From assembly GCF_004115975.1 (NCBI RefSeq), contig NZ_SDDZ01000006.1:62001-126000 (forward strand): DNA of 64,000 nucleotides. Reading direction: 5' to 3'. Below, one piece after another: positions 1 to 64,000 of the stretch; the first letter of the stretch is position 1; every line of letters begins with the position of its first letter. Source of the stretch: Gelidibacter gilvus (lineage in GTDB: Bacteria > Bacteroidota > Bacteroidia > Flavobacteriales > Flavobacteriaceae). The position numbers and the translations under genes are program-made. Below the pieces are notes generated by a model. That model made no database searches. It was not told where the DNA came from and was given only the letters and a program-made list of their open reading frames with translations.

Positions 1-2392
1 CGGACGTGGGTACATAATCAAAGCTAAGCGTGCTGTGTGTTTCACCGATGCCGATTTGCTGTTTAAGGATTCCTATTCTCGGTCCGGCGGCATAGGTATA
101 GGAGTTTTCAGTAACGCCTTCCGCCAAGGGTGCCATTAACGGGATGAATAATGAGTTGTAATGAAGTCCTCCTTTTTTAAATTCCTCGATTGCTTTTTCA
201 TCATCGCCATTCATCAAAGGTTCCCCCCAATTGCGCGTGCTTAATTTATACTTCAACTCATCACATAAAGCAGTTGATAGTGTGGGTCCTTCGCCTTCAA
301 TACTGATGAGCATTCCGCCGAAAATGGTATTGCGAACATCTAGGAAATCTTGCCGAGTAGGCAAATTTTTATCGTATTCTGACCATCCAGCTACTAAGCG
401 TTTTACTGTTTTTGTCTTGCTTTTTATCGTTAGGTACAAACCGGCAATATTTTGACCTAAAAGATGATCCTTAGGTACTTGTATGGCAAATTTATACTGG
501 CTTTGTGCGCTTAATCTATTGTCATCAATAGTTAAACTGACATCATGTGGAATATCATTTCCTGAAGCGTAGTAGGTAAATACATAAGGTGGGATGACGA
601 TTTTCTCAAGGAATGACGTCACCATTTGAGCAGTTTCTTCTCGGTCTTGTGCATTTAAAACGACCCCATTGGTGGTCTCCGCCATGATGTCAAAGGAATC
701 AAAGGATGTTCCTTTCACGCTTAATACTACAGCAGGTGGACCACTCTTGAAAAAAGGTTCCATCTTCGGATCAAAAGTATCATCATTATCGCCATCCGTC
801 GCAAAAATAATCAGGTCGTTTCTGGTTTGAGAGGCCCTGAGCAGCCAGGTGTACAATGAGGAGTCTGTTGGCCATTTCTCCAATCGCGCTGTAGGGTATT
901 TTGTCAAGATGGATTTTTCAAGGGTATCAATAAACGAATCCATGCCTTCATCTCGATATTCCAAAGGCATGCTCCTGGAGATATCGTACATGATGAGCAC
1001 TTTGGGCGTCCGTTGGTTATTTTCCATGATTGCCTTTACCGGACTCCCATTATCTACAATACTAAAATCGGTAGCGGATAGGCCTTCAACAAATTCACCT
1101 TCGGCATTTGTGGGTGTTACTTCTAATTTCACCAGCGGAAAAAGTGCGGGAATAGCGGCTATTTCCAGTTTGGTCACTGTTTTTTGAAGATCTTTATCCG
1201 GTTTCTCCATGATGCCATTTCCATCAATTTTTGGATTGTCGCCTGAAAGATCCATGACTTTACCTTCCAGAGTAAAAGGATTTCCTATAAAAGACCGTTC
1301 TTCCATAAATGGCAACTCCAGATCAAAACCTTGGAGGGATAAAGTTGGTGTAAACGTTCTTAAATCACCAAAGGAAGTCACCATTTGTTCTTCTAAGGTC
1401 AGACCATTTTCAAACGACAAGCCCACGCGGTTTCCTATCAGTTCATGAACGAACCATTCCCCTGAAATCAATTCTGTTTCTACTTCTGGATCAATTCCTG
1501 CACGAAAACTTAAGCTTAAATTTATTTTCTCATCATTCAATACCGCAGGTTGAGCCGGTCTTAAATCTGCTTTTGCCTTGTTTTTTAATTCTCCAAAAGG
1601 AACTTTAGGGTCAAACAGGTGTGCATAACATGTTTTTCCGTCCCATTCAAACTCAACTGTTGGTGTTCCATTTCCATAGTGGTCCCAGCGGAAACTGCTG
1701 GTAAGTGGGCTGATTTTTTCTTTATCGGGTAAGGTCTGCCAAACCTCATCGGCCAGTTTTTTACTGGCAGACAAATCGGGGTTAATAAGGTCATAATTCC
1801 TGGAGTTGTTGTTATACGCTCCCAATTCTTTTGCCCATCGCTCCCTGGTGGCATCATCAATAGCAGGTGCGAAAGGTCGTTTTATTGGCCGATAAAAGAA
1901 GGAAGGAACTTCTTCATCCGGGATATCTTTTATATCAAGTATTTCATAGACCACCTTTGATTTGATCCCGGCTTGCGCGTACATTTCATGTAAAAGTTCC
2001 GCTTTTTCACGAGGTGTTGCAAATCCATATCGCAAAGCTCCTTTCGTGCCATATTTCATGGCGGTTTGCATGCCATGGATTTCTGCGCGTTTAGCCGGCA
2101 TCAGGTGGATATCATCCCTTACAAAATCAAACATTGCTTTGGGGTCTTTACCAGCAATTAATTTTTTATATCTGCCTTCCAAATGATCAGGGCTGGTTTC
2201 TAAGGCCATTAACATCTCTTCCCAAACCTTATAAGGCCCTTCTCCTGAACCCAAGTAGTTTGTGGGGGTTTCCTTATTTTCATTGCATCTCCACAAAACA
2301 GGAGCAATGCCGGTTACCAGGCCGATAAGCGCCATTTGCTTTAAAAACTCACGCCTAGGTTTTTCAGGTGAATTACCCTTGTCTTTATTCAT
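1..2392 (-). CDS. Tat-exported von Willebrand factor A domain protein (3' end outside window)
   Basis: About 797 residues are visible and the frame is open to the window edge, so the C-terminus is missing. The N-terminus carries a twin-arginine-like signal (P-R-R-E-F-L-K at residues 12-18, then a hydrophobic stretch to about residue 34), which suggests export of a folded protein. Residues 115-145 resemble the helix around a transglutaminase active site (segment ending GIKSKVV), but no Cys stands at the nucleophile position. A vWA domain follows: the MIDAS motif D470-I-S-R-S474 and the T532-D533-G534 turn are intact, so a bound divalent metal is expected. The start ATG at 2392 is the only one just before the signal. 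The gene is divergent from an araC-type gene 276 bp away. Substrate and function are unknown; a surface or periplasmic binding role is an inference. Confidence 0.75.
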   Translation of the reverse strand, partial: MNKDKGNSPEKPRREFLKQMALIGLVTGIAPVLWRCNENKETPTNYLGSGEGPYKVWEEMLMALETSPDHLEGRYKKLIAGKDPKAMFDFVRDDIHLMPAKRAEIHGMQTAMKYGTKGALRYGFATPREKAELLHEMYAQAGIKSKVVYEILDIKDIPDEEVPSFFYRPIKRPFAPAIDDATRERWAKELGAYNNNSRNYDLINPDLSASKKLADEVWQTLPDKEKISPLTSSFRWDHYGNGTPTVEFEWDGKTCYAHLFDPKVPFGELKNKAKADLRPAQPAVLNDEKINLSLSFRAGIDPEVETELISGEWFVHELIGNRVGLSFENGLTLEEQMVTSFGDLRTFTPTLSLQGFDLELPFMEERSFIGNPFTLEGKVMDLSGDNPKIDGNGIMEKPDKDLQKTVTKLEIAAIPALFPLVKLEVTPTNAEGEFVEGLSATDFSIVDNGSPVKAIMENNQRTPKVLIMYDISRSMPLEYRDEGMDSFIDTLEKSILTKYPTARLEKWPTDSSLYTWLLRASQTRNDLIIFATDGDNDDTFDPKMEPFFKSGPPAVVLSVKGTSFDSFDIMAETTNGVVLNAQDREETAQMVTSFLEKIVIPPYVFTYYASGNDIPHDVSLTIDDNRLSAQSQYKFAIQVPKDHLLGQNIAGLYLTIKSKTKTVKRLVAGWSEYDKNLPTRQDFLDVRNTIFGGMLISIEGEGPTLSTALCDELKYKLSTRNWGEPLMNGDDEKAIEEFKKGGLHYNSLFIPLMAPLAEGVTENSYTYAAGPRIGILKQQIGIGETHSTLSFDYVPTS

Positions 2393-2668
2393 AAGGAAAT
2401 ATATTTAATAGGATTATATAAAATGAAAAGATAATAAAAGAATTTGAATAGTAGGGTCACCTAAATAATGTGTTCGAGTTAATGCCTTCCCATTTTACGC
2501 TCATAAGGTTTAGTTTTTAGTAATGATAACTACCAAAGTTGATTAAGAAAGCTATGGCCATATAACTCCTATTTATCAAGTACTAATACTATATTGTCCC
2601 GTATAAATTAAATAGCATTATTTTTGAATAGTTTAAGCGGGAATAGGCATCCAAACCCGTAAATATGA

Positions 2669-3583
2669 ATGTCGAAAAACGACAACAATCCGATGGTGCA
2701 AAAACAAGCTCGTACAAAATCAGATGTTATGAAAGTACTTCCATTTAAAATTCCAAAACCCGAACATGACGCTCTAGTCTATCAGGAAGATAAGGGCATT
2801 TTATTCTATGATAAATTACACCAACATGAAGAGATTCAGATAAGTTATATCATTAAAGGCGAAGGGAAATTAATTGTTGGCGATACCGTAAATTACTATA
2901 AACCTAATGATATTCTGGTTATTGGAAGCTATCTGCCACATATTCTTAAAAGTGACGTCAGCGCTACTGAGGAATCAGAAATGTTAACCTTGTTTTTCAC
3001 CAAAAAATCCTTTGGGACTAATTTTTTTAACATGGAAGAGACGAAGGCTTTACAGCCTTTCTTTACCAGGGCAACACATGGTTTTAAAGCCATTTCAGAT
3101 AGTGAAGACATGGCACGGCTTTTCTTATCGTTAAGATCGGCGGAAAAGTTGGATCGGTTTTTAATTTTGCTAAAATTATTGAAGCTCGGATCTTCATGTG
3201 AGTATCAAAGCTTATCCTCTTTTATATATGACAAACACTATTCGGATTCTGAAGGCCATCGCATGCGCGATATTTTTGAATTCACGATGGGCAACTTTAA
3301 CGCGAATATTACCTTAGAAGACGTTTCTGATAAGGCAAATATGACGAAGAACGCGTTCTGTAAATACTTTAAGAAACGGACGAACAAAACATATTTTCAA
3401 TTTTTAACCGAATTACGGGTCGAACATGCTACAAAATTATTAGTATCAGAAAACCAATTCACCATTGCCGAAATTGCCTATGAATCGGGATTTAAAAATA
3501 TCTCCAATTTTAACAGGCAGTTTAAAGTGATAAAAAAAGACACGCCCTCCGATTTCAGAAAAGAAAACATAGCAACTTTTTAG
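2669..3583 (+). CDS. AraC family transcriptional regulator with N-terminal cupin domain
   Basis: This is a 304-residue regulator. Residues about 21-120 look like an AraC-type cupin sensor domain, and residues about 205-300 hold the double helix-turn-helix, with the usual second-motif pattern IAEIAYESGFKNISNFNRQF followed by the conserved P-S-D-F-R segment. ATGs at 2669 and 2693 extend a conserved-looking start at 2729 (MKVLPFKI), which may be the true N-terminus; the extension is polar and poorly structured. The gene is divergent from the vWA gene and convergent with the M24 peptidase gene. AraC regulators with cupin domains usually sense small molecules such as sugars; the ligand here cannot be read from sequence. 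Confidence 0.88.
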   Translation: MSKNDNNPMVQKQARTKSDVMKVLPFKIPKPEHDALVYQEDKGILFYDKLHQHEEIQISYIIKGEGKLIVGDTVNYYKPNDILVIGSYLPHILKSDVSATEESEMLTLFFTKKSFGTNFFNMEETKALQPFFTRATHGFKAISDSEDMARLFLSLRSAEKLDRFLILLKLLKLGSSCEYQSLSSFIYDKHYSDSEGHRMRDIFEFTMGNFNANITLEDVSDKANMTKNAFCKYFKKRTNKTYFQFLTELRVEHATKLLVSENQFTIAEIAYESGFKNISNFNRQFKVIKKDTPSDFRKENIATF

Positions 3584-3648
3584 TGATTATCAATGAATGG
3601 GATACATGAACACCCGTCTTTCTAAAAACCTGAATTTCAATTAGAAAC

Positions 3649-3684
3649 GAACTGTTTCACACCTCCAAAAAACAGTTCATTTTT
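3649..3684 (+). terminator. Intrinsic terminator after the araC-type gene
   Basis: The 9-bp arms GAACTGTTT (3649-3657) and AAACAGTTC (3670-3678) form a perfect stem, followed by a T-rich run. It lies 65 bp past the AraC stop and 71 bp from the convergent M24 gene end, so it may serve both strands. Confidence 0.7.
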
Positions 3685-3754
3685 AAGAATTACGCTTTCA
3701 ACCTGATCACAAAGGCTCAAATTTTGCCGATAAGTGGAAAAAAAAAGCAGGTAT

Positions 3755-4975
3755 CTAAAGCGTTACGCCAAATGGATCCTCAATAGAGAACATCGGTTCT
3801 GTAAACCATTTAGGGCCTTGTTTGGTCATATAAATATGATCTTCATGGCGAATACCAAATTGGTCTGGCACACAAATCATAGGTTCGATACTAAAACACA
3901 TTCCTGGCTCTAAAACAGTTTCTTCATTTCTAACAACATAAGGCCATTCGTGAATATCCAGGCCAATTCCATGCCCAGTACGATGTGGCAGCCCAGGCAA
4001 TTCATAATCAGGTCCGAGGCCATGTGCTTCAATCACCACACGCGATGCATCATCAATAGAGGAAAAAGTGTTTCCTAACTGAGCGGCATCAAAAGCGGCT
4101 TGTTGGGTTTCTTTCTCTATATTCCAAATACGTTTTTTCAATTCGCTAATTGTACCAAACACATAAGTGCGGGTAATATCTGAGAGATACCCATGCAATT
4201 CACAACCGGTATCTATGAGGACCATTTCGCCGTCTTCCAAATCCTTAGGGGTCTTGACGCCATGAGGAAATGAGGTATCCACACCAAACAATACGATGCA
4301 AAAATAAGACCCTGACGGAATTCCATAACGCTTATGCGCTTCGTGAATAAAGTCAGTGACTTCTTTAGCGCTGATGCCAACATGAAGAATTCTTGCGACG
4401 GCTTTCTGCACTTCTAAAGTAATCGTCATGGCATGCTGAATGATAGCGATCTCAGCTTCAGATTTTACCATTCTGCATCCTGCAGTGATCGGTTTGGCAT
4501 TGACAAGTTCAAATTTCGGATTCGCTTTTGCAATCCCATCGGTTATAAAAAATGGCGCACTTTCATCTATAAAAACAACCCCGCTATCCACACCATTTTC
4601 AGAACATACCTGAGCTAACAATTGATAAGGGCTTTCGTGTTCCTCCCAACAATGGATGGTTCCTTCAACCTCCATGAAATCTAAAATTGTCCCTTTTTCA
4701 AAACTTGGAGCGATATAATGCACGATTCCATTTGGAAATAACAAAGCACCAACCATACGCTCGCTGGAATTCCATTTCATCCCAGTGAAATAATAGAGGT
4801 TGTTCCCAGCGTGCAAATACATGACCTGTGCTTTTTGATCTTGCATTAATTGACAAGCTTTCTCAATCCGTGAATTAAATTCGCTTTTTTGTATCGGTTT
4901 TACTAAATGTGCATTAGGTGTGATGGCACTTAATTCGGCGTCAATTGTACTCCCACCGATTCCTTTTGTTTTCAT
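3755..4975 (-). CDS. Xaa-Pro peptidase family protein (M24)
   Basis: This 406-residue cytosolic metallopeptidase has a creatinase-like N-terminal domain (residues about 30-165) and a pita-bread catalytic domain. The five M24 metal ligands can be placed: D255 and D266 (D-x10-D), H335, E364 and E378, so a dinuclear-metal active site is intact. Family members remove N-terminal residues preceding proline or process dipeptides such as X-Pro. The start ATG at 4975 is adopted because no better start lies inside the domain. The gene is monocistronic and convergent with the AraC gene. Close paralogues include prolidases (PepQ) and aminopeptidase P; sequence alone does not separate them here. Confidence 0.9.
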   Translation of the reverse strand: MKTKGIGGSTIDAELSAITPNAHLVKPIQKSEFNSRIEKACQLMQDQKAQVMYLHAGNNLYYFTGMKWNSSERMVGALLFPNGIVHYIAPSFEKGTILDFMEVEGTIHCWEEHESPYQLLAQVCSENGVDSGVVFIDESAPFFITDGIAKANPKFELVNAKPITAGCRMVKSEAEIAIIQHAMTITLEVQKAVARILHVGISAKEVTDFIHEAHKRYGIPSGSYFCIVLFGVDTSFPHGVKTPKDLEDGEMVLIDTGCELHGYLSDITRTYVFGTISELKKRIWNIEKETQQAAFDAAQLGNTFSSIDDASRVVIEAHGLGPDYELPGLPHRTGHGIGLDIHEWPYVVRNEETVLEPGMCFSIEPMICVPDQFGIRHEDHIYMTKQGPKWFTEPMFSIEDPFGVTL

Positions 4976-5555
4976 AAATTATTAATTTTAAAATGTTCTA
5001 TCTGGACGAAATGCGTGGCAATATAATGAGGCTTTTTTTTGAAATCACCTCTGAAACCGAAACTTGTACTTTTCATTTATTCGTAATTTGCCTAAGGCTC
5101 CCTTACTTGTAAACCTCAAACACAAAAATATAATTGTCCTTAAACAGATTACTTTCAAGATAACTAAATCCAATCAATTGTTTTCTCTATCTCATATTTT
5201 CTTTGAAAACAAACCTACAAATTTAGACCGAACACACTTAGCATAATAATAGTCTGTTATCCATAACTAATACTATATCATCTAAATTTCTAAGATTTTT
5301 AAGTTAACGGAATATTATTATTCGCAACAATGGAATTTACGAGATCCGTCTGGAAATAGATAAATGAAAGTAGTTGAAGGATAAAACAAGGTTGAGCGTG
5401 TCATATTTAAAAAAAATCATTTTTCCTAATCCATAATATCACAATGACCACATGAAGCAGAAATATATTCAAAATCTCTCTTGACTATTCAAGTTGAAAA
5501 TGATATCTTTAAAAACCCTTCACTCTTGGAGATACACTCTTAAAATTTTAAAATT
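4976..5555. other. 580-bp AT-rich intergenic region
   Basis: This divergent spacer lies between the M24 and M28 peptidase genes. A 60-codon frame at 5064-5246 starts with TTG and has no recognisable content. I see no repeat or RNA; the promoters of both flanking genes should lie here. Confidence 0.6.
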
Positions 5556-7121
5556 ATGCGTAAACTAACTTTTGCGTTATGGCTATTATTTATTCCAGCC
5601 GTACTCTTTGCACAGGAAGCATCCGTAATGCAGCAAATCAAAAAAGAAGGAATAGAAAACTCGCAAGTGATGGATATCGCTTTCCATCTCACTGAAAAAA
5701 GCGGCCCTCGATTGATGAATAGTCCTGGATATTATAGGGCTATGGATTATTCGATGGATCAATTAAAAGCGTGGGGACTTGAAAATGTGGCGAAGGACGA
5801 ATGGGGCGATTTTGGAAAAGGATGGGAATTGAAAAAATTCTATATCGCTATGAAATCCCCTTGGTACAAACCAATAATTGCATTTCCAAAATCTTGGACA
5901 AGCGGCACCAACGGTCTGAAAACAGCAACAGTTATCCTTATCGATCCTCAAGCAGATAGTACTGCTCTGGTTAATAACTACAAAGGAAAACTTGCAGGCA
6001 AGATTTTGGCTATGGATAAATTAATCGAATACAAATTGAATGATAAAGCCGATTTAGTGCGCTATACCAAAGCCGAATTAGATTCTTTGGGAGCTGTTCA
6101 ATTGAACAAAAAAGAAGCGGATACTATAGGAATGGCAGAGCGTAGAAAAAAATGGATTCAGTCTTGGAGAGAGTCCAGAAAAAAAGCCGAAATACTTGGA
6201 AATCTTGCCAGGGAAGAAGGCGCTGTGGCCATCATTAGTTCTTCGCCGAGAAATCATGACGGAACTGTCTTTGTTCAACAAGGAGGGTCACATGCCATGG
6301 ACGCCCCGGAAAACTTTCTGGATATCGCAATGGCTTTGGAAGACTATAATATGATTTTAAGATTGGTTCGCGCCAATGAACCGGTGGAGCTGGATTTAGA
6401 AGTCGATTCTCAATTTTATACAGATCAAGAGAAAGGCTATAATGTGATAGGTCAAATTACGGGTACAGACCCCAAACTGAAAGATGAAGTGGTGATGATT
6501 GGTGGGCATTTAGATTCGTGGCAAGGTTCGGTTGGCGCGACAGATAACGCTGCTGGTTCCGCCGTGATGATGGAAGCCATGCGGATTTTGAAGACCTTGA
6601 ATATCAAACCAAAACGCACGGTACGTATTGGACTTTGGGGAGGAGAAGAACAAGGCATACACGGTTCTAGAGGTTATGTGTCCAAAACTTTTGCCAATAG
6701 AGAAGATATGAAACTAAAGCCCGCTCATGAAAAATTCAATGTCTATTTCAACCTCGATAACGGTACGGGACGTATCAATGGCATTTATTTACAAGAAAAC
6801 GAAGCCGCCCGTGATATCATGAAGAAATGGCTCAGCCCTTTTGAAGATTTGGGAGCTACGACCATAACTGCGGGAAATACTGGAGGAACAGATCATTTAT
6901 CCTTTGACGGTGTTGGTCTGCCAGGATTCCAATTTATTCAGGATGAGGTAGAATATAATTCCCGAACGCATCACAGCAATATGGACAGCTACGATCATTT
7001 GGTGGAAGATGATTTAAAACAAGCGGCTACCGTAATGGCCGGTTTGATTTATCAGGCTGCAATGAGTGATCAAAAAGTTCCTCGAAAAGAATTGCCTAAG
7101 GCACAAAAAAGCCAATTTTAG
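5556..7121 (+). CDS. Secreted M28 family zinc peptidase (carboxypeptidase Q-like)
   Basis: A 521-residue protein with a Sec signal peptide (residues 1-19, cleavage after L-F-A). The M28 catalytic domain occupies about residues 295-500, with H318-x-D320, bridging D330 in TDNAAGSA, the catalytic pair E364-E365, D401 in NLDNGTG and H472-H473, which together provide the co-catalytic zinc site and general base. Residues about 100-290 fit the PA-type insert seen in plasma glutamate carboxypeptidase-like enzymes. It probably cleaves di- or oligopeptides in the periplasm or outside the cell for nutrient recovery. It is monocistronic, with a hairpin terminator behind it. The assignment to the carboxypeptidase Q branch rather than aminopeptidase is by overall layout. 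Confidence 0.9.
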   Translation: MRKLTFALWLLFIPAVLFAQEASVMQQIKKEGIENSQVMDIAFHLTEKSGPRLMNSPGYYRAMDYSMDQLKAWGLENVAKDEWGDFGKGWELKKFYIAMKSPWYKPIIAFPKSWTSGTNGLKTATVILIDPQADSTALVNNYKGKLAGKILAMDKLIEYKLNDKADLVRYTKAELDSLGAVQLNKKEADTIGMAERRKKWIQSWRESRKKAEILGNLAREEGAVAIISSSPRNHDGTVFVQQGGSHAMDAPENFLDIAMALEDYNMILRLVRANEPVELDLEVDSQFYTDQEKGYNVIGQITGTDPKLKDEVVMIGGHLDSWQGSVGATDNAAGSAVMMEAMRILKTLNIKPKRTVRIGLWGGEEQGIHGSRGYVSKTFANREDMKLKPAHEKFNVYFNLDNGTGRINGIYLQENEAARDIMKKWLSPFEDLGATTITAGNTGGTDHLSFDGVGLPGFQFIQDEVEYNSRTHHSNMDSYDHLVEDDLKQAATVMAGLIYQAAMSDQKVPRKELPKAQKSQF

Positions 7122-7157
7122 TTCCAGATAACAGATGGGATAAAATTTCTAAAGAAA

Positions 7158-7187
7158 AACAGCCATGCTTTAAATTGTATGGCTGTT
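7158..7187 (+). terminator. Probable intrinsic terminator of the M28 peptidase gene
   Basis: Arms AACAGCCAT and ATGGCTGTT form a 9-bp perfect stem around a 12-nt loop, 36 bp past the stop. The downstream T-run is interrupted, so termination strength is uncertain. Confidence 0.55.
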
Positions 7188-7337
7188 GTGCTTTAGAAAA
7201 GGCTGAAAGTTCGTAGATTCCAGCTTAGTAATTTACTTTTAACATGAGAGCATTTGGATTTTTCTATGATAGTAAAAACCAGCCATCTGAAAAGTTGAAA
7301 GGCTGATATGCAATCATATCTACTAGAAGGAGACTAT

Positions 7338-7784
7338 CTATTTTAGATGATTCCTATCCCAATCCCTGATCTCATTGGTGACATCCTGTGAGGTTCTATT
7401 GGTCCGTTTTGCGATTCGATTGGTCATGTGTTCAAAATCCCCTGAATTGTAATTGACATCTTCATCGGTGAGTTTTGGATACCGTTTTCTATAGTCACTC
7501 TCAATATCTGTCCAACGACTCTCTAATTGGCGATCAGGTTTCTCGTTTGGCTGATGTCGGTTTTCTCCGTAATCCACTTCCCCCTGAACATCGTTGGTCC
7601 GTTTGTCCATTCGGTGTTCATTATCGTGAAGACGTTCTGGATTTCCAGTGATTTTTTGATTCTTGTCTTGATCTGACCCTTTTTCAGTGGGTTTGCCATC
7701 TTGACTTTGTTGTGCTTTGTCGAGACCCTGATTTTGTAGTTCCTTGTCTCTATCGTAATTCCGCTTATCTTTATTTGTGTCCAT
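7338..7784 (-). CDS. CsbD-like stress protein with long disordered N-terminus
   Basis: A 148-residue, highly charged protein. The first 85 residues are rich in Lys, Asp, Asn and Gln and look disordered. The last 60 residues form a CsbD-like unit (R-W-x-D-I, Y-R-K-R-Y-P-x-L-T-D-E-D, then I-A-K-R-T-N and E-I-R-D-W). The same unit ends the proteins at 17366-17635 and 22746-22997. The ATG at 7784 is chosen; the frame can be extended to a TTG at 7829 but that adds nothing conserved. CsbD proteins are general-stress proteins of unknown biochemical role, and this one probably serves under osmotic, drying or stationary-phase stress. It stands alone, facing the M28 gene. Confidence 0.75.
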   Translation of the reverse strand: MDTNKDKRNYDRDKELQNQGLDKAQQSQDGKPTEKGSDQDKNQKITGNPERLHDNEHRMDKRTNDVQGEVDYGENRHQPNEKPDRQLESRWTDIESDYRKRYPKLTDEDVNYNSGDFEHMTNRIAKRTNRTSQDVTNEIRDWDRNHLK

Positions 7785-8018
7785 AATTTTGTCGTTTTTA
7801 AATTCCTTATGAAAGTTAGTGATCACCAATCAATAGGTTGAACCTTATAAAGCAAATTTTTGACACTATTGATTTAAGTAAATTATTAATACTATCAGAA
7901 ACCACAAATTTCAGCTCTTAAATTAATACAGCAACTCAAAGTATTTATTGCGACAATCTACTTCACATTTAATGACAATCTTTAGTCATTTATTTATTAA
8001 TCCTAAAACACTTTTATT

Positions 8019-8180
8019 ATGTTAAGATGGTTTATTGTTTGTATCGTTATTGCAATTGTGGCTGGAATTTTCGGATTTGGAGGAATTTCTGATGCAGCTG
8101 CTGGTATTGCCAAAGTGATCTTTTTTATATTTATTATTGGCGCCATTATCGCTTTTTTACTGTTCAAAAAGATTTTTTGA
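8019..8180 (+). CDS. DUF1328 family small membrane protein
   Basis: A 53-residue protein with two predicted membrane helices (residues about 3-20 and 28-48) joined by a short [12 protein letters not shown] loop, which is the signature of the DUF1328/YtjA family. It begins MLRWFIV, typical of the family start, and ends with a basic K-K-I-F tail. Family members are widespread in stress-tolerant bacteria but have no known function. It sits between a CsbD-like gene and alkB, in line with the stress character of this region. An imperfect 20-bp inverted repeat (7971-7990) lies just upstream and could be an operator. Confidence 0.85.
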
Positions 8181-8386
8181 TCGGCATTAAAAAGCTTATT
8201 GGGTTTAGAACTCGTACGTTATCGTCGAAATAACTATCAGAAGTCAGAAGACGTCGGCACGACATAAACGCCGATTTATAATTTCAGACATTTATCGCCT
8301 GAAGTTTTAAAATGAACGACGTGTTGTTTATATTCTTTGAAAGTTTTGCTTCCGACTTACTGAAGAAAATTATATGATTTTAAAGA

Positions 8387-8989
8387 ATGGACTTATTTGA
8401 CCCCTCGCCCATAGCGAATATGTTACCCATTGATGGAGAAGTCCGTTATTATGGAAGCATTCTGGATCCTAAAAGTGCCGATCATTATTTCGACCACTTA
8501 TTAACAAATAGTCGTTGGGAAAATGACCAAGTCCTTATTTTCGGAAAATTGATCGTGACAAAACGTAAGGTCGCCTGGTATGGCGATGAACCATTTCAAT
8601 ATACCTATTCCAAAACCACCAAATTGGCGTTGCCATGGACCAAAGAACTTTTAGAATTAAAAGAAATCGTCGAAAACAAATCGGGAGAAACCTTTAACTC
8701 CTGTTTACTCAATTTATACCATACGGGAGAAGAAGGCATGTCTTGGCACAGTGATGATGAAAAAGATTTAAAAAAGAATGCGGCCATAGGTTCTTTAAGT
8801 CTTGGTGCGGCTCGGAAATTTTCATTTAGGCATAAGGTTACAAATCATACAATTTCCCTCGTGTTGGAAAATGGAAGTCTACTGATTATGAAAGACCAGA
8901 CCCAAGCGCATTGGAAGCACCGCTTACCTCCTACCAAGAAAGTATCAACACCTAGAATTAATTTAACCTTTCGCACGATTGTCTCCTAA
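8387..8989 (+). CDS. alkB: AlkB-like 2-oxoglutarate/Fe(II) dioxygenase
   Basis: A 200-residue protein of the AlkB superfamily, which oxidatively removes methyl groups from alkylated bases (1-methyladenine, 3-methylcytosine). The iron ligands are visible as H121-S-D123 and H178; the R-I-N-L-T-F-R segment near the C-terminus supplies the two arginines that bind 2-oxoglutarate and substrate. Length and motif spacing match the ALKBH2/3-like bacterial group. It is monocistronic and convergent with the catalase gene across a shared terminator. No Ada-like regulator is nearby. Confidence 0.92.
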   Translation: MDLFDPSPIANMLPIDGEVRYYGSILDPKSADHYFDHLLTNSRWENDQVLIFGKLIVTKRKVAWYGDEPFQYTYSKTTKLALPWTKELLELKEIVENKSGETFNSCLLNLYHTGEEGMSWHSDDEKDLKKNAAIGSLSLGAARKFSFRHKVTNHTISLVLENGSLLIMKDQTQAHWKHRLPPTKKVSTPRINLTFRTIVS

Positions 8990-9042
8990 TTTCTGAGGCA
9001 GGTATTAAAGCTTACACTCTCTAAAATCAAATTTCAACAAAC

Positions 9043-9080
9043 TAAAAAACCAAGCCACTTATTCAGTGACTTGGTCTTAA
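9043..9080. terminator. Bidirectional terminator between alkB and catalase
   Basis: An 11-bp stem with one mismatch (ACCAAGCCACT and AGTGACTTGGT) is flanked by A-run and T-rich sequence, between two convergent genes. Confidence 0.7.
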
Positions 9081-9152
9081 TTGAAATGCGCTTTCAAAAT
9101 TCAGATGAAGAAGAGGGTGGATTTACGCTCTTTTCATCCCTTACAAAAATTT

Positions 9153-11291
9153 CTAAGCCGGAATTTTTTCAGCCTTTTTCATCCGGTCCCAATTTCTATG
9201 TTGTGCAATGGCCTTAATAAATTTTGAAGGCTCTGTATTCAAACAGACTGCCACGTCATCCTTAAAATCGGAAACATAGGTTGCCTCTAAAAAATCAACA
9301 CCTTCATGATCGGCAGCAATAGCTTTGCAGTGTTTCAAAGCTTCGTTGATGAACTTGATGAATTTTGATTCCTTCTTCAAAGCATTGACGGATGCTTTTC
9401 CACCTGGAACGTAAAGTGCATCATACAGGACACTTTCAGTAGTAATTATAGCCGCATCCACTTTTTGTTCTTGACCATCATCGCTCTTAACCGTGCCTCC
9501 ATGCGGCGCTACGGTTTTAATCATGGCTCCTTCTTTTTTCAGTGCCTCAGTCATTTTCTTAAAATCCTTCATAGAAAATCCATCAGCTATCAAAACAGCA
9601 ATCTGTCGCGTCTCAATACTGTCAAACTTAGTTTTTGCCTGACTCAGAGCGGGGGATTTATCCAAATAAATTTTCTTTTTAGGTGGTTGATGTTTAGAGA
9701 CATCCGCATCGGCACCAATAGCTTGATTTACGGGACCATCAACGGATTTTGGAACCTTGAGACCCAAACCTTTGGCTACTTTTTGAGAAAGGTCTTCATC
9801 AATTTGTGCAATCATATATAACATACGTTCCTGAATGTTTTGGTTCAAGCATTTGCCCAATTCAAAAATATAGGCATCGGTGACATGTTTTTGCTCCCAA
9901 TCGGAGAGACTTCTATAAAACAATGCGGGTTGCGAAAAATGATCTGAAAAACTTTCACTTCTGGTTCTGATTTTTCTTGCATCAATCCGTTCCTCATAAG
10001 ACGTAAAAGCACCTTCAGACATTTTTGAAAGGTGCGGACATCCGCCACTGAGACTATTGGGGAAATACGCCGTTTGCCCTTTTGGAATGTCCATTTGCAT
10101 ATGGCCGTCCCTCTGATTATTATGCGTTGGCATAATTGGTCTGTTGATCGGGATTTGATGAAAATTAGGTGATCCCAATCGTGATAACTGGGTATCCCGA
10201 TACGAAAACAATCGCCCTTGCAACAAGGGATCGTTGGTGAAATCAATTCCCGGGATAATGTGCCCAGGTAGAAATGCAACCTGTTCTGTTTCGGCAAAAA
10301 AGTTTTCAGGATTTTTATTGAGGGTCATTTTTCCAATGATTTTTACCGGCACCATTTCTTCTGGAATCAGTTTGGTAGGATCCAAAAGATCGAACTCAAA
10401 TTTGTGCTCATCCTCTTCGGCCACAATCTGAATTCCAAATTCCCATTCAGGAAAATGTCCAGCCTCAATCGCGTCCCACAGATCTCTTCTGTGGAAATCT
10501 GAATCCGCACCACTTATTTTTACCGCTTCATCCCATGTTACAGAATGCACGCCTAATTTAGGTTTCCAATGGAATTTCACAAAATGCGATTCCCCTTTAT
10601 CATTGATCAACCGGTACGTGTGGATTCCAAATCCTTCCATCATTCTTAAACTACGTGGAATGGCACGATCGCTCATGGCCCAAATCTGGTTGTGCAAAGT
10701 TTCCGTCGCATGGGTTACAAAATCGTAAAATGTATCGTGTGCCGATGCTGCCTGAGGAATTTCTTTATTAGGTTCAGGTTTTACGGCATGGACCAGGTCC
10801 GGAAACTTCATGGCATCCTGTATAAAGAAGATGGGCATATTATTGCCTACTAAATCCCAAGTGCCTTCATCGGTATAAAATTTTACGGCAAAACCTCGCA
10901 CGTCTCTTGCCAAATCCGTCGAGCCCTTAGAACCTGCTACCGTTGAAAAACGCACAAAAACTGGAGTTTTGCGTGAGGTATCTGTAAAAATTCCAGCTTT
11001 ACTAAATTCTGCTATACTTTCATACAATTCAAAATAACCATGTGCTCCACTTCCTCTGGCGTGTACAATACGCTCTGGAATTCTTTCGTGGTCAAAATGG
11101 GTGATTTTCTCCCTCAATAAAAAATCTTCGAGTAAGGTAGAACCCCTTTCTCCCGATTTTAAGGAGTTATTAGTGTCATTAACCTTTAGACCTTGGTTAG
11201 TGGTCATGGTTGTATCCTTTGTTTCCGTGACGAAACCTTTTAAATCTTCTGTTTTTTTTGAACCAGAATTTTCTGTTTTCTTATTGTCCAT
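9153..11291 (-). CDS. katE: Large-subunit catalase (HPII/KatE type) with C-terminal DJ-1-like domain
   Basis: A 712-residue clade 2 monofunctional haem catalase that dismutates hydrogen peroxide. The catalytic His is H77 in R-I-V-H-A-R-G, and the proximal haem ligand is Y364 in L-F-S-Y-R-D-T-Q. After the core, residues about 565-712 form the DJ-1/PfpI-like flavodoxin-fold domain that marks large-subunit catalases. The first 45 residues are polar and variable. The start ATG at 11291 is followed directly by this tail. It is a monocistronic gene. In other bacteria such catalases belong to stationary-phase or general stress responses; no Crp-type palindrome like those further right is found upstream. 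Confidence 0.95.
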
Positions 11292-11526
11292 AGAATCATG
11301 TTTTATTAATATTCTTAGTCACCAGTGAAGTAATGAACCTTAAAGTTCGAATTAAATCAAACAGAAAATTAGCCCAAAAAATTAATATTATGACGCATTA
11401 CATAAGAATGACAATTATTATGAGGAAATTTGTTAAAACGACTTACACGCTACGGAAGAAAATTTTTAATGACTAAACTGCTCTGAAAACTAATAGATTA
11501 CGAACTATGGAGAGAATTTGAAGGAT

Positions 11527-12090
11527 TTAATAATACAACCTAAAATCCAACGTTTTGGCAAGGTCATAATGCTTTTGGAATAGTTCTTCTACCGCTTCTT
11601 TGAGATCATGATGATCCTGGAATATACTAAAGAAAGCAATGTCCAAAGTTCTATAGCTTGGAATTTCTTTAACATGCCTCCCGTATCCTGAAATGGCGCG
11701 TGCACCCGTAATGTCCAAAAAGTATTGGGACTCCTCATCGGATAACTCCAATATTTTTTTATTAGCGAAATGGATCACTTTACCTTTCATTTTCCCTTCA
11801 AAAAGTTCGGCGATTTCCTCGATACTATAAAAATAATTATTTATCTGAATGTTGTTTGGACCTCCTGGCATGACCAAATAGATAATTTCATAATCCTTGA
11901 AGTTATGATCGTCATAAAGCAGCGTGTTCAAGCTTTCCTCTAATCCTTCAATGGTATCGCAGGTTTTATAAATACTTGCGATATCATGCTGCAACGCAAT
12001 TTTTTCAAGGGCTTTAACGACTTCTGTGTCATGGTCGGTCTCCACATCTGGAACCGATTCCAAACAGAAAATAAATTGTTCGTCTTCCAT
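11527..12090 (-). CDS. Conserved hypothetical protein, alpha/beta, about 187 residues
   Basis: The product is acidic and soluble, starting MEDEQFIFCLE, with strand-like segments (IIYLVMPGG, KVIHFANKK) alternating with helices and a conserved-looking S-G-Y-G-R motif at about residues 132-136. It has no signal peptide or membrane segment. It resembles a Bacteroidota-type uncharacterised family in which a CLE motif begins the protein (possibly DUF6642), but I cannot confirm this. It is a single gene divergent from the glycosyltransferase gene. No function is proposed. Confidence 0.6.
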   Translation of the reverse strand: MEDEQFIFCLESVPDVETDHDTEVVKALEKIALQHDIASIYKTCDTIEGLEESLNTLLYDDHNFKDYEIIYLVMPGGPNNIQINNYFYSIEEIAELFEGKMKGKVIHFANKKILELSDEESQYFLDITGARAISGYGRHVKEIPSYRTLDIAFFSIFQDHHDLKEAVEELFQKHYDLAKTLDFRLYY

Positions 12091-12472
12091 AAATTATTGC
12101 TTTCTCTTTTTTTTTATAAGTCACAAAACTGCTGCTTTTGAATGTGTTTAGCAAGGATTTTAAGAATCATCTGATATTTCATTCTGATTCATCTATTGAA
12201 CAATTGTTTCCCGCGTTGCATCAGCTATCCAAAACTAGTTCATAAAAACACCTTAAAAGTTATAATCCCCGAATGTAAATATCAATTATTTTTTAACGAT
12301 TTCCTCAATAGCCACTGCTTTCCATTGACCTAATCCCCAAAATATTTAACTTGAAAGCTTCAACGCGAACCCATTGGTTTTTAAGGCTCATTTTTCGATT
12401 GATAGAGCACTTTACAATTCTACAATTGAAGTAATTTCAATCTCACGTACCATTTAATCCAAAACCTATATC
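12091..12472. other. Divergent intergenic region, 382 bp
   Basis: No gene or clear repeat is seen. It contains a lone half-site TGACCTAA near 12327 without a partner half, so I do not count it with the palindromes found further right. Confidence 0.5.
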
Positions 12473-14776
12473 ATGGAACCTTTAAACCTAAAAGAATCCG
12501 TCACCTCAAAAAGATTGTTTTTTCCAAAGAAAAAACAAGATACAATCACAACACCGACCAGTCCAAAACTTAAGGCATCAGTTTTAATGCTCAGCACATT
12601 TCCACCGCGTGAATGTGGCATTGCAACCTACTCAAAAGATTTGATGGACAGTGTCAATAGAGCTTTTGGAGATTCTTGTTCAATACAAATATGTCCACTT
12701 TACGATGATAAACATCCGCTCGAGCAATCGCAACGCTTCCCCTACAGTTTAAATACAGATTCTGTTGAGAGCTATAAAAAACTTTCATCAAAAATCAACT
12801 TGGATGATACCATTAAACTGGTCATGATCCAACATGAATTTGGATTGTACAATGGCTATTCCGAGAATTTTATAGAGTTTTTAAAATCGCTGGGAAAACC
12901 ATCGGTAGTCGCATTCCATACCGTCATACCTCATCCGGATCCTCTCTTAAAAAAGCATGTGAGGGCCATTGCTTCTTGCGTAAAAAGTGTGACCGTAATG
13001 ACCAAAACGTCCCAATCCATATTAACGGAAGCCTATGGCATAGCGCCATCGAAAATTAAGGTGATTACGCACGGAACCCATTTGATCAGACATAAAAACA
13101 AAGACAAATTAAAAACGAAATATGACCTTGATCAAAAAACCGTGTTGTCCACCTTCGGACTTTTGGGCCCGGGGAAAAGTATCGAAACCACTTTGGATGC
13201 GCTTCCAGAATTGGTTAAGGAATTTCCGAAAATAGTTTTTTTGGTTTTGGGAAAAACACATCCCACTTTAGCTAAGCACGAAGGGGAAACCTATCGGGAG
13301 TTTTTGGTCCAAAAAACAAAAGATTTAAAAATTGAATCACACGTTAAATTTGTCAATGAATTTCTACCGTTAGACACCTTGTTGGAATATCTTCAACTTA
13401 CAGACATTTATCTGTTCACCTCCAAGGATCCGAACCAAGCTGTAAGTGGCACCTTTGCTTATGCCATGAGTTGCGGCTGTCCTATTATTTCAACACCTAT
13501 ACCCCATGCCAAGGAATTTTTGTCTGAAAATAAAGGCCTGTTATTTGATTTTGGAGATAGTCAAAAATTAACGTTGCACTTACGAACGCTTTTAAAAGAC
13601 AAACACTATCGAAAAAATCTGGGATTGAATGGACTTCATGCCTCTTCAGCGAACTCTTGGGAAAACTCAGCTTTGGCGCATGGGCAATTATTTCAAAAAT
13701 TGGCGGACTCTACAGAACTGAAATATCAAAAACCGGAATTAAAATTGGACCATCTCCATAAAATGACCACCGAAATTGGACTGGTTCAATTTGCGAAATT
13801 AAATCAGCCGGATATTACTTCGGGATATACGCTAGACGATAACGCAAGAGCGCTCATTGTAATTTGTGAATATTATAAACTTACCAAAAACAACAGCCTT
13901 ATACCGGCCCTAAAGAAATATTTTAGCTTTATTTTAAATTGCCAACGGCATGATGGTCGGTTTTTTAATTATGTTGACGAAAACAGCACATTTACCAAAC
14001 AGAATGATAAGGTCAATCTTGAAGATTCCAACGGTCGGGCTATTTGGGCTCTCGGGCAGCTCTTGGAAATTGAAAATCTTATCCCTGCCAGTTATGCTTA
14101 TCTTTTTAATCGCGCCAGAGAATGTTTTGAAGAATACATTCCCAATGCCATCCACTGCAATTCACCTCGAGCTATAGCATTTATGATTAAGGGCATTGCG
14201 GTATCGAGATTGGCACAATCAGATTCAGTTTATAATTTCACCCTTCGCAAATTGGGATCCAAGCTCACCAAAATGTACCACGCTGAATCAGCATATGATT
14301 GGAAATGGTTTGAACCGTATCTCACCTATGGCAATAGTGTTTTGCCAGAAGCTATGCTTGAGGTTTACAAGTTGACGAAGATGGAAGAATATAAAGTTAT
14401 CGCTTTTGAATCGTTCAATTTCTTGCTCAAACATCTCTTTAGAAATGAGGAATTTAAGGTCATCTCCAATCAGACTTGGTTTTTGAGAGGCGATTCGCTT
14501 AAGGAGTGTTCCCTAGGCGGACAACAACCTATTGATGTGGCTTATACCATTTTGGCTTTGAAAAATTTTCACAAGGTGTTCTCCAATGAAGGATACGAAA
14601 AGAAGATGGAATTGGCTTTTAGTTGGTTTATGGGAAATAACCACTTAAAACAAATTATCTATAACCCTTGTACCACGGGATGTTTTGATGGGTTGGAGCT
14701 AAAAAATGTCAATTTGAATCAAGGTGCGGAATCGACCGTCAGTTATTTATTGGCGCGCATGGCATTTGAAAATTAG
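12473..14776 (+). CDS. GT4-type glycosyltransferase fused to an alpha/alpha-toroid domain
   Basis: A 767-residue two-part protein. Residues about 37-405 form a GT-B glycosyltransferase of family GT4 type: N-terminal S-T-F-P-P-R-E-C-G-I-A-T-Y, a nucleotide-sugar half with S-T-F-G-L-L-G-P-G-K, and an acceptor-side S-G-T-F-A-Y-A-M-S-C-G-C-P. Residues about 420-765 are helix-rich with repeated hairpins and the motif Y-T-L-D-D-N-A-R-A, as in (alpha/alpha)6 barrels of glycan-active enzymes. It is cytosolic, with no signal or membrane helix. The adjacent convergent gene encodes a GH130 enzyme, with only 11 bp between stop codons, so the two probably act on the same mannose- or glucose-containing glycan. 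The product is not known. Confidence 0.85.
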   Translation: MEPLNLKESVTSKRLFFPKKKQDTITTPTSPKLKASVLMLSTFPPRECGIATYSKDLMDSVNRAFGDSCSIQICPLYDDKHPLEQSQRFPYSLNTDSVESYKKLSSKINLDDTIKLVMIQHEFGLYNGYSENFIEFLKSLGKPSVVAFHTVIPHPDPLLKKHVRAIASCVKSVTVMTKTSQSILTEAYGIAPSKIKVITHGTHLIRHKNKDKLKTKYDLDQKTVLSTFGLLGPGKSIETTLDALPELVKEFPKIVFLVLGKTHPTLAKHEGETYREFLVQKTKDLKIESHVKFVNEFLPLDTLLEYLQLTDIYLFTSKDPNQAVSGTFAYAMSCGCPIISTPIPHAKEFLSENKGLLFDFGDSQKLTLHLRTLLKDKHYRKNLGLNGLHASSANSWENSALAHGQLFQKLADSTELKYQKPELKLDHLHKMTTEIGLVQFAKLNQPDITSGYTLDDNARALIVICEYYKLTKNNSLIPALKKYFSFILNCQRHDGRFFNYVDENSTFTKQNDKVNLEDSNGRAIWALGQLLEIENLIPASYAYLFNRARECFEEYIPNAIHCNSPRAIAFMIKGIAVSRLAQSDSVYNFTLRKLGSKLTKMYHAESAYDWKWFEPYLTYGNSVLPEAMLEVYKLTKMEEYKVIAFESFNFLLKHLFRNEEFKVISNQTWFLRGDSLKECSLGGQQPIDVAYTILALKNFHKVFSNEGYEKKMELAFSWFMGNNHLKQIIYNPCTTGCFDGLELKNVNLNQGAESTVSYLLARMAFEN

Positions 14777-14787
14777 AACGCTGTTTT

Positions 14788-16257
14788 TTAATCCATGGAT
14801 TTCTTGAGTTCTTCTAATAACGACGACAGATTAACGGTGGCGTACGACGATGAATAATCGGATACGGCATAAGGTATAATAAGATCATTATTATGAATCA
14901 TGCCGCCACAGGAATAGACCACGTTTGGCACATAGCCTTCGCGTTCTTCCTTATTCGGTGAAATCAAAGGTTCCTTTAACCGACCGATGACGCGTGTAGG
15001 ATCTTCCAAATCGAGTAACGAAGCCCCAATACAATAACGGCGCATTGGTCCCACGCCATGGGTCAAGATCAGCCATCCTTCGTCGGTATAGATAGGAGAG
15101 CCACAATTTCCTATTTGGGTCAGATCCCAAGCAAATTTCGGTTCTTGAATTTTTATGGGATTGTTCCATAAGGTGATACGGTCTGAAAACACCACATAAT
15201 TGTTATACCCGTCAACTCTGGCCAGCATGGCATATTTCCCTTTTATTTTTCTGGGAAACAATGCGAAGTTTTTGTTCTGTGCGGCGTTCCCGTGAAGTGG
15301 CATGATCCTAAAATCTAAAAAATCGCAGGTGCTCAGTAATTTCGGAATGATGGTATGGCCATTATATGCCGTGTAGGTCGCGTAAATTGTTTCGCTTCCA
15401 TCATCATCGGTAAATCGAACAAACCGGGCATCCTCAATGCCTCTGCTTTCTGCGGGAGAATTCGGGAATATCACACGTTCTGAAATATCATTCAACTCGC
15501 TAAAGGTCAAATCATAATAAGAATCAACCAACCAAGTCATCTCTGAAAGCGCCAATTGTTTGGCGGAGTCAATTTTATTGTCGTCCAATATTTTTTTTAC
15601 CGAGTCTTTAAGTGCATAATATTCAAAATGACTAGGTAAAGGATCCATAATTTCTGAAATAAACTGATCAGGAATTTTAATTTCCTGCATTTTCTCAACA
15701 AAGCGCTGTTTGTCATACGACATCTTGTATCCTACTTCTGGAAGATCAATGTGATTTTTAACTTTTAGGATGTGAAGATTGTTCTCCTCGTCTAAAATGC
15801 CTCTTCTAAAAACGATGGAGGACAAATGGCCTTCGCCTGTCGCCCTAAAAGATATAATCACCCGTTTCTCTCCCTCTTTAAGAAAAGATTGATCGAGATC
15901 TTCAATCATTGACGGATTAAAAAGCGCGGCAGATTCCAGCGAATATTCCATGGTACTATAGGCACCGATCAACATTTTCTGGTTTTCGGTCAAATGCTCA
16001 TATTTGATTCCCATTTGAGAGATCAAATCTTTAAAATTCTCACAATGTTGTTTAAATATTTTTTTAAGATTTCGATGTCTTCCTTTAAATTCCTGAAGAG
16101 TTTTTGCTAGTTCGTCAGCAACTTTAGTTTCAGAATACTCCAATATATTCAAGATAAGTTGCTTGGTCCGTATATCTCCGTTATTAAAAAAACGCGTGAC
16201 CACTCGCGATGCATCTGGTGTAAATTTTAAAGGTTTACGTTGCACTTTTATTCCCAT
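14788..16257 (-). CDS. GH130 family glycoside hydrolase/phosphorylase
   Basis: A 489-residue protein. Residues about 265-480 form a five-bladed propeller of the GH130 type, with the catalytic acid D276 in R-G-I-E-D-A-R-F-V. The first 230 residues form an extra helical domain absent from short GH130 phosphorylases. Characterised GH130 enzymes are phosphorylases or hydrolases of beta-mannosides; the phosphate-binding residues cannot be checked by eye, so hydrolase versus phosphorylase is open. It has no signal peptide and so is a cytosolic enzyme. Its gene is convergent with and nearly touches the GT4/toroid gene, suggesting a paired synthesis and breakdown function for one glycan. Confidence 0.85.
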   Translation of the reverse strand: MGIKVQRKPLKFTPDASRVVTRFFNNGDIRTKQLILNILEYSETKVADELAKTLQEFKGRHRNLKKIFKQHCENFKDLISQMGIKYEHLTENQKMLIGAYSTMEYSLESAALFNPSMIEDLDQSFLKEGEKRVIISFRATGEGHLSSIVFRRGILDEENNLHILKVKNHIDLPEVGYKMSYDKQRFVEKMQEIKIPDQFISEIMDPLPSHFEYYALKDSVKKILDDNKIDSAKQLALSEMTWLVDSYYDLTFSELNDISERVIFPNSPAESRGIEDARFVRFTDDDGSETIYATYTAYNGHTIIPKLLSTCDFLDFRIMPLHGNAAQNKNFALFPRKIKGKYAMLARVDGYNNYVVFSDRITLWNNPIKIQEPKFAWDLTQIGNCGSPIYTDEGWLILTHGVGPMRRYCIGASLLDLEDPTRVIGRLKEPLISPNKEEREGYVPNVVYSCGGMIHNNDLIIPYAVSDYSSSYATVNLSSLLEELKKSMD

Positions 16258-16574
16258 GAAGACAAGTTACTAAAAATTGGAATTGAATGAATTCGATTGG
16301 GACTATTTTTTCAATAATTTATTAACCGACCATATTATCGGGACAAAGGTTCAAGGTTTTTATGATATTTTTGAACACCTTGCCATTATTTAAGACCTGG
16401 AAACATCTTCACCTATCTATGAATTGTTATCGTGATCTCTATTTTCGTGAAGCTTGAAAAAATTTTAACACGGAAAAACGATCACTATTCTTTTTCGATC
16501 ACAAATCCAACGTTTTAGGCACATCAATCTCAGCTTCAAGCCTTAATTTTATAGAAACAATAAAAAACACAATC
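16258..16574. other. Divergent intergenic region, 317 bp
   Basis: It separates the GH130 gene and the yciE/F-like gene. Nothing beyond AT-rich promoter-like sequence is seen. Confidence 0.5.
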
Positions 16575-17063
16575 ATGAAAACATTAGAAGATTTATTTGA
16601 ACATCAACTTAAGGATTTATACAGTGCCGAAACCCAATTGATCGCCGCTTTACCTAAAATGGTCAAAAGCGCCACTGATCCGAAACTTAAAAAAGCATTT
16701 GAAGACCATTTGGAAGAAACTAAAAATCAGAAAAAACGTTTGGAGGACGTCGGTAAGCAATTAGATATCGATTTAAAAGGCGAAACCTGCAAGGCCATGC
16801 AAGGCTTGATCAAGGAAGCGGAAAGTTTTATCAATGAAAAGAAAGATGAAGATGTCAACAACGCTGGGCTCATTGCTGAGGCGCAACGTGTGGAACATTA
16901 TGAAATATCAGGTTACGGGACCGCAGTGAGATATGCCAAAGAATTGGGACATAAAAAAATTGCTTCCATACTTCAAGAAACCTTGGATGAAGAACACGGT
17001 GCGGACACCAAACTGAATGATATGGCAGAACAACGTCTTAACAGAAAAGCGATAGAAAAATAA
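16575..17063 (+). CDS. YciE/YciF ferritin-like family protein (DUF892)
   Basis: A 162-residue all-alpha protein starting M-K-T-L-E-D-L-F-E-H-Q-L-K-D-L-Y-S-A-E, the hallmark opening of the YciE/YciF family. Glu and His residues along the four-helix bundle (E19, E54, E-H-Y-E near 113-116, D-E-E-H near 142-145) match a carboxylate-bridged di-iron site. Family members form dimers and are induced by osmotic and oxidative stress; ferroxidase-type chemistry is assumed but unproven. A strong terminator follows. It neighbours CsbD-like genes, as is common in stress-gene clusters. Confidence 0.9.
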   Translation: MKTLEDLFEHQLKDLYSAETQLIAALPKMVKSATDPKLKKAFEDHLEETKNQKKRLEDVGKQLDIDLKGETCKAMQGLIKEAESFINEKKDEDVNNAGLIAEAQRVEHYEISGYGTAVRYAKELGHKKIASILQETLDEEHGADTKLNDMAEQRLNRKAIEK

Positions 17064-17087
17064 TGAAGTTTATCAATTAGCAAAAAA

Positions 17088-17113
17088 AAATCCCGATTTA
17101 TTCGGGATTTTTA
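17088..17113 (+). terminator. Intrinsic terminator after the yciE/F-like gene
   Basis: Stem AAATCCCGA/TCGGGATTT with a 5-nt loop and flanking A and T runs. It is also placed to stop the convergent small gene at 17150. Confidence 0.85.
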
Positions 17114-17149
17114 CTTTAGTTTAAAGTCGTTTCTCATTCTATGAGACGT

Positions 17150-17320
17150 TTATTTCTTTAGTTTCTCGTCCCTTTCCTTCGTCGCACGTCCCGCTAAATC
17201 TCGGTCTTTACCACCAGGATTTCCGCCATATTGATCGTGATGTTTCTTTTTAAAGACGCCTTTATCGACACTTTTGTCTTTCTCAGGATCAAAGTCTGTG
17301 TTTTTCTTTTTATCAGTCAT
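17150..17320 (-). CDS. Small hydrophilic protein, 56 residues
   Basis: The frame runs ATG 17320 to TAA 17150. The product is rich in Lys and Asp (starts MTDKKKNTDFDPEKD) with a G-G-N-P-G-G-K-D-R-D patch, and is probably disordered. It lies 45 bp downstream of the CsbD-like gene on the same strand, so the two are likely co-transcribed. It is similar in character, though not clearly in sequence, to the small proteins at 18979 and 23004. It has no known function. Confidence 0.6.
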   Translation of the reverse strand: MTDKKKNTDFDPEKDKSVDKGVFKKKHHDQYGGNPGGKDRDLAGRATKERDEKLKK

Positions 17321-17365
17321 TGTATGTGTTTTTAAAATTAATATTCCAATTATAGAAATTCAAGC

Positions 17366-17635
17366 TCATGGTAAAAGATCGGTATTCCAATATCTAATTT
17401 CATTATTGACTTCTGAGCGACATCTCTGGGTCTTACTCGCAATTCTGTCCGTCAGTTCGCCAAATTTCCCTGGTAAAAGTTCCAGATCCTTATCTGTTAA
17501 CATGGGATACACTTGTTGATATTCAGCTTTTACCTCAAGCCATTTTTCTTCCATGTCTAGGCTGACTGGATCTTCAGAATGCCTTTTATTACTATTATCC
17601 TCTGGAGTTTCTAGCCGATTATCTTGATCTTTCAT
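17366..17635 (-). CDS. CsbD-like stress protein
   Basis: An 89-residue paralogue of the proteins at 7338 and 22746. The C-terminal 60 residues carry the shared pattern (E-E-K-W, Y-x-x-x-Y-P-x-L-T-D-K-D, I-A-S-K-T, N-E-I-R-Y-W). A 27-residue charged N-terminal tail precedes it. ATG 17635 is preferred over an upstream in-frame non-ATG start at 17662. Role: general stress protein of unknown mechanism. It probably forms an operon with the 56-residue protein downstream. Confidence 0.7.
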   Translation of the reverse strand: MKDQDNRLETPEDNSNKRHSEDPVSLDMEEKWLEVKAEYQQVYPMLTDKDLELLPGKFGELTDRIASKTQRCRSEVNNEIRYWNTDLLP

Positions 17636-17830
17636 GATGTATTTTAATTTAAGAACTATCAAATTACAAATACATTACGAATTATATTGACCTAAACAAC
17701 ATAAAAATTGATCCATTTCTAGGTTTTCAATTCACAATTATTTTAATCAAAGCACTATCGGGCTGGAATTATGTTCTTGACAACTCAAACGCCAAGATTA
17801 AGAATGAGTTCTTGTTCAATTAATGACCTT

Positions 17831-18775
17831 TCAGGACACCAATCGGAGGCTCTCTTTTAATTTTTGTTGATGGCACTTAGGCGTACACTTAAAACGCTTT
17901 TTAAATATTCGACAAAAATAACTTCTACTGGTCAGTCCCACGGAATATACAATTTCAGAAACGTTCAAATTGGTGTTTCTCAACAATACCAGGGCTTTCT
18001 CCAACCGTTGATTTCTGATAAAAATAGCAACCGTACACTGATGCATTTCCTTAAAGCCCAATTGAAGTTTTGAAACCGACAAACCGGTTTTTTTGCACAG
18101 TTCCTTAATACTGTATTCATGTTGGGGATTTTCCTTGATTTCCTCGGAGATATTCTTTAACTGCTGAATTTCGAAAGGTTGAAGGACGCCCATTTTATTG
18201 GAACAACTGAGAAATTCCTTAATCTTTAAACCCATCAAAATGTGGCTATACCCTTGCGCTATAAATTTATTTTCACACGTGGTCTTATCGATGTTTTTGA
18301 TTCTTCTTGCCATCTCACAGAGTTCCAAATTGGGCAGAAGTACTCTTTCAGGAGTCGAAACATCCATAAATATAGTATCCTGTTGTAAGGATTGAAATAA
18401 AGAGAGCTGCTCGGCAGTAAGATGTGAACGCTGAATTCTCAAAATCAGAAAATCATAACTGGTATGGGGATCACAATTAAAAGACATCGTTTCCGATTCA
18501 TTATTAGGAATCAATACGCTCGAAAATGAAGGAATCACAATATTATTCGTGTCGCAATTTAAAGTCAATGGCGATTTTGGCGCCAAATTAAAACACATAT
18601 AGAGTGCGGAATCCTTTTCTGATTTCAGGTAGATAGTAAAATCATGGAGCGCTTTTAATTCAAAACCGTAGAATTCAATGTGGTCATTAAGGGCATATCG
18701 TTCTATTGACCCTTTAAAATAGCGACCATTGCTGGTTTGACCTTCCCGAATTTCAAAACTATATAAACCATTCAT
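17831..18775 (-). CDS. AraC family transcriptional regulator
   Basis: A 314-residue regulator with a diverged N-terminal sensor region (residues 1-200, no recognisable cupin motif) and a C-terminal AraC double helix-turn-helix (about 210-305) with the typical second-helix segment V-S-E-I-V-Y-S-V-G-L-x-S-R-S-Y-F-C-R-I-F-K-K-R-F. Residues 50-140 contain several Cys and His, which could matter for sensing. It is monocistronic, and a terminator-like hairpin lies behind its promoter region. No target can be assigned. Confidence 0.85.
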   Translation of the reverse strand: MNGLYSFEIREGQTSNGRYFKGSIERYALNDHIEFYGFELKALHDFTIYLKSEKDSALYMCFNLAPKSPLTLNCDTNNIVIPSFSSVLIPNNESETMSFNCDPHTSYDFLILRIQRSHLTAEQLSLFQSLQQDTIFMDVSTPERVLLPNLELCEMARRIKNIDKTTCENKFIAQGYSHILMGLKIKEFLSCSNKMGVLQPFEIQQLKNISEEIKENPQHEYSIKELCKKTGLSVSKLQLGFKEMHQCTVAIFIRNQRLEKALVLLRNTNLNVSEIVYSVGLTSRSYFCRIFKKRFKCTPKCHQQKLKESLRLVS

Positions 18776-18923
18776 AGTAAAAGTTTTTAATGTTTGGTAA
18801 TTCTAGTCAGGAGTACAAATTTGCAATTTATTATAAATTAGTATTATCCCGATTCCTATTTATAATAGCGTAAACCACATAGCACTAAAACCACTAATCT
18901 ATTGTTTGGTGACTGGTTAAATG

Positions 18924-18960
18924 CAAAACTCCTGCTCAACATGATGTTGGCAGGAGTTTT
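18924..18960. terminator. Strong hairpin terminator between regulator and small gene
   Basis: The perfect 11-bp stem AAAACTCCTGC/GCAGGAGTTTT is bordered by A and T tracts. It lies downstream of the lysine-rich 38-residue gene (minus strand). Confidence 0.8.
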
Positions 18961-18978
18961 GGTGAAGAAAAAATATAT

Positions 18979-19095
18979 TTATTTTTTCTTTGATGTTGAG
19001 GAGGATTTACTCGTAGAAGGTGATTTTTTAGGATCGTTTTTTTTGTCGTCCTTCTTAGGTGCTTCCTTTTTCTGATTTTTGTCTTGTGTAGCCAT
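18979..19095 (-). CDS. Small lysine-rich protein, 38 residues
   Basis: ATG 19095 to TAA 18979. The product is half Lys and Ser (K-K-E-A-P-K-K-D-D-K-K, then a Ser/Thr/Lys tail). It has no hydrophobic core and is presumably disordered and nucleic-acid- or anion-binding by charge. It lies 103 bp beyond the end of ligD on the same strand and is followed by a clear terminator, which supports a real transcript. Function unknown. Confidence 0.5.
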   Translation of the reverse strand: MATQDKNQKKEAPKKDDKKNDPKKSPSTSKSSSTSKKK

Positions 19096-19198
19096 TTTTA
19101 TTTTTTTTAAATTGATTTGAACTATATATTAAAGATAAGCTTAAACGATTCATGAAAAGAGTTCTAAAAATCCAATAAATAGCTCTAAAAAAAATATT

Positions 19199-21622
19199 TC
19201 AGGAATCCATAAGGTTGTCAATGGCTTTCTCCATGTCGATGCCTTTTCCTAAAATTTTTATAAATGGCTCATCCCTGTCCCTGACCCGTTCCGGAACCGA
19301 ATTTATCGTAAATTCAGTAATTTTGAGACTAGATTTCACTTCTGACCAATCCAAGGGCGTGGAAACTGTGGCGTTCTTTTCTGGTCTTACACTGTAGGCA
19401 GATGCAATTGTCTGTCCTTTGCGGTTTTGTAAATAATCCAAGTAAATTTTTGGGCCTCGTTTTTTAAGTGAACGTTCCAAAGTAGTCAAATCAGGCAATT
19501 GCTCATGGATAAACACACATAATAATTTTGTGAAATCTCTGGCTTCTTCATAAGAATACAAGCCACCCATGGGGATATAAATATGCATCCCCGAGGCTCC
19601 TGAAGTTTTACAATAACCTTCTACTTTCGCTATATCCAAGATTGCTTTTGTTGCCAATGCGGTTTCTACCACCTGTTCAAAAGTGTTTTCTTTTGAGGGA
19701 TCTAAATCTATAATGGCGTAATCGGGGCGGTCCAGTTGATAAATAGTAGAATGCCACGGATGCAATTCAATACACCCTAAATTATTCATATAAAGTAAGG
19801 TGGCTTGGTTTTGACATAATAGATAATTGATTTCTTTTTCTGAGGATTTTGAAGCAATAGCCACTGTTTCAATCCAAGCCGGAAGATTTTCATGATCCTT
19901 TTGGTAAAAGGAATCCCCTTGGATCCCGTTAGGATGGCGATGCAAACTTTCAGGACGGTCCTTTAAATACGGAAGGATAAAGTCGGACATTTTAATATAA
20001 TAGTCCAAAAGGTCATACTTGGTTAGCTTGGCGTCAGGCCAATAGAGTTTATCGGGATTGGTAATTTGTACTTGAATGCCATCAACTTCCAATGAAAATT
20101 CGGATTTTATCGTCTTGGTCTTTTTGACTGATTCTGTGGTTTCTAAATAATCAAAAGCAATGGATTTATCTTCCCTCAGGCGTAAAAAAACAGGATGGCG
20201 CATGATATTTGAAGGCGTCCATTCCGAAAACCGTACCTCACAAACCAATTTTGGAAGCATCCAGACGGCTTCGCGCCCTTTGAGATGTTGACCGATTTGA
20301 AATGCAGGTGTCTCAGTTTTTAGGACTTCAAATTTATTATAGAGATCATTAATTTGTATCTCTGAAAAGCCAGTGCCACAGGTGCCCACATATACCAAAA
20401 CGCCATCTTCTACCATTCCCAAAATCAAAGAAGCAAATTTTCGTGATTTTGTTTTTGATAAAGTGTACCCACAAATGATGGTTTCAGTGTCTTCAATTTT
20501 TTTAAATTTTAACCAATTGGTAGTTCTTAGATTAGGATCGTAAGTGGAACTGCTTTTTTTGGCAATAACGCCCTCCATTCCCATGGCAATCGCTTGTTCG
20601 TAAACCGTAATTCCCATCGCATCCACATGATCACAATACTGAATATGAGAAAACTCTAATATTAAGGACTTCAATAACTCCTTTCTATCCAATAACGACA
20701 GTTCTATTGTGTCATGGTCATTGAGATGTAAAAGGTCAAAGACATAATATACCAAAGTTCCCTTTTTTGAATCGGACTGATAATTCTGCAAAGCACTAAA
20801 CTGTGGAATTCCCTTCTTATCCAACACCACTATTTCGCCATCCAAAATAGCGGTATGATCAATGGCACCCAGCTCATCGTGAATTATTTTAAACTTCTCG
20901 TTTAACGAAATACCATTTCTGGAGTATAGCTCTACGTGACCAGATTCTATATTTGCCAAAGCGCGATAGCCATCATATTTCAGTTCATAAATCCAGTTTA
21001 TATCATTAAATATCTTTGTTCCTGGAGACGCTAACATGGGTTTAACAAACGATTTCAAATTAAGCGCTGAGCTCTTGTGATTTGACGAAGTAGAAAATGA
21101 CTCTAAAACAAAATCTTCAGCGTTGTAATTCAATTCGGTGGCAAATTCATCAGCATGTTTAATAAGCAGCCATTGGTCTTTTTTGTTCATGGACGACGAA
21201 CGCACCAAAGTGAAAATGCCCTTAAGTTTTTGTCCGTAGAAAACAATTTTTAATTTGCCATCTGCATAATCAGAAGACAGCTCTTGTTCAGGATATAGAT
21301 TTTCATAATGGCCTTCGTCCCAAATGGTCATCTTCCCTGCACCGTAATTTCCTTTAGGAATGACCCCTTCAAAAGTTAGATAAGCCACCGGATGATCCTC
21401 GGTATGGACGGCCAAGCGCTTGTCTTTAGGATTCATGGACGGTCCTTTAGGAACGGCCCAACTCTTTAGGACGCCTTGCATTTCCAAACGTAAATCATAA
21501 TGCAAATGGCTCGCGCGATGGCGTTGGATCACAAAACGGAATTTATTGGCATGATCAATAAGGTCTTTGGGCTCTGGCGTGTCCTTAAAACTTCGTTTTT
21601 TTCTATAATCTTCGAGGCTCAT
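19199..21622 (-). CDS. ligD: ATP-dependent DNA ligase D (PE-LIG-POL)
   Basis: An 807-residue multidomain enzyme of bacterial non-homologous end joining. Domain order: 3'-phosphoesterase (residues about 25-170; H-L-H-Y-D-L-R-L-E and H-T-E-D-H-P), ATP-dependent ligase (about 195-500; adenylated K215 in E-L-K-Y-D-G-Y-R) and archaeo-eukaryotic primase-type polymerase (about 525-800; metal site D639-L-D641). All three active sites look intact. It starts 1 bp after the ku stop codon, so the two are translated as one operon. Ku recruits LigD to blunt or resected ends, useful for repair in non-replicating cells. Confidence 0.96.
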   Translation of the reverse strand: MSLEDYRKKRSFKDTPEPKDLIDHANKFRFVIQRHRASHLHYDLRLEMQGVLKSWAVPKGPSMNPKDKRLAVHTEDHPVAYLTFEGVIPKGNYGAGKMTIWDEGHYENLYPEQELSSDYADGKLKIVFYGQKLKGIFTLVRSSSMNKKDQWLLIKHADEFATELNYNAEDFVLESFSTSSNHKSSALNLKSFVKPMLASPGTKIFNDINWIYELKYDGYRALANIESGHVELYSRNGISLNEKFKIIHDELGAIDHTAILDGEIVVLDKKGIPQFSALQNYQSDSKKGTLVYYVFDLLHLNDHDTIELSLLDRKELLKSLILEFSHIQYCDHVDAMGITVYEQAIAMGMEGVIAKKSSSTYDPNLRTTNWLKFKKIEDTETIICGYTLSKTKSRKFASLILGMVEDGVLVYVGTCGTGFSEIQINDLYNKFEVLKTETPAFQIGQHLKGREAVWMLPKLVCEVRFSEWTPSNIMRHPVFLRLREDKSIAFDYLETTESVKKTKTIKSEFSLEVDGIQVQITNPDKLYWPDAKLTKYDLLDYYIKMSDFILPYLKDRPESLHRHPNGIQGDSFYQKDHENLPAWIETVAIASKSSEKEINYLLCQNQATLLYMNNLGCIELHPWHSTIYQLDRPDYAIIDLDPSKENTFEQVVETALATKAILDIAKVEGYCKTSGASGMHIYIPMGGLYSYEEARDFTKLLCVFIHEQLPDLTTLERSLKKRGPKIYLDYLQNRKGQTIASAYSVRPEKNATVSTPLDWSEVKSSLKITEFTINSVPERVRDRDEPFIKILGKGIDMEKAIDNLMDS

Positions 21623-21623
21623 G

Positions 21624-22397
21624 CTATGAGGCTTTCTTTTTGCCTTGCTCTAAACTGGCTTTAAGTTTTGCCATCAAATCCTTAGCAGCAGTCGGCTCAC
21701 TTTCTGATTTTTCAACTTTGATTGTTTTACCCGAAGCCTTTGATTCGATAATTTTGAGCAGCTGTTTGTTATACACATCTTTGTATTTATTGAAATCAAA
21801 TTTCTCAGTATAATTCTCGATCAGGGTTTCCGCCATTTTGATCTCTTTTTTAGAAGTTTTGGTTTTAGGGACTTTAACCTCTTTAGTATCTCTAATCTCT
21901 TCGGCAAATCGGATAACATGTAAGACAATAACATCTTTATATACGCCAATGAGCGATAGATTTTCCTTCTGCCGCATGACAAAAGTGGCCACCCCAAGTT
22001 TCCCTGTTTTCTTCAAGACATCCCGCAAAAGATTATAGGCTTTTCCTCCCTCTTTTTGAGGTTCGAGATAATAGGGATTTTTAAAAAGTAGGTCCGACAC
22101 TTCAGAAGCTTCAACAAACTCCTCAATATCTATGGTCTTACTTTTCTTGACATTAGCATTTTCAAAATCTTCTTTTTCAAGCACAATATAGGCGTCGTCC
22201 TTTTTAAAACCTTTCACGATATTCTTCCATTCCACTTCTTCTCCACTATCCTCATTGACCCGTTTATATCTAATTCTGGCATGATCATGTTTATCCAACA
22301 TGTCCAAATCCAACGTACGACTTTCTGAAGCCGAATACATTTTTATAGGAATCGATACGAGTCCAAAGCTGATGGTGCCATTCCAAACTGATTTCAT
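21624..22397 (-). CDS. ku: Ku homodimer DNA end-binding protein
   Basis: A 257-residue bacterial Ku starting M-K-S-V-W-N-G-T-I-S-F-G-L-V-S-I-P-I-K, the family signature. The ring-forming core covers residues about 1-200, with a basic C-terminal tail (last 50 residues rich in Lys) that in other bacteria aids DNA threading and LigD binding. It is the first gene of a two-gene operon with ligD. Promoter not assigned. Confidence 0.96.
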   Translation of the reverse strand: MKSVWNGTISFGLVSIPIKMYSASESRTLDLDMLDKHDHARIRYKRVNEDSGEEVEWKNIVKGFKKDDAYIVLEKEDFENANVKKSKTIDIEEFVEASEVSDLLFKNPYYLEPQKEGGKAYNLLRDVLKKTGKLGVATFVMRQKENLSLIGVYKDVIVLHVIRFAEEIRDTKEVKVPKTKTSKKEIKMAETLIENYTEKFDFNKYKDVYNKQLLKIIESKASGKTIKVEKSESEPTAAKDLMAKLKASLEQGKKKAS

Positions 22398-22745
22398 AAT
22401 TTATTTTTTTATAAGCAAAATTTAAACAATGTATTGGAGACCAAAGCGTTCAAAAAGAGAAAATTTTAACGTAATCGAAAATTACGCAACCTAAAAACAA
22501 GAAAATCATTAGGTATCTTCCCCCTTTTGAGTGACCATAACACCTAACATCACTGCATTTAGTAGAAATGAAATTCCGTTGGTCAAAATTATTGGTCAAT
22601 CCATTTTTAAGAAGCCATAGTGTTTATATAAGTTTTCATGAGCCCTATAACATAAAAAAAACCATGAATTAAAAATGAAATCCGTGGTTTTTAGGCAATC
22701 ATACATTGTAATAGAAAAACCTATTGCAAAGTGTAAAATGATGAA
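22398..22745. other. Intergenic region, 348 bp
   Basis: Upstream region of ku. Apart from the hairpin at 22653-22693 nothing is recognised. Confidence 0.5.
22653..22693 (-). terminator. Probable terminator after the third CsbD-like gene
   Basis: Arms AAAACCATG-AATT and AATCC-GTGGTTTT pair over about 11 of 13 positions with A-run and T-run flanks, 53 bp beyond the minus-strand stop at 22746. Confidence 0.6.
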
Positions 22746-22997
22746 TTAAGAATCCCAATCCCTAATCTCTTTTTCTATCTCTGTTGTACTGCGATTCGTA
22801 CGTCGGGCAATACTTGCGATCATTTGGTCAAAATTCCTCTTTTTAGAATCGACATCATCATCAGTAATGGTCGGATTTTTTTTGCGATAATCCGCTTGAA
22901 TATTACTCCATCTTCCTTCTAAACTATCATCTCCAGTATTTAATTTACTGTCTTCAGTATAGCCGCGGTGCTTGTTGTTTTCTTTATCTAAACTCAT
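22746..22997 (-). CDS. CsbD-like stress protein
   Basis: An 83-residue third paralogue, with the unit L-E-G-R-W, Y-R-K-K-N-P-T-I-T-D-D-D, I-A-R-R-T-N-R and E-I-R-D-W covering residues about 25-82. It is shorter than the copy at 7338 because the disordered tail is only about 20 residues. It starts 6 bp after the stop of the 45-residue gene at 23004, which indicates a two-gene operon. Confidence 0.72.
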   Translation of the reverse strand: MSLDKENNKHRGYTEDSKLNTGDDSLEGRWSNIQADYRKKNPTITDDDVDSKKRNFDQMIASIARRTNRSTTEIEKEIRDWDS

Positions 22998-23003
22998 AAT
23001 TAA

Positions 23004-23141
23004 TTATTTTTTAGGTTTATTTGGTTTAAAGCCATCTTCGCTAGAGTCGTCTTTTTCACTATGGACTTTTGTACTTCCCCTAGCATGTTTTGTACTTGAT
23101 TCTTCTCTGTCAGTTTCCTGATCCTTTTGTTTGTCGCTCAT
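23004..23141 (-). CDS. Small charged protein, 45 residues
   Basis: ATG 23141 to TAA 23004. The product is almost entirely polar (starts MSDKQKDQETDREES, ends P-N-K-P-K-K) and probably disordered. It is the first gene of a two-gene operon with the CsbD-like gene 6 bp downstream. A comparable pairing of a tiny hydrophilic protein with a CsbD-like protein occurs at 17150-17635 in the opposite gene order. Function unknown. Confidence 0.6.
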   Translation of the reverse strand: MSDKQKDQETDREESSTKHARGSTKVHSEKDDSSEDGFKPNKPKK

Positions 23142-23587
23142 AATATTTTCATTTTTTAGTTTAACATGTATAATGTATCAAATAAGGATGTCCCACTTTA
23201 GCTTAATTCGAAATAATTTTGACGCACGAGCAATTTTGAGTGCAACAACTAAATGAGTAAATCCAGACTTCACTCTTGACGCTAGATCTCAAAATTATCA
23301 ATTATCGAATTGAATGATTAGTTCAATTCACAAGAAAAGTTGCTCATAAAACAAATTGCATTGGGCAAAAATCAAAAGTTGAAAACTCTTTTTTTATCTA
23401 AAAGTATTATTCTGACACCGGAAAAAATGAGATATGCATCAATCTCATGCGCGTCTTGCGCCGTTTTGAATATTTACCTATCTTTCAACTAAGTCGACGC
23501 GATTAAGTACAGCCCCTCAGCTCTATAGATGTCAAAACCTAAATCCGTTAAATAACCTAAGGTACCAGTTCAATAAACACCCTTGAT
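23142..23587. other. Divergent intergenic region, 446 bp, with a small inverted repeat
   Basis: This separates the CsbD operon from the nuclease/methyltransferase locus. An inverted repeat with 8-bp arms GAATTGAA and TTCAATTC and a 7-nt loop lies at 23307-23329. No gene seen. Confidence 0.5.
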
Positions 23588-24922
23588 ATGCCTTTTAAAG
23601 CTTTTTTTGATGGCCCCAACAACTATAAAAAAAGGTTTTGTTTTTATGAGCAAGGTGGATCTCCATTTTTACTTGAGAAATTCATTGCCATTCTTGAAGC
23701 TCAAAAGGAGGATATTGAAGAAATCAACATGTCTTGGTATTTGTACAACAATAGATTCCTACATGATTACCTTAAAGCGCTTTCCAAAAACGGAATTAAA
23801 GTGAACGTTATTACCATTCCTTTAGAAGGTTATGACCATTCAAAACCGCAAGTTTTAGAAGACCTGATTACAGGAGAAAGACGAAAAAAAAGCGTGACAA
23901 AATATGATCTGGCAAAGGACATATTTGCAGAAATGTACCATTCCAAAGCCTATCCGAATTTCAATATTTACTTTTTCCCCCATTTATACGTCAGAAGTCC
24001 GCTTGTGAATAAGTTTTCAAGAGGCGCTTTACCGTATTCGCTGCATGTTAAATCGGCTTATATAAAGAAAAAAACGGGTTCTATAATTGTATTGAGTTCT
24101 TCAAATTTAGCCGTCAGGGATTTAGTGAAATATGAATCCATGATTTGTATTCAAGACGAAACTGCTTATGAAGATGCGTTTCAATCCTTTTACAGCGATT
24201 TAATCCGTAATTCCATCACCATTAAAGACTATAAAAAAAGTTACAATACAATATGTAATACTTTTGAAGCCATTGATTTTAAGAATGCAGATTCCTCATT
24301 TATCACCGCACCATTTTATAAAAATTCCGCAAATCTCTTAGACAAAACATTGACCGATTATATACGTTCAGCGAAAGAAAGAATCATCATTTGTGCACAA
24401 CATTTAGCCGCATTCAATTATGAATTCAATGCCAAATACCATTCAACAATTACGGAAAGTGAAACCCGCCAGGGTATTTTAGGTGCCGTTATAGCTATGG
24501 CAAATAAAGGCGTGCACGTCACTTGTTTGTCACAAACATTCGCCCCTTCAGCCGATGAAGCAAAGAATTTTGAAGGCATAGCATTCAGAAAACCATTAAA
24601 TACCAATAATTTTCAACAGTTCTACGCCCAGCTCGCGCTTACAGAAAACGTCGAATATTTTGTGAACGAACACCTGCATTCAAAATTCATCATAATTGAT
24701 AATAAACTGATCTATTGCACCTACAATTTCACCCCAACCCAATTTATCTATCTCGATAAGGTTAAGATTTCGCGTTTTAAAAATATGCCAGACTTGAGTT
24801 ATGAAGGCATTCATTGCGAAGTCGGAATGCATGTTATTATTGAAAACGAGCGCATTTTAAAGTTGTTTGAAGAACATATCGCCATGATAAAAAATGAATC
24901 GGATACGATTCAAGTTAAATAA
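23588..24922 (+). CDS. Phospholipase D superfamily protein, candidate restriction nuclease
   Basis: A 444-residue soluble protein with two PLD half-sites. The second is canonical, H364-S-K366 with D371 (HxKx4D) followed by an N-F-T segment. The first, H153-V-K155, lacks the Asp (K160 stands there) but is followed by the usual G-S-x-x-x-L-S-S-S-N turn. PLD-fold nucleases include the type II enzymes BfiI and the NgoFVII family. Immediately downstream in the same direction are an XRE regulator and a C5 cytosine methyltransferase, which makes a restriction role plausible. There is no signal peptide, which argues against a secreted phospholipase. Alternatives: a stand-alone DNA repair or lipid enzyme. 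Confidence 0.65.
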   Translation: MPFKAFFDGPNNYKKRFCFYEQGGSPFLLEKFIAILEAQKEDIEEINMSWYLYNNRFLHDYLKALSKNGIKVNVITIPLEGYDHSKPQVLEDLITGERRKKSVTKYDLAKDIFAEMYHSKAYPNFNIYFFPHLYVRSPLVNKFSRGALPYSLHVKSAYIKKKTGSIIVLSSSNLAVRDLVKYESMICIQDETAYEDAFQSFYSDLIRNSITIKDYKKSYNTICNTFEAIDFKNADSSFITAPFYKNSANLLDKTLTDYIRSAKERIIICAQHLAAFNYEFNAKYHSTITESETRQGILGAVIAMANKGVHVTCLSQTFAPSADEAKNFEGIAFRKPLNTNNFQQFYAQLALTENVEYFVNEHLHSKFIIIDNKLIYCTYNFTPTQFIYLDKVKISRFKNMPDLSYEGIHCEVGMHVIIENERILKLFEEHIAMIKNESDTIQVK

Positions 24923-25024
24923 TGATTTTAGTATCCTCCATGAGATTCAGTCTGTTTGTCTGTTCATGTTTGAACGAGAACTTTAAATTCGCCGCACCCT
25001 ACCCGATAATTCCTTTAAAACATT

Positions 25025-25046
25025 TATTTTTGTCAAAAAATGACAA
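25025..25046 (+). promoter_or_regulatory. Putative promoter and operator of the XRE-methyltransferase unit
   Basis: A -7 box TATTTTTG (25025-25032, fits TAnnTTTG) overlaps the palindrome TTGTCA-N5-TGACAA (25030-25046). The palindrome overlaps the ATG at 25040 and ends 5 bp before the ATG at 25052. An operator overlapping the -7 box would allow autorepression by the encoded XRE protein. Confidence 0.5.
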
Positions 25047-25372
25047 GTCTCATGAAAACCACCTTTGGAGAGTACATCCGACTTTTACGAAACGAAAACG
25101 CATTAACTTTGACCCAACTTGCGGCCAAATTAAATTTGGACACTGCGAACTTGAGCAAAATTGAAAACGGAAAACGAGACTTTGATGAAAAACGCTTATC
25201 AAAATTGGCGAAAATATTTAATCTCAATACTATAGAGTTGCGAAATGAATATATTACGGACCAGATTGGAAAACATATTTATGAAACAAATTGCACCAAA
25301 CAACTGTTACAAGTTGCAGAGGAAAAAGCCGAATACCGAAGAACTCTCAACAAATCCATCCAAACACCATAG
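25040..25372 (+). CDS. XRE family helix-turn-helix regulator (C-protein-like)
   Basis: A 110-residue protein. Residues about 8-68 form a Cro/C1-type helix-turn-helix (F-G-E-Y-I-R-L-L-R, then L-T-Q-L-A-A-K-L-N-L-D-T-A-N-L-S-K-I-E-N-G-K). The tail of about 40 residues is helical. ATG 25040 or ATG 25052 (M5) can start it; an upstream palindrome overlaps the former. It ends 3 bp before the methyltransferase start, so the two are co-translated. Controller proteins of restriction-modification systems have this size and position and time the expression of nuclease and methylase. Role inferred from context. Confidence 0.8.
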   Translation: MTSLMKTTFGEYIRLLRNENALTLTQLAAKLNLDTANLSKIENGKRDFDEKRLSKLAKIFNLNTIELRNEYITDQIGKHIYETNCTKQLLQVAEEKAEYRRTLNKSIQTP

Positions 25373-25375
25373 CAT

Positions 25376-26425
25376 ATGAAAATAGTATCTTTTTTTGCCG
25401 GCGCTGGCGGACTGGATTTAGGGTTCCAACAAGCGGGTTTCAATGTGGTTTGGGCCAATGAATACGATAAGGAGATTTGGGAAACGTATGAAAAGAACCA
25501 TCCCCAAACGACACTTGACAAGAGAAGCATTATGGATATTCCCGCAGACGATGTTCCTGAATGTGATGGCATCATTGGTGGTCCTCCTTGCCAAAGCTGG
25601 AGCGCAGCAGGGGCAGCAAGAGGTATCAAAGACCAAAGAGGCCAATTGTTTTATGATTTTATCAGAATATTGGAAGCCAAACAACCAAAATTCTTTTTAG
25701 CCGAAAATGTGAGCGGCATGCTGATTTCAAAACACTCAGAAGCTTTAGATGGGATTAAAGAGCTTTTCAAGAATGCAGGAATGGGTTATGAACTTTCATT
25801 TCAAATGCTAAATGCAGCGGATTATGAGGTACCACAAGATCGTAAAAGAGTGTTTTTTATCGGTATTAGAAAAGATTTGGATTTCAAGTATCTATTTCCA
25901 ACGGAAACATTCCCAAAAATAACGTTGGAATCTGCAATTTCAGATTTAACCGAAAGTGCTCTACCTGCCTTAGAATTCAACAATACGAATGGCGATGACT
26001 GTACCATTCCAAATCACGAATATATGATTGGCGGTTTTTCAACCATTTATATGTCTAGAAACCGCGTGAGAAGTTGGGATGAACAATCGTTTACCATCCA
26101 GGCCGGTGGACGCCATGCGCCTATCCATCCACAAGCTCCAAAAATGAAGTTTATAGAACAGGATGTTCGTGTTTTCGTTCCCGGAAAGGAAGATTTATAT
26201 AGACGGTTAAGTGTTAGGGAATGCGCGCGAATTCAAACCTTTCCAAATGACTTCATTTTCCATTATAACAAGGTTGCTGCAGGATATAAAATGATCGGAA
26301 ATGCAGTGCCCGTAAACCTTGCCAAACATATTGCCTTTAGTATCAAAACTCAGATTGGGGAAGCCGAAAAGAAACAAAAGCTGGTGATTAATAAAAAATT
26401 GAAAATAGAGAATACACTTTCGTAG
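25376..26425 (+). CDS. DNA (cytosine-5) methyltransferase, type II
   Basis: A 349-residue C5 methyltransferase. Conserved motifs in order: I (F-F-A-G-A-G-G-L-D-L-G-F, residues 5-16), IV with catalytic Cys (G-G-P-P-C-Q-S-W, about 66-73), VI (A-E-N-V-S-G), VIII (Q-D-R-K-R-V-F) and X (M-I-G-N-A-V-P near 311). The target-recognition region between VIII and X is short (about residues 175-265), so a short recognition site is likely, but it cannot be read. The start follows the XRE stop by 3 bp. It is expected to protect host DNA from a cognate nuclease; the only candidate nearby is the PLD protein upstream. Confidence 0.93.
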   Translation: MKIVSFFAGAGGLDLGFQQAGFNVVWANEYDKEIWETYEKNHPQTTLDKRSIMDIPADDVPECDGIIGGPPCQSWSAAGAARGIKDQRGQLFYDFIRILEAKQPKFFLAENVSGMLISKHSEALDGIKELFKNAGMGYELSFQMLNAADYEVPQDRKRVFFIGIRKDLDFKYLFPTETFPKITLESAISDLTESALPALEFNNTNGDDCTIPNHEYMIGGFSTIYMSRNRVRSWDEQSFTIQAGGRHAPIHPQAPKMKFIEQDVRVFVPGKEDLYRRLSVRECARIQTFPNDFIFHYNKVAAGYKMIGNAVPVNLAKHIAFSIKTQIGEAEKKQKLVINKKLKIENTLS

Positions 26426-26643
26426 TGAAATGGGTTTTCCTATCTAAAGCCAGTTTAATAAATAATTCTCAAGAGCTTACTTTTGCAACATGCTTAAAAT
26501 CGACGTTTTGAACTCGACTTTGCCTGAATTTGTCTAAAAAATATACGAGCGATATTGATGGATTTTCATCTTAATCCGACTTTCCATAAATTTGAGAAAA
26601 TTAGCATATCGGCTCAAATATCACACAACTTATAGAAATTATA

Positions 26644-26687
26644 GTGATGTTTGTCATCATGAATGATATAAAATCAGATTATCTTTA
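26644..26687 (+). promoter_or_regulatory. Crp/Fnr-type site and -7 box upstream of the kinase/regulator operon
   Basis: The palindrome GTGATGTTTGTCAT (26644-26657, centre 26650.5) is followed by TATCTTTA at 26680-26687, with the T of TA exactly 29.5 bp from the centre. This places the site near -41.5 for a start around 26692, 121 bp before the kinase ATG. It is the least conserved of ten such sites, yet its -7 box equals that of the ytxH promoter. It suggests autoregulation. Confidence 0.65.
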
Positions 26688-26812
26688 TGCAATAGGCCAA
26701 TAGTCATCGTTTAGGCGAGAAACCTATTAAATTATAGGACATAGTATACTCAAGCACTTATAAAATCTGAAGAAATGATAAAACCAACTTCCTATTTCTT
26801 AACTATTTGTAG

Positions 26813-28390
26813 ATGAAAAACAAAATCCAGAATAAAGTTTTGTTTCAGAATATTTTTGAAGCATCAGGTGAAGGGATTATTGCTGTTGATGAAGATGGCG
26901 ATATTTTAACCTCAAATCCGGCATGCGAACAACTTTTTGGTTATAATCCTGGCGAATTGAATGATCAAAATATTGATATTCTCATTCCAGAAAAATATAA
27001 GCATCTTTATAAAAATTATATTAAAAAAAGAGGTCCAGGCCTTAAAAGAGAAAGACACCTCTGGGGCATTAAAAAAGATGGCAGTACATTTTATTTAAAC
27101 CTCCGCATTAGTCCTGCAATAATCGATGGAGAAGATATCACGATCGCCTTTTTTTGGGATGCCACACAAGAAAAAGAATACGCGCAAGAATTGGAACAGA
27201 AGGTACAAGAGCGCACTCAGGAAGTCATGGAAACAGTCCAGAAACTTTCAGAATCCAACATACGCCTTGAAGATCAAATACGAATTACCAATTTGGCTGA
27301 AGGCGAAGCGGTAACGAGTAAAAACATAGCCTCGGAAATTGCAAAAAATTTCCCGAATGGTTTTGTGGCAGTCATGGATGAACAGGCAAAAATAATATTT
27401 GCTGATGGAGACGCTTTAGAGCAATTGGGATTAAAACCTTTTTATCAAGAAGGCAGATCCATTGACGATATTTCTGTTTTTTCCGATGAACGAAAATCAC
27501 AAATCAAAGAAAGCATTAGAAAAACGCTTTCAGGAACACATCTTTCTTTTGAAGTCACCTATAAAGACAGATATTTCGCTGTAAACACCGCACCACTGAC
27601 GGACAAAAACAATAAAATAAGTAGTTCCCTGCACGTTTATAATGATATTTCCAAACAAAAGGAAATTGAGTTTACCATTCAAAACGCGTTAAAATCAGAA
27701 CAGGAATTAAATGATATGAAATCCCGTTTTGTGTCTCTCGCATCCCACGAGTTTAGAACACCTTTGAGTGCGATCCTCACTTCGGCAATTTTAATTGGCA
27801 AACAAAACGGCGATGGCAAAACCGAGAAAAGAGAAAAATACTTGGCTCGAATAGAAAGAAATGTCAAAAATTTGACGATTATCCTCAACGACTTCCTCTC
27901 CTTAAGCAAAATGGATGAAGGCGCGGTAATGCCCATTAATAAAAAGTTTGATTTGATTTCCTATTCTAAAAAATTGGTCAAGGAGACCAATATCACTTTA
28001 AAGAAGAACCAGACCATAAACGTATCAAGCGAAAATAAAGAACTGTTTGTGCATCTTGACGTGAAATTATTAAACCACATCCTTAATAACATATTATCGA
28101 ATGCGTCCAAATATTCATCCGAAGGTTCCCAAATCGATTTTAATATATCAGAAAAAAATAAAACCGTTTTGTTGGAAATTTCCGATCAAGGGATAGGTAT
28201 TCCGCAGGATGAACAAAAATACTTGTTCGGGCGTTTTTTTAGGGCAAAAAATGCCTTCAATATTGAAGGCACCGGACTGGGATTAAATATTGCAAAACAT
28301 TATACAGAATTAATGGGCGGCACCATAACATTTAATAGTGAACCAAATAACGGCACAACCTTTTCGGTTGAGCTTCCAATACAGAAATAA
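26813..28390 (+). CDS. PAS domain sensor histidine kinase
   Basis: A 525-residue soluble kinase with no membrane helix. Domains: PAS (about 10-125), coiled coil (128-170), second PAS-like region (about 175-285), HisKA with phospho-acceptor H312 in A-S-H-E-F-R-T-P, and HATPase_c with N, G1 (D-Q-G-I-G-I-P) and G2 (G-T-G-L-G-L) boxes. The first PAS resembles FixL-type PAS in its I-L-I-P-E-K-Y and K-K-D-G-S-T-F segments, but I see no His at the FixL haem-ligand position, so haem binding is doubtful. It ends 2 bp before the response regulator gene, making a cognate pair. A Crp/Fnr-type palindrome sits 156 bp upstream. Confidence 0.93.
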   Translation: MKNKIQNKVLFQNIFEASGEGIIAVDEDGDILTSNPACEQLFGYNPGELNDQNIDILIPEKYKHLYKNYIKKRGPGLKRERHLWGIKKDGSTFYLNLRISPAIIDGEDITIAFFWDATQEKEYAQELEQKVQERTQEVMETVQKLSESNIRLEDQIRITNLAEGEAVTSKNIASEIAKNFPNGFVAVMDEQAKIIFADGDALEQLGLKPFYQEGRSIDDISVFSDERKSQIKESIRKTLSGTHLSFEVTYKDRYFAVNTAPLTDKNNKISSSLHVYNDISKQKEIEFTIQNALKSEQELNDMKSRFVSLASHEFRTPLSAILTSAILIGKQNGDGKTEKREKYLARIERNVKNLTIILNDFLSLSKMDEGAVMPINKKFDLISYSKKLVKETNITLKKNQTINVSSENKELFVHLDVKLLNHILNNILSNASKYSSEGSQIDFNISEKNKTVLLEISDQGIGIPQDEQKYLFGRFFRAKNAFNIEGTGLGLNIAKHYTELMGGTITFNSEPNNGTTFSVELPIQK

Positions 28391-28392
28391 AA

Positions 28393-29463
28393 ATGAAAAA
28401 AATACTCATTATTGAAGACAATCAAGATGTTCGTGAAAATACAGCAGATATTTTAGAACTCGAAGGTTATGAGGTCGCTTCCGCAGAAAATGGAATAATA
28501 GGGGTTGAACGTGCAAAAGAACTCTTGCCAGATGTCATTGTCTGTGATATTATGATGCCAGAACTGGATGGCTACGGTGTACTTGAAGAATTGAACAAAA
28601 ACGCCCAAACATCGAGCATTCCCTTTATTTTCCTGACGGCAAAAACCGAGAAAATAGATATGCGAAAAGGCATGAATCTGGGTGCCGATGATTATTTGAC
28701 CAAACCCTTTACTGAAACGGAATTATTGGAAGCTATTGAAGGCAGGTTAAAAAGACATGATTTCTTAAGAAGAGAATTTTCAAGGTCAATAGAAGGCGTT
28801 TCACAATTTATTGAAGCAGCTTCATCCTATTTGGAATTAGATCATTTGTCTAGAGATTATAATCCGGTAAATTACACTACCAAAGATCTTATCTATATGG
28901 AAGGTGATGCGGCAAACACTTTATACTTCATAGAAAGTGGGGTAATAAAGACGTTTAAAACCACCGAAAAGGGCAAGGAATTCGTAACCGGTTTGTGCGG
29001 TCCTGGCCACTTTATAGGGCAATTATCCCTACTTTCAGACAACGGCACTTATATTGAATCGGCTGCGGTATTGGAAAATGCTGTACTTTATGAAATTCCT
29101 AAATTAGACTTTACCTCACTTATAAAAGAAAACAACGTTGTTGCCAATAAATTCATGAGCTTACTTTCCAATAATTTGGTAGATGTTCAAGAACTCATGG
29201 TCAACGTCGCCTATGCCACCGTGAGACAACGCGCGGCAAAAGCATTACTTGACATACATGACCAACGTATTTTAATCAATGATGACGATAATGGCATCAG
29301 TATAGGAAGGGAAGATTTTGCAGGCCTTATTGGCACGGCAACGGAAACGGCCATTCGCATGCTGACCCGATTTAGTGAGGAAGGCCTGATATCCTTTGGT
29401 GTGAGAAGAGAGATCATTATAAAAGAGAAAAAGACCTTAGAACATATTGTGATGTTCGGTTAA
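28393..29463 (+). CDS. Response regulator with Crp/Fnr-type output domain
   Basis: A 356-residue protein: receiver domain (residues 1-120, phospho-acceptor D52 in V-C-D-I-M-M-P), cyclic-nucleotide-binding-fold domain (about 150-265) and a winged helix-turn-helix of Crp type (about 270-345). The recognition helix contains E-T-A-I-R, keeping the Glu and Arg that in Crp and Fnr read the TGA of the half-site. That agrees with the TGAY-N4-RTCA palindromes found upstream of eleven units nearby, which have the same 6-bp gap between GA and TC as Crp and Fnr sites. It is phosphorylated presumably by the kinase encoded 2 bp upstream. Whether the cNMP fold binds a ligand is unclear. Confidence 0.92.
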   Translation: MKKILIIEDNQDVRENTADILELEGYEVASAENGIIGVERAKELLPDVIVCDIMMPELDGYGVLEELNKNAQTSSIPFIFLTAKTEKIDMRKGMNLGADDYLTKPFTETELLEAIEGRLKRHDFLRREFSRSIEGVSQFIEAASSYLELDHLSRDYNPVNYTTKDLIYMEGDAANTLYFIESGVIKTFKTTEKGKEFVTGLCGPGHFIGQLSLLSDNGTYIESAAVLENAVLYEIPKLDFTSLIKENNVVANKFMSLLSNNLVDVQELMVNVAYATVRQRAAKALLDIHDQRILINDDDNGISIGREDFAGLIGTATETAIRMLTRFSEEGLISFGVRREIIIKEKKTLEHIVMFG

Positions 29464-29470
29464 GGTCTTT
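29430..29470 (+). terminator. Terminator overlapping the regulator stop codon
   Basis: Arms AAAGACCTTA and TAAGGTCTTT form a 10-bp stem, and a T-rich tail follows. The stop codon TAA (29461-29463) lies inside the 3' arm, so translation and termination are physically linked. Confidence 0.75.
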
Positions 29471-29520
29471 TCCTTGGGATATTATCCCATTTTTCTTTTT
29501 CATTAATTCAATGCATTTTA

Positions 29521-29703
29521 GCGAATGGCATCCTTGGCGTCTTTTACAAATTCTGACACGTTCTGGGACGTATCTGTAACTGATCTTTTAATTTTCCTTC
29601 TTGTTTTACTGCCCTTATATGGCGCAAAAAGAATTCCAAGTCCAGCACCAATTGTGGCACCTGTTAAAAGAGCGAGCATTAATTTTCCATTACATCTTTC
29701 CAT
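29521..29703 (-). CDS. YtxH domain small membrane protein
   Basis: The protein (about 61 residues) has one membrane helix (L-M-L-A-L-L-T-G-A-T-I-G-A-G-L-G-I-L-F-A-P) followed by a basic G-S-K-T-R-R-K-I-K helix, which is the YtxH layout. The in-frame ATG at 29703 (MERCNG) fits the family; an upstream TTG start at 29739 lies inside the predicted promoter and is rejected. Family members are general-stress proteins of unknown function. The promoter has the best Crp/Fnr-type palindrome of the window, with a leader of about 31 nt. Confidence 0.8.
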
Positions 29704-29738
29704 AATTTTATCTGTTTTTAAGTTATTTTTTCTAATCA

Positions 29739-29782
29739 TAAAGATAAGATAAATGCCCTTGATATAAAATGACCTAGGTCAT
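29739..29782 (-). promoter_or_regulatory. Crp/Fnr-type site and -7 box of the ytxH-like gene
   Basis: The perfect 14-bp palindrome ATGACCTAGGTCAT (29769-29782, centre 29775.5) precedes, on the minus strand, the box TATCTTTA (29746-29739). The T of TA is 29.5 bp from the centre, so the site is near -41.5 and transcription would start about 31 nt before the ATG. Confidence 0.85.
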
Positions 29783-29996
29783 ACTTACTGAATAATTTAG
29801 AAAAAAATCAGAAGTAATCAATTCGTTTAAACCATATTAAACTCACTAACCTTAATTTGTATTTTACATATGAGGGGATTGAATTTATCCACCTCTTTTT
29901 TAATCCGAAACTTTCGAAAACACCAATTGATGGAAATTTGAACAACAAAACCAATTCCAGAATTGTCCCATAAAATCAGCAAAGCATCTACACCTC

Positions 29997-32900
29997 CTAA
30001 ATTAAAACATGCACCTCAACCTCATGTTGTCTTCCGTTATTCTCTAAAGGAAAGACAGCGCCCTTACCCTTCTCATTGTCCATCTTCCACCACGATTCTT
30101 CAATATCCTTTTCCTGATAGATTGTGATATTATAAGTACTGGTTTTAAAACGGTAATTAATGGTAACAGAAGGCCACTCCTCAGGAAAACAAGGGGTGAA
30201 TTTCAGTTTGTCCACAAGAAGTTCCATGCCCAACAACGAACTTATAATAAATTGATTCATCCAGCCTGAAGAGCCAGTGTACCACGTCCATCCGCCACGC
30301 CCACGATGGGTTTCGTTAGCGTAAACATCGGCCGCCATGACATATGGCTCTACTTTATAGGTCTGCACCTCCTCAGCATTCAAAGCATGATTAATGGGTT
30401 GGACCATACTAAATAGTTCGTAGGCAGTCTTCCGATCGCCAAGCGCAGCAAAGGCCATTAAGGTCCAGATGGCGGCATGGGAATATTGGCCTCCATTTTC
30501 TCTTACTCCAGGCACATAGCCTTTGATATAACCGGGATTCAAATCCGATTTATCAAAAGGCGGATCAAGCAGCTGAATGATTTTTATATCCCTTCTGACC
30601 AAATGTTTATTTAAAGACGCCATGGCTTGATTTCTTCTTTCCTCAGGTGCCGCATTGGTCAGAACAGACCAACTTTGGGAAATGGCATCAATGCTACATT
30701 CATCGTTTATCTTCGATCCCAGAGGCGTTCCATCATCAAACCAGGCCCGTTTATACCAGTTGCCGTCCCAAGCCGATTTTTCAATATTCGCTTGCAATTC
30801 AATGGCCTCTTCTTTACAGGTTGCCGCAAATTCGTGATCGCCATATTGAAGGGCTACTTTTTCAAAATTTAAAAGAATATCATATAGGAAAAATGCGAGC
30901 CAGACACTTTCTCCCTTACCTTCATTTCCTACCTGGTCCATCCCATCATTCCAGTCGCCAGATCCCATCAACGGCAATCCATGTGCTCCAAAACGGAGAC
31001 TGTGTTCTATGGCGAGACGACAATGGTGGTACAGATCAACACTTGAACTGCCACGCGTTGGCAAATCATAGAGGGTATCTTCACCTGCCTGCAACGTCCT
31101 GGTGTTTATAAATCTGGATTGCGCTTTCAATATCTCCATATCGCCAGTAGCATTTAAATACCTATAAAGCACAAATGGCAACCATAATAAGTCATCAGAA
31201 CAATTGGTACGCACCCCCCTACCTTCTGGTGGATGCCACCAATGCTGTACATCGCCTTCCTTAAACTGACGGGAAGCATTTAGAAGTATTTGCTCTCTGG
31301 CCAATTCAGGTTTGTTGTGCAATAAGGACAGCACATCCTGAATCTGATCCCTAAAACCAAACGCACCTCCAGATTGATAAAATCCACTGCGGGCAAATAA
31401 TCTAGAAGCAATGGTTTGATAAGTAAGCCATCCATTGGCCAGCAGATTTAAAGCCTCATCCGGCGTCTGAACCTGCACCGTCGTGACGATTTCATTCCAA
31501 TAAGCCTTAACCTCATTAAAAGACTGGTTAACGGTAGTCAAGTCTGAAAAATCTTGGGTGAGCTTAATGGCCGCTTCCGTATTTTCACCATTGCCAATTA
31601 CAAAAACAAGTTCTCTTTCTTCTCCTGACAGCAATTCAAATTTACCTTGCAACCCTGCGCAAGTGTCATGTCCGGCACCAATTCTTCCTCTTAAATCTTG
31701 GTGGTGCATCGCCTTAGGATTGGAAAGACTTCTGTTCCGTCCAATAAATTTCGATCGATCCGTGGTATAACTATAAGTATTTAGACCAATAATTTTGAAA
31801 AATGCCACACGATTGGCAAATGCATCATTGTACCTGTTTCTAAAGAATAAGGCCCTGTTACTCGTATCGTGTTCTGAAAGGATATGCATATTGGTTTTAG
31901 AGCGGACATTGCCTAAAATAATTTCTAAATATCCAGTAACCGATAGTTTTCGAGAGCGCTCTGAATTATTTTTTAAGCGCAGTACGACAAACTTAACCGG
32001 TGCCTCCTTGTCCACAAACACTGTCATTTTGGAAACTATGCCGTTTTCTATATGCTCAAAATTGCTATAACCAAAACCATGCGTCGTGATATAATTTGCT
32101 TCACTTTTTATCGGAAACGGTGCTGGTGACCAAAACACTCCACTTTCTTCATCCCGTAAATAAAAGGCTTCCCCACTGCCATCCATCACGGGATCATTTT
32201 GCCAGGGCGTCATGCGATATTCATGTGCATTTACTGCCCAGGTGTAGGCTGACCCACTTTCAGAAACCACAGTTCCCATAGTCGTATTTGCAATGACATT
32301 CACCCAAGGCGCTGGGGTGATGACTTCATTATCAGTTATGATTTTATATTCTTTCCCGTCAGGCGTAAAACCGCCTGTTCCATTAAAGTATTTAAGATCT
32401 GACGGCAGCACTAAATTTTCAAGGCTTGTGTCTTTGGGAGCTTTCGCGGTAATTTCCAATAATGGAGATGATCCTATTTCTGTGTAAAGTCCAGCTATCT
32501 GCTCTGATAAGGTGCCATTATTATCGGTGATAATTATTTTGGCAACACTTTCAAATAAGATGCGATCCTCCACAGAAATTTGATCGGTTGATTTTACATA
32601 TATCTTTCCGGGAACATGGCCAGTTAAGGTGTTCACTGCGGAAATCATGTTTAAGATCTGATCCTGTAATTCATGGCGGTAAGTGCCATGATCCTCATTC
32701 CAGATGACAAGATCTACGGTCAGTCCCTTTAATTGCCAATACCCGTGAGCCTTGACTATTTGCGTAACCAAATCAAGGTTTTTCATATCAAATATCTGCA
32801 ACAATACAATCGGCAAATCTCCCGAAACCGAATGGCTCCAAAGTCCCGACTGACCTCTGAAATTACTCTTGATTACTGCCTCAGAACCTCGTAAGGCAGG

Positions 32901-35900
32901 ATTTGAATAAATTATTGATGATGCCAGTTTTCCGAATATTTGGGCATCGGCTTCCGTGGCATCAATCTGCCTTAACAAAACCTGGCTATGGGTCCAGGAA
33001 AGATCCAACGCACGTTTTTTAAGATTCTTATCGCGATATTTATGCATGAGCGCTTCACTTTCTTGACGACTTTCACAAATGCCATAGATAAGGTCAATAG
33101 TAGCCGTGCTGTAAGGCTCAATGGTTATACGACACTTTGTAGACATTACAGGATCCAGAACGGCACCTTGGTTACCCGCTAATTTACCAACATCAATGGC
33201 CTGCGGATCAGCTAAGGTTCTTCCTCTGCCAATAAATTGCATGCGGTCAGTTTCAAAGGAAACCTCTTCCACTTTTCCACCGTAGGCATCCATTAAATGA
33301 AAGAAATGGGGTGGCATTTCATTTTTGGACCGGGGTCTTCTTGTACCAAAAATCGCATTGTATTCTGGCTGTATCTCGGTTTGGACAAACAGGTTGCTGA
33401 ATGCGGGATGTGCCTCATCAGAGGCTTGGGTGGCTAGGACAAGCTCAGTATAACTGGTGATCTCCAGAACTTTAGGCGCCTGCGATCTATTTGTAATCCT
33501 AATTTTTCTTATTTCTACGTTATCTTCAGGAGATACCACAATTTGGGTTTTGGTCTCAAATCCAAAATCTCTTCTGTAAAACTCAATGGAGCCCTGAGAG
33601 AATATCGCCTCATAATTTTTAGAAGGCTGAAGGGTTGGATGGTAAGTATTGGACCAGAAGTTTCCACTATCGACATCTTTTATATAACAAAAGATTCCAT
33701 AATTATCTTTTATGGCATCCTCTCGCCATCTGGTGACGGCTACATCTTTCCAACGGCTGTATCCGCCTCCTGAATTGGTGACCATGACCTGATAATTCCC
33801 ATTACTGAGTAATTGCAATTCTGGGATGGTCGTATTTGGCGTGGTTATAATTCTTAATTGTGCTTCTGCCCCTGTAGTGTGTATATCCGCAACTTTAGCG
33901 GTATGTGCGTAAAAAATAGATTTCTTTGGAATGCGCTCCTGCAAAAGCAATAAGGCCGCTTGAAAACGTAACTCTGCAGCAAAACGATCTTGCATAGGTT
34001 TGTTTAGCAACACATAGGCAAACGATAAGAATCCCATCCCTTGGTGATGGGCCATAAACGAATTGATGACCACATGATCTTCACCACGTGGCAGTCGTGA
34101 TTTGGTATAATCAATAGCCTCAAAAAATCCATATTCTCCTTCAAAACCTTTCTCGTATAAAACTTTTAAATTAGAGGCTGCTTTTTTGGGAGCAACCATT
34201 AAAGCCAACATGCTCGCGTAAGGCGCGATGACAAGATCATCCTCCAACCCTCGTTTTAATCCCAATCCGGGCACACCAAAAGCTTGGTATTGATAATTAA
34301 GACTGGTATCGACGTTGTTGTAGCCCGATTCGGAAATGCCCCAAGGTACATCACGCTTTTTAGCATATTCTATCTGCCGTTTTACCATGGCAATATTGGT
34401 GGCATGCAATAAGGTGTTTTCATAAGTGGGCATGACCAATTGCGGCATCAAATATTCAAACATTGAACCACTCCAGGATAATAGGACCGGTCCGTTTTTT
34501 GAATCGGTAAGCAACCGCCCCAAGGAAAACCAACTTTCCTGAGGCAACATGCCTTGTGCAATCCCCACAAAAATGCCCATCCTTGCTTCTGAAGCGAGCA
34601 TATCATAAAAGCTATCATCCCTTCTGAGTTCATCCACATTATAGCCAATCGAAAGATGGCTCCTGTCCTTATCCAACAAAAACTCATAATCAACAATACT
34701 CAATTGTTCAAGCTTTTCCGCTAGTTCTTCAAAATAGCTAAGTTTTTCAGGAATCGCAGCATTTGCGGATTTTAAAGCGGTTTCTAAATTCATCAGCCAT
34801 TTCCTATCCGATTCATCATTTGTTTCCTTTTTGTAGAGGTCAATCTGCTGACTCAGTTCTCCATTCATGTCATAAAGGGAAAAAAGCGACTGATTCACAT
34901 CTAATTGGGACAAACCATTAAATGATTCTGGAATGGGCAATAACTTCAACCATGGAACCTGAAGGTAAAGATCTTCTCGATTGTTTGTAATTTGATTTTT
35001 TAACTTCTGTATCCATTTCCCGGTCTCTGACGTTTCATCAGATGAGCTAATTTCCGTGCTAAACTCTAAAAGATCATCTAAATTCCTTTTAATATCTAAC
35101 AACGAATTGTTTTTATCACGAATGACAGGAACCAGAAAATTTTCGATTTTATCTATAGTTTCGTCCTTTTCCTCTTTCAACAAATCTTTTATGATCCCTA
35201 CCGTAGCGTTAAGACCAGTATAACTTTCCATATTGAAAATCAGATCGGATTTACAGGCCAAAATGCCTTGTCGCAAAATAAGTAGATGGCTTACCAAATT
35301 CCCACTATCTACTGTAGATACATAGGCCGGTCTCATGATCGCTAAGGAACGTGTTTCATACCAATTGTAAAAATGGCCTTTATAGCGTTCCATTTTATAT
35401 AAAGTTTCGATGGTATTGCTGCATCTCAAAACCATTTCCGTCATGGTAATATATCCAAAATCGTAGGCGGTAAGGTTCGACAGTAACGAAAGCCCTATAT
35501 TGGTAGGTGAGGTTCGGTGGGCAATTATCGGATTTGGATGTTGTTGGAAATTATCAGGTGGAAGCCAATTATCTCCTTCAGTCACAAACTGTTCAAAAAA
35601 ACTCCAGGTCTTTCTTGCCGATTTATGAAGAAACACCTTTTGGCTCTTGCTAAGATTGGGAACTTCTTCTTTTTCCGTTTGACTTAATCGCCATGCAATG
35701 GAAGGGGAAACAAACCATAGGATAAGAATAGGAATGGAAACAAAAAAGGCGGGTGAGTTTGAGCTCAGAAATAGGATAAGACATAGAGATGCCAATATAG
35801 GGCCTATCCACATCTTTCTATAAATGAACAAAATACTATCTTTTGATTGACGGGAAGCGGTGGCAGATGGGGTCCATTCCAATAGCTTTCTACCGGTGCC

Positions 35901-38687
35901 AATCATTCTCCAGTTGGTTAGGAGAATGGCATGCGTAAAACGGTAAGCTTCGTATGGCAATACGGCAATCCCAAATATAAAACGCAATAACACTTCCCTA
36001 ACAGAACCTCCTACTTCAGAAACATGCGCTTTAAAGTCTAAATCTTCCGGACGGCGAAATAGCTCCAAGAACGCTGCCGCCATGACCGGAAGCAATATAA
36101 TTATGGTCACCGCAAGAGTCCAAAACCAGGGTTTAGGAAGGACTGACCAACCCAAAACAAAAATTAATAGAAGCGAAAAGGGCAACAGGCTTCTGCGCAA
36201 ATTGTCTACAATTTTCCAACGGGATAAAAGTGATAATCTGTTCCGTACCCATTTTCCATATTTATCCCGTGCAAATGGTAATATCCACGCTGCTATTTGC
36301 CAGTCTCCTCTGATCCAACGGTGTTGGCGTTTGATATCCGCTTCATAATTTGAGGGATTTGTTTCATACAATAGTACATCGCTCAATAAACCGGAGCGGA
36401 CGTAGCACCCTTCCAATAAATCATGGCTGAGGATGCGATTTTTAGGAAAACGATCGCCCAAAACTTTTTCAAAAACATCCAGATCGTAGATACCCTTTCC
36501 AATGAAAGATCCTTCATGAAAAATATCCTGATAAACGTCAGAAGAAGCTCGGGTATAAGGATCTATCCCTTTCATATCGCCCTGTAAACGTAAATATAGA
36601 GACGTTTTCCCTTTTGGAAAATCGGAAGCTACGCGGGGCTGTAAAATTCCATAACCCTCAACCACCCGATTTTTTGTCTCATCATATACGGCATGGTTTA
36701 ATGGATGTGCCATAGTGGCTATCATTTTCCAAGCCGCCTCTCTTGGAAGTTGCGTATCAGAATCGAGAGTGATGATATATTTTATATTTTTTAAAACGCC
36801 GTAATCGCCAACAATTCGACTAAAATCCTTTTTATCTTCTCCTCTCAACAGCTCATTTAAAGCAGAAAGTTTACCTCTTTTTCGCTCGTATCCCATCCAT
36901 TTTCCTTCGGTCTGGTTCCAAAGTCGTGGTCTATGGAAAAGGTAAAAAATATCCGGTTGTCCTGATTTGTTGTATTTCTCATTTAATTGTTGAATTCTTT
37001 CACTCACCAAATTAAGAAATGCACGGTCATTCGGTTTGGTTTCTGAGTCTGCATCGGTAAAATCCGTTAACAGACTAAAGTGTAAGTTTTTATCGCGGTT
37101 TGCCAAAAAGTGAATCTCAAGTCCTTCAACGTCGTCTTCAATATCATTTTTGCTTGACAGCATTGTGGGAATGGTAACAAGGGTGCGGTATTTAACGGGA
37201 ATCCCTTTTGAAAAATCCAATCTGGGTAAGATTTTGGGTTTTATCCATAGGGTTGCCAACCAATTGGTGAACGTAATTGCCAAATGCGCAGTCCCTGTCA
37301 TGGTCAATAACCCTATAAGAACCAGGAACGGCCAATTAAAATCCCCGTATTTCCAGGCTATGGAGAACATCCAAAAAGCACTCGCGAAAGTAAGAAGCGT
37401 GATTAAGGAAAGGTAAATAAAAACAGGTCTTTTCTCCATAAAACTGGTCAGACTTTGTTTTAGATTAAAACGCATCTTAGACGCTGTTTTTAATTGATCA
37501 AAACCTTTATCAATGAGGTAATAACCCACATGTTTCTCCCGAATGGATCCATCTGACAATTCTGTCCTTTTTGTTAATTCAATAGTTTTTTCAGCGATCT
37601 CACTTTCAGAAAAAGAACTCTTAGACGCTATAGATTCAATAACGTGACGGTATCTGTCCCGAGTGGCAAAATCCAATTGCGAATAAATGCCCGTGGGGTC
37701 TTTTCGTAATATTTGCTCAACAATACTTGAGGCTTCTACAAATTTTCGCCAGTCGGTGGAACCAATGAATCGCAAGGTCCCAATACTATTTTTAACGGAT
37801 ACCTGATCTGCTGCCTGTTTTTGATTTTCATGCCAAATCAGGTCAGGTGCAGTTAATCCTTGCTTGGTCAATTGTTGTTCCAACCAGTTTAGAGGTAACG
37901 CAAGAACTGGGCCTTTTCCTTGAAGTTTTTGTGTAAATCTCGCCACAAATGGACTATTTAAAATTGGCTTGGATATCGCCATCTTTGCAATGGTTAAAAT
38001 CAGATCAGCAGGTTCATCCTTTATAGTTTCAATCATCCGATCGCTCCAATAATCTGCGATATTATTGTCAATCATATCGAGTGCTGTTTTTTCAGCAATC
38101 CTTCTAAGATTCTCGATAATAGCGAGTTTCATCATAATGGGAATGGCCCATAACTCACCAAGGGTCAGAATTTTCTCTGACTGGTAAGACAACATACAAG
38201 CCTTTAGACCTTTTGAGTCAATCAGACCGTCACTATGCGAAATTATTTCAAGAGCAATATCATAAACCCGAGGCATTCCGTTGGAGTGGCCATTTGATAG
38301 ATAGGGCAAGCCTTCGCTATATTTTTTTGGTAAGTGTTTTTTGGCAGTAACAATTTGTTCTTCAATTAAATAGAAATTGTCTAAAAGCCATTCTGCTGCA
38401 GGAGTTATCGCCTTTCCAGATTGAATGCTTTCCACCAAAAGGTTGCGCACCTCTATCAGGATTTTTTCATTGGCATCCAGTCTTTTCAAAAGCCTGTCAC
38501 TCCTTTTGCCTTCTAAAAATTTATGAGACCGTGCCACTGCACAGGCATGGGCTTTCATTTGATCTAAATTGTATAATTCTGATCGTATGGGATCTGCGGC
38601 AGTGGAATTCAAAAAAGAATCACCTTTTTGAAAATAGTCGCGCATACGAGATAGCATTTCGAAAACTGTTGTGCTTTTAACTTTCAT
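29997..38687 (-). CDS. Giant NdvB-like cyclic beta-glucan synthase (GT84-GH94)
   Basis: A 2,896-residue protein, the size and layout of cyclic beta-1,2-glucan synthases. Parts in order: an N-terminal region of about 420 residues; membrane helices near 425-490; a GT84 domain with D-S-D near 645 and Q-H-R-W-I-R-G-D-W near 789; further helices near 835-1000; a glycoamylase-like domain around 1460 (G-I-S-E-S-G-Y-N, G-L-E-D-D-L-V); carbohydrate-binding regions; and a C-terminal GH94 phosphorylase-like domain with the acid in G-D-W-N-D-G-M-D near 2580. The family makes periplasmic glucans, cyclised by GH94 chain-length control. ATG 38687 is chosen; the 39 upstream codons from 38804 look non-coding. 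Linear or cyclic product is undetermined. Confidence 0.93.
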   Translation of the reverse strand: MKVKSTTVFEMLSRMRDYFQKGDSFLNSTAADPIRSELYNLDQMKAHACAVARSHKFLEGKRSDRLLKRLDANEKILIEVRNLLVESIQSGKAITPAAEWLLDNFYLIEEQIVTAKKHLPKKYSEGLPYLSNGHSNGMPRVYDIALEIISHSDGLIDSKGLKACMLSYQSEKILTLGELWAIPIMMKLAIIENLRRIAEKTALDMIDNNIADYWSDRMIETIKDEPADLILTIAKMAISKPILNSPFVARFTQKLQGKGPVLALPLNWLEQQLTKQGLTAPDLIWHENQKQAADQVSVKNSIGTLRFIGSTDWRKFVEASSIVEQILRKDPTGIYSQLDFATRDRYRHVIESIASKSSFSESEIAEKTIELTKRTELSDGSIREKHVGYYLIDKGFDQLKTASKMRFNLKQSLTSFMEKRPVFIYLSLITLLTFASAFWMFSIAWKYGDFNWPFLVLIGLLTMTGTAHLAITFTNWLATLWIKPKILPRLDFSKGIPVKYRTLVTIPTMLSSKNDIEDDVEGLEIHFLANRDKNLHFSLLTDFTDADSETKPNDRAFLNLVSERIQQLNEKYNKSGQPDIFYLFHRPRLWNQTEGKWMGYERKRGKLSALNELLRGEDKKDFSRIVGDYGVLKNIKYIITLDSDTQLPREAAWKMIATMAHPLNHAVYDETKNRVVEGYGILQPRVASDFPKGKTSLYLRLQGDMKGIDPYTRASSDVYQDIFHEGSFIGKGIYDLDVFEKVLGDRFPKNRILSHDLLEGCYVRSGLLSDVLLYETNPSNYEADIKRQHRWIRGDWQIAAWILPFARDKYGKWVRNRLSLLSRWKIVDNLRRSLLPFSLLLIFVLGWSVLPKPWFWTLAVTIIILLPVMAAAFLELFRRPEDLDFKAHVSEVGGSVREVLLRFIFGIAVLPYEAYRFTHAILLTNWRMIGTGRKLLEWTPSATASRQSKDSILFIYRKMWIGPILASLCLILFLSSNSPAFFVSIPILILWFVSPSIAWRLSQTEKEEVPNLSKSQKVFLHKSARKTWSFFEQFVTEGDNWLPPDNFQQHPNPIIAHRTSPTNIGLSLLSNLTAYDFGYITMTEMVLRCSNTIETLYKMERYKGHFYNWYETRSLAIMRPAYVSTVDSGNLVSHLLILRQGILACKSDLIFNMESYTGLNATVGIIKDLLKEEKDETIDKIENFLVPVIRDKNNSLLDIKRNLDDLLEFSTEISSSDETSETGKWIQKLKNQITNNREDLYLQVPWLKLLPIPESFNGLSQLDVNQSLFSLYDMNGELSQQIDLYKKETNDESDRKWLMNLETALKSANAAIPEKLSYFEELAEKLEQLSIVDYEFLLDKDRSHLSIGYNVDELRRDDSFYDMLASEARMGIFVGIAQGMLPQESWFSLGRLLTDSKNGPVLLSWSGSMFEYLMPQLVMPTYENTLLHATNIAMVKRQIEYAKKRDVPWGISESGYNNVDTSLNYQYQAFGVPGLGLKRGLEDDLVIAPYASMLALMVAPKKAASNLKVLYEKGFEGEYGFFEAIDYTKSRLPRGEDHVVINSFMAHHQGMGFLSFAYVLLNKPMQDRFAAELRFQAALLLLQERIPKKSIFYAHTAKVADIHTTGAEAQLRIITTPNTTIPELQLLSNGNYQVMVTNSGGGYSRWKDVAVTRWREDAIKDNYGIFCYIKDVDSGNFWSNTYHPTLQPSKNYEAIFSQGSIEFYRRDFGFETKTQIVVSPEDNVEIRKIRITNRSQAPKVLEITSYTELVLATQASDEAHPAFSNLFVQTEIQPEYNAIFGTRRPRSKNEMPPHFFHLMDAYGGKVEEVSFETDRMQFIGRGRTLADPQAIDVGKLAGNQGAVLDPVMSTKCRITIEPYSTATIDLIYGICESRQESEALMHKYRDKNLKKRALDLSWTHSQVLLRQIDATEADAQIFGKLASSIIYSNPALRGSEAVIKSNFRGQSGLWSHSVSGDLPIVLLQIFDMKNLDLVTQIVKAHGYWQLKGLTVDLVIWNEDHGTYRHELQDQILNMISAVNTLTGHVPGKIYVKSTDQISVEDRILFESVAKIIITDNNGTLSEQIAGLYTEIGSSPLLEITAKAPKDTSLENLVLPSDLKYFNGTGGFTPDGKEYKIITDNEVITPAPWVNVIANTTMGTVVSESGSAYTWAVNAHEYRMTPWQNDPVMDGSGEAFYLRDEESGVFWSPAPFPIKSEANYITTHGFGYSNFEHIENGIVSKMTVFVDKEAPVKFVVLRLKNNSERSRKLSVTGYLEIILGNVRSKTNMHILSEHDTSNRALFFRNRYNDAFANRVAFFKIIGLNTYSYTTDRSKFIGRNRSLSNPKAMHHQDLRGRIGAGHDTCAGLQGKFELLSGEERELVFVIGNGENTEAAIKLTQDFSDLTTVNQSFNEVKAYWNEIVTTVQVQTPDEALNLLANGWLTYQTIASRLFARSGFYQSGGAFGFRDQIQDVLSLLHNKPELAREQILLNASRQFKEGDVQHWWHPPEGRGVRTNCSDDLLWLPFVLYRYLNATGDMEILKAQSRFINTRTLQAGEDTLYDLPTRGSSSVDLYHHCRLAIEHSLRFGAHGLPLMGSGDWNDGMDQVGNEGKGESVWLAFFLYDILLNFEKVALQYGDHEFAATCKEEAIELQANIEKSAWDGNWYKRAWFDDGTPLGSKINDECSIDAISQSWSVLTNAAPEERRNQAMASLNKHLVRRDIKIIQLLDPPFDKSDLNPGYIKGYVPGVRENGGQYSHAAIWTLMAFAALGDRKTAYELFSMVQPINHALNAEEVQTYKVEPYVMAADVYANETHRGRGGWTWYTGSSGWMNQFIISSLLGMELLVDKLKFTPCFPEEWPSVTINYRFKTSTYNITIYQEKDIEESWWKMDNEKGKGAVFPLENNGRQHEVEVHVLI

Positions 38688-38963
38688 ATTCAAGTGATTA
38701 TAATTTGAAGAAGTGGAAAATATAAGATAGTCATAATTTTTACAATAATGTGTTAACCTTTTAACGGAATGTAAGCGTGTGTGAATTATGATCCTTTCGA
38801 ACATCTATTATGGTTATTGGATTTCATAATTCTAAAAAACACCAATGGACCGCTGAACAATTCGGTATGGTTTTGCTGATCATTTAGGAGATACGACATC
38901 CAAAAGTACTGCTACAATAACCGCTTCCAAATGATGCCGGTCAGTTGGACAATAATCTACCGC

Positions 38964-39007
38964 CTGACCTGGGTCATTTCGTAAGAGCCCTTTTCTCAGT
39001 ACTTTTG
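38964..39007 (+). promoter_or_regulatory. Crp/Fnr-type site and -7 box of the dodecin gene
   Basis: CTGACCTGGGTCAT (38964-38977, centre 38970.5) is followed by TACTTTTG at 39000-39007, a full match to TAnnTTTG. The T of TA is 29.5 bp from the centre. The predicted leader is about 25 nt. No correctly spaced -7 box faces the ndvB-like gene, so the site belongs to dodecin only. Confidence 0.85.
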
Positions 39008-39036
39008 CTTTGTATTAATAATTTAAATTAGATATT

Positions 39037-39243
39037 ATGGAAATTTTAAAAGTGATTGAAATTATGGGGAACTCTAAAACGAGTTTCGAAGATGCTATTA
39101 AAAATGTCGTTAAGGAAGCTTCAAAGACAGTAAAGAACATTAAATCTGTGACTGTAAAACATATGCAAGTAACAGTGGATAACAATCAAGTGAGTGAATA
39201 TCGCGTCACCACTAAAGTGAGTTTTACTATTATAAAAGAGTAA
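39037..39243 (+). CDS. Dodecin family flavin-binding protein
   Basis: A 68-residue dodecin: M-E-I-L-K-V-I-E-I-M-G-N-S-K-T-S-F-E-D-A, then T-V-K-N-I-K-S-V and a closing strand with V-S-E-Y-R-V-T-T-K-V-S-F. Dodecins form hollow dodecamers that store or buffer flavins. Sequence length and the beta-alpha-beta-beta order fit exactly. It is a single gene with its own class II promoter and a strong terminator. Confidence 0.95.
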   Translation: MEILKVIEIMGNSKTSFEDAIKNVVKEASKTVKNIKSVTVKHMQVTVDNNQVSEYRVTTKVSFTIIKE

Positions 39244-39282
39244 TTATACATTTTCCGTTCTTGGTTTAAATCTGAGACGATG

Positions 39283-39332
39283 AAGATTCCTAAAAGGAGG
39301 TTGAAAAATCCTATCTTTTAGGAATCTTTTTG
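39283..39332 (+). terminator. Strong terminator of the dodecin gene
   Basis: Perfect 14-bp arms AAGATTCCTAAAAG (39283-39296) and CTTTTAGGAATCTT (39315-39328), followed by TTTTG. Confidence 0.9.
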
Positions 39333-39705
39333 TTTATAAACATTTCAGTTTTAATTTGGCAGTTTAGACACGATTAAATAATTGATAAATAAGCCTCGTA
39401 GCGAAAGCCATACTAGAATAAGTAGTGATTTTTACCCAACTCTATAAGATGGAATAGCCCGACCGACAATCTGTTGAAGTTTTTTAATCAAGAGTGAAAG
39501 TCTGATGTAATTGTGAATTAGAAAGCGACATTTTTTATCACGATCTTTCTAGGATGGCATCAGTGATAAACGCCCGGCGGATTCGATTATGACAACTAAC
39601 AAAACAGGTAAAAAAATTTAAAATGAAAATTGAATTTAAGTACAAGCTCAGTGTATAAGAAATCGATTATTTTATCCTCGTTCAAAAGAAAATGACTGAT
39701 AAACT
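39333..39705. other. Intergenic region without recognised gene
   Basis: About 370 bp between the dodecin terminator and the DUF2784 gene. I see no Crp/Fnr-type palindrome, repeat or RNA. Confidence 0.5.
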
Positions 39706-40092
39706 ATGCAAAACAACATGATGGATTTTGGACTAAATATCGCTAATTTCATTTTCTATGTATTCCATACGGGCTTGATTCTTTTCAACCTGTTGGGATG
39801 GCTCCATCCCAAACTGCGAAAGCTCAACCTATTTTCCTTGTTGGTGACCTTTGGCTCATGGTTTCTATTGGGACTTTGGAAAGGCTGGGGATACTGCTTT
39901 TTGACGGATTGGCATTATCAGGTGCTAAGATCCTTGGGCGAACGGGATATGCCATCGAGCTATATCGCATTTCTGGTGGAAAAACTAACAGGTTGGTTGC
40001 CCGAAGCTAAATTGGTGGATGCATTGACCATCGGGTTAGCGGTTTTAGCACTCTTGTGTTCTCTTTGGGTGAATTTTAAACGTTCGAAATAA
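39706..40092 (+). CDS. DUF2784 family membrane protein
   Basis: A 128-residue integral membrane protein with about four helices. Family signatures: F-H-T-G-L-I-L-F-N-L-L-G-W, S-W-F-L-L-G-L-W-K-G-W-G-Y-C-F-L-T-D-W-H-Y-Q-V and D-M-P-S-S-Y-I near residue 80. The second ATG (M5) is equally possible as start. Family function is unknown; the conserved Cys, Asp and His near the middle could form a polar site in the membrane. Single gene, and no member of the palindrome regulon. Confidence 0.85.
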   Translation: MQNNMMDFGLNIANFIFYVFHTGLILFNLLGWLHPKLRKLNLFSLLVTFGSWFLLGLWKGWGYCFLTDWHYQVLRSLGERDMPSSYIAFLVEKLTGWLPEAKLVDALTIGLAVLALLCSLWVNFKRSK

Positions 40093-40182
40093 ATAAAATG
40101 TTTAGTTTTAACTTCATCGCTTAATAAATTGGGAGATATCGATAATTAACCAGTGATTAAAAAACAATTGTGAGATGTCAAA

Positions 40183-41343
40183 TTACCCTTTAATAACCGC
40201 CAAGGGTTGCAATTTGATTTGCACCTCCACCAAAGCCTCTTGGTTTGCCATGACCTCATTAATATCCTTATAGGAACTTGGTGCCTCGTCCAAATCGCCT
40301 TTATGGCGGATGGCATGTAGGATGCCCTGATCCGTAAGAAATTTTCTTTCTTCTTTTAGGTCAAGGTTCCGACGCGCCGCTGCCCTACTCATTAATCTAC
40401 CAGCGCCATGAGAACAGGATTCGAACGAATTGGCATTTCCTTTCCCCTTTACCAGAAAGGAATGGGTGCCTTGTGAACCTGGAATCATCCCCCATTCGTC
40501 TTTTCGAGCGCGAGTTGCTCCTTTACGATGGACGATAACCTGCTCTCCGAAATGTTCTTCCAAAGCAGCAAAATTGTGGGGTTTATTAATGAAATGCGAA
40601 AACTCAACCTCAGGGATTATTTCCTCAAACGCTAGTTTTGTGCGTTCCATCATCAGTTTTCGATTGGCCAATGCAAAATCGATGCAATAGTTCATTTCAT
40701 TCCAATACAGATCGAAATATTCAGAATCTTCTGGAATAAATGACAAGTCTTTTGGAACCTGTTGGTCAAGAGCTTTGTTTTTCTCCATAGCGATCTTGTT
40801 ATAATGGTTGGCCACGGTAAAACCGATGTTTCTAGACCCGGAATGGATCATGATCCAAATGTAGCCATCAGACCCTTTTTGAATTTCGATAAAGTGATTC
40901 CCGCCACCCAAAGTACCAATCTGATGAAGGGCACTATCATATTCTTGTTCGACAATGGGCAAATTCCCTTTTTTCTCAGGCATCCAAGATTCATCTTGGC
41001 GGCCCTCATGTCGATTGAAACCCACTGGCACGGTTTTTCTTACAATAGTCATGATCTCCTTCAATTCAGGTGTTTCGAGGTCGGTTAAATTTGTTCGTAA
41101 CGAACACATCCCACACCCAATATCCACCCCAACAGCATTTGGAACCACAGCACCTTTGGTGGCCAAGATGGCACCTATGGGCATCCCGTAACCTAAATGG
41201 GTATCGGGCATGATGGCAATATGCTTAAAGGCAAAGGGCAGATTTGCAAGATCGCGGGCTTGGTCCAAAGCACCCGCTTCAATCTGATCTTCTTCCAACC
41301 ATAATTTAATAGGTATTTTTTCTGTTGTAATAACCGCTTTCAT
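40183..41343 (-). CDS. rtcB: RtcB family RNA ligase
   Basis: A 386-residue GTP- and Mn-dependent ligase that joins RNA 3'-phosphate (or 2',3'-cyclic phosphate) to 5'-OH ends. Metal-site motifs: D74 and C77 in G-V-D-I-G-C-G-M-C, G-G-G-N-H-F-I-E, H-S-G-S-R-N-I-G; the guanylylated His is in C-S-H-G-A-G-R-L-M-S-R near residue 310. No RtcA or archease gene is adjacent. It is likely an RNA repair enzyme for tRNAs or rRNA cut under stress. A Crp/Fnr-type palindrome with correct -7 spacing lies 73 bp upstream. Confidence 0.95.
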   Translation of the reverse strand: MKAVITTEKIPIKLWLEEDQIEAGALDQARDLANLPFAFKHIAIMPDTHLGYGMPIGAILATKGAVVPNAVGVDIGCGMCSLRTNLTDLETPELKEIMTIVRKTVPVGFNRHEGRQDESWMPEKKGNLPIVEQEYDSALHQIGTLGGGNHFIEIQKGSDGYIWIMIHSGSRNIGFTVANHYNKIAMEKNKALDQQVPKDLSFIPEDSEYFDLYWNEMNYCIDFALANRKLMMERTKLAFEEIIPEVEFSHFINKPHNFAALEEHFGEQVIVHRKGATRARKDEWGMIPGSQGTHSFLVKGKGNANSFESCSHGAGRLMSRAAARRNLDLKEERKFLTDQGILHAIRHKGDLDEAPSSYKDINEVMANQEALVEVQIKLQPLAVIKG

Positions 41344-41385
41344 ATCTTTTTTGTGTTCTAAGGTTTGTATAATAAGAATGTCCTA

Positions 41386-41429
41386 TCAATTTAAAACTTT
41401 AATTCAAATTTTCCAATGACTAAGATCAG
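41386..41429 (-). promoter_or_regulatory. Crp/Fnr-type site and -7 box of rtcB
   Basis: ATGACTAAGATCAG (41416-41429, centre 41422.5), with TAAATTGA at 41393-41386 on the minus strand; the T of TA is 29.5 bp from the centre. Predicted leader about 38 nt. The box is a weak match to TAnnTTTG, as at the 45.2-kb site. Confidence 0.7.
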
Positions 41430-41661
41430 CCAGAAGATTATTCCAAATCCTGAAATTTCATCACGGCATCGGTTAAATTCATATTAATAAAAAAAAGAAT
41501 GAACATTAGCGGTCCATTGATATTCGATTATTTCTAGGGGAAATAAATTAGCTTATTAGTTGCAGTCCAATTCCTGTTGCTTATCGGGATTTTTTTTGTG
41601 AAAATTGAAGTTTGGTAACTTTTAACTAGATGCTCTTTCTAATCATATCATAGTTGAACAC

Positions 41662-42426
41662 TTAGATATTAAGTTCCAATTGAACTGGACAATGGTCTGA
41701 ACCGTAGTATTCGGATAATATTTCAATATTTTTGACTTTATCCAATAAGGAGTTACTGACCAAAAAATAATCCAGTCGCCATCCCGTATTGCGTTCCCGA
41801 GCTTTAAATCGGTAACTCCAATAGGTATAAGCTACTGTATCTGGATGAAAATGTCTCCACGAATCTACAAATCCAGCGTCAAGAAGATGGTCCATGCCAT
41901 CGATTTCAATTTGGGTGTATCCCGCAGTTTTATTGTAATTGGCTTTATCGTTTTTAAGGTCGATAGCTTGATGGGCAACGTTTAAATCGCCACAGAGAAT
42001 CACCGGTTTTGATTCTTTTAAGTTCGATAGATAATTCCGAAAATCGATATCCCATTGCTGTCGGTAATCCAACCTGACCAACTCTTGTCCAGAATTGGGC
42101 ACATAGACGTTGACCAAATAGAACGTCTCAAATTCCGCGCTTATGACGCGCCCTTCTTGATCATGTTCTTCGATCCCCATATCATAGGTCACTGCTATTG
42201 GTTTTATTTTGGAAAGCATGGCCACTCCCGAATAGCCCTTTCTAATGGCAGAATTATAGTAATGATGATACGCGCTCAATTGGGACAAGGCTTTTTCCAC
42301 TTCGCCATCTTGCGCTTTTGTTTCTTGAAGACAAATGATATCTGGATTCATTTTCGAGAAGTCCTCAAAAAAATCCTTTTGTGTTATGGCTCGGATGCCA
42401 TTAATGTTCCAAGAGATTATTTTCAT
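41662..42426 (-). CDS. xth: Exodeoxyribonuclease III
   Basis: A 254-residue member of the exonuclease-endonuclease-phosphatase family. Active-site residues visible: N7 in W-N-I-N-G-I-R, E35 in L-Q-E-T-K-A-Q, D and N in C-G-D-L-N-V-A-H, and the terminal S-D-H-C-P-V. It acts as an AP endonuclease and 3'-phosphatase in base excision repair. Length matches bacterial ExoA/XthA. It lies 235 bp downstream (same strand) from rtcB's promoter region and 52 bp beyond the next upstream gene's stop codon, so it could be transcribed with that gene. Confidence 0.95.
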   Translation of the reverse strand: MKIISWNINGIRAITQKDFFEDFSKMNPDIICLQETKAQDGEVEKALSQLSAYHHYYNSAIRKGYSGVAMLSKIKPIAVTYDMGIEEHDQEGRVISAEFETFYLVNVYVPNSGQELVRLDYRQQWDIDFRNYLSNLKESKPVILCGDLNVAHQAIDLKNDKANYNKTAGYTQIEIDGMDHLLDAGFVDSWRHFHPDTVAYTYWSYRFKARERNTGWRLDYFLVSNSLLDKVKNIEILSEYYGSDHCPVQLELNI

Positions 42427-42478
42427 TGTTTTTTATTTTTGTAAAGATCTGAAAGCGCATTTATAGCGTTTTTCTGAT

Positions 42479-43552
42479 TTATTTAGGGTCTTTATAGGTT
42501 TTATACATCGATCCAAAATCCGATTCCAAGAACATATCCAACGGAATTTCTTCCTGCTTAATAAACCCTTTGTTTTTTAATTTGCCTTCGGAAACCAAGT
42601 CAACCACAGTCGAAATACTACAGGCAGTAGTCCAACTTATGGCACGCCAATCTTTACCATCTAAAGTAATTCTGCGGTAGGATTCGCTAAATTCCTTTCT
42701 TCTCAAATTGCCATCTATCTTTCCTTCCACTGCGGCATAAACCAAGACGATATCTTCATCAACCAGCGGCAAGGCGTTGTTCAAAATTTCTTTTGCCAGT
42801 TTCCGATCATTTTTCAACTGTAAATCGTAAAGAATCAATTTCATAGCGTCCCGATGTCCCGGATACCTCATGGTTTTATAGTTGAGCATATCCACTTTTC
42901 CTTCTAAAGTCTCACACATGGTTCCCAATCCGCCTGAAGTTGAAAAAGCCTCGTATTGACGTCCGTTAATATTGATCGATTCTACATCATCGAGGGAACT
43001 TACCATTTTACGCTGGCTATTGTGAAACACTTCAGCATCATTGAGGTATTCATTGATGACACCTTCCGCACTCCAGGTAAAACTATAACCCAATTGACCC
43101 ATAGGATGCAGAGGCAGTGCGCCTACCCTCAACTTCACCGATCGGATTTCAGAAAACTGCGAATATAATCCCGCTCCGAGGATTCCGATAAATCCAGGTG
43201 CCAATCCACATTGGGGCGCCAAAACGGCTTTGCTGTCTTTAGACATTTTTTGAATCGCATGGAGTGTGGGTACATCTTCGGTCAAATCGAAGTAATGCAC
43301 GCCCATATCAGCTGCCGTCTGAGCTATTTTTATATTGAGAAAAAAAGGCAAACAGGACACTACAGCTTGCTTGTTTTTAAGAAAGTTGCGAATGGTTTCG
43401 TCTTTGGAAACATCTCCCTTTATTATTTTAAAAGGGAACGCATCATCAGGTTCGGACTGATCCATACCTTCTACTTCATACTTTGAACTTAATAAGGTAG
43501 CCACAAGACTACCGACTTTTCCCAAGCCGAGAACACCAATTTTATCAATCAT
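42479..43552 (-). CDS. Saccharopine dehydrogenase-like NAD(P)-dependent oxidoreductase
   Basis: A 357-residue enzyme. Its N-terminal Rossmann fold starts G-V-L-G-L-G-K-V-G-S-L-V, continues with V-S-C-L-P-F-F-L-N and Y-F-D-L-T-E-D, and the C-terminal half has the saccharopine dehydrogenase fold with G-H-R-D-A-M. Length and layout resemble lysine 6-dehydrogenase and related saccharopine-reductase-type enzymes. The substrate is an inference. It is 52 bp upstream of xth on the same strand. Confidence 0.85.
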   Translation of the reverse strand: MIDKIGVLGLGKVGSLVATLLSSKYEVEGMDQSEPDDAFPFKIIKGDVSKDETIRNFLKNKQAVVSCLPFFLNIKIAQTAADMGVHYFDLTEDVPTLHAIQKMSKDSKAVLAPQCGLAPGFIGILGAGLYSQFSEIRSVKLRVGALPLHPMGQLGYSFTWSAEGVINEYLNDAEVFHNSQRKMVSSLDDVESININGRQYEAFSTSGGLGTMCETLEGKVDMLNYKTMRYPGHRDAMKLILYDLQLKNDRKLAKEILNNALPLVDEDIVLVYAAVEGKIDGNLRRKEFSESYRRITLDGKDWRAISWTTACSISTVVDLVSEGKLKNKGFIKQEEIPLDMFLESDFGSMYKTYKDPK

Positions 43553-44142
43553 ATTTATCTTTTATAATTTGAGAGACCAAAGTCTATTTTTTCAATGTAT
43601 TCTTAAATAGAGAATCAGTTCGCTTCACTTTTGGAATAAAGACTTGATCCTAACTAAATGACAAACACCTATTGTTTAAATTAAAATTGACCAATCACTC
43701 TCCAAAGCTGCCATTTAAAAAATCCCTCAGCAACCCTCGCTTGAAATGGTTTTGTTAACATTTCGTTTTTTACCGAACATTACTGATAAGAAACATGGAA
43801 ATTACTAGTAAAAAATGAGAATATGAAAATTTTATACATTGAATTTTTAGAAAATAACACTCGTAAAACTCATTATGATCCTAGCTAAGCATGGAATCAA
43901 AGACTTCTTTATAAGTCTTGAGGCATAAAGTAGTGCATGTGCAATTTCATTTAAACACAAATTTTAAAATCTTCAAAACCTGTCCAATTTTTACCATTAC
44001 TCTCAAATCAAAAGGTCCTATGAAAATCATATCTTTCAAATGATTACGGTTATTTAAAGAATTAATACTCAAGATGATCTATGTCATTTTATTTTGATAA
44101 TTCGTTTCTTAAATTTGTTCTTTAATAAAAACTATAGCTAAA
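43553..44142. other. Divergent intergenic region, 590 bp
   Basis: Apart from the Crp/Fnr-type promoter at 44074-44117, no gene or repeat is recognised. A half-site TGATCCTAG near 43876 has no partner. Confidence 0.5.
44074..44117 (+). promoter_or_regulatory. Crp/Fnr-type site and -7 box of the usp gene
   Basis: ATGATCTATGTCAT (44074-44087, centre 44080.5) and TAAATTTG (44110-44117, full TAnnTTTG match); the T of TA is 29.5 bp from the centre. Predicted leader about 21 nt. Confidence 0.85.
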
Positions 44143-45003
44143 ATGAAGTCAATTTTATACGCCACCGATTATTCTGAAAGCTCCGTCGCTGCCCTAAAAT
44201 ATGCGCATCACATGAGTTTGAGCCTAAATGCCAAATTATGGGTAGTTCACGTATTTGAAAGCCCATCAATGATGCAAACTAGAGCAAGAATACCATTCCC
44301 AAATCGTGAAAAAGAAACTTTTGAGATGCATAATGACAAACTTGAAGGTTTTTGCAAAAAACATTTAGGAGGTGATACAGACACCTTGAATGTTGCAGTT
44401 GAAGCCATTCAGGATAAATCGGCGGTAGAAGGAATTGTATCCAAAGCCGAGCAAATCCAGTCTTTATTCATCGTAACTGGCATGAATAGCAAAAGTAAAT
44501 TACAACGATTGATAATGGGCAGTACGGCTAGAACTCTGATTGAAAAAGCCCCATATCCAGTTTTAACCATTCCAGAAGATAAAGAATATCATCCGATCAA
44601 AACCATTGTTTATGCCACAGATTTTCAACAAGAGGATCTCGACGCGCTTAGTAAATTAGCATCCATTGCCAAGCCTCTTGAAGCAAAAATCAAAATAGTG
44701 CATATTTGCACGATGGAAAAAACCATATGTGATATAGAAAAGACACAAAGAATGGAAACCATTGGTAAACATATGAAATATGCCAACGTAGAATTAGATG
44801 TATTACATTCCGAAGATATTTTCACGGAACTCATAACATATTCCGAGAAAACCGATGCCGACATGATTGGGATGCTTGAGCGTGAAAGCACAAGTTATAC
44901 CTCAGATCTCTTTTACAGAAATCTATTGAAAAAAATGAAGTCGTACGGTAAAATTCCTTTAATGAGTTTTAACGCCAAAAATTATGGCAAATTCCATCTA
45001 TAA
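44143..45003 (+). CDS. Universal stress protein, tandem UspA domains
   Basis: A 286-residue protein with two Usp domains (residues 1-145 and 150-280). The first keeps the ATP-binding pattern G-M-N-S-K-S-K-L-Q-R-L-I-M-G-S-T-A near residues 113-129; the second lacks a clear G-S-T/S loop, so only one site may bind nucleotide. In other bacteria such proteins accumulate in growth arrest or oxygen limitation. It is a single gene preceded by a class II Crp/Fnr-type promoter and followed by a complex hairpin. Confidence 0.93.
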   Translation: MKSILYATDYSESSVAALKYAHHMSLSLNAKLWVVHVFESPSMMQTRARIPFPNREKETFEMHNDKLEGFCKKHLGGDTDTLNVAVEAIQDKSAVEGIVSKAEQIQSLFIVTGMNSKSKLQRLIMGSTARTLIEKAPYPVLTIPEDKEYHPIKTIVYATDFQQEDLDALSKLASIAKPLEAKIKIVHICTMEKTICDIEKTQRMETIGKHMKYANVELDVLHSEDIFTELITYSEKTDADMIGMLERESTSYTSDLFYRNLLKKMKSYGKIPLMSFNAKNYGKFHL

Positions 45004-45017
45004 AACTATAACAACTT

Positions 45018-45105
45018 AAACACTGAATAAAATGGCATTCATTTAAAGCTAAGTGAAAAAGAGTATTGCGCTCACTCAAAGCTGTTCTATTCAGTGTTTA
45101 TTTTA
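45018..45105 (+). terminator. Large branched terminator after the usp gene
   Basis: Outer arms AAACACTGAATA and TATTCAGTGTTT (12 bp perfect) enclose 58 nt that hold a second small stem (AGTGA/TCACT). TTTTACTTTT follows. The loop is larger than usual for an intrinsic terminator. Confidence 0.6.
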
Positions 45106-45214
45106 CTTTTCATTCTTCCTACTTAGCTGCACAAGCGGGCCATTCAAAACCTGACTTCTACAGTCACTTTCCAAAGGTTTATCATGACATTATATTGTTG
45201 ACGAAACACTCCAA

Positions 45215-45258
45215 CTGACCCAGATCATTGTTAACGTCCTAAATATCAAGTATATTGA
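45215..45258 (+). promoter_or_regulatory. Crp/Fnr-type site and -7 box of a small secreted protein gene
   Basis: CTGACCCAGATCAT (45215-45228, centre 45221.5) and TATATTGA (45251-45258), with the T of TA again 29.5 bp away. Predicted leader about 136 nt to the GTG at 45399. Confidence 0.7.
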
Positions 45259-45398
45259 AAACAGATTGGAACATTAAAGTGTTCTAATTCTTTAAATTGA
45301 TTTTCAAGATTTTACATACTTGAAAAATCAAAATAGAAACCGAGATATTTATGTGATCGCGGTGTTCTAAAAATTATTAACCTCAAAAATTATTTATT

Positions 45399-45701
45399 GT
45401 GAAACATATTTTTATTAGTCTATCAATTGCAACTTTTTCATTTATGGGCGTATCTGCTCAAGAAGATTTTAAAAGGTTAGACTCAGCAGAAAATCAAAAG
45501 AACCTCAGAATTTACCAAGACCAGCAAGAGCAAAAATTGGATGCCATTATCCGCGAGCAAATCAATTATTATATTTGGGATGCAAACAGAAGATTGGAAG
45601 CTCAAAAAATAGAAGTTCAAAACGAACGCGAAGCTTTAGCAGCATGGCTAAAAGAACGACCAGCTGGAACGGTTGAACGTAGTACAGAATTAAACAAATA
45701 G
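45399..45701 (+). CDS. Small secreted protein of unknown function
   Basis: A 100-residue product beginning with GTG. Residues 1-20 are a Sec signal peptide (cleavage after V-S-A). The mature part is a charged helix rich in Gln, Glu and Arg, probably coiled coil, ending R-P-A-G-T-V-E-R-S-T-E-L-N-K. No ATG start lies close by that keeps the signal. I do not recognise the family. It is proposed as part of the Crp/Fnr-type regulon by its promoter and sits between usp and the N-ATPase operon. Confidence 0.65.
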   Translation: MKHIFISLSIATFSFMGVSAQEDFKRLDSAENQKNLRIYQDQQEQKLDAIIREQINYYIWDANRRLEAQKIEVQNEREALAAWLKERPAGTVERSTELNK

Positions 45702-46180
45702 AATTAGTGATCATTTCGTATTCTCTAACCTAATAAAAGCGAGATACGAAGCTTGATTACGTTTAAGGATTAGTATAATCTTTAGTAATTCTTATAAATG
45801 GGAAAGGCCTTTGAAATTTCAAAGGCCTTTCTATTTTGTTTATAATTCGGTATGAATGGATGAGCATAGCTTTAAGTGTAAACGACTTCGCGTCTTGGCA
45901 CGAAGCATTAAAAGAACCACATTACGTTGAAAAACCCGCAATGACTTTTAAAATAAGTAGCGACCAAGCAATGGTTAATATTTTGCTGTGCTCAGTTATT
46001 TTAGGCGATAAATTGACTCGTCATATAGTCTGCTCTGTTATAATCAGGCTTCAACTTTGATACTATCATTTAATACTATCAAAGATATGGTCAAATAATT
46101 GAAGTTTTAATTGAACACTCCTTGTTACTAATGAAACAACAATCATAATATAGCAAAGATCAAAAACAGCTTACCTTACA
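45702..46180. other. Intergenic region with a 66-codon frame of doubtful value
   Basis: After the terminator at 45802 an ATG-initiated frame at 45860-46060 encodes a short product with a first line (S-V-N-D-F-A-S-W-H-E-A-L) reminiscent of small monooxygenase-like domains, then no recognisable continuation. It may be a decayed gene; I do not annotate it as coding. Confidence 0.35.
45802..45837. terminator. Perfect 30-bp palindromic terminator
   Basis: Arms GAAAGGCCTTTGAAA and its exact complement (45802-45831) are followed by TATTTTG. It ends the small secreted protein transcript. Confidence 0.85.
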
Positions 46181-47062
46181 TCATTTTTCTTTCAGTGCTT
46201 CAAATCCTGCAATCACATCAAAAAGCTCTTCATCGATAGTGCTTTGTCTCAAACGGTTGTAGCCGCGTTTCAGATCCTCCAGCATCTCATCAATGTTTTT
46301 TTCTGCACGCTCCATGGCTTCGAGTCTGCTGGCGTTTTCGGCGGCCAAAGATTCTGCACTGGCCTTGTACAAGGACACAAAGAGATATTCCCTAATCAGC
46401 GTACGTAAGGTGTTTTCAGTGCCTCCAATAACTTGTGGAACATTGTGGGACGGCCATTCCATGGCTGTTATGTCCTCTTCCCATTTCTTATCTGGCGGAA
46501 ACAACTGTTGGCTTTCTGGTCGGTAATTGGCGCCTTCCGTTGGCGTATTGTGAAAAATATAAAAGCTGTAAAACTGATCTTTCTGTCGGTAGGCTTCACT
46601 TTTAATTAAAATCTGGTTGACCAAAGGAGTGATCGCAGTCACAGAATTTGGGACAGTAAAACGTTTTGTAGGTGAGAATTTTCCATCCAAAAGCAAGGCA
46701 TACACTCTTTCGCCAACGACCCAAATTTCTGTCTGGCCGGGAAGTTCTTTGATGATATCTTGTGCATAGGAACTTATAGTATCGTTGAACCGTCCCACCA
46801 ATCCTTGGTCTGATCCAAAGATGATGGCCACCGATTTTGAGTTTTTCTTGTCGTGATGATCCGCTATCAACGAAATCCTTTCCTTTTTAAAACAGGCGTG
46901 GATCCCAAGGGAAATGGTGCGGTAATAATCCTGTAAAGATTGTACTGACATCTCGTATTGGGTGATATTGGACGTGGCCATAGCCTTCATCGTTCTAACC
47001 ACCGATGCCATATCACCAGCACTCTGCTGTCTTCTTTGGAGATTGATTAGAGTATCACTCAT
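46181..47062 (-). CDS. atpG: N-type ATPase gamma subunit
   Basis: A 293-residue gamma subunit, the central rotor stalk: N-terminal helix M-S-D-T-L-I-N-L-Q-R-R-Q-Q-S with the family K-A-M-A-T-S-N-I motif, and a C-terminal helix with S-L-A-A-E-N-A-S-R-L-E-A-M-E-R-A. ATG 47062 is chosen because it gives the proper N-terminal helix; the upstream extension to 47125 lies in atpA. The gene overlaps the atpA stop by 8 bp and is the last gene of the nine-gene operon. Confidence 0.92.
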   Translation of the reverse strand: MSDTLINLQRRQQSAGDMASVVRTMKAMATSNITQYEMSVQSLQDYYRTISLGIHACFKKERISLIADHHDKKNSKSVAIIFGSDQGLVGRFNDTISSYAQDIIKELPGQTEIWVVGERVYALLLDGKFSPTKRFTVPNSVTAITPLVNQILIKSEAYRQKDQFYSFYIFHNTPTEGANYRPESQQLFPPDKKWEEDITAMEWPSHNVPQVIGGTENTLRTLIREYLFVSLYKASAESLAAENASRLEAMERAEKNIDEMLEDLKRGYNRLRQSTIDEELFDVIAGFEALKEK

Positions 47063-48593
47063 GATTCTGGAGTTCAGGAAGGTTGGCAATTGCATCCTTT
47101 GCCAATGATACGATAGTAGCTTCATCGGCCTCGTTCAAAGACTCTGAAGCAAAGATGCGTCGCAACAGGGCATCAGGTATTTGGGACGATTTCTTTTTAA
47201 TCAGGTTTTCAGCGGTCGTGATTTTATCAAGAGGTACACTGTCAAAAATACCATGGATCAGCGCCATCAACACCAAGAGTTGCTCTGGTACCGAAACAGG
47301 TTCCATTTCAGGTTGTTTAAAAATCATCCGAATTCTTTTTCCTCGCTCAATCATTTTTTGGGTATCGGCATCCAAACGGGTTCCAAAACGCGAAAACGTT
47401 TCCAATTCTTCAGATTGGGCATAGGCAAGTTTCAAATTCCCAGCAATTTTCCGATAGGCTCCCAACTGTGCCTTACCGCCTACCCGAGACACCGATTTTC
47501 CGATATCTACTGCTGGAAGCAAACCCAATTCGAACAATTTTGGCGAGAGATAAATCTGACCATCAGTAATTGAAATAATGTTTGTGGGGATATAGGCCGA
47601 GATATCCTGAGCTTGCGTTTCAATAATGGGCAAAGCCGTCAAAGATCCGCCACCATTGGATGCATTAAGATGGGTTGATCGTTCCAGAAGTCTGGAATGG
47701 ATATAAAAAATATCGCCGGGAAATGCTTCCCTTCCAGGTGGTCGACGCAGTAAAAGTGACAATTCGCGATACGCACGCGCATGCTTGGTCAGATCGTCAT
47801 AAACAATTAAAACATCACGTCCCTGCTCCATAAAATATTCTGCAATACTTGTAGCCGCATAAGGTGTTAAATATTGAAGTCCAGGCGAACTGTTTCCTTC
47901 AGAAAATACGACCACGGTATAATCCATGGCGCCTTTCTCCTGAAGTTCAGAAATCACTGTGGCAACCGCTGCAGTACGTTGCCCAATAGCACAGTAGATA
48001 CACAACACATTTTTATCGTGCTGATTGAGAATGGTATCAATGGCAATAGAGGTTTTGCCCGTTTGTCGATCTCCAAGGATCAATTCACGTTGTCCACGTC
48101 CAATAGGAATGATCGCATCAATGACTTTAATTCCGGTTTGTAAAGGCGCATTGACGGCTTCGCGACTCATAATAGGTGGCGCAGGCCGTTCAATAGGATA
48201 GCGGTGTTGAAATGAAATGGGACCTTTATCGTCCATCGGATTTCCGAGTGAATCGACGACCCTCCCGATAAGACCTTCGCCCACAGGAATATCGGCAACC
48301 CGATGGGTTCTTAAAACAGGATCACCTGCTTGGAGCTGATCGTTTCTGCCCAAAAGCACCACGCCTATTTCATCTTCATCGAGATTAAAAGCCATGCCGT
48401 ATAAATTGTTGGGAAACTCCAATAGTTCCTCAAAACCTGTTCCCGGTAAACCAGTTACAGTGGCAATTCCCGCAGAAATATTTTTTACAATCCCCATTTC
48501 ACGAAATTGAATCGTGGGATCATAGTTTTGCTTACTGTCGCTTATCTCCAGAAAGGTATCCTCTAATATTTGGTCTAAATCAGTCGATCGCAT
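47055..48593 (-). CDS. atpA: N-type ATPase alpha subunit
   Basis: A 512-residue alpha subunit. Walker A G-D-R-Q-T-G-K-T-S near residue 172, non-catalytic-site pattern, and V-V-F-S-E-G-N-S-S-P-G-L-Q-Y-L where classical alpha has A-T-A-S-E. It is slightly longer at the N-terminus than the beta subunit, as usual. It overlaps atpF by 14 bp. Classical F-type operons have delta directly before alpha; here no delta gene is present, in line with N-ATPase organisation. Confidence 0.94.
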   Translation of the reverse strand: MRSTDLDQILEDTFLEISDSKQNYDPTIQFREMGIVKNISAGIATVTGLPGTGFEELLEFPNNLYGMAFNLDEDEIGVVLLGRNDQLQAGDPVLRTHRVADIPVGEGLIGRVVDSLGNPMDDKGPISFQHRYPIERPAPPIMSREAVNAPLQTGIKVIDAIIPIGRGQRELILGDRQTGKTSIAIDTILNQHDKNVLCIYCAIGQRTAAVATVISELQEKGAMDYTVVVFSEGNSSPGLQYLTPYAATSIAEYFMEQGRDVLIVYDDLTKHARAYRELSLLLRRPPGREAFPGDIFYIHSRLLERSTHLNASNGGGSLTALPIIETQAQDISAYIPTNIISITDGQIYLSPKLFELGLLPAVDIGKSVSRVGGKAQLGAYRKIAGNLKLAYAQSEELETFSRFGTRLDADTQKMIERGKRIRMIFKQPEMEPVSVPEQLLVLMALIHGIFDSVPLDKITTAENLIKKKSSQIPDALLRRIFASESLNEADEATIVSLAKDAIANLPELQNHE

Positions 48594-49350
48594 TTTCTTT
48601 CTCCTTTGTGATGATACTCTCCTTTTTTAAGGCTTCGAGATAGGAATCAATAGTCCATGACAATTGGTAACTTGCCGTCTCTATCTTAATGCCACTCACC
48701 AATTCCGGTTCCAATTCATATCGAAAATCATTCTGTTTTTCGGTGATTTTTTCCATTGCTTTTTCGAGTTCCTGTTTCGAACTATCCGATAAATAGAACA
48801 CACTTTTTATGGTAATGGAACCTTCGTTATCTTTGAGTGCGTCCATAAATTTTGTTTTAGCCGCCCCATCCAAATTCCTTATTTTCTCAATAAATACAGT
48901 CACCACTTGTTGCTCCAGACTGACATCCGCAAGATCAGAAAGCGTTTTTCTTGCAATTTCAAAAACGGCATCCTTGGTTTTTCTCTTAAGCCGATCAACT
49001 ATTTCTTGTTCTTGCTGCTTGAGCGACTCCTCGAATTTTGAACGCAGCACCGTAGATTCCTTTCTCACCTCTTCCAATAGACGTTGCTTTTCAGAATCAA
49101 TCTGTTCGTGGACTTTATTCATTTTTGCGACACGTTCTTTATCAAAAGCTTCATTCTTTTGACGGAACAGATCTTGATCTTTCTTGGCTTCTGCTTTTTT
49201 TGTGGCAGCGTCCTCAAGTTGAGCAGCAATCTTATTTTCCCTCGCATCAATAGCATCCAATACCGGTTTGTATAAAAACCGTTTTAAGAGCCAGACTAAA
49301 ATGAGAAAATTGACTATTTGTGCTATTACTGTAAACCAGTTGATTTCCAT
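48580..49350 (-). CDS. atpF: N-type ATPase b subunit with C-terminal delta-like extension
   Basis: A 256-residue protein, about 100 longer than a classical b subunit. Residues 1-28 hold the single membrane helix, residues 30-140 a long charged coiled coil, and residues about 150-250 a globular tail (S-D-L-A-D-V-S, S-V-F-Y-L-S-D) that matches the delta/OSCP-like position. The N-ATPase operon has no separate delta gene, so this fused tail likely links stator to alpha. It lies 7 bp downstream of atpE. Confidence 0.9.
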   Translation of the reverse strand: MEINWFTVIAQIVNFLILVWLLKRFLYKPVLDAIDARENKIAAQLEDAATKKAEAKKDQDLFRQKNEAFDKERVAKMNKVHEQIDSEKQRLLEEVRKESTVLRSKFEESLKQQEQEIVDRLKRKTKDAVFEIARKTLSDLADVSLEQQVVTVFIEKIRNLDGAAKTKFMDALKDNEGSITIKSVFYLSDSSKQELEKAMEKITEKQNDFRYELEPELVSGIKIETASYQLSWTIDSYLEALKKESIITKEKENAID

Positions 49351-49357
49351 AAAATGA

Positions 49358-49624
49358 TTATGCTATAAAATGATTCCAAAACGGATTCGCAAAAATGAGG
49401 ATCATCGAAAGCACAAAACAATAAATAGCTGTCGATTCAATCATTGCCAAACCCACAAATAATGTTCTGGTAATTGTTGGTGCGGCATCGGGTTGTTGCG
49501 CGATAGATTCCAATGCTTTTGCAACCGCTCTTCCCTCTCCTAATGCAGGCATCATACTGCCAATTCCTGTTGTAATTCCTGCAGTGATAATTGATGCCAC
49601 TGCGATAATTGTTACGTTGTCCAT
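49358..49624 (-). CDS. atpE: N-type ATPase c subunit (rotor ring)
   Basis: An 88-residue hairpin of two membrane helices. The loop is A-Q-Q-P-D. Ion-site residues: E63-S-T-A-I-Y68 in helix 2, identical in pattern to Na-binding c subunits, and E30 in helix 1 at the position of the Na ligand Gln32 of Ilyobacter. Two carboxylates per subunit are known from the N-type ring of Burkholderia pseudomallei, which was reported to bind protons. Whether this one uses Na or H cannot be told from sequence. Confidence 0.93.
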   Translation of the reverse strand: MDNVTIIAVASIITAGITTGIGSMMPALGEGRAVAKALESIAQQPDAAPTITRTLFVGLAMIESTAIYCFVLSMILIFANPFWNHFIA

Positions 49625-49812
49625 GTTTAAAAATTTTGTTTCTTGTTTAAAGTTTCTCGTTTAACGTTTCTTGTTTGTTGTTTATCCGTGGCCCAACTTC
49701 GCTTTCATCTTCAAATTCAATTTCAATTTTGTTCTGGTTAAAGTTCAAAGTTTTTGTGACTCATAGTTAGAAAAACACTTTCTCTACCCTCTCCCACTTC
49801 TCACCACTCACA
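49625..49812 (-). promoter_or_regulatory. Long A/T-rich spacer with repeats before atpE
   Basis: This 188-bp gap is the only large spacer inside the operon; other junctions are under 10 bp or overlap. On the coding strand it contains repeated AGAAAC and TTTAAAC or GTTAAAC units just upstream of atpE. By analogy with the E. coli atpE translational enhancer, it may raise c subunit synthesis or mark a processing or internal start site. Inference only. Confidence 0.35.
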
Positions 49813-50502
49813 CTAATCCCCACTCCCCTCTATCTCCTTCTCCTCCTGCGTAGCCGCCGCAATATACACCGTTGCCAAAATCGCAAAGATATAAGCCTGT
49901 ATCATTCCCGTCAACAAGCCTAATGCGCTCATGATCATCGGAAAGAAAAAAGGCACTATAGAAATTAAAACTGTAGCGATCAAACCGCCACTCATGATGT
50001 TTCCAAACAATCTGACCGCCAATGCCAGCGTTCGCGAAATCTCACTGATGATATTGAACGGGAGCATAATAAAATTCGGCTGTAAATAAGAACGTAAGTA
50101 CCCTTTGAGTCCGCCACCGGCAATTCCAAAAACGGGAACCGCAATAAATACGGATATCGCCAGTGCCGCTGTGGTAGAAAGTGAACCCGTTGGCGCCTCA
50201 TACCACGGCACTATGGTCAACAGATTTGAAACGGCAATAAAAAGAAATAAAGTGCCGATAAAGCCGATGTATTTTTCAGGTTTTTTCAATCCCACTTCTT
50301 TTATTTGATCGCGGATCATAATGACCAACATCTCCAAAACATTCTGCCAGCGGGAGGTCTTAATTTCCGATTTTAAATTTCGGGTGATCAGCCACGCACC
50401 TAGACCTAGCAGAAGCATCAATGCCCATGTGGTAACGATAGTGAGGTTGATATTAATAAACCCGTACTCCCAAAAAATCATTTGATCCGGACTAATTCTC
50501 AT
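49813..50502 (-). CDS. atpB: N-type ATPase a subunit
   Basis: A 229-residue membrane protein with about five or six helices. The essential Arg is in S-R-T-L-A-L-A-V-R-L-F-G-N (helix 4 equivalent), followed by the final helix with G-M-I-Q-A-Y-I-F-A-I-L-A-T-V-Y-I. It is shorter than F-type a subunits (about 240-270), as usual for N-ATPases. It overlaps atpR by 11 bp. Confidence 0.92.
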   Translation of the reverse strand: MRISPDQMIFWEYGFININLTIVTTWALMLLLGLGAWLITRNLKSEIKTSRWQNVLEMLVIMIRDQIKEVGLKKPEKYIGFIGTLFLFIAVSNLLTIVPWYEAPTGSLSTTAALAISVFIAVPVFGIAGGGLKGYLRSYLQPNFIMLPFNIISEISRTLALAVRLFGNIMSGGLIATVLISIVPFFFPMIMSALGLLTGMIQAYIFAILATVYIAAATQEEKEIEGSGD

Positions 50503-50812
50503 CGCTTACTTCTTTTATGAATACTGGATTTGCCTGCTTGAGTTTTTTTGTGATGTTTGTAATCACAATTCTAGCTATTAAAAAGCCCACGAGACAGGCC
50601 AGCAGTTTTTGCCAACTATCCCCGCCCACAAAATAAAATCCGGTCAAGATAATCGCCATTCTTAATATCAAACTACCGAAAAATATCAGGGTCGCCCTTT
50701 TTGAGCCCAATCCTTTATTCACGGTGAGCCAAAGTCCCCCGAAAAATATAACCCCCAATAACATCCCAGCCAATACCGCTGGAAGTAGGCTTAATATGTC
50801 ATTCATTTCCAT
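50492..50812 (-). CDS. atpR: N-type ATPase AtpR subunit
   Basis: About 104-106 residues with three hydrophobic segments: L-L-P-A-V-L-A-G-M-L-L-G-V-I-F-F-G-G-L-W, a middle pair and a C-terminal segment ending in basic residues. AtpR is a marker of the N-ATPase operon. ATG at 50812 (MEMNDIL) or 50806 (MNDIL) overlaps the end of atpQ (stop at 50799) by 14 or 8 bp; an upstream start at 50866 would add an unrelated basic tail and is rejected. Confidence 0.85.
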   Translation of the reverse strand: MEMNDILSLLPAVLAGMLLGVIFFGGLWLTVNKGLGSKRATLIFFGSLILRMAIILTGFYFVGGDSWQKLLACLVGFLIARIVITNITKKLKQANPVFIKEVSDEN

Positions 50813-51122
50813 CTTCGTTTTTTTTATGAATTTCCTTATTTTCTTTTTGAATCCAATTCCACGCAATCAAACATCCCAACATCAATCCCGCAACCAAGAG
50901 ACTGAGGGTCCAAGAGAAATCTTCTTTGGAGGTTTTATCGAGCCAAATTCCCAAGGCTGCACCCAAAATTGTGGGCACTGCAATAGACCAACCGATCATT
51001 CCAAACAAACCCAATCCGGACCATACGCTTTTAGTTTCGCGTTGTGCCTGAAGTTTTCGTTCTTCCTTGTCGCCGACTACTTTCTCAAAAGAGCTGTTCT
51101 TATTTGATTTTTCCTCTTTCAC
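50799..51122 (-). CDS. atpQ: N-type ATPase AtpQ subunit (AtpI-like)
   Basis: A 107-residue protein: a charged N-terminal 40 residues, then two helices (M-I-G-W-S-I-A-V-P-T-I-L-G-A-A-L-G-I-W-L-D and S-W-T-L-S-L-L-V-A-G-L-M-L-G-C-L-I-A-W). AtpQ/AtpI-type proteins help c ring assembly. Position between epsilon and AtpR is that of the N-ATPase. It begins 2 bp after the atpC stop and overlaps atpR. Confidence 0.85.
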   Translation of the reverse strand: MKEEKSNKNSSFEKVVGDKEERKLQAQRETKSVWSGLGLFGMIGWSIAVPTILGAALGIWLDKTSKEDFSWTLSLLVAGLMLGCLIAWNWIQKENKEIHKKNEDGNE

Positions 51123-51124
51123 AA

Positions 51125-51526
51125 TTATCTTCTCAAGTTTTGAAAATTACGTAAAAAGCCAGTTTCTAATTTTGCCATCACATTACGGGCATTTATTTCC
51201 AGTTCATCCAGTTCTACCATTTCTTTTTCAACCATAGCCCTCAACTTTCCGAGAGGCGCATTTCCAATGGCATGCCTCACGGATATGGACACCTGTGCTC
51301 CTGCTTTTATCAAAATACCATCATTCACGGCAATATATTTTTCTCCTTCATCTTCTGTTTCATAAACTAAAATCCCCGTCACCAACGCGGCTGTGCAATC
51401 AAGTCTGCGAGGTAAAATGCCATAAGAGCCATCGGTAGTTTCCGCCACAATCCGTTTCACGTTTTTTATATCCGCAAAAACGCCATAGGGCAGTAGAATC
51501 TTAAGTTGCATTAAATTAGTTTCCAT
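51125..51526 (-). CDS. atpC: N-type ATPase epsilon subunit
   Basis: A 133-residue epsilon: an N-terminal beta-sandwich (G-S-Y-G-I-L-P-R-R-L-D-C-T-A-A-L) and a C-terminal helical hairpin (L-R-A-M-V-E-K-E-M-V-E-L-D-E-L-E). It follows atpD after 3 bp. The order beta-epsilon at the operon start, ahead of the membrane subunits, is the signature N-ATPase arrangement. Confidence 0.9.
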   Translation of the reverse strand: METNLMQLKILLPYGVFADIKNVKRIVAETTDGSYGILPRRLDCTAALVTGILVYETEDEGEKYIAVNDGILIKAGAQVSISVRHAIGNAPLGKLRAMVEKEMVELDELEINARNVMAKLETGFLRNFQNLRR

Positions 51527-51529
51527 TAT

Positions 51530-52981
<1,452 letters not shown>

Positions 52982-53056
52982 TCAGCTTTCTATAACAGTG
53001 TGATAAGCTGTCCAAAAAGATCTTATCTTTATTTTCCATTCAAATTTTACAGAATG

Positions 53057-53130
53057 TAAATATATCGAACTTTAAATCCGCATGAAATGACCTATATCAT
53101 GTCATACCATTTCGTCAAGGTTTAATTTTG
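53057..53130. promoter_or_regulatory. Bidirectional Crp/Fnr-type promoter of the N-ATPase operon and mscS
   Basis: One palindrome ATGACCTATATCAT (53087-53100, centre 53093.5). Toward atpD, TATATTTA (53064-53057); toward mscS, TAATTTTG (53123-53130, full match). In both directions the T of TA is 29.5 bp from the centre, so one bound activator could serve both. Predicted leaders about 113 and 130 nt. Confidence 0.85.
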
Positions 53131-53183
53131 ATGGATCCAAGATAAGAACCGAAACTTCGGATGAATCGATAACTGAAGTGAAG

Positions 53184-53240
53184 GAAATCAAGAACCTCTA
53201 GTATTAAAACTTACTGTTGGAAATAACGTAACTCTTTACG
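53184..53240 (+). repeat. Shared leader-like sequence upstream of mscS (short form)
   Basis: GAAATCAAGAACCTC is immediately joined to a block AGTATTAAAAC-N-ACTG that recurs at 62867-62980, where about 60 bp of hairpin sequence separates the two blocks. It lies just ahead of the mscS start. Confidence 0.55.
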
Positions 53241-53264
53241 ATTTCAAAAAACCAAATTGTTATT

Positions 53265-54371
53265 ATGAACAAATTTTTAGAAACCTATCAATCAGATATA
53301 ATTTACGCCACAATTGTTATAGCATCCGTGGTGTTGCTTTATTTCTTAACCCGAATTCTCAGGGTCTGGTTCACTAATAAAATCCAAGAAAAACTTCCGG
53401 GAGCATCGGTCCGGCCAATAAATCTGATTAAACATATCTTAACAGTACTCTGGATTCTTCTGGGCATAACAGCACTTGCTTTTATCTTTATTGAGGTAGA
53501 TAGGGAATTTGTTTTAAGACGCTATTTTAAGCTGTTTATTTATATAGGTGTGGTTTCTGTGGTGACCATTATCGCCTTAATGATCAGCAATTTATGGTTC
53601 AAGTATAAAATTCAGCAAAAAATTGAAGAAAAGGAAGACCCTACCAATTACAAGTTTTTCCGTTATGTAGTGATCATTCTTATTGGGCTTATTGGCGCTT
53701 TAATTTCGTCATTGGCTTTTCCGTCGCTAAAAGGTGTAGCGCAGACTACTTTAGGTGGCGCGGGGATTATAGCGTTGATTGTAGGTTTTGCGGCACAAGA
53801 AGGTTTAGCCAACATCACAGGAGGATTTTTTATTATCGCATTTAAACCCTTCAGAATTGGTGATCGGGTCAAGATTTCTGATACCATGGTGGGTACGGTA
53901 ACGGATGTTACGCTGCGTCATACGGTAATTAGAAATTTTGACAATAAAATGATTGTAATTCCCAATTCAATCATCAATAAAGAAAAACTAATCAATTACG
54001 ATTTAGGTGAACATACCTTATGTGAACACATAGAAATAGGGATTTCTTATGATAGTAATATCGATTTGGCAAAAAAAATTATGCGGGAAGAATGCGAGAA
54101 TCACCCTTTAATTTTTGACACCCGTTCCGAATTTGAAATCGAAGAAGGCAAACCCCTGGTGAGAACAGCGCTGACTGAATTAAATGATTTTTCAATGACT
54201 ATTAGAGCGTGGGCATGGGTGCGCAACCATTCGGATTCATTTTCATTAAAATGTGATGTTTTAGAAAGTATCAAGAAACGCTTCGACAAAGAAGGTGTTG
54301 AAATTCCTTATCCGTACCGCACGATCGTCATGAAAGAAATAAAGGAAAAACCCGCTGAACGTTTAGAATAA
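53265..54371 (+). CDS. MscS family mechanosensitive channel
   Basis: A 368-residue channel with about four or five N-terminal membrane helices; the pore helix G-G-A-G-I-I-A-L-I-V-G-F-A-A-Q-E-G-L-A-N near residues 170-190; the beta domain (F-K-P-F-R-I-G-D-R-V-K-I) and a cytosolic C-terminal domain. It releases osmolytes on hypo-osmotic shock. It is read from the right-hand side of the shared promoter with the N-ATPase operon. A repeat element occupies part of its leader. Confidence 0.95.
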   Translation: MNKFLETYQSDIIYATIVIASVVLLYFLTRILRVWFTNKIQEKLPGASVRPINLIKHILTVLWILLGITALAFIFIEVDREFVLRRYFKLFIYIGVVSVVTIIALMISNLWFKYKIQQKIEEKEDPTNYKFFRYVVIILIGLIGALISSLAFPSLKGVAQTTLGGAGIIALIVGFAAQEGLANITGGFFIIAFKPFRIGDRVKISDTMVGTVTDVTLRHTVIRNFDNKMIVIPNSIINKEKLINYDLGEHTLCEHIEIGISYDSNIDLAKKIMREECENHPLIFDTRSEFEIEEGKPLVRTALTELNDFSMTIRAWAWVRNHSDSFSLKCDVLESIKKRFDKEGVEIPYPYRTIVMKEIKEKPAERLE

Positions 54372-54473
54372 ATCATCCTATGAAATTGCTATCTTAAGAT
54401 GGTTACGATCAACGGAGGATCGAATTCATTTATTTAACATCGGAACGTATCCGAAGGTAAAAACATCAGGACG

Positions 54474-54860
54474 CTATAAGTTGTTCTCCAAAAATCTAAA
54501 CACATCTTTTTTGAGCTCAGCGTAAATTTCTCTTTGGGTTTCCATTCGGTTTCTAAAAGCTTTATGTTTTTTGACCAATTCTGTGTCTTTTTTCAGCTTT
54601 CCTGCGTCACTTTGTGCCATTATAAACACTTCTTGCTGTTCGAGAGCTTCAAGTAAATCCTCTATCACACCGCCATGAAAAATAAACTGTTTCTGGTAAT
54701 CTCCTATCCGATCAAGTACTTCTTTATCTCCCCAACGTGTGATAAATTCACTTAATTTGATGTTGAAAGATTTTAATTCCTCCTTCCAAAAGGCAATTTC
54801 GCCTTTCCATTGTTGGTGTTCAAACTCTCTATTCGAATTATATAAAACTGGTTTTTCCAT
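54474..54860 (-). CDS. Conserved-looking coiled-coil protein, 128 residues
   Basis: This all-helical, highly charged cytosolic protein (starts MEKPVLYN) has three long helices with heptad-like spacing, including E-I-A-F-W-K-E-E-L-K and T-Q-R-E-I-Y-A-E-L-K-K. ATG 54860 is preferred over the upstream start at 54926. I do not recognise the family. Its promoter contains the only perfect TAnnTTTG box (TATCTTTG) on the minus strand with the palindrome at the fixed distance, which supports real expression within the regulon. Confidence 0.7.
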   Translation of the reverse strand: MEKPVLYNSNREFEHQQWKGEIAFWKEELKSFNIKLSEFITRWGDKEVLDRIGDYQKQFIFHGGVIEDLLEALEQQEVFIMAQSDAGKLKKDTELVKKHKAFRNRMETQREIYAELKKDVFRFLENNL

Positions 54861-55312
54861 GTTGCGATTATTTAAAAATGACTGTTCAAAGCTTCTGTCC
54901 AACAGTGATATCTTAAATTCGCCCAAATGACTTTGGGATAATTTTTAAAATCGATTCTTTGATAGGTCAATATTTTGAGGCTGATTGGATTTTAAAAGTT
55001 TATGCGTTAAGCGTGTGATTTAAAATCATCATCTACTACTATTTCAAAGATATCTGAAATTGCAATGGTTCGAAATGACCCAGGTCACTCACAATTTAAA
55101 CCTAAGATATTTTCGATACCTATTCATTTTTGCATTCTCCATTCATTGAGCGAACTGATCACTTTTATTTTATGTAGTTTATCAGCTTGAAGTTTTTTAT
55201 AGTTAGGATAGCTGATATCAACCGTCCGCAAACTTTCATGATTTGCAAAAATCATCCGTTAGTGACGTGTTTTGTGGGATTTGAATGGGAAGTTGGTATT
55301 GATAGCTTCAAT
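54861..55312. other. Intergenic region, 452 bp
   Basis: It holds the promoter at 55045-55088 for the coiled-coil protein and, further right, the 3' flank of the ArsC-like gene. No other gene or repeat seen. Confidence 0.5.
55045..55088 (-). promoter_or_regulatory. Crp/Fnr-type site and -7 box of the coiled-coil protein gene
   Basis: ATGACCCAGGTCAC (55075-55088, centre 55081.5) with TATCTTTG at 55052-55045 on the minus strand; the T of TA is 29.5 bp away. On the plus strand no TA lies at the mirror position. Predicted leader about 180 nt. Confidence 0.85.
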
Positions 55313-55699
55313 TTATAGCTTCATGATATCGGTAGGTGTTTCCACTAAAATAGTTTTACTGCCGCGTAAAGCAATCGGCTGTTTCATAATTTCTGGATGG
55401 TTTTGAATCATGGTGATCCAGTCTTCACAAGAGAAATTCTGAACAATAAACTTATTTCTGTATTTATAATGTTCCTGATTGACCAAATCTTCAACTTCAA
55501 TACCTAAACGATTTACCAATTCTGCAATTTGAGTTCCGGTTAAAGAGCATTTTAAAACATCAATTTCTTCTATAGGAAGACCATGCGTCTTGGCATAAGC
55601 CAACGTCTGTTTTCCTCTTTGAGATTTGGGATTATAATACAGGGTAATTTGTCTTTCTGATGTGGATATCACACCTTTACTTGCTATAGATCTATTCAT
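55313..55699 (-). CDS. ArsC/Spx-like protein lacking the catalytic cysteine
   Basis: A 128-residue thioredoxin-fold protein of arsenate reductase (ArsC/Spx) type: Y-Y-N-P-K-S-Q-R-G-K-Q-T and an R-x-P-I-type segment (M-K-Q-P-I-A-L-R-G). The usual Cys in N-P-x-C-S-x-S-R is Ser here (S26), so arsenate reduction is unlikely. Two other Cys (in L-K-C-S-L and F-S-C-E-D) remain. A Spx-like regulatory or adaptor role is possible. It is preceded by a Crp/Fnr-type promoter, with a leader of about 99 nt. Confidence 0.8.
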   Translation of the reverse strand: MNRSIASKGVISTSERQITLYYNPKSQRGKQTLAYAKTHGLPIEEIDVLKCSLTGTQIAELVNRLGIEVEDLVNQEHYKYRNKFIVQNFSCEDWITMIQNHPEIMKQPIALRGSKTILVETPTDIMKL

Positions 55700-55802
55700 A
55701 TTTTATTTATTTAGTAATTAAAAATTCTTTTAAAAGAATCTGGATTCATTTTATTTTTTGGGATTTTATAATCTTTCATTAAAATTATTTTTTATCCACT
55801 TA

Positions 55803-55846
55803 CCAACATACAACTGTATTTCTTGAATTGAAATGATCAGGGTCAG
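55803..55846 (-). promoter_or_regulatory. Crp/Fnr-type site and -7 box of the ArsC-like gene
   Basis: ATGATCAGGGTCAG (55833-55846, centre 55839.5) with TATGTTGG at 55810-55803 on the minus strand; the T of TA is 29.5 bp away. The -7 box deviates in its last four bases. Confidence 0.7.
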
Positions 55847-55984
55847 TCCGCCGAAAAATCCATGGCATGCGATTTTTATCTTCTTTCTGTTTTGTGAACT
55901 GCAGATGGAGAAATTATTTGAGTTTTTACAAAGGACCTTAACCTGTTTAGTATAAGATCTCACTTTTAACCCATTATCGGTGGA

Positions 55985-56028
55985 CTGACCTACATCATTT
56001 GACACTAGAATTTTTTAAGGTATCTTGG
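55985..56028 (+). promoter_or_regulatory. Crp/Fnr-type site and -7 box of the baeRF gene
   Basis: CTGACCTACATCAT (55985-55998, centre 55991.5) with TATCTTGG (56021-56028); the T of TA is 29.5 bp away. Predicted leader about 56 nt. Confidence 0.8.
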
Positions 56029-56088
56029 AAAGTACTAGTAAAGAAGTACTCAAGCTTCTACAATTATTAATCGTTAAACCAAAAGAAT

Positions 56089-57246
56089 ATGACACTGATA
56101 ACAAAAAAGACTATTGCCAAATTACACGACGTAAATCAAGAAAACTGTATTTCAATTTTTATTCCGACACATCGAGCGGGTGAAAAAGTATTGCAGGAAG
56201 AAGATCCATTATCTCTAAAAAATCAATTGAAAGACGTTAGGGATAAGTTGGCAAGAAAAGGACTTAATGAGGACGGAATCAATAATATAACCCAACCTGT
56301 ACAGGACCTCATAGATAATAGTTCATTCTGGAGAGAACAATCTGATGGCCTTGCCATATTTGCAGCCGATGGTTTTTTTGAAAGCCACACCCTACCCGTG
56401 CATTTCCAAGCATTTAACTATATTTCAAATTCCTTCTATTTAAAACCGTTGATGCCCATGTTTGTAGGCGACGGGAGTTTTTATTTGTTGACTCTTGACC
56501 GTGATAATGTGAAATTATATGAATGTATGAGACACAGCTTTACCGAAATTGACATCGAAGACTTAATTCCAGAAACCAAACAGGATCGTGTAGGTTTTGA
56601 TTATGAAGAAAAAAACCTTCAATTCCGCTCAGGTGCTACAGGATCTGGCCAAACCATGTATCACGGACAAGAGGCAGCTACCGGTAAAAGGAAAAATGAA
56701 ATTAAAAAGTATTTTAGAGCGATAAATGATGGTCTAGCAACAATTTTTAGAGAAGAGACTATGCCATTGCTCATTGCTGCACAAAGCCCACTTTTTGATA
56801 TTTATAAGGAAGTCAATACTTACGCAAATCTTATGGAAGAAAACCTTACCACCGATTTTAGCGATACCGATATTTTTGAGATCCATGAATTGGCTTGGGA
56901 ACGAATGGAACCTGTATTTGATAAAGTACGAAAGGATCATATTGCACAGTTTTTGGATGAACAAGGTAAAGGCACAACCTCAATTGGGATGGGTAAAATT
57001 TTACCAGCAGCGATCAATGGTCAGATTGAAGCCTTATTTTGTGAAAACAAAGCAGATATTTTTGGAATATACAAAGAAGAAAATGACCTCATTACAGTTA
57101 CTGAAGGTGAAGAAGATGGCACTAACATTTCATTAATGAATATGGCTGCCATAAAAACCTTCCTAAAAGGAGGTGCTGTTTATTTATTGGAAAAAGAAGA
57201 GATGCCTAATCCAAATTCAAGAGTAAATGCACTGTATAGGTATTAA
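56089..57246 (+). CDS. baeRF-family protein (bacterial archaeo-eukaryotic release factor-like)
   Basis: A 385-residue protein. The first 60 residues contain C-I-S-I-F-I-P-T-H-R and K-N-Q-L-K-D-V-R, the entry pattern of baeRF proteins; the middle has F-Y-L-L-T-L-D-R-D-N-V-K-L-Y; the C-terminal part from about 225 is a pelota/eRF1-like domain ending in Y-L-L-E-K-E-E-M-P. These proteins are related to translation termination and rescue factors, and act on stalled ribosomes or as hydrolases by inference. With RtcB in the same regulon it hints at RNA and ribosome care in stress. Confidence 0.8.
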   Translation: MTLITKKTIAKLHDVNQENCISIFIPTHRAGEKVLQEEDPLSLKNQLKDVRDKLARKGLNEDGINNITQPVQDLIDNSSFWREQSDGLAIFAADGFFESHTLPVHFQAFNYISNSFYLKPLMPMFVGDGSFYLLTLDRDNVKLYECMRHSFTEIDIEDLIPETKQDRVGFDYEEKNLQFRSGATGSGQTMYHGQEAATGKRKNEIKKYFRAINDGLATIFREETMPLLIAAQSPLFDIYKEVNTYANLMEENLTTDFSDTDIFEIHELAWERMEPVFDKVRKDHIAQFLDEQGKGTTSIGMGKILPAAINGQIEALFCENKADIFGIYKEENDLITVTEGEEDGTNISLMNMAAIKTFLKGGAVYLLEKEEMPNPNSRVNALYRY

Positions 57247-57342
57247 GGTTGAAAATCATTATTGATGGATATCATAGCTTTCAATCACAGCAGATCTTGC
57301 GGATTGACGATCTATTGACCGTCCTATAAAATTCTTGAAAGT

Positions 57343-57378
57343 AAAAAAGGGCTAGTTTTTAAATTAGCCCTTTTTTTT
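57343..57378. terminator. Bidirectional terminator between baeRF and aspartate dehydrogenase genes
   Basis: Arms AAAAAAGGGCTA and TAGCCCTTTTTT enclose a 10-nt AT-rich loop, with an 8-nt T run on the plus strand. Both genes end into it. Confidence 0.9.
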
Positions 57379-57393
57379 GGTTGATAACGTATC

Positions 57394-58200
57394 TTAAAAA
57401 GTAATGGGAGCCACTAAGTTTTTAAGCAAAGCAATCACACTATATGCAGCCAATGCACTCGACTTAGGATTGTCCTGAGACGGCTTGGTCTCAATCATTA
57501 TCTCAATATTTATGGTTTCTGCTTCGAGTTTGATGGTGTGCTTGTTGCTTTTAAACCCAGGAATACTATGGATAGCAACTTTAGTGTTTTCAACTCCTGT
57601 TGTTGCTAAGGCAGTAGCCACCGCAACGTTAACGTTTTTAGGAAAATGTGTGATGGCTTCCCTGGCGCTTCCATTGAATATCACTTCTTCCTTTTCTTCA
57701 GAAAGCGTTCTACCTTTTAAAAATGGAGCTCCATTTAAGGATGTTGGCGATTTTTCTGTAGTCATATTGACGTCTACCTCGTCCATTAACATCGCAGACC
57801 TTAAAACGTCAAACCCACCTACTGCTCCTGATGGGATATGCACTCGACTATTATTTTGTAATGCCGTTTCTTTGACTTTATTATAAAAATCTTGGTCAGC
57901 AAACGCACCAACCGATAAGGGAATTAAATGAATTCCATTTGCTAAGATTTTAACTCCAATATCTTTAAACACCTCTGGAGAGGCAGCTTCAATAATATAA
58001 TCTGGTTTATCACCAATGATGTCATCTACAGATTTATAGGCTTTACCTCCTATTTGATCGGCTAACTTTATGGCATTTTCTAATTTCCCACTAAATACTC
58101 CTAAGATTTTATAATTTTCACTCAGGTTTTGGGAAACAACTTTTCCAATAATGCTGCCCAGTGAACCCGTACCTATTATGGCTAATTTATATTTTTTCAT
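57394..58200 (-). CDS. Aspartate dehydrogenase (NadX-like)
   Basis: A 268-residue NAD(P)-dependent enzyme. Rossmann start A-I-I-G-T-G-S-L-G-S-I-I, then E-A-A-S-P-E-V, S-G-A-V-G-G-F-D and the closing N-P-K-S-S-A-L-A-A-Y-S-V-I helix, which are family signatures. It converts aspartate to iminoaspartate or oxaloacetate and ammonia, or in reverse. NAD biosynthesis from aspartate is the usual role, but no nadA or nadC is close. It is monocistronic. Confidence 0.88.
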   Translation of the reverse strand: MKKYKLAIIGTGSLGSIIGKVVSQNLSENYKILGVFSGKLENAIKLADQIGGKAYKSVDDIIGDKPDYIIEAASPEVFKDIGVKILANGIHLIPLSVGAFADQDFYNKVKETALQNNSRVHIPSGAVGGFDVLRSAMLMDEVDVNMTTEKSPTSLNGAPFLKGRTLSEEKEEVIFNGSAREAITHFPKNVNVAVATALATTGVENTKVAIHSIPGFKSNKHTIKLEAETINIEIMIETKPSQDNPKSSALAAYSVIALLKNLVAPITF

Positions 58201-58553
58201 TTTACTTTCTTTTTAATAACAGTATACTAAAATTTCACCTAATAAAATAACAGGCGTTAAGTCCTGTTATTTTAATCGTCGTTTTGTTTATATATTCCTT
58301 TTTGAGGTCTCTATATTTAAATCTTCATATGCTACTCAATTCTTGGTATGCTGCTAAAAATCCATTGAATTGCTGCTCAGCTTCTACTATTCCTTTAAAC
58401 TTTAATAATCATCCAACTTATTTTGACATTTGCATCATGGTCATTTTCCACATTTACACATTGAGAATCATCGCTCTAACTTACTAATTTCTATATTCAG
58501 AAAAGCTCTTAACTTAGTTTTCTAAAATGGTGTTTTAATTATTTCGGCGCTGG
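58201..58553. other. Intergenic region, 353 bp
   Basis: It contains the terminator at 58243-58274 and no recognisable gene. The promoter of the aspartate dehydrogenase gene should lie between the terminator and 58200. Confidence 0.5.
58243..58274 (-). terminator. Terminator behind the APC permease gene
   Basis: Arms AAATAACAGG and CCTGTTATTT with a 9-nt loop and a following T-rich tract when read on the minus strand. Confidence 0.7.
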
Positions 58554-60284
58554 CTAAATAATAAGTCGCACTTCTCCCAATTCCTCAATCTTATAGGGAA
58601 ATCCTTCTCCAGGCGAACCAATAAACATAAAATTGGTTGGGATAAGCCAACGTTGTGACAATTCCTTTATTTTCTCAGGACCAAATGTCCCTGATTCTTG
58701 AACAAATTCCACATTAATATTGGGATATGCCCTATTTAATGTTTCTATATCCTCTTTCAGTTTACGGTTTGCGCTTTCGCCAGAATCCAAAACTGATACG
58801 ATTTTGAGCTTTCTCGCAGCTTCGTTATTAATGATGTACAAGATCACAATATTAATCGTCACGATATTATCATGATTGGTAAAAAAGACAAATTGCTGAC
58901 TATTGACCTTATTGAGTAGCTGTTTGGTTTTTCGGTTTAATTTTTTAAATACTAGGCCCTTCTCAGGAAAAACATATTCCAAAATGATCAATATCATTTT
59001 GAAAATACGGACTCTGTACAACATAAAAAAGACGATGATTAGGGTCGGGATTAAATATTCCATAAAAATTGCCAAGTAGTACGGATTTAAGATAACATTC
59101 CCAATAATAGCCGCAAACACTGAAATAATTCCAATAAACAATCCAAGCCAGCTGGACCGTTCTGGTCTTGGCAAACGGGATCGATTGAGCTTTAAGAGCA
59201 AATTTCCAATCCCGAATAAAATCATTACAGAAAGAAAAGCGATGGTATAAACCCCTGCCAATTTTGCTAAATCGCCTTTGGTGACCAATAAAATGGACAC
59301 ACACAACACAAAGAATGCTATGAAAATCAAATAATTGCTCCCATTTTTGGTCTTCTTTAATACGAATTTTGGCAAGATTCTATCTAATGCCATACGTTTC
59401 ATTAAACCACCAACGCCAACAAATGAGGTCAGCACTGCGCCGCTCAAGACTAAGGAAGCGTCAATTCCTATAAGTAGTGAAAGCCATTGACCACCGGCAG
59501 TAGATCCCATGACAGAAAGTAAAGCATCGCGATAGTCAACCACGGTGCTGATGGGAATAATCGCCAAAGCCAAAAATGCAATCAACGGGTTGAAAACCGT
59601 AACCACAATCCACATATTCCGCAATGTTTTTGGAAAAACACCTTTCTGCTGTTCTTCGACATAATTGGCTGAACTCTCAAAACCACTGATCCCCAACATG
59701 GCAGCCGAAAACCCTAAAAACAAAGCACTGAAAATACTGCCTTCTATTGGTAATTTGAAATTAGAGAGCAATATGTCCGTACCATTTTTGGCAAAATAAA
59801 TAAGACAAAAGCTGCAAAGGACGATCAAGGAAAGCAAATGAAAAAGAAATATGATCATCGCAACTTTTGAAGATTCGCCGATCCCCATGATCACCAAGCC
59901 CATGAATACCAATAGCAAAGCAATAGTGACCGGAAGCACGGGAATAACCGTCCAAATACTATGGGCGTATTTTACAGCCTCGCTTCCTGAGATAACCGCG
60001 GTCGCCATATAAGACAGCACGGTCAAAGCTGCCGCAAGTGAAGCCGTCGATTTTTTTGTTGTATTCAACAAGGCATTGTAAGCCCCACCATTTAAAGGTA
60101 AAGCACCTACCACCTCGCCATAAATTTTTCTGAAAAAGAAAAGTACGGTGGCCACCATTAAAAGCGAGATCCAAGCGTATTGACCCGCATAAACAATGGC
60201 TAAAGCGGATACATAAAGGCATGAGGAACTGATGTCATTACCACAAATAGCAGTGGCTTCAAGTTGATTGAGCTTTTTTGCCAT
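58554..60284 (-). CDS. APC family amino acid permease with C-terminal soluble domain
   Basis: A 576-residue transporter. About 12 membrane helices cover residues 5-435; the first helix region is N-Q-L-E-A-T-A-I-C-G-N-D-I-S-S-S-C-L-Y-V. The last 130 residues form a soluble alpha/beta domain (S-V-L-D-S-G-E-S, F-I-G-S-P-G-E-G-F-P) of Usp-like appearance, probably on the cytosolic side and possibly a nucleotide sensor. Substrate unknown: cation-amino acid symport is the family rule. It is monocistronic and divergent from rpe. Confidence 0.88.
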   Translation of the reverse strand: MAKKLNQLEATAICGNDISSSCLYVSALAIVYAGQYAWISLLMVATVLFFFRKIYGEVVGALPLNGGAYNALLNTTKKSTASLAAALTVLSYMATAVISGSEAVKYAHSIWTVIPVLPVTIALLLVFMGLVIMGIGESSKVAMIIFLFHLLSLIVLCSFCLIYFAKNGTDILLSNFKLPIEGSIFSALFLGFSAAMLGISGFESSANYVEEQQKGVFPKTLRNMWIVVTVFNPLIAFLALAIIPISTVVDYRDALLSVMGSTAGGQWLSLLIGIDASLVLSGAVLTSFVGVGGLMKRMALDRILPKFVLKKTKNGSNYLIFIAFFVLCVSILLVTKGDLAKLAGVYTIAFLSVMILFGIGNLLLKLNRSRLPRPERSSWLGLFIGIISVFAAIIGNVILNPYYLAIFMEYLIPTLIIVFFMLYRVRIFKMILIILEYVFPEKGLVFKKLNRKTKQLLNKVNSQQFVFFTNHDNIVTINIVILYIINNEAARKLKIVSVLDSGESANRKLKEDIETLNRAYPNINVEFVQESGTFGPEKIKELSQRWLIPTNFMFIGSPGEGFPYKIEELGEVRLII

Positions 60285-60502
60285 GGCAAATTATATTTAA
60301 GCTTAGCTATGGTTCTTGAGAATTAAATGCTTTCATTTTTCACAAGGAACCGGAGATTAAAGTTGGAATATTTCTATCAAAATTGCATTACACTGAAAAG
60401 ATGAAGAGTTACAGCATTCACACCTTAGTACGAATGATGATTAATGCTAAATAGTAGCGACTTGTACGCTCTTTTTTTTTACCTTGTAGAAAACTTTTCC
60501 AA

Positions 60503-61153
60503 ATGTCCACGCTAATCGCTCCTTCAATTCTATCTGGAGATTTTGCCCATCTGGCAAAAGACATTGAAATGCTCAGCAAAAGCAATGCCGACCGCATTCA
60601 TGTGGACATCATGGATGGCGTTTTTGTGCCAAATATTTCCTTCGGATTTCCTGTGCTCAAGGCTATAAAAAAATACGCATCAAAACCTCTGGATGTCCAT
60701 TTGATGATCATAAAGCCAGAACGGTATATCAGACAATTTAAGGAAGCTGGCGCCGATACTTTAATCGTCCATTTTGAAGCTTGCACACATTTACACAATA
60801 TTATTCAAGCCATTAAACAAGAAGGAATGCAAGCAGGCGTCGCCATCAATCCACATACGGCCATCAACAATCTCGAAGCCATTATTCAGGACATTGACCA
60901 ACTGCTTATCATGTCTGTCAATTCTGGTTTTGGTGGACAAAAACTCATAGAACATACCTATCTAAAAATTGAACTTTCGCGGAATTTAATTGAGAAAAGT
61001 CACGCTAAAGCAATCATCGGAATCGATGGTGGCGTAGATTTATCCAATGCCCCAAAGCTAATTGCTGCGGGAGCTGACTTATTGGTATCTGGTAGTTTTA
61101 TTTTTGGATCTGGCAACCCTTCCAAAACCATTTCTGATTTAAAGGAATTATAG
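60503..61153 (+). CDS. rpe: Ribulose-phosphate 3-epimerase
   Basis: A 216-residue TIM barrel. Signatures: A-P-S-I-L-S-G-D-F, H-V-D-I-M-D-G-V-F-V-P-N, H-L-M-I, the M-S-V-N-S-G-F-G-G-Q loop and I-D-G-G-V. It interconverts ribulose 5-phosphate and xylulose 5-phosphate in the pentose phosphate pathway. It starts at 60503 directly after a T-rich leader and is followed 147 bp later by a class I aldolase, so the two central sugar phosphate enzymes may be under one control. Confidence 0.95.
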   Translation: MSTLIAPSILSGDFAHLAKDIEMLSKSNADRIHVDIMDGVFVPNISFGFPVLKAIKKYASKPLDVHLMIIKPERYIRQFKEAGADTLIVHFEACTHLHNIIQAIKQEGMQAGVAINPHTAINNLEAIIQDIDQLLIMSVNSGFGGQKLIEHTYLKIELSRNLIEKSHAKAIIGIDGGVDLSNAPKLIAAGADLLVSGSFIFGSGNPSKTISDLKEL

Positions 61154-61300
61154 AATTTCCAATATCTTAACTTTCATCATATCCTGTTTTTCAAGTGAGA
61201 ATAATGTAAGTTATACCTCGGATTGTATAAATTTCCTTGAGAATTGATGTCGTATCTTTAATACGATAACATCTAATAACACTTTGAAATACAATGTCAT

Positions 61301-62329
61301 ATGAGAAACACACAACTTCTAAAAAATACGATAGCGCAAATATTTGCCAACGGAAAAGGCATCCTTGCCATGGACGAAAGCACACCCACTATTGACAAAC
61401 GTTTTTCAGCCAACGGAATTCCGCAAACCTTGGAGATGCGACACGCTTATCGAGAACTTATCGCTACAACTCCCGGACTGAACGAAAGCATAGGTGGTGC
61501 CATTTTGTACGACGAAACCATCCGACAGAAAACTAGCAACGGAGACCTCATAACAACTGTTTTAAAGAACGCTGGAATTATCCCCGGAATAAAAGTAGAT
61601 ATGGGCGCCAAAGCTTTGGCTGGTTTTCCTGACGAAAAAATTACGGAAGGTTTGGATGGGCTGCGAGAACGATTGGCAGATTATAAAACCCTGGGCACTC
61701 TTTTTGCTAAATGGCGTGCCGTCATCACAATTGGTGATGGCATCCCAACAAAAGCCTGTATTGACGCCAATGCGCACGCCTTAGCAAGGTATGCTGCATT
61801 ATGCCAAGAAGCAGGCTTGGTTCCCATTGTCGAACCAGAAGTCTTGATAGATGGCAATCATTCTATACAGCGTTGTTATGACGTTACAGAGCAAGCGTTG
61901 AAAGCCCTTTTTGATCAATTATATTATTTTAGGGTTGATCTTCAAGGCATTATCTTAAAACCTAATATGGTGCTTGCAGGAAAAGACAGTGGCGAAAAAA
62001 ATAGTATCGATGACATTGCCAAAGCCACTGTAAACTGCTTTTTATCGTCAGTTCCTGCGGCTGTGCCAGCCATTGCATTTTTATCGGGCGGACAGTCGCC
62101 ACAACAAGCCTCCCAACATTTGAATGCCATAAATAAAGAGTATAAGGAACGCCTCCCTTGGATTGTTGCGTTTTCTTTTGCAAGAGCCATTCAACAACCC
62201 TGTTTAGAGGCTTGGAAAGGACAGGACGCCAATGTGGAAAAAGCGCAACACTTACTCTATCATCGCGCAAAACTTAGTGCTGCCGCTAGACGTGGCGACT
62301 ATAAATCGGCTATGGAAGACCATGGGTGA
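61301..62329 (+). CDS. Class I fructose-bisphosphate aldolase
   Basis: A 342-residue aldolase of class I. Schiff-base Lys K220 in G-I-I-L-K-P-N-M-V; phosphate-binding region S-G-G-Q-S near residue 262; N-terminal G-I-L-A-M-D-E-S-T-P-T-I. It splits fructose 1,6-bisphosphate without metal. It is somewhat shorter than animal aldolases and typical of bacterial forms. The C-terminus lacks the usual Tyr but ends R-G-D-Y-K-S-A-M-E-D. Together with rpe it points to a carbohydrate metabolism unit. Confidence 0.93.
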   Translation: MRNTQLLKNTIAQIFANGKGILAMDESTPTIDKRFSANGIPQTLEMRHAYRELIATTPGLNESIGGAILYDETIRQKTSNGDLITTVLKNAGIIPGIKVDMGAKALAGFPDEKITEGLDGLRERLADYKTLGTLFAKWRAVITIGDGIPTKACIDANAHALARYAALCQEAGLVPIVEPEVLIDGNHSIQRCYDVTEQALKALFDQLYYFRVDLQGIILKPNMVLAGKDSGEKNSIDDIAKATVNCFLSSVPAAVPAIAFLSGGQSPQQASQHLNAINKEYKERLPWIVAFSFARAIQQPCLEAWKGQDANVEKAQHLLYHRAKLSAAARRGDYKSAMEDHG

Positions 62330-62399
62330 TTTTAAACTCGATTGGCGCATTAAAATTCGGCAGTGATAACATTAAAATAAGCAATTAAACCAATAGACC

Positions 62400-62747
62400 A
62401 TGGACACTAAAAAATTCAACTCGCTTCTGGGTAGCATGACCACGCTCTCAGAAGTGACAAATTTACTGAATGAAAGAGGATATACTAAAAATCTCAATTT
62501 AGAATCAACCCATCTGGTTTGTGAAGGCAGTGAGATGAAACTATTTCCAGGTGAATTTATCGTAGATAAGCATTACCGATTTGAAGGACCTTCTGATCCT
62601 GGGGATGAAGCTATTGTATTTGCAATTTCATCATCAAAACATCATCTTAAAGGCGTTTTGATAAATGGTTATGGGGTTTCGAGCGAGTCTATTTCAGATG
62701 AAATGATACAGGCCTTGGATGAAAGGAATACTGAGAACAAAGCATAA
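62400..62747 (+). CDS. Small conserved protein often misnamed phosphoribosylpyrophosphate synthetase
   Basis: A 115-residue acidic protein: L-N-E-R-G-Y-T-K-N-L-N-L, F-I-V-D-K-H-Y-R-F-E-G-P-S-D-P, I-V-F-A-I-S-S-S-K-H-H-L-K-G-V-L-I-N-G-Y-G. This pattern is that of a Bacteroidota family annotated as PRPP synthetase by transfer, but it is far too short for that enzyme and has no PRPP loop. Function unknown. It stands 70 bp after the aldolase gene on the same strand, perhaps in one transcript. Confidence 0.65.
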   Translation: MDTKKFNSLLGSMTTLSEVTNLLNERGYTKNLNLESTHLVCEGSEMKLFPGEFIVDKHYRFEGPSDPGDEAIVFAISSSKHHLKGVLINGYGVSSESISDEMIQALDERNTENKA

Positions 62748-62866
62748 ATTTCGAATTCAATGTTGATTGTCAAAAAAGTATTTCGGGTGGGAATTTTGTA
62801 AATTTTTGAGCGGTTTCTGTAAACCATCCTGAAAATTATAAAGTATCTTTAGTATTCTTAATTTAA

Positions 62867-62980
62867 GAAATCAAGAACCTCAAGGCAAGCCCACGAGGTA
62901 TGAATAAGGAATTATCTTTTCGATCGAGGCAAGCATCGCGGTATTAAAACCCACTGGTGGGAATAACGCAAGTTTTTACT
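62867..62980 (+). repeat. Palindromic interspersed repeat upstream of the NDH-2 gene (long form)
   Basis: Between GAAATCAAGAACCTC (62867-62881) and GGTATTAAAACCCACTGG lie two hairpin-forming segments, each with a GGCAAGC core (ACCTC/GAGGT and CGAT/ATCG stems), then CCCAC-TG-GTGGG. The flanks recur without the central hairpins at 53184-53240. The shape resembles REP-like elements tied to RAYT transposases, but no such gene is in view. Confidence 0.55.
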
Positions 62981-63064
62981 GATTGATCCGATTGTATATA
63001 GATGTTTTCTCGATAGAAAGAATGCTTCTATTTCTTGTTATTCACTACAGAATAGACTATTTAA

Positions 63065-64000
63065 ATGGCGAAAACACCTAAAATAATCATCATTGGCGCT
63101 GGATTTGGCGGCGTCAAAATGGTTAAATCCCTACATAAAAAACCCGTAGAAGTGCTTCTGATCGATCGGAACAATTATCACAACTTTCAACCTTTAATGT
63201 ACCAAGTGGCCACTGGAGGTTTGGAACCTGGAAATATAGGATATCCTGTAAGACGGATTTTCAGAAAATATAAGAATGTCAGCTTTCGGATGGCAGAAGT
63301 TTTGTCGATAGACATTCAAAAAAATAAAATTTCGACCTCCATTGGAGAAATGGATTATGATTATTTAGTGATGGCCTCGGGAAGCGAAAATAACTTTTTC
63401 AATTTCGAGCGCGTTAAACATAAATTGCTGACCCTAAAATCGCTACCTGATGCCCTACAAATACGGAATTGGATTTTTCAGAATCTCGAACGCGCCTTGG
63501 CTGAAAACAGAAAAGAATCGTTAGAAGAGATCATGAACATTGCCATTGTAGGTGGTGGACCGGCAGGAATTGAACTTGCAGGGGCATTGGCAGAAATGAA
63601 AAAATACGTCATCCCCAAGGAATTTCCTGAATTGGAGTTGTCTAGAATGAGTCTTAATCTATATCAATCCGGACCAAAATTACTCGCAGCGATGTCAGAA
63701 GAAGCTTCTGAAAAAACCCTTGAATATCTCAAGGAAATGGGTGTGAACGTCTTTCTCAATACTCGGGTTAGTGATTATAAGAACAATGCTATTGTGTTGG
63801 AAGACGGAAGCCATTTTATAACCAATACGGTCATATGGACCGCAGGAGTTAAAGGATCTCCCATAGCTGGTTTTCCAGAAGAAGTCATCCTTCGGGGCAA
63901 CCGTTTGTCGGTCAATAAATTTAATCAAGTGATTGGTATCGAAAATGTTTTTGCTATCGGAGATGTAGCGGCACATAGTTCTATTGATGCACTAAATGGA
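63065..64000 (+). CDS. ndh: Type II NADH dehydrogenase (3' end outside window)
   Basis: The first 312 residues are visible. They contain the FAD-binding I-I-I-I-G-A-G-F-G-G at residues 7-16, the NADH-binding A-I-V-G-G-G-P-A-G-I-E-L-A near 161, a T-A-G-V-K-G-S-P segment and the second FAD motif F-A-I-G-D-V-A-A near 297. The enzyme passes electrons from NADH to quinone without pumping protons and is peripheral on the inner membrane. The start ATG at 63065 precedes the first strand. A palindromic repeat lies in the leader. The tail with the membrane anchor is beyond the window. Confidence 0.92.
   Translation, partial: MAKTPKIIIIGAGFGGVKMVKSLHKKPVEVLLIDRNNYHNFQPLMYQVATGGLEPGNIGYPVRRIFRKYKNVSFRMAEVLSIDIQKNKISTSIGEMDYDYLVMASGSENNFFNFERVKHKLLTLKSLPDALQIRNWIFQNLERALAENRKESLEEIMNIAIVGGGPAGIELAGALAEMKKYVIPKEFPELELSRMSLNLYQSGPKLLAAMSEEASEKTLEYLKEMGVNVFLNTRVSDYKNNAIVLEDGSHFITNTVIWTAGVKGSPIAGFPEEVILRGNRLSVNKFNQVIGIENVFAIGDVAAHSSIDALNG

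Follow-up and report, generated by a model that had tools for sequence, protein, structure and literature searches.

A predicted survival regulon with fixed class II-like promoter geometry around a REC-Crp response regulator in Gelidibacter gilvus

In the 64,000-nucleotide stretch of Gelidibacter gilvus DNA analysed here (the window), we found 11 promoter palindromes of the form TGAY-N4-RTCA leading to 12 promoters within 30 kb, and we consider it likely that a PAS kinase phosphorylates the adjacent REC-Crp regulator, which would activate these as class II promoters of a survival regulon. Phosphorylation of the receiver would most likely favour the DNA-binding dimer of REC-Crp, and the dimer would bind TGAYC-N2-GRTCA-like palindromes (consensus TGACCTAGGTCA) whose centres lie 29.5 bp upstream of the Bacteroidota -7 box TAnnTTTG, at about -41.5 from the predicted start, and act there as a class II activator. 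The putative targets form a general survival set (Usp, dodecin, YtxH, RtcB, baeRF, a rotary ATPase, MscS, an ArsC-like protein, a GH94 enzyme and two orphans), and the kinase-regulator operon is probably a target too. The analysis bears directly on the sites, their fixed spacing, the conservation of four of them in a near relative and the association of site flavour and tandem form with REC-Crp genes, whereas binding, activation, control by phosphorylation and the -41.5 start are inferences. The candidate promoters and their genes are as follows.

26645..26687, + strand: kinase-regulator operon promoter, TGATGTTTGTCA, box TATCTTTA; centre atypical
26813..28390, + strand: PAS-PAS histidine kinase, 525 aa (Pfam, PDB alignment)
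28393..29463, + strand: REC-cNMP-HTH_Crp response regulator, 356 aa, proposed activator (Pfam, alignments)
29739..29781, - strand: YtxH gene promoter, TGACCTAGGTCA, box TATCTTTA
29521..29703, - strand: YtxH-like protein, 61 aa (Pfam)
38901..38943, - strand: GH94 gene promoter, absent from the first-pass annotation, TGACCGGCATCA, box TACTTTTG (6/6); palindrome 38932-38943
29997..38804, - strand: protein with GH94 and Glycoamylase domains, 2935 aa (Pfam), presumably cyclic beta-glucan synthase-like
38965..39007, + strand: dodecin gene promoter, TGACCTGGGTCA, box TACTTTTG
39037..39243, + strand: dodecin, 68 aa (Pfam)
41386..41428, - strand: rtcB promoter, TGATCTTAGTCA, box TAAATTGA (4/6); site kept in Gelidibacter maritimus
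40183..41343, - strand: RtcB RNA ligase family (Pfam)
44075..44117, + strand: Usp gene promoter, TGATCTATGTCA, box TAAATTTG; site kept in G. maritimus
44143..45003, + strand: universal stress protein, 286 aa (Pfam)
45216..45258, + strand: promoter of the 100-aa protein gene, TGACCCAGATCA, box TATATTGA (4/6)
45399..45701, + strand: 100-aa protein, no Pfam family
53057..53099, - strand: ATPase operon promoter, TGATATAGGTCA, box TATATTTA; palindrome common to the MscS promoter; kept in G. maritimus
46181..52969, - strand: rotary ATPase operon, which we take to be an N-ATPase after the first-pass annotation; the three subunit genes checked (51530-52969, 47055-48593, 46181-47125) gave ATP-synt_ab twice and ATP-synt once in Pfam
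53088..53130, + strand: MscS-type channel gene promoter, TGACCTATATCA, box TAATTTTG
53265..54371, + strand: MscS-family channel, 368 aa (Pfam)
55045..55087, - strand: promoter of the 150-aa protein gene, TGACCTGGGTCA, box TATCTTTG
54474..54926, - strand: 150-aa protein, no Pfam family; G. maritimus homologue also with site
55803..55845, - strand: ArsC-like gene promoter, TGACCCTGATCA, box TATGTTGG
55313..55699, - strand: ArsC-like protein, 128 aa (weak Pfam match)
55986..56028, + strand: baeRF gene promoter, TGACCTACATCA, box TATCTTGG; site kept in G. maritimus
56089..57246, + strand: baeRF-family protein, 385 aa (Pfam)

The window has 16 exact copies of TGAYNNNNRTCA (12 intergenic, 4 inside ORFs), compared with 5.56 copies expected (sd 2.44, largest 12; 100 shuffles). 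A TA-starting box lies exactly 23 bp off on the gene-facing side of 11 of the 12 intergenic palindromes, and two divergent promoters share the one at 53088; the twelfth (57263), flanked by convergent genes, is without a box. The first-pass annotation of this DNA had listed ten 14-mers fitting nTGAY-N4-RTCAn, all of which were found at their places, and had put a TA at a fixed 29.5 bp from the centre (23 bp downstream of the palindrome), which is true for 12 of 12 promoters. Its count of ten palindromes and eleven promoters was one short on both sides, because 38932-38943, facing the gene at 29997-38804, had been missed; its gene names agree with Pfam (histidine kinase, REC+cNMP+HTH_Crp, RtcB, Usp, MS_channel, ATP-synt_ab, ArsC (weak), baeRF, Dodecin, YtxH). 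When both orientations of the 16 palindromes (32) were scanned for a box, defined as TA plus at least 4/6 TAnnTTTG positions, spacing 23 gave 12 boxes, and the other 74 spacings (range 5-79) a mean of 0.85 and a maximum of 3. The Poisson value for this peak, 1.4e-10, is a guide only, because the box threshold was chosen after the data were seen. The -7 box matches 4-6 of 6 TAnnTTTG positions in all 12 promoters, and TTT straight after the palindrome is frequent (100/83/75% per base). A passage of PMC2483708 gives the Bacteroidota sigma-ABfr-type consensus as -7 TAnnTTTG and -33 TTTG. The proposal of Crp/Fnr-type sites with class II-like geometry is supported.

The REC-Crp protein at 28393 matches PF00072 (9.1e-30), PF00027 (4.6e-19), PF13545 (1.8e-11) and PF00325 (5.9e-6) in Pfam. 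It has the cNMP-type beta-roll and Crp HTH of the Crp/Fnr superfamily, with sites that are palindromes with a GA-N6-TC core, and it is also a response regulator, with a conserved phospho-acceptor and an adjacent kinase: receiver Asp52 (D52) and K104 are invariant in 6 aligned sequences, and a kinase adjoins REC-Crp in 76 of 80 loci. CRP reads DNA through its recognition helix, and in the corresponding TATETAIR helix the equivalents of CRP Glu181 and Arg185 are kept while Arg180 is replaced by Thr, which fits a TGA that lacks the outer G found in CRP sites. None of the best 60 of 282 PDB matches spans both halves of the protein. The genome holds a second REC-Crp at C38:222719.

Genome-wide, palindrome-N23-TAnnTTTG gave 17 matches and the reversed-pattern control 0; with any spacer of 10-38 there were 35 (reversed control 10), of which 17 had spacing 23 and the remaining 18 were spread across the other 28 spacings. 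Relaxed boxes gave 28 at spacing 23, against a mean of 3.0 and a maximum of 9 for the other 54 spacings, in 442 kb of genome consisting of the window and stretches L027-L046, several of which were picked for genome-wide matches. The same geometry is found in this genome (L027/L028) at hemN, a nitrite-reductase-like gene, a cytochrome c gene and ccoN, and the cbb3 region encodes an FNR-like protein (239-aa open frame at C38:91849) whose recognition helix, TATESAIR, is near-identical to that of REC-Crp, so cross-binding is possible and FNR could bind some sites. Furthermore, the geometry is common in family genomes without detected REC-Crp, with up to 29 matches (G048, 82% complete) and with 23 and 22 in the near-complete G033 and G017, where no REC-Crp was found; two Usp promoters in REC-Crp-free genomes have FNR-type sites. 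The earlier idea that fixed geometry alone marks the regulon is thus not supported, and the situation named as speaking against it, equal frequency of the spacing at unrelated genes, is in part what we see, since the FNR-like set and REC-Crp-free genomes share it. All this speaks for a rival reading in which the FNR-like protein, not REC-Crp, activates the window promoters and their genes are part of a large FNR-type regulon. Given the shared geometry, the two sets can be told apart only by site flavour, gene content and clustering.

C at position 5 or G at position 8 occurs in 11 of 12 window promoters but in 0 of 5 FNR-type promoters of the same genome and 1 of 44 in five genomes without REC-Crp; the counts are 63 of 92 near related clade-A REC-Crp genes and 7 of 32 in B-only genomes. 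The pattern TGAYC..GRTCA-N23-TAnnTT gave 8, 6, 4, 3, 2 and 0 matches in six clade-A genomes, against 26 in the 54 other genomes, 42 of which had none (p 1.2e-4, kinship ignored), and the reversed control gave 3 in 60 genomes. No match was found in a same-genus genome without clade A, nor a TGAYC..G match in the clade-A genome G054; G025 (7), G007 (5) and G018 (4) have such matches without clade A, and all three hold another type of REC-Crp. The site centres, their enrichment in clade-A genomes, the packing of twelve promoters into 30 kb starting at the kinase-REC-Crp operon and the tandem form described below all argue against control by the FNR-like protein instead, which we regard as quite improbable. 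The central-base flavour tracks clade-A REC-Crp and points to the REC-Crp at 28393 as the likeliest activator. Some blending of the sets could be considered, with REC-Crp as main activator and the FNR-like protein or the second REC-Crp (C38:222719) co-regulating: core TGAY..RTCA and spacing are in common, the helices are alike, B-only genomes include C5/G8 sites, and sites such as TGATGTTTGTCA (kinase operon) and TGATATAGGTCA (ATPase) are intermediate. The average centres, however, clearly differ between groups, and such overlap seems to us unlikely.

In line with activation by REC-Crp, the near relative G. maritimus has retained the palindrome, a spacer without gaps and the box at four promoters (Usp, baeRF, RtcB and ATPase), the palindromes of which are only moderately more conserved (9-11 of 12 bases) than their flanks (29-30 of 45). 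For 6 of the 12 window promoter genes no homologue was seen in the 60 kb of G. maritimus examined, and the kinase-operon site was not found there. Four of the 5 clade-A relatives have a site upstream of their kinase gene, but sites in single or tandem position precede just 1 of 10 clade-B kinases and 14 of the 76 kinases in named loci. Near REC-Crp of other species, spacing 23 gave 67 against about 4 per spacing (14 stretches from 5 clade-A relatives, some of whose genomes also hold clade-B copies), 58 against a mean of 6.4 and maximum of 15 in L097-L110 (where L107 repeats part of one of these genomes), and 73 against about 7, maximum 14, in 13 stretches, partly selected for matches and partly overlapping earlier loci. 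In the examined loci YtxH homologues have the site in 7 of 7 cases, and the single-spacing site precedes Usp in 25/61, dodecin in 1/3, ATPase beta in 1/3, the 150-aa family in 1/6 and ArsC-like in 0/3, counts that mostly leave out tandem promoters. In relatives' clusters, sites were also seen at genes for Hsp20-like (by eye), BON, PfkB and erythromycin-esterase proteins.

Elsewhere in the phylum, 48 promoters, spread over 30 of the 66 REC-Crp loci, have a palindrome pair exactly 22 bp apart. This tandem form occurs in 10 of 23 genomes with REC-Crp versus 2 of 125 without (148 phylum genomes; reversed control 0; Fisher 6e-8, ignoring kinship between species), and in five genomes a match lies beside the REC-Crp gene itself; in 2 of the 12 genomes with tandem matches REC-Crp was not found at the cut-off used. 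Through its association with REC-Crp genes across the phylum, the tandem form independently supports REC-Crp as the activator. With the flavour, the G. maritimus sites and the site before the kinase in relatives, it leaves the annotation's assignment of the REC-Crp at 28393 as the likeliest. The site adjoins the expected -33 element, so REC-Crp might conceivably be a repressor that blocks this region, or phosphorylation might turn the genes off; a repressor, however, would be expected to tolerate varied positions, and fixed class II spacing with a tandem -63.5/-41.5 form suits activators, which makes this very hard to credit.

The best PDB matches of the window kinase are DosP and FixL, and its first PAS resembles their heme PAS, in which a His ligates the heme. 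The PDB alignment places Tyr in that column, and on this ground the kinase is probably not a heme-PAS sensor as in FixLJ-FixK. The second kinase (L029:5843-7717) does have the His, as do 10 of 10 clade-B kinases (by eye), and a crude FixL-like motif occurs in 16 of 76 adjacent kinases; of 80 REC-Crp loci, 24 have ccoN homologues no more than 10 kb away, nine of them preceded by tandem sites (by eye). Low oxygen or energy limitation may be the signal, at roughly even chances: a cbb3 oxidase gene is frequent in REC-Crp loci of other lineages, and some of these loci have FixL-like kinases, but the window kinase, having no heme ligand, counts against this.

FixL-FixJ-FixK is a cascade of rhizobia. 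The REC-Crp family resembles it in having a FixL-like PAS in part of its kinases, a phospho-receiver, a Crp/Fnr-type binder with a GA-N6-TC core and, often, ccoN homologues nearby, but it joins receiver and Crp-type binder in one protein without a separate FixJ step, uses Bacteroidota promoters and, in the window, has stress genes rather than respiration as targets and Tyr for the heme-His. FixLJ-FixK2 is named in a passage of PMC6710368. In the part of PMC5069765 concerned, OsdR of Streptomyces and DevR/DosR of Mycobacterium have many sites around their own gene and upstream of Usp genes, and OsdR one at pyruvate phosphate dikinase. REC-Crp is likewise a response regulator with candidate sites around its own gene and at Usp, and, as with OsdR, pyruvate phosphate dikinase has a site in an uncultured Winogradskyella cluster (L222). 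DevR and OsdR are LuxR/NarL-type, whereas REC-Crp has an HTH_Crp output domain and a different site, and membership of this class was rejected. FNR/ANR-type regulons share the palindrome TGAY-N4-RTCA and the class II-like position, with hemN and cbb3 targets in the genome's sister set; FNR proper was rejected, the N-terminus of REC-Crp being a receiver domain without a cysteine cluster, and the sites differ in their GC-rich centre. E. coli CRP, finally, has in common the cNMP domain and an HTH with recognition-helix Glu and Arg, but no fused receiver, and the residues with which CRP contacts cAMP are changed (GEL to GQL, Glu72 equivalent Gln; Arg82/Ser83 pair absent in the alignment), and CRP proper was rejected too. 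More tentatively, and with somewhat less than even confidence, REC-Crp may be a widespread Bacteroidia system condensing FixL-FixJ-FixK into a kinase and one protein and running a DosR-like dormancy/microaerobic regulon, from a single -41.5 site in Flavobacteriaceae and from tandem dimers 22 bp apart (-63.5, -41.5) in other lineages, some kinases with LOV-type domains perhaps reading oxygen and blue light.

In searches of an open-access library we found no published regulon for a REC-Crp-type regulator and, as the first-pass annotation had stated, none of such composition in Bacteroidota, which is weak evidence of novelty. To our knowledge, promoter-level regulation in these lineages is poorly mapped. 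Judged by sequence, the REC-Crp hybrid type recurs in many relatives, and its regulatory code would become readable from site flavour, fixed spacing and tandem form. Little-studied stress genes (baeRF, YtxH, dodecin, RtcB and two families without a Pfam name) are predicted to be co-regulated, and survival-gene control in marine Flavobacteriaceae becomes testable.

Exact TGAYNNNNRTCA palindromes occur 16 times in the window, against 5.56 expected, and for 11 of the 12 that are intergenic a box starting with TA lies exactly 23 bp off on the gene-facing side, giving 12 promoters. At the other 74 spacings tested in the window, boxes numbered 0.85 on average and 3 at most. The ten palindromes and eleven promoters of the first-pass annotation were borne out, although the count was one short, the palindrome at 38932-38943, which faces a 2935-aa GH94 protein, having been overlooked. 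A further palindrome at 13123, inside an ORF, also has a correctly spaced box, GACTTTTG, and was not counted because that box does not start with TA. The window box matches the Bacteroidota -7 element TAnnTTTG, as given in a portion of PMC2483708, and TTT often stands immediately 3' of the palindrome, approximately at the place of the -33 element. Chance as the origin of the pattern is ruled out by shuffles, reversed-pattern controls and spacing counts; the pattern is real, ordered and wider than was seen at first reading.

In the whole-genome scan that the annotation had proposed, the strict pattern gave 17 matches in 4.63 Mb (the window being C40:62001-126000) and its reversed form none; with spacers of 10-38 permitted there were 35 matches (10 reversed), 17 of them at spacer 23. 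A looser TAnnTTTR pattern was present in 58 of 60 family genomes, with 873 matches versus 28 reversed, and seven named relatives that carry the receiver-Crp response regulator (REC-Crp) had 12 to 58 matches each (reversed controls, 0 to 2). Mean matches were 22.9 in the 25 of 60 genomes called as REC-Crp carriers, from homology rows covering most of the query, versus 8.6 in the other 35 (p = 1.1e-6, a value that ignores relatedness and genome completeness). Because it is abundant across family genomes, including those without REC-Crp, the 23-bp geometry belongs to Crp/Fnr-type promoters of the family in general rather than to the window regulator alone. The same genome holds an FNR-like gene at C38:91849, and within the 40-kb region around it (C38:54001-94000, fetched as L027-L028) the promoters of hemN, nitrite-reductase-like, cytochrome c and CcoN genes (named by eye) have the same spacing and AT-rich centres. 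The sites fetched from five REC-Crp-free genomes (G059, G044, G017, G012, G058) likewise face hemN, ccoN and cytochrome genes, together with phosphotransacetylase-like, TonB-like, CBS, two Usp and other genes (by eye). The earlier claim that fixed geometry by itself defines one regulon was therefore abandoned, since FNR-like sets share it, also where REC-Crp is missing.

The two groups of sites differ at their centres. C at palindrome position 5 or G at position 8 was found in 11 of the 12 window promoters and in 63 of 92 promoters near clade-A-like REC-Crp genes elsewhere (clade A being set by an identity cut-off of at least 53% to the window protein, not by a tree), versus 7 of 32 in six genomes whose only REC-Crp is of the other type, none of the genome's own five FNR-type sites and 1 of 44 in REC-Crp-free genomes. 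The five exclude a sixth exact palindrome, L028:17359, before a copper-ATPase-like gene, whose box GACCTTTG has the right spacing and lacks the TA start. The pattern with both bases gave 8, 6, 4, 3, 2 and 0 matches in the six clade-A genomes, versus 26 in the remaining 54, among which 42 had none; the reversed control gave 3 in all 60. The exceptions are G025 (7), G007 (5) and G018 (4), genomes with such matches and without clade A. Two TGACC-type sites lie elsewhere in the genome, at L031:10339 (C16:25339) and C16:41365, one of them before a short-chain dehydrogenase, and are possible outlying members.

Taken from sequence comparison, REC-Crp is likely to be the regulator of the window promoters. 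The protein encoded at 28393-29463 has a receiver, a cNMP-type and a Crp HTH domain (Pfam), and its receiver aspartate is invariant across six homologues. In alignment with CRP, the recognition helix keeps Glu and Arg, which we take to be the residues that read GA in CRP, and has lost Arg180. Control by cAMP was rejected, as the residues at what are presumably the CRP cAMP-pocket positions are replaced. No PDB match covering both halves of the regulator was found among the best 60 of 282. REC-Crp (E <= 1e-50) is present in 23 of 148 phylum genomes, namely 23 of the 37 from its own family or the same order or class and none of 111 others; two of 80 REC-Crp loci (L132, L153) are titled as other phyla and are perhaps misbinned. 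A kinase gene lies directly upstream in 76 of the 80 (one, L131, is not readable as an ORF). The genome holds a second kinase and REC-Crp pair (L029:5843-8772, C38:220842-223771), with two site-bearing Usp genes after it. Just before the window kinase, 23588-26425 encodes a PLD-domain protein and a C5 cytosine methylase, in appearance a restriction-modification system or its remnant.

A second promoter form connects the regulator to its sites independently. In L111-L176, the 66 REC-Crp loci that do not belong to the closest group, 48 boxes (at least 5/6) stood at spacing 45 versus 29 at spacing 23, and these 48 promoters, from 30 loci, often show another palindrome downstream at a shift of exactly 22 bp. 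At that shift TGA is in place in 30 of 48 and TCA in 37 (21 have both, 25 have one and 2 have neither), versus 0-4 at other shifts from 12 to 33. Judging from these positions, the pair would put dimers at -63.5 and -41.5. Examples are:
L122:11070, + strand, tandem site
L114:8693, + strand, tandem site
L164:8714, + strand, tandem site
The tandem pattern has 27 matches in 12 of the 148 genomes (reversed control, 0), 10 of the 23 with REC-Crp versus 2 of the 125 without (Fisher 6e-8), and in G091, G188, G165, G068 and G130 a match lies within about 150 bp of a REC-Crp match; the tandem form thus tracks REC-Crp over 148 genomes. Among the genes behind the 46 listed tandem promoters are Usp genes, nine CcoN genes, the kinase gene and one for an Hsp20-like protein (by eye), and within 10 kb CcoN homologues occur in 24 of the 80 loci, 23 belonging to L111-L176, and Usp homologues in 36. 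The idea that the window retains a remnant of the tandem form was rejected, since none of its 12 promoters has TGA or TCA in place in the 12-mer lying 22 bp upstream.

Target sites are partly conserved. In the 60 kb fetched from Gelidibacter maritimus, whose regulator is 88% identical, homologues were present for 6 of the 12 promoter genes of the window. This species preserves the palindrome, the box and, without gaps, the 23-bp spacer at Usp, baeRF, RtcB and ATPase. Its 150-aa gene homologue has a site found by scan, and its kinase operon none that was found, the automatic alignment being gapped and poor for both. In fetched REC-Crp loci, the single-spacing site precedes homologues of YtxH (7/7), MscS (3/5), RtcB (1/1), Usp (25/61), dodecin (1/3), ATPase beta (1/3), the 150-aa family (1/6) and ArsC-like proteins (0/3); the first locus set held no homologues of the GH94 gene, the 100-aa gene or baeRF, the last found later with its site in G. 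maritimus. Behind such promoters, small proteins whose N-terminal part contains WK (by eye) are seen repeatedly, in the window at 54474-54926 (a copy without Pfam family) and in L078, L082, L093 and L223. In an uncultured Winogradskyella, L222:2698-2805 holds a divergent site pair for dodecin and pyruvate phosphate dikinase, a gene that in Streptomyces also has an OsdR site, according to part of PMC5069765. Upstream of the kinase gene, the 23-bp-spaced palindrome is found in the window and among 4 of 5 clade-A relatives, whereas of 10 clade-B kinases a single one has it; self-activation is thus likely within clade A but is not a general feature. Counting single-spacing or tandem positions, 14 of 76 kinases in named loci have a site, with starts taken from reading frames; local-alignment starts gave only 1 of 44 kinase homologues.

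The first PAS domain of the window kinase is closest in the PDB to the heme PAS domains of DosP and FixL, and the idea that it binds oxygen through heme is weakened by a Tyr in the heme-His column of that alignment. The His is kept in the ten clade-B kinases read (by eye against the PDB alignment) and in the genome's second kinase (L029), which adds a LOV-like domain (GKNCRFLQ). LOV-type NCRFLQ segments are found in that kinase, in one other clade-B kinase and in five other clade-A kinases:
L083:5756-9031, clade-A kinase of a relative
L080:15648-17675, clade-A kinase of a relative
L086:3101-5857, clade-A kinase of a relative
L077:16863-19361, clade-A kinase of a relative
L088:8120-10861, clade-A kinase of a relative
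For two kinases searched, PDB matches over the segment are LOV photoreceptors, and blue-light input to the kinases of these five relatives is possible. By a crude motif count, 19 of the 76 adjacent kinases have either motif (16 FixL-like, 3 LOV, none both), so a sensor type is not claimed for the family as a whole. For parts of the family, oxygen and light are therefore candidate inputs; for the window kinase they are unproven.

Sites, spacing, conservation and association are shown here, whereas signal, phosphorylation, binding and activation are inferred: most likely, the kinase would sense low oxygen or energy stress and phosphorylate REC-Crp, which would dimerise on sites resembling TGACCTAGGTCA, near -41.5, and recruit RNA polymerase. 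The kinase/REC-Crp pair would work like the FixL-FixJ-FixK cascade, although it is not a member by output domain or fusion. By the same features it belongs neither to DevR/OsdR, whose sites are likewise grouped near the regulator gene and Usp genes (part of PMC5069765), nor to NmpRSTU of M. xanthus, an oxygen regulon that has Usp, cbb3 and hemN genes as well (part of PMC11841059). The baeRF proteins are linked to ribosome hibernation factors in a portion of PMC6514570, and this link would fit a dormancy theme.
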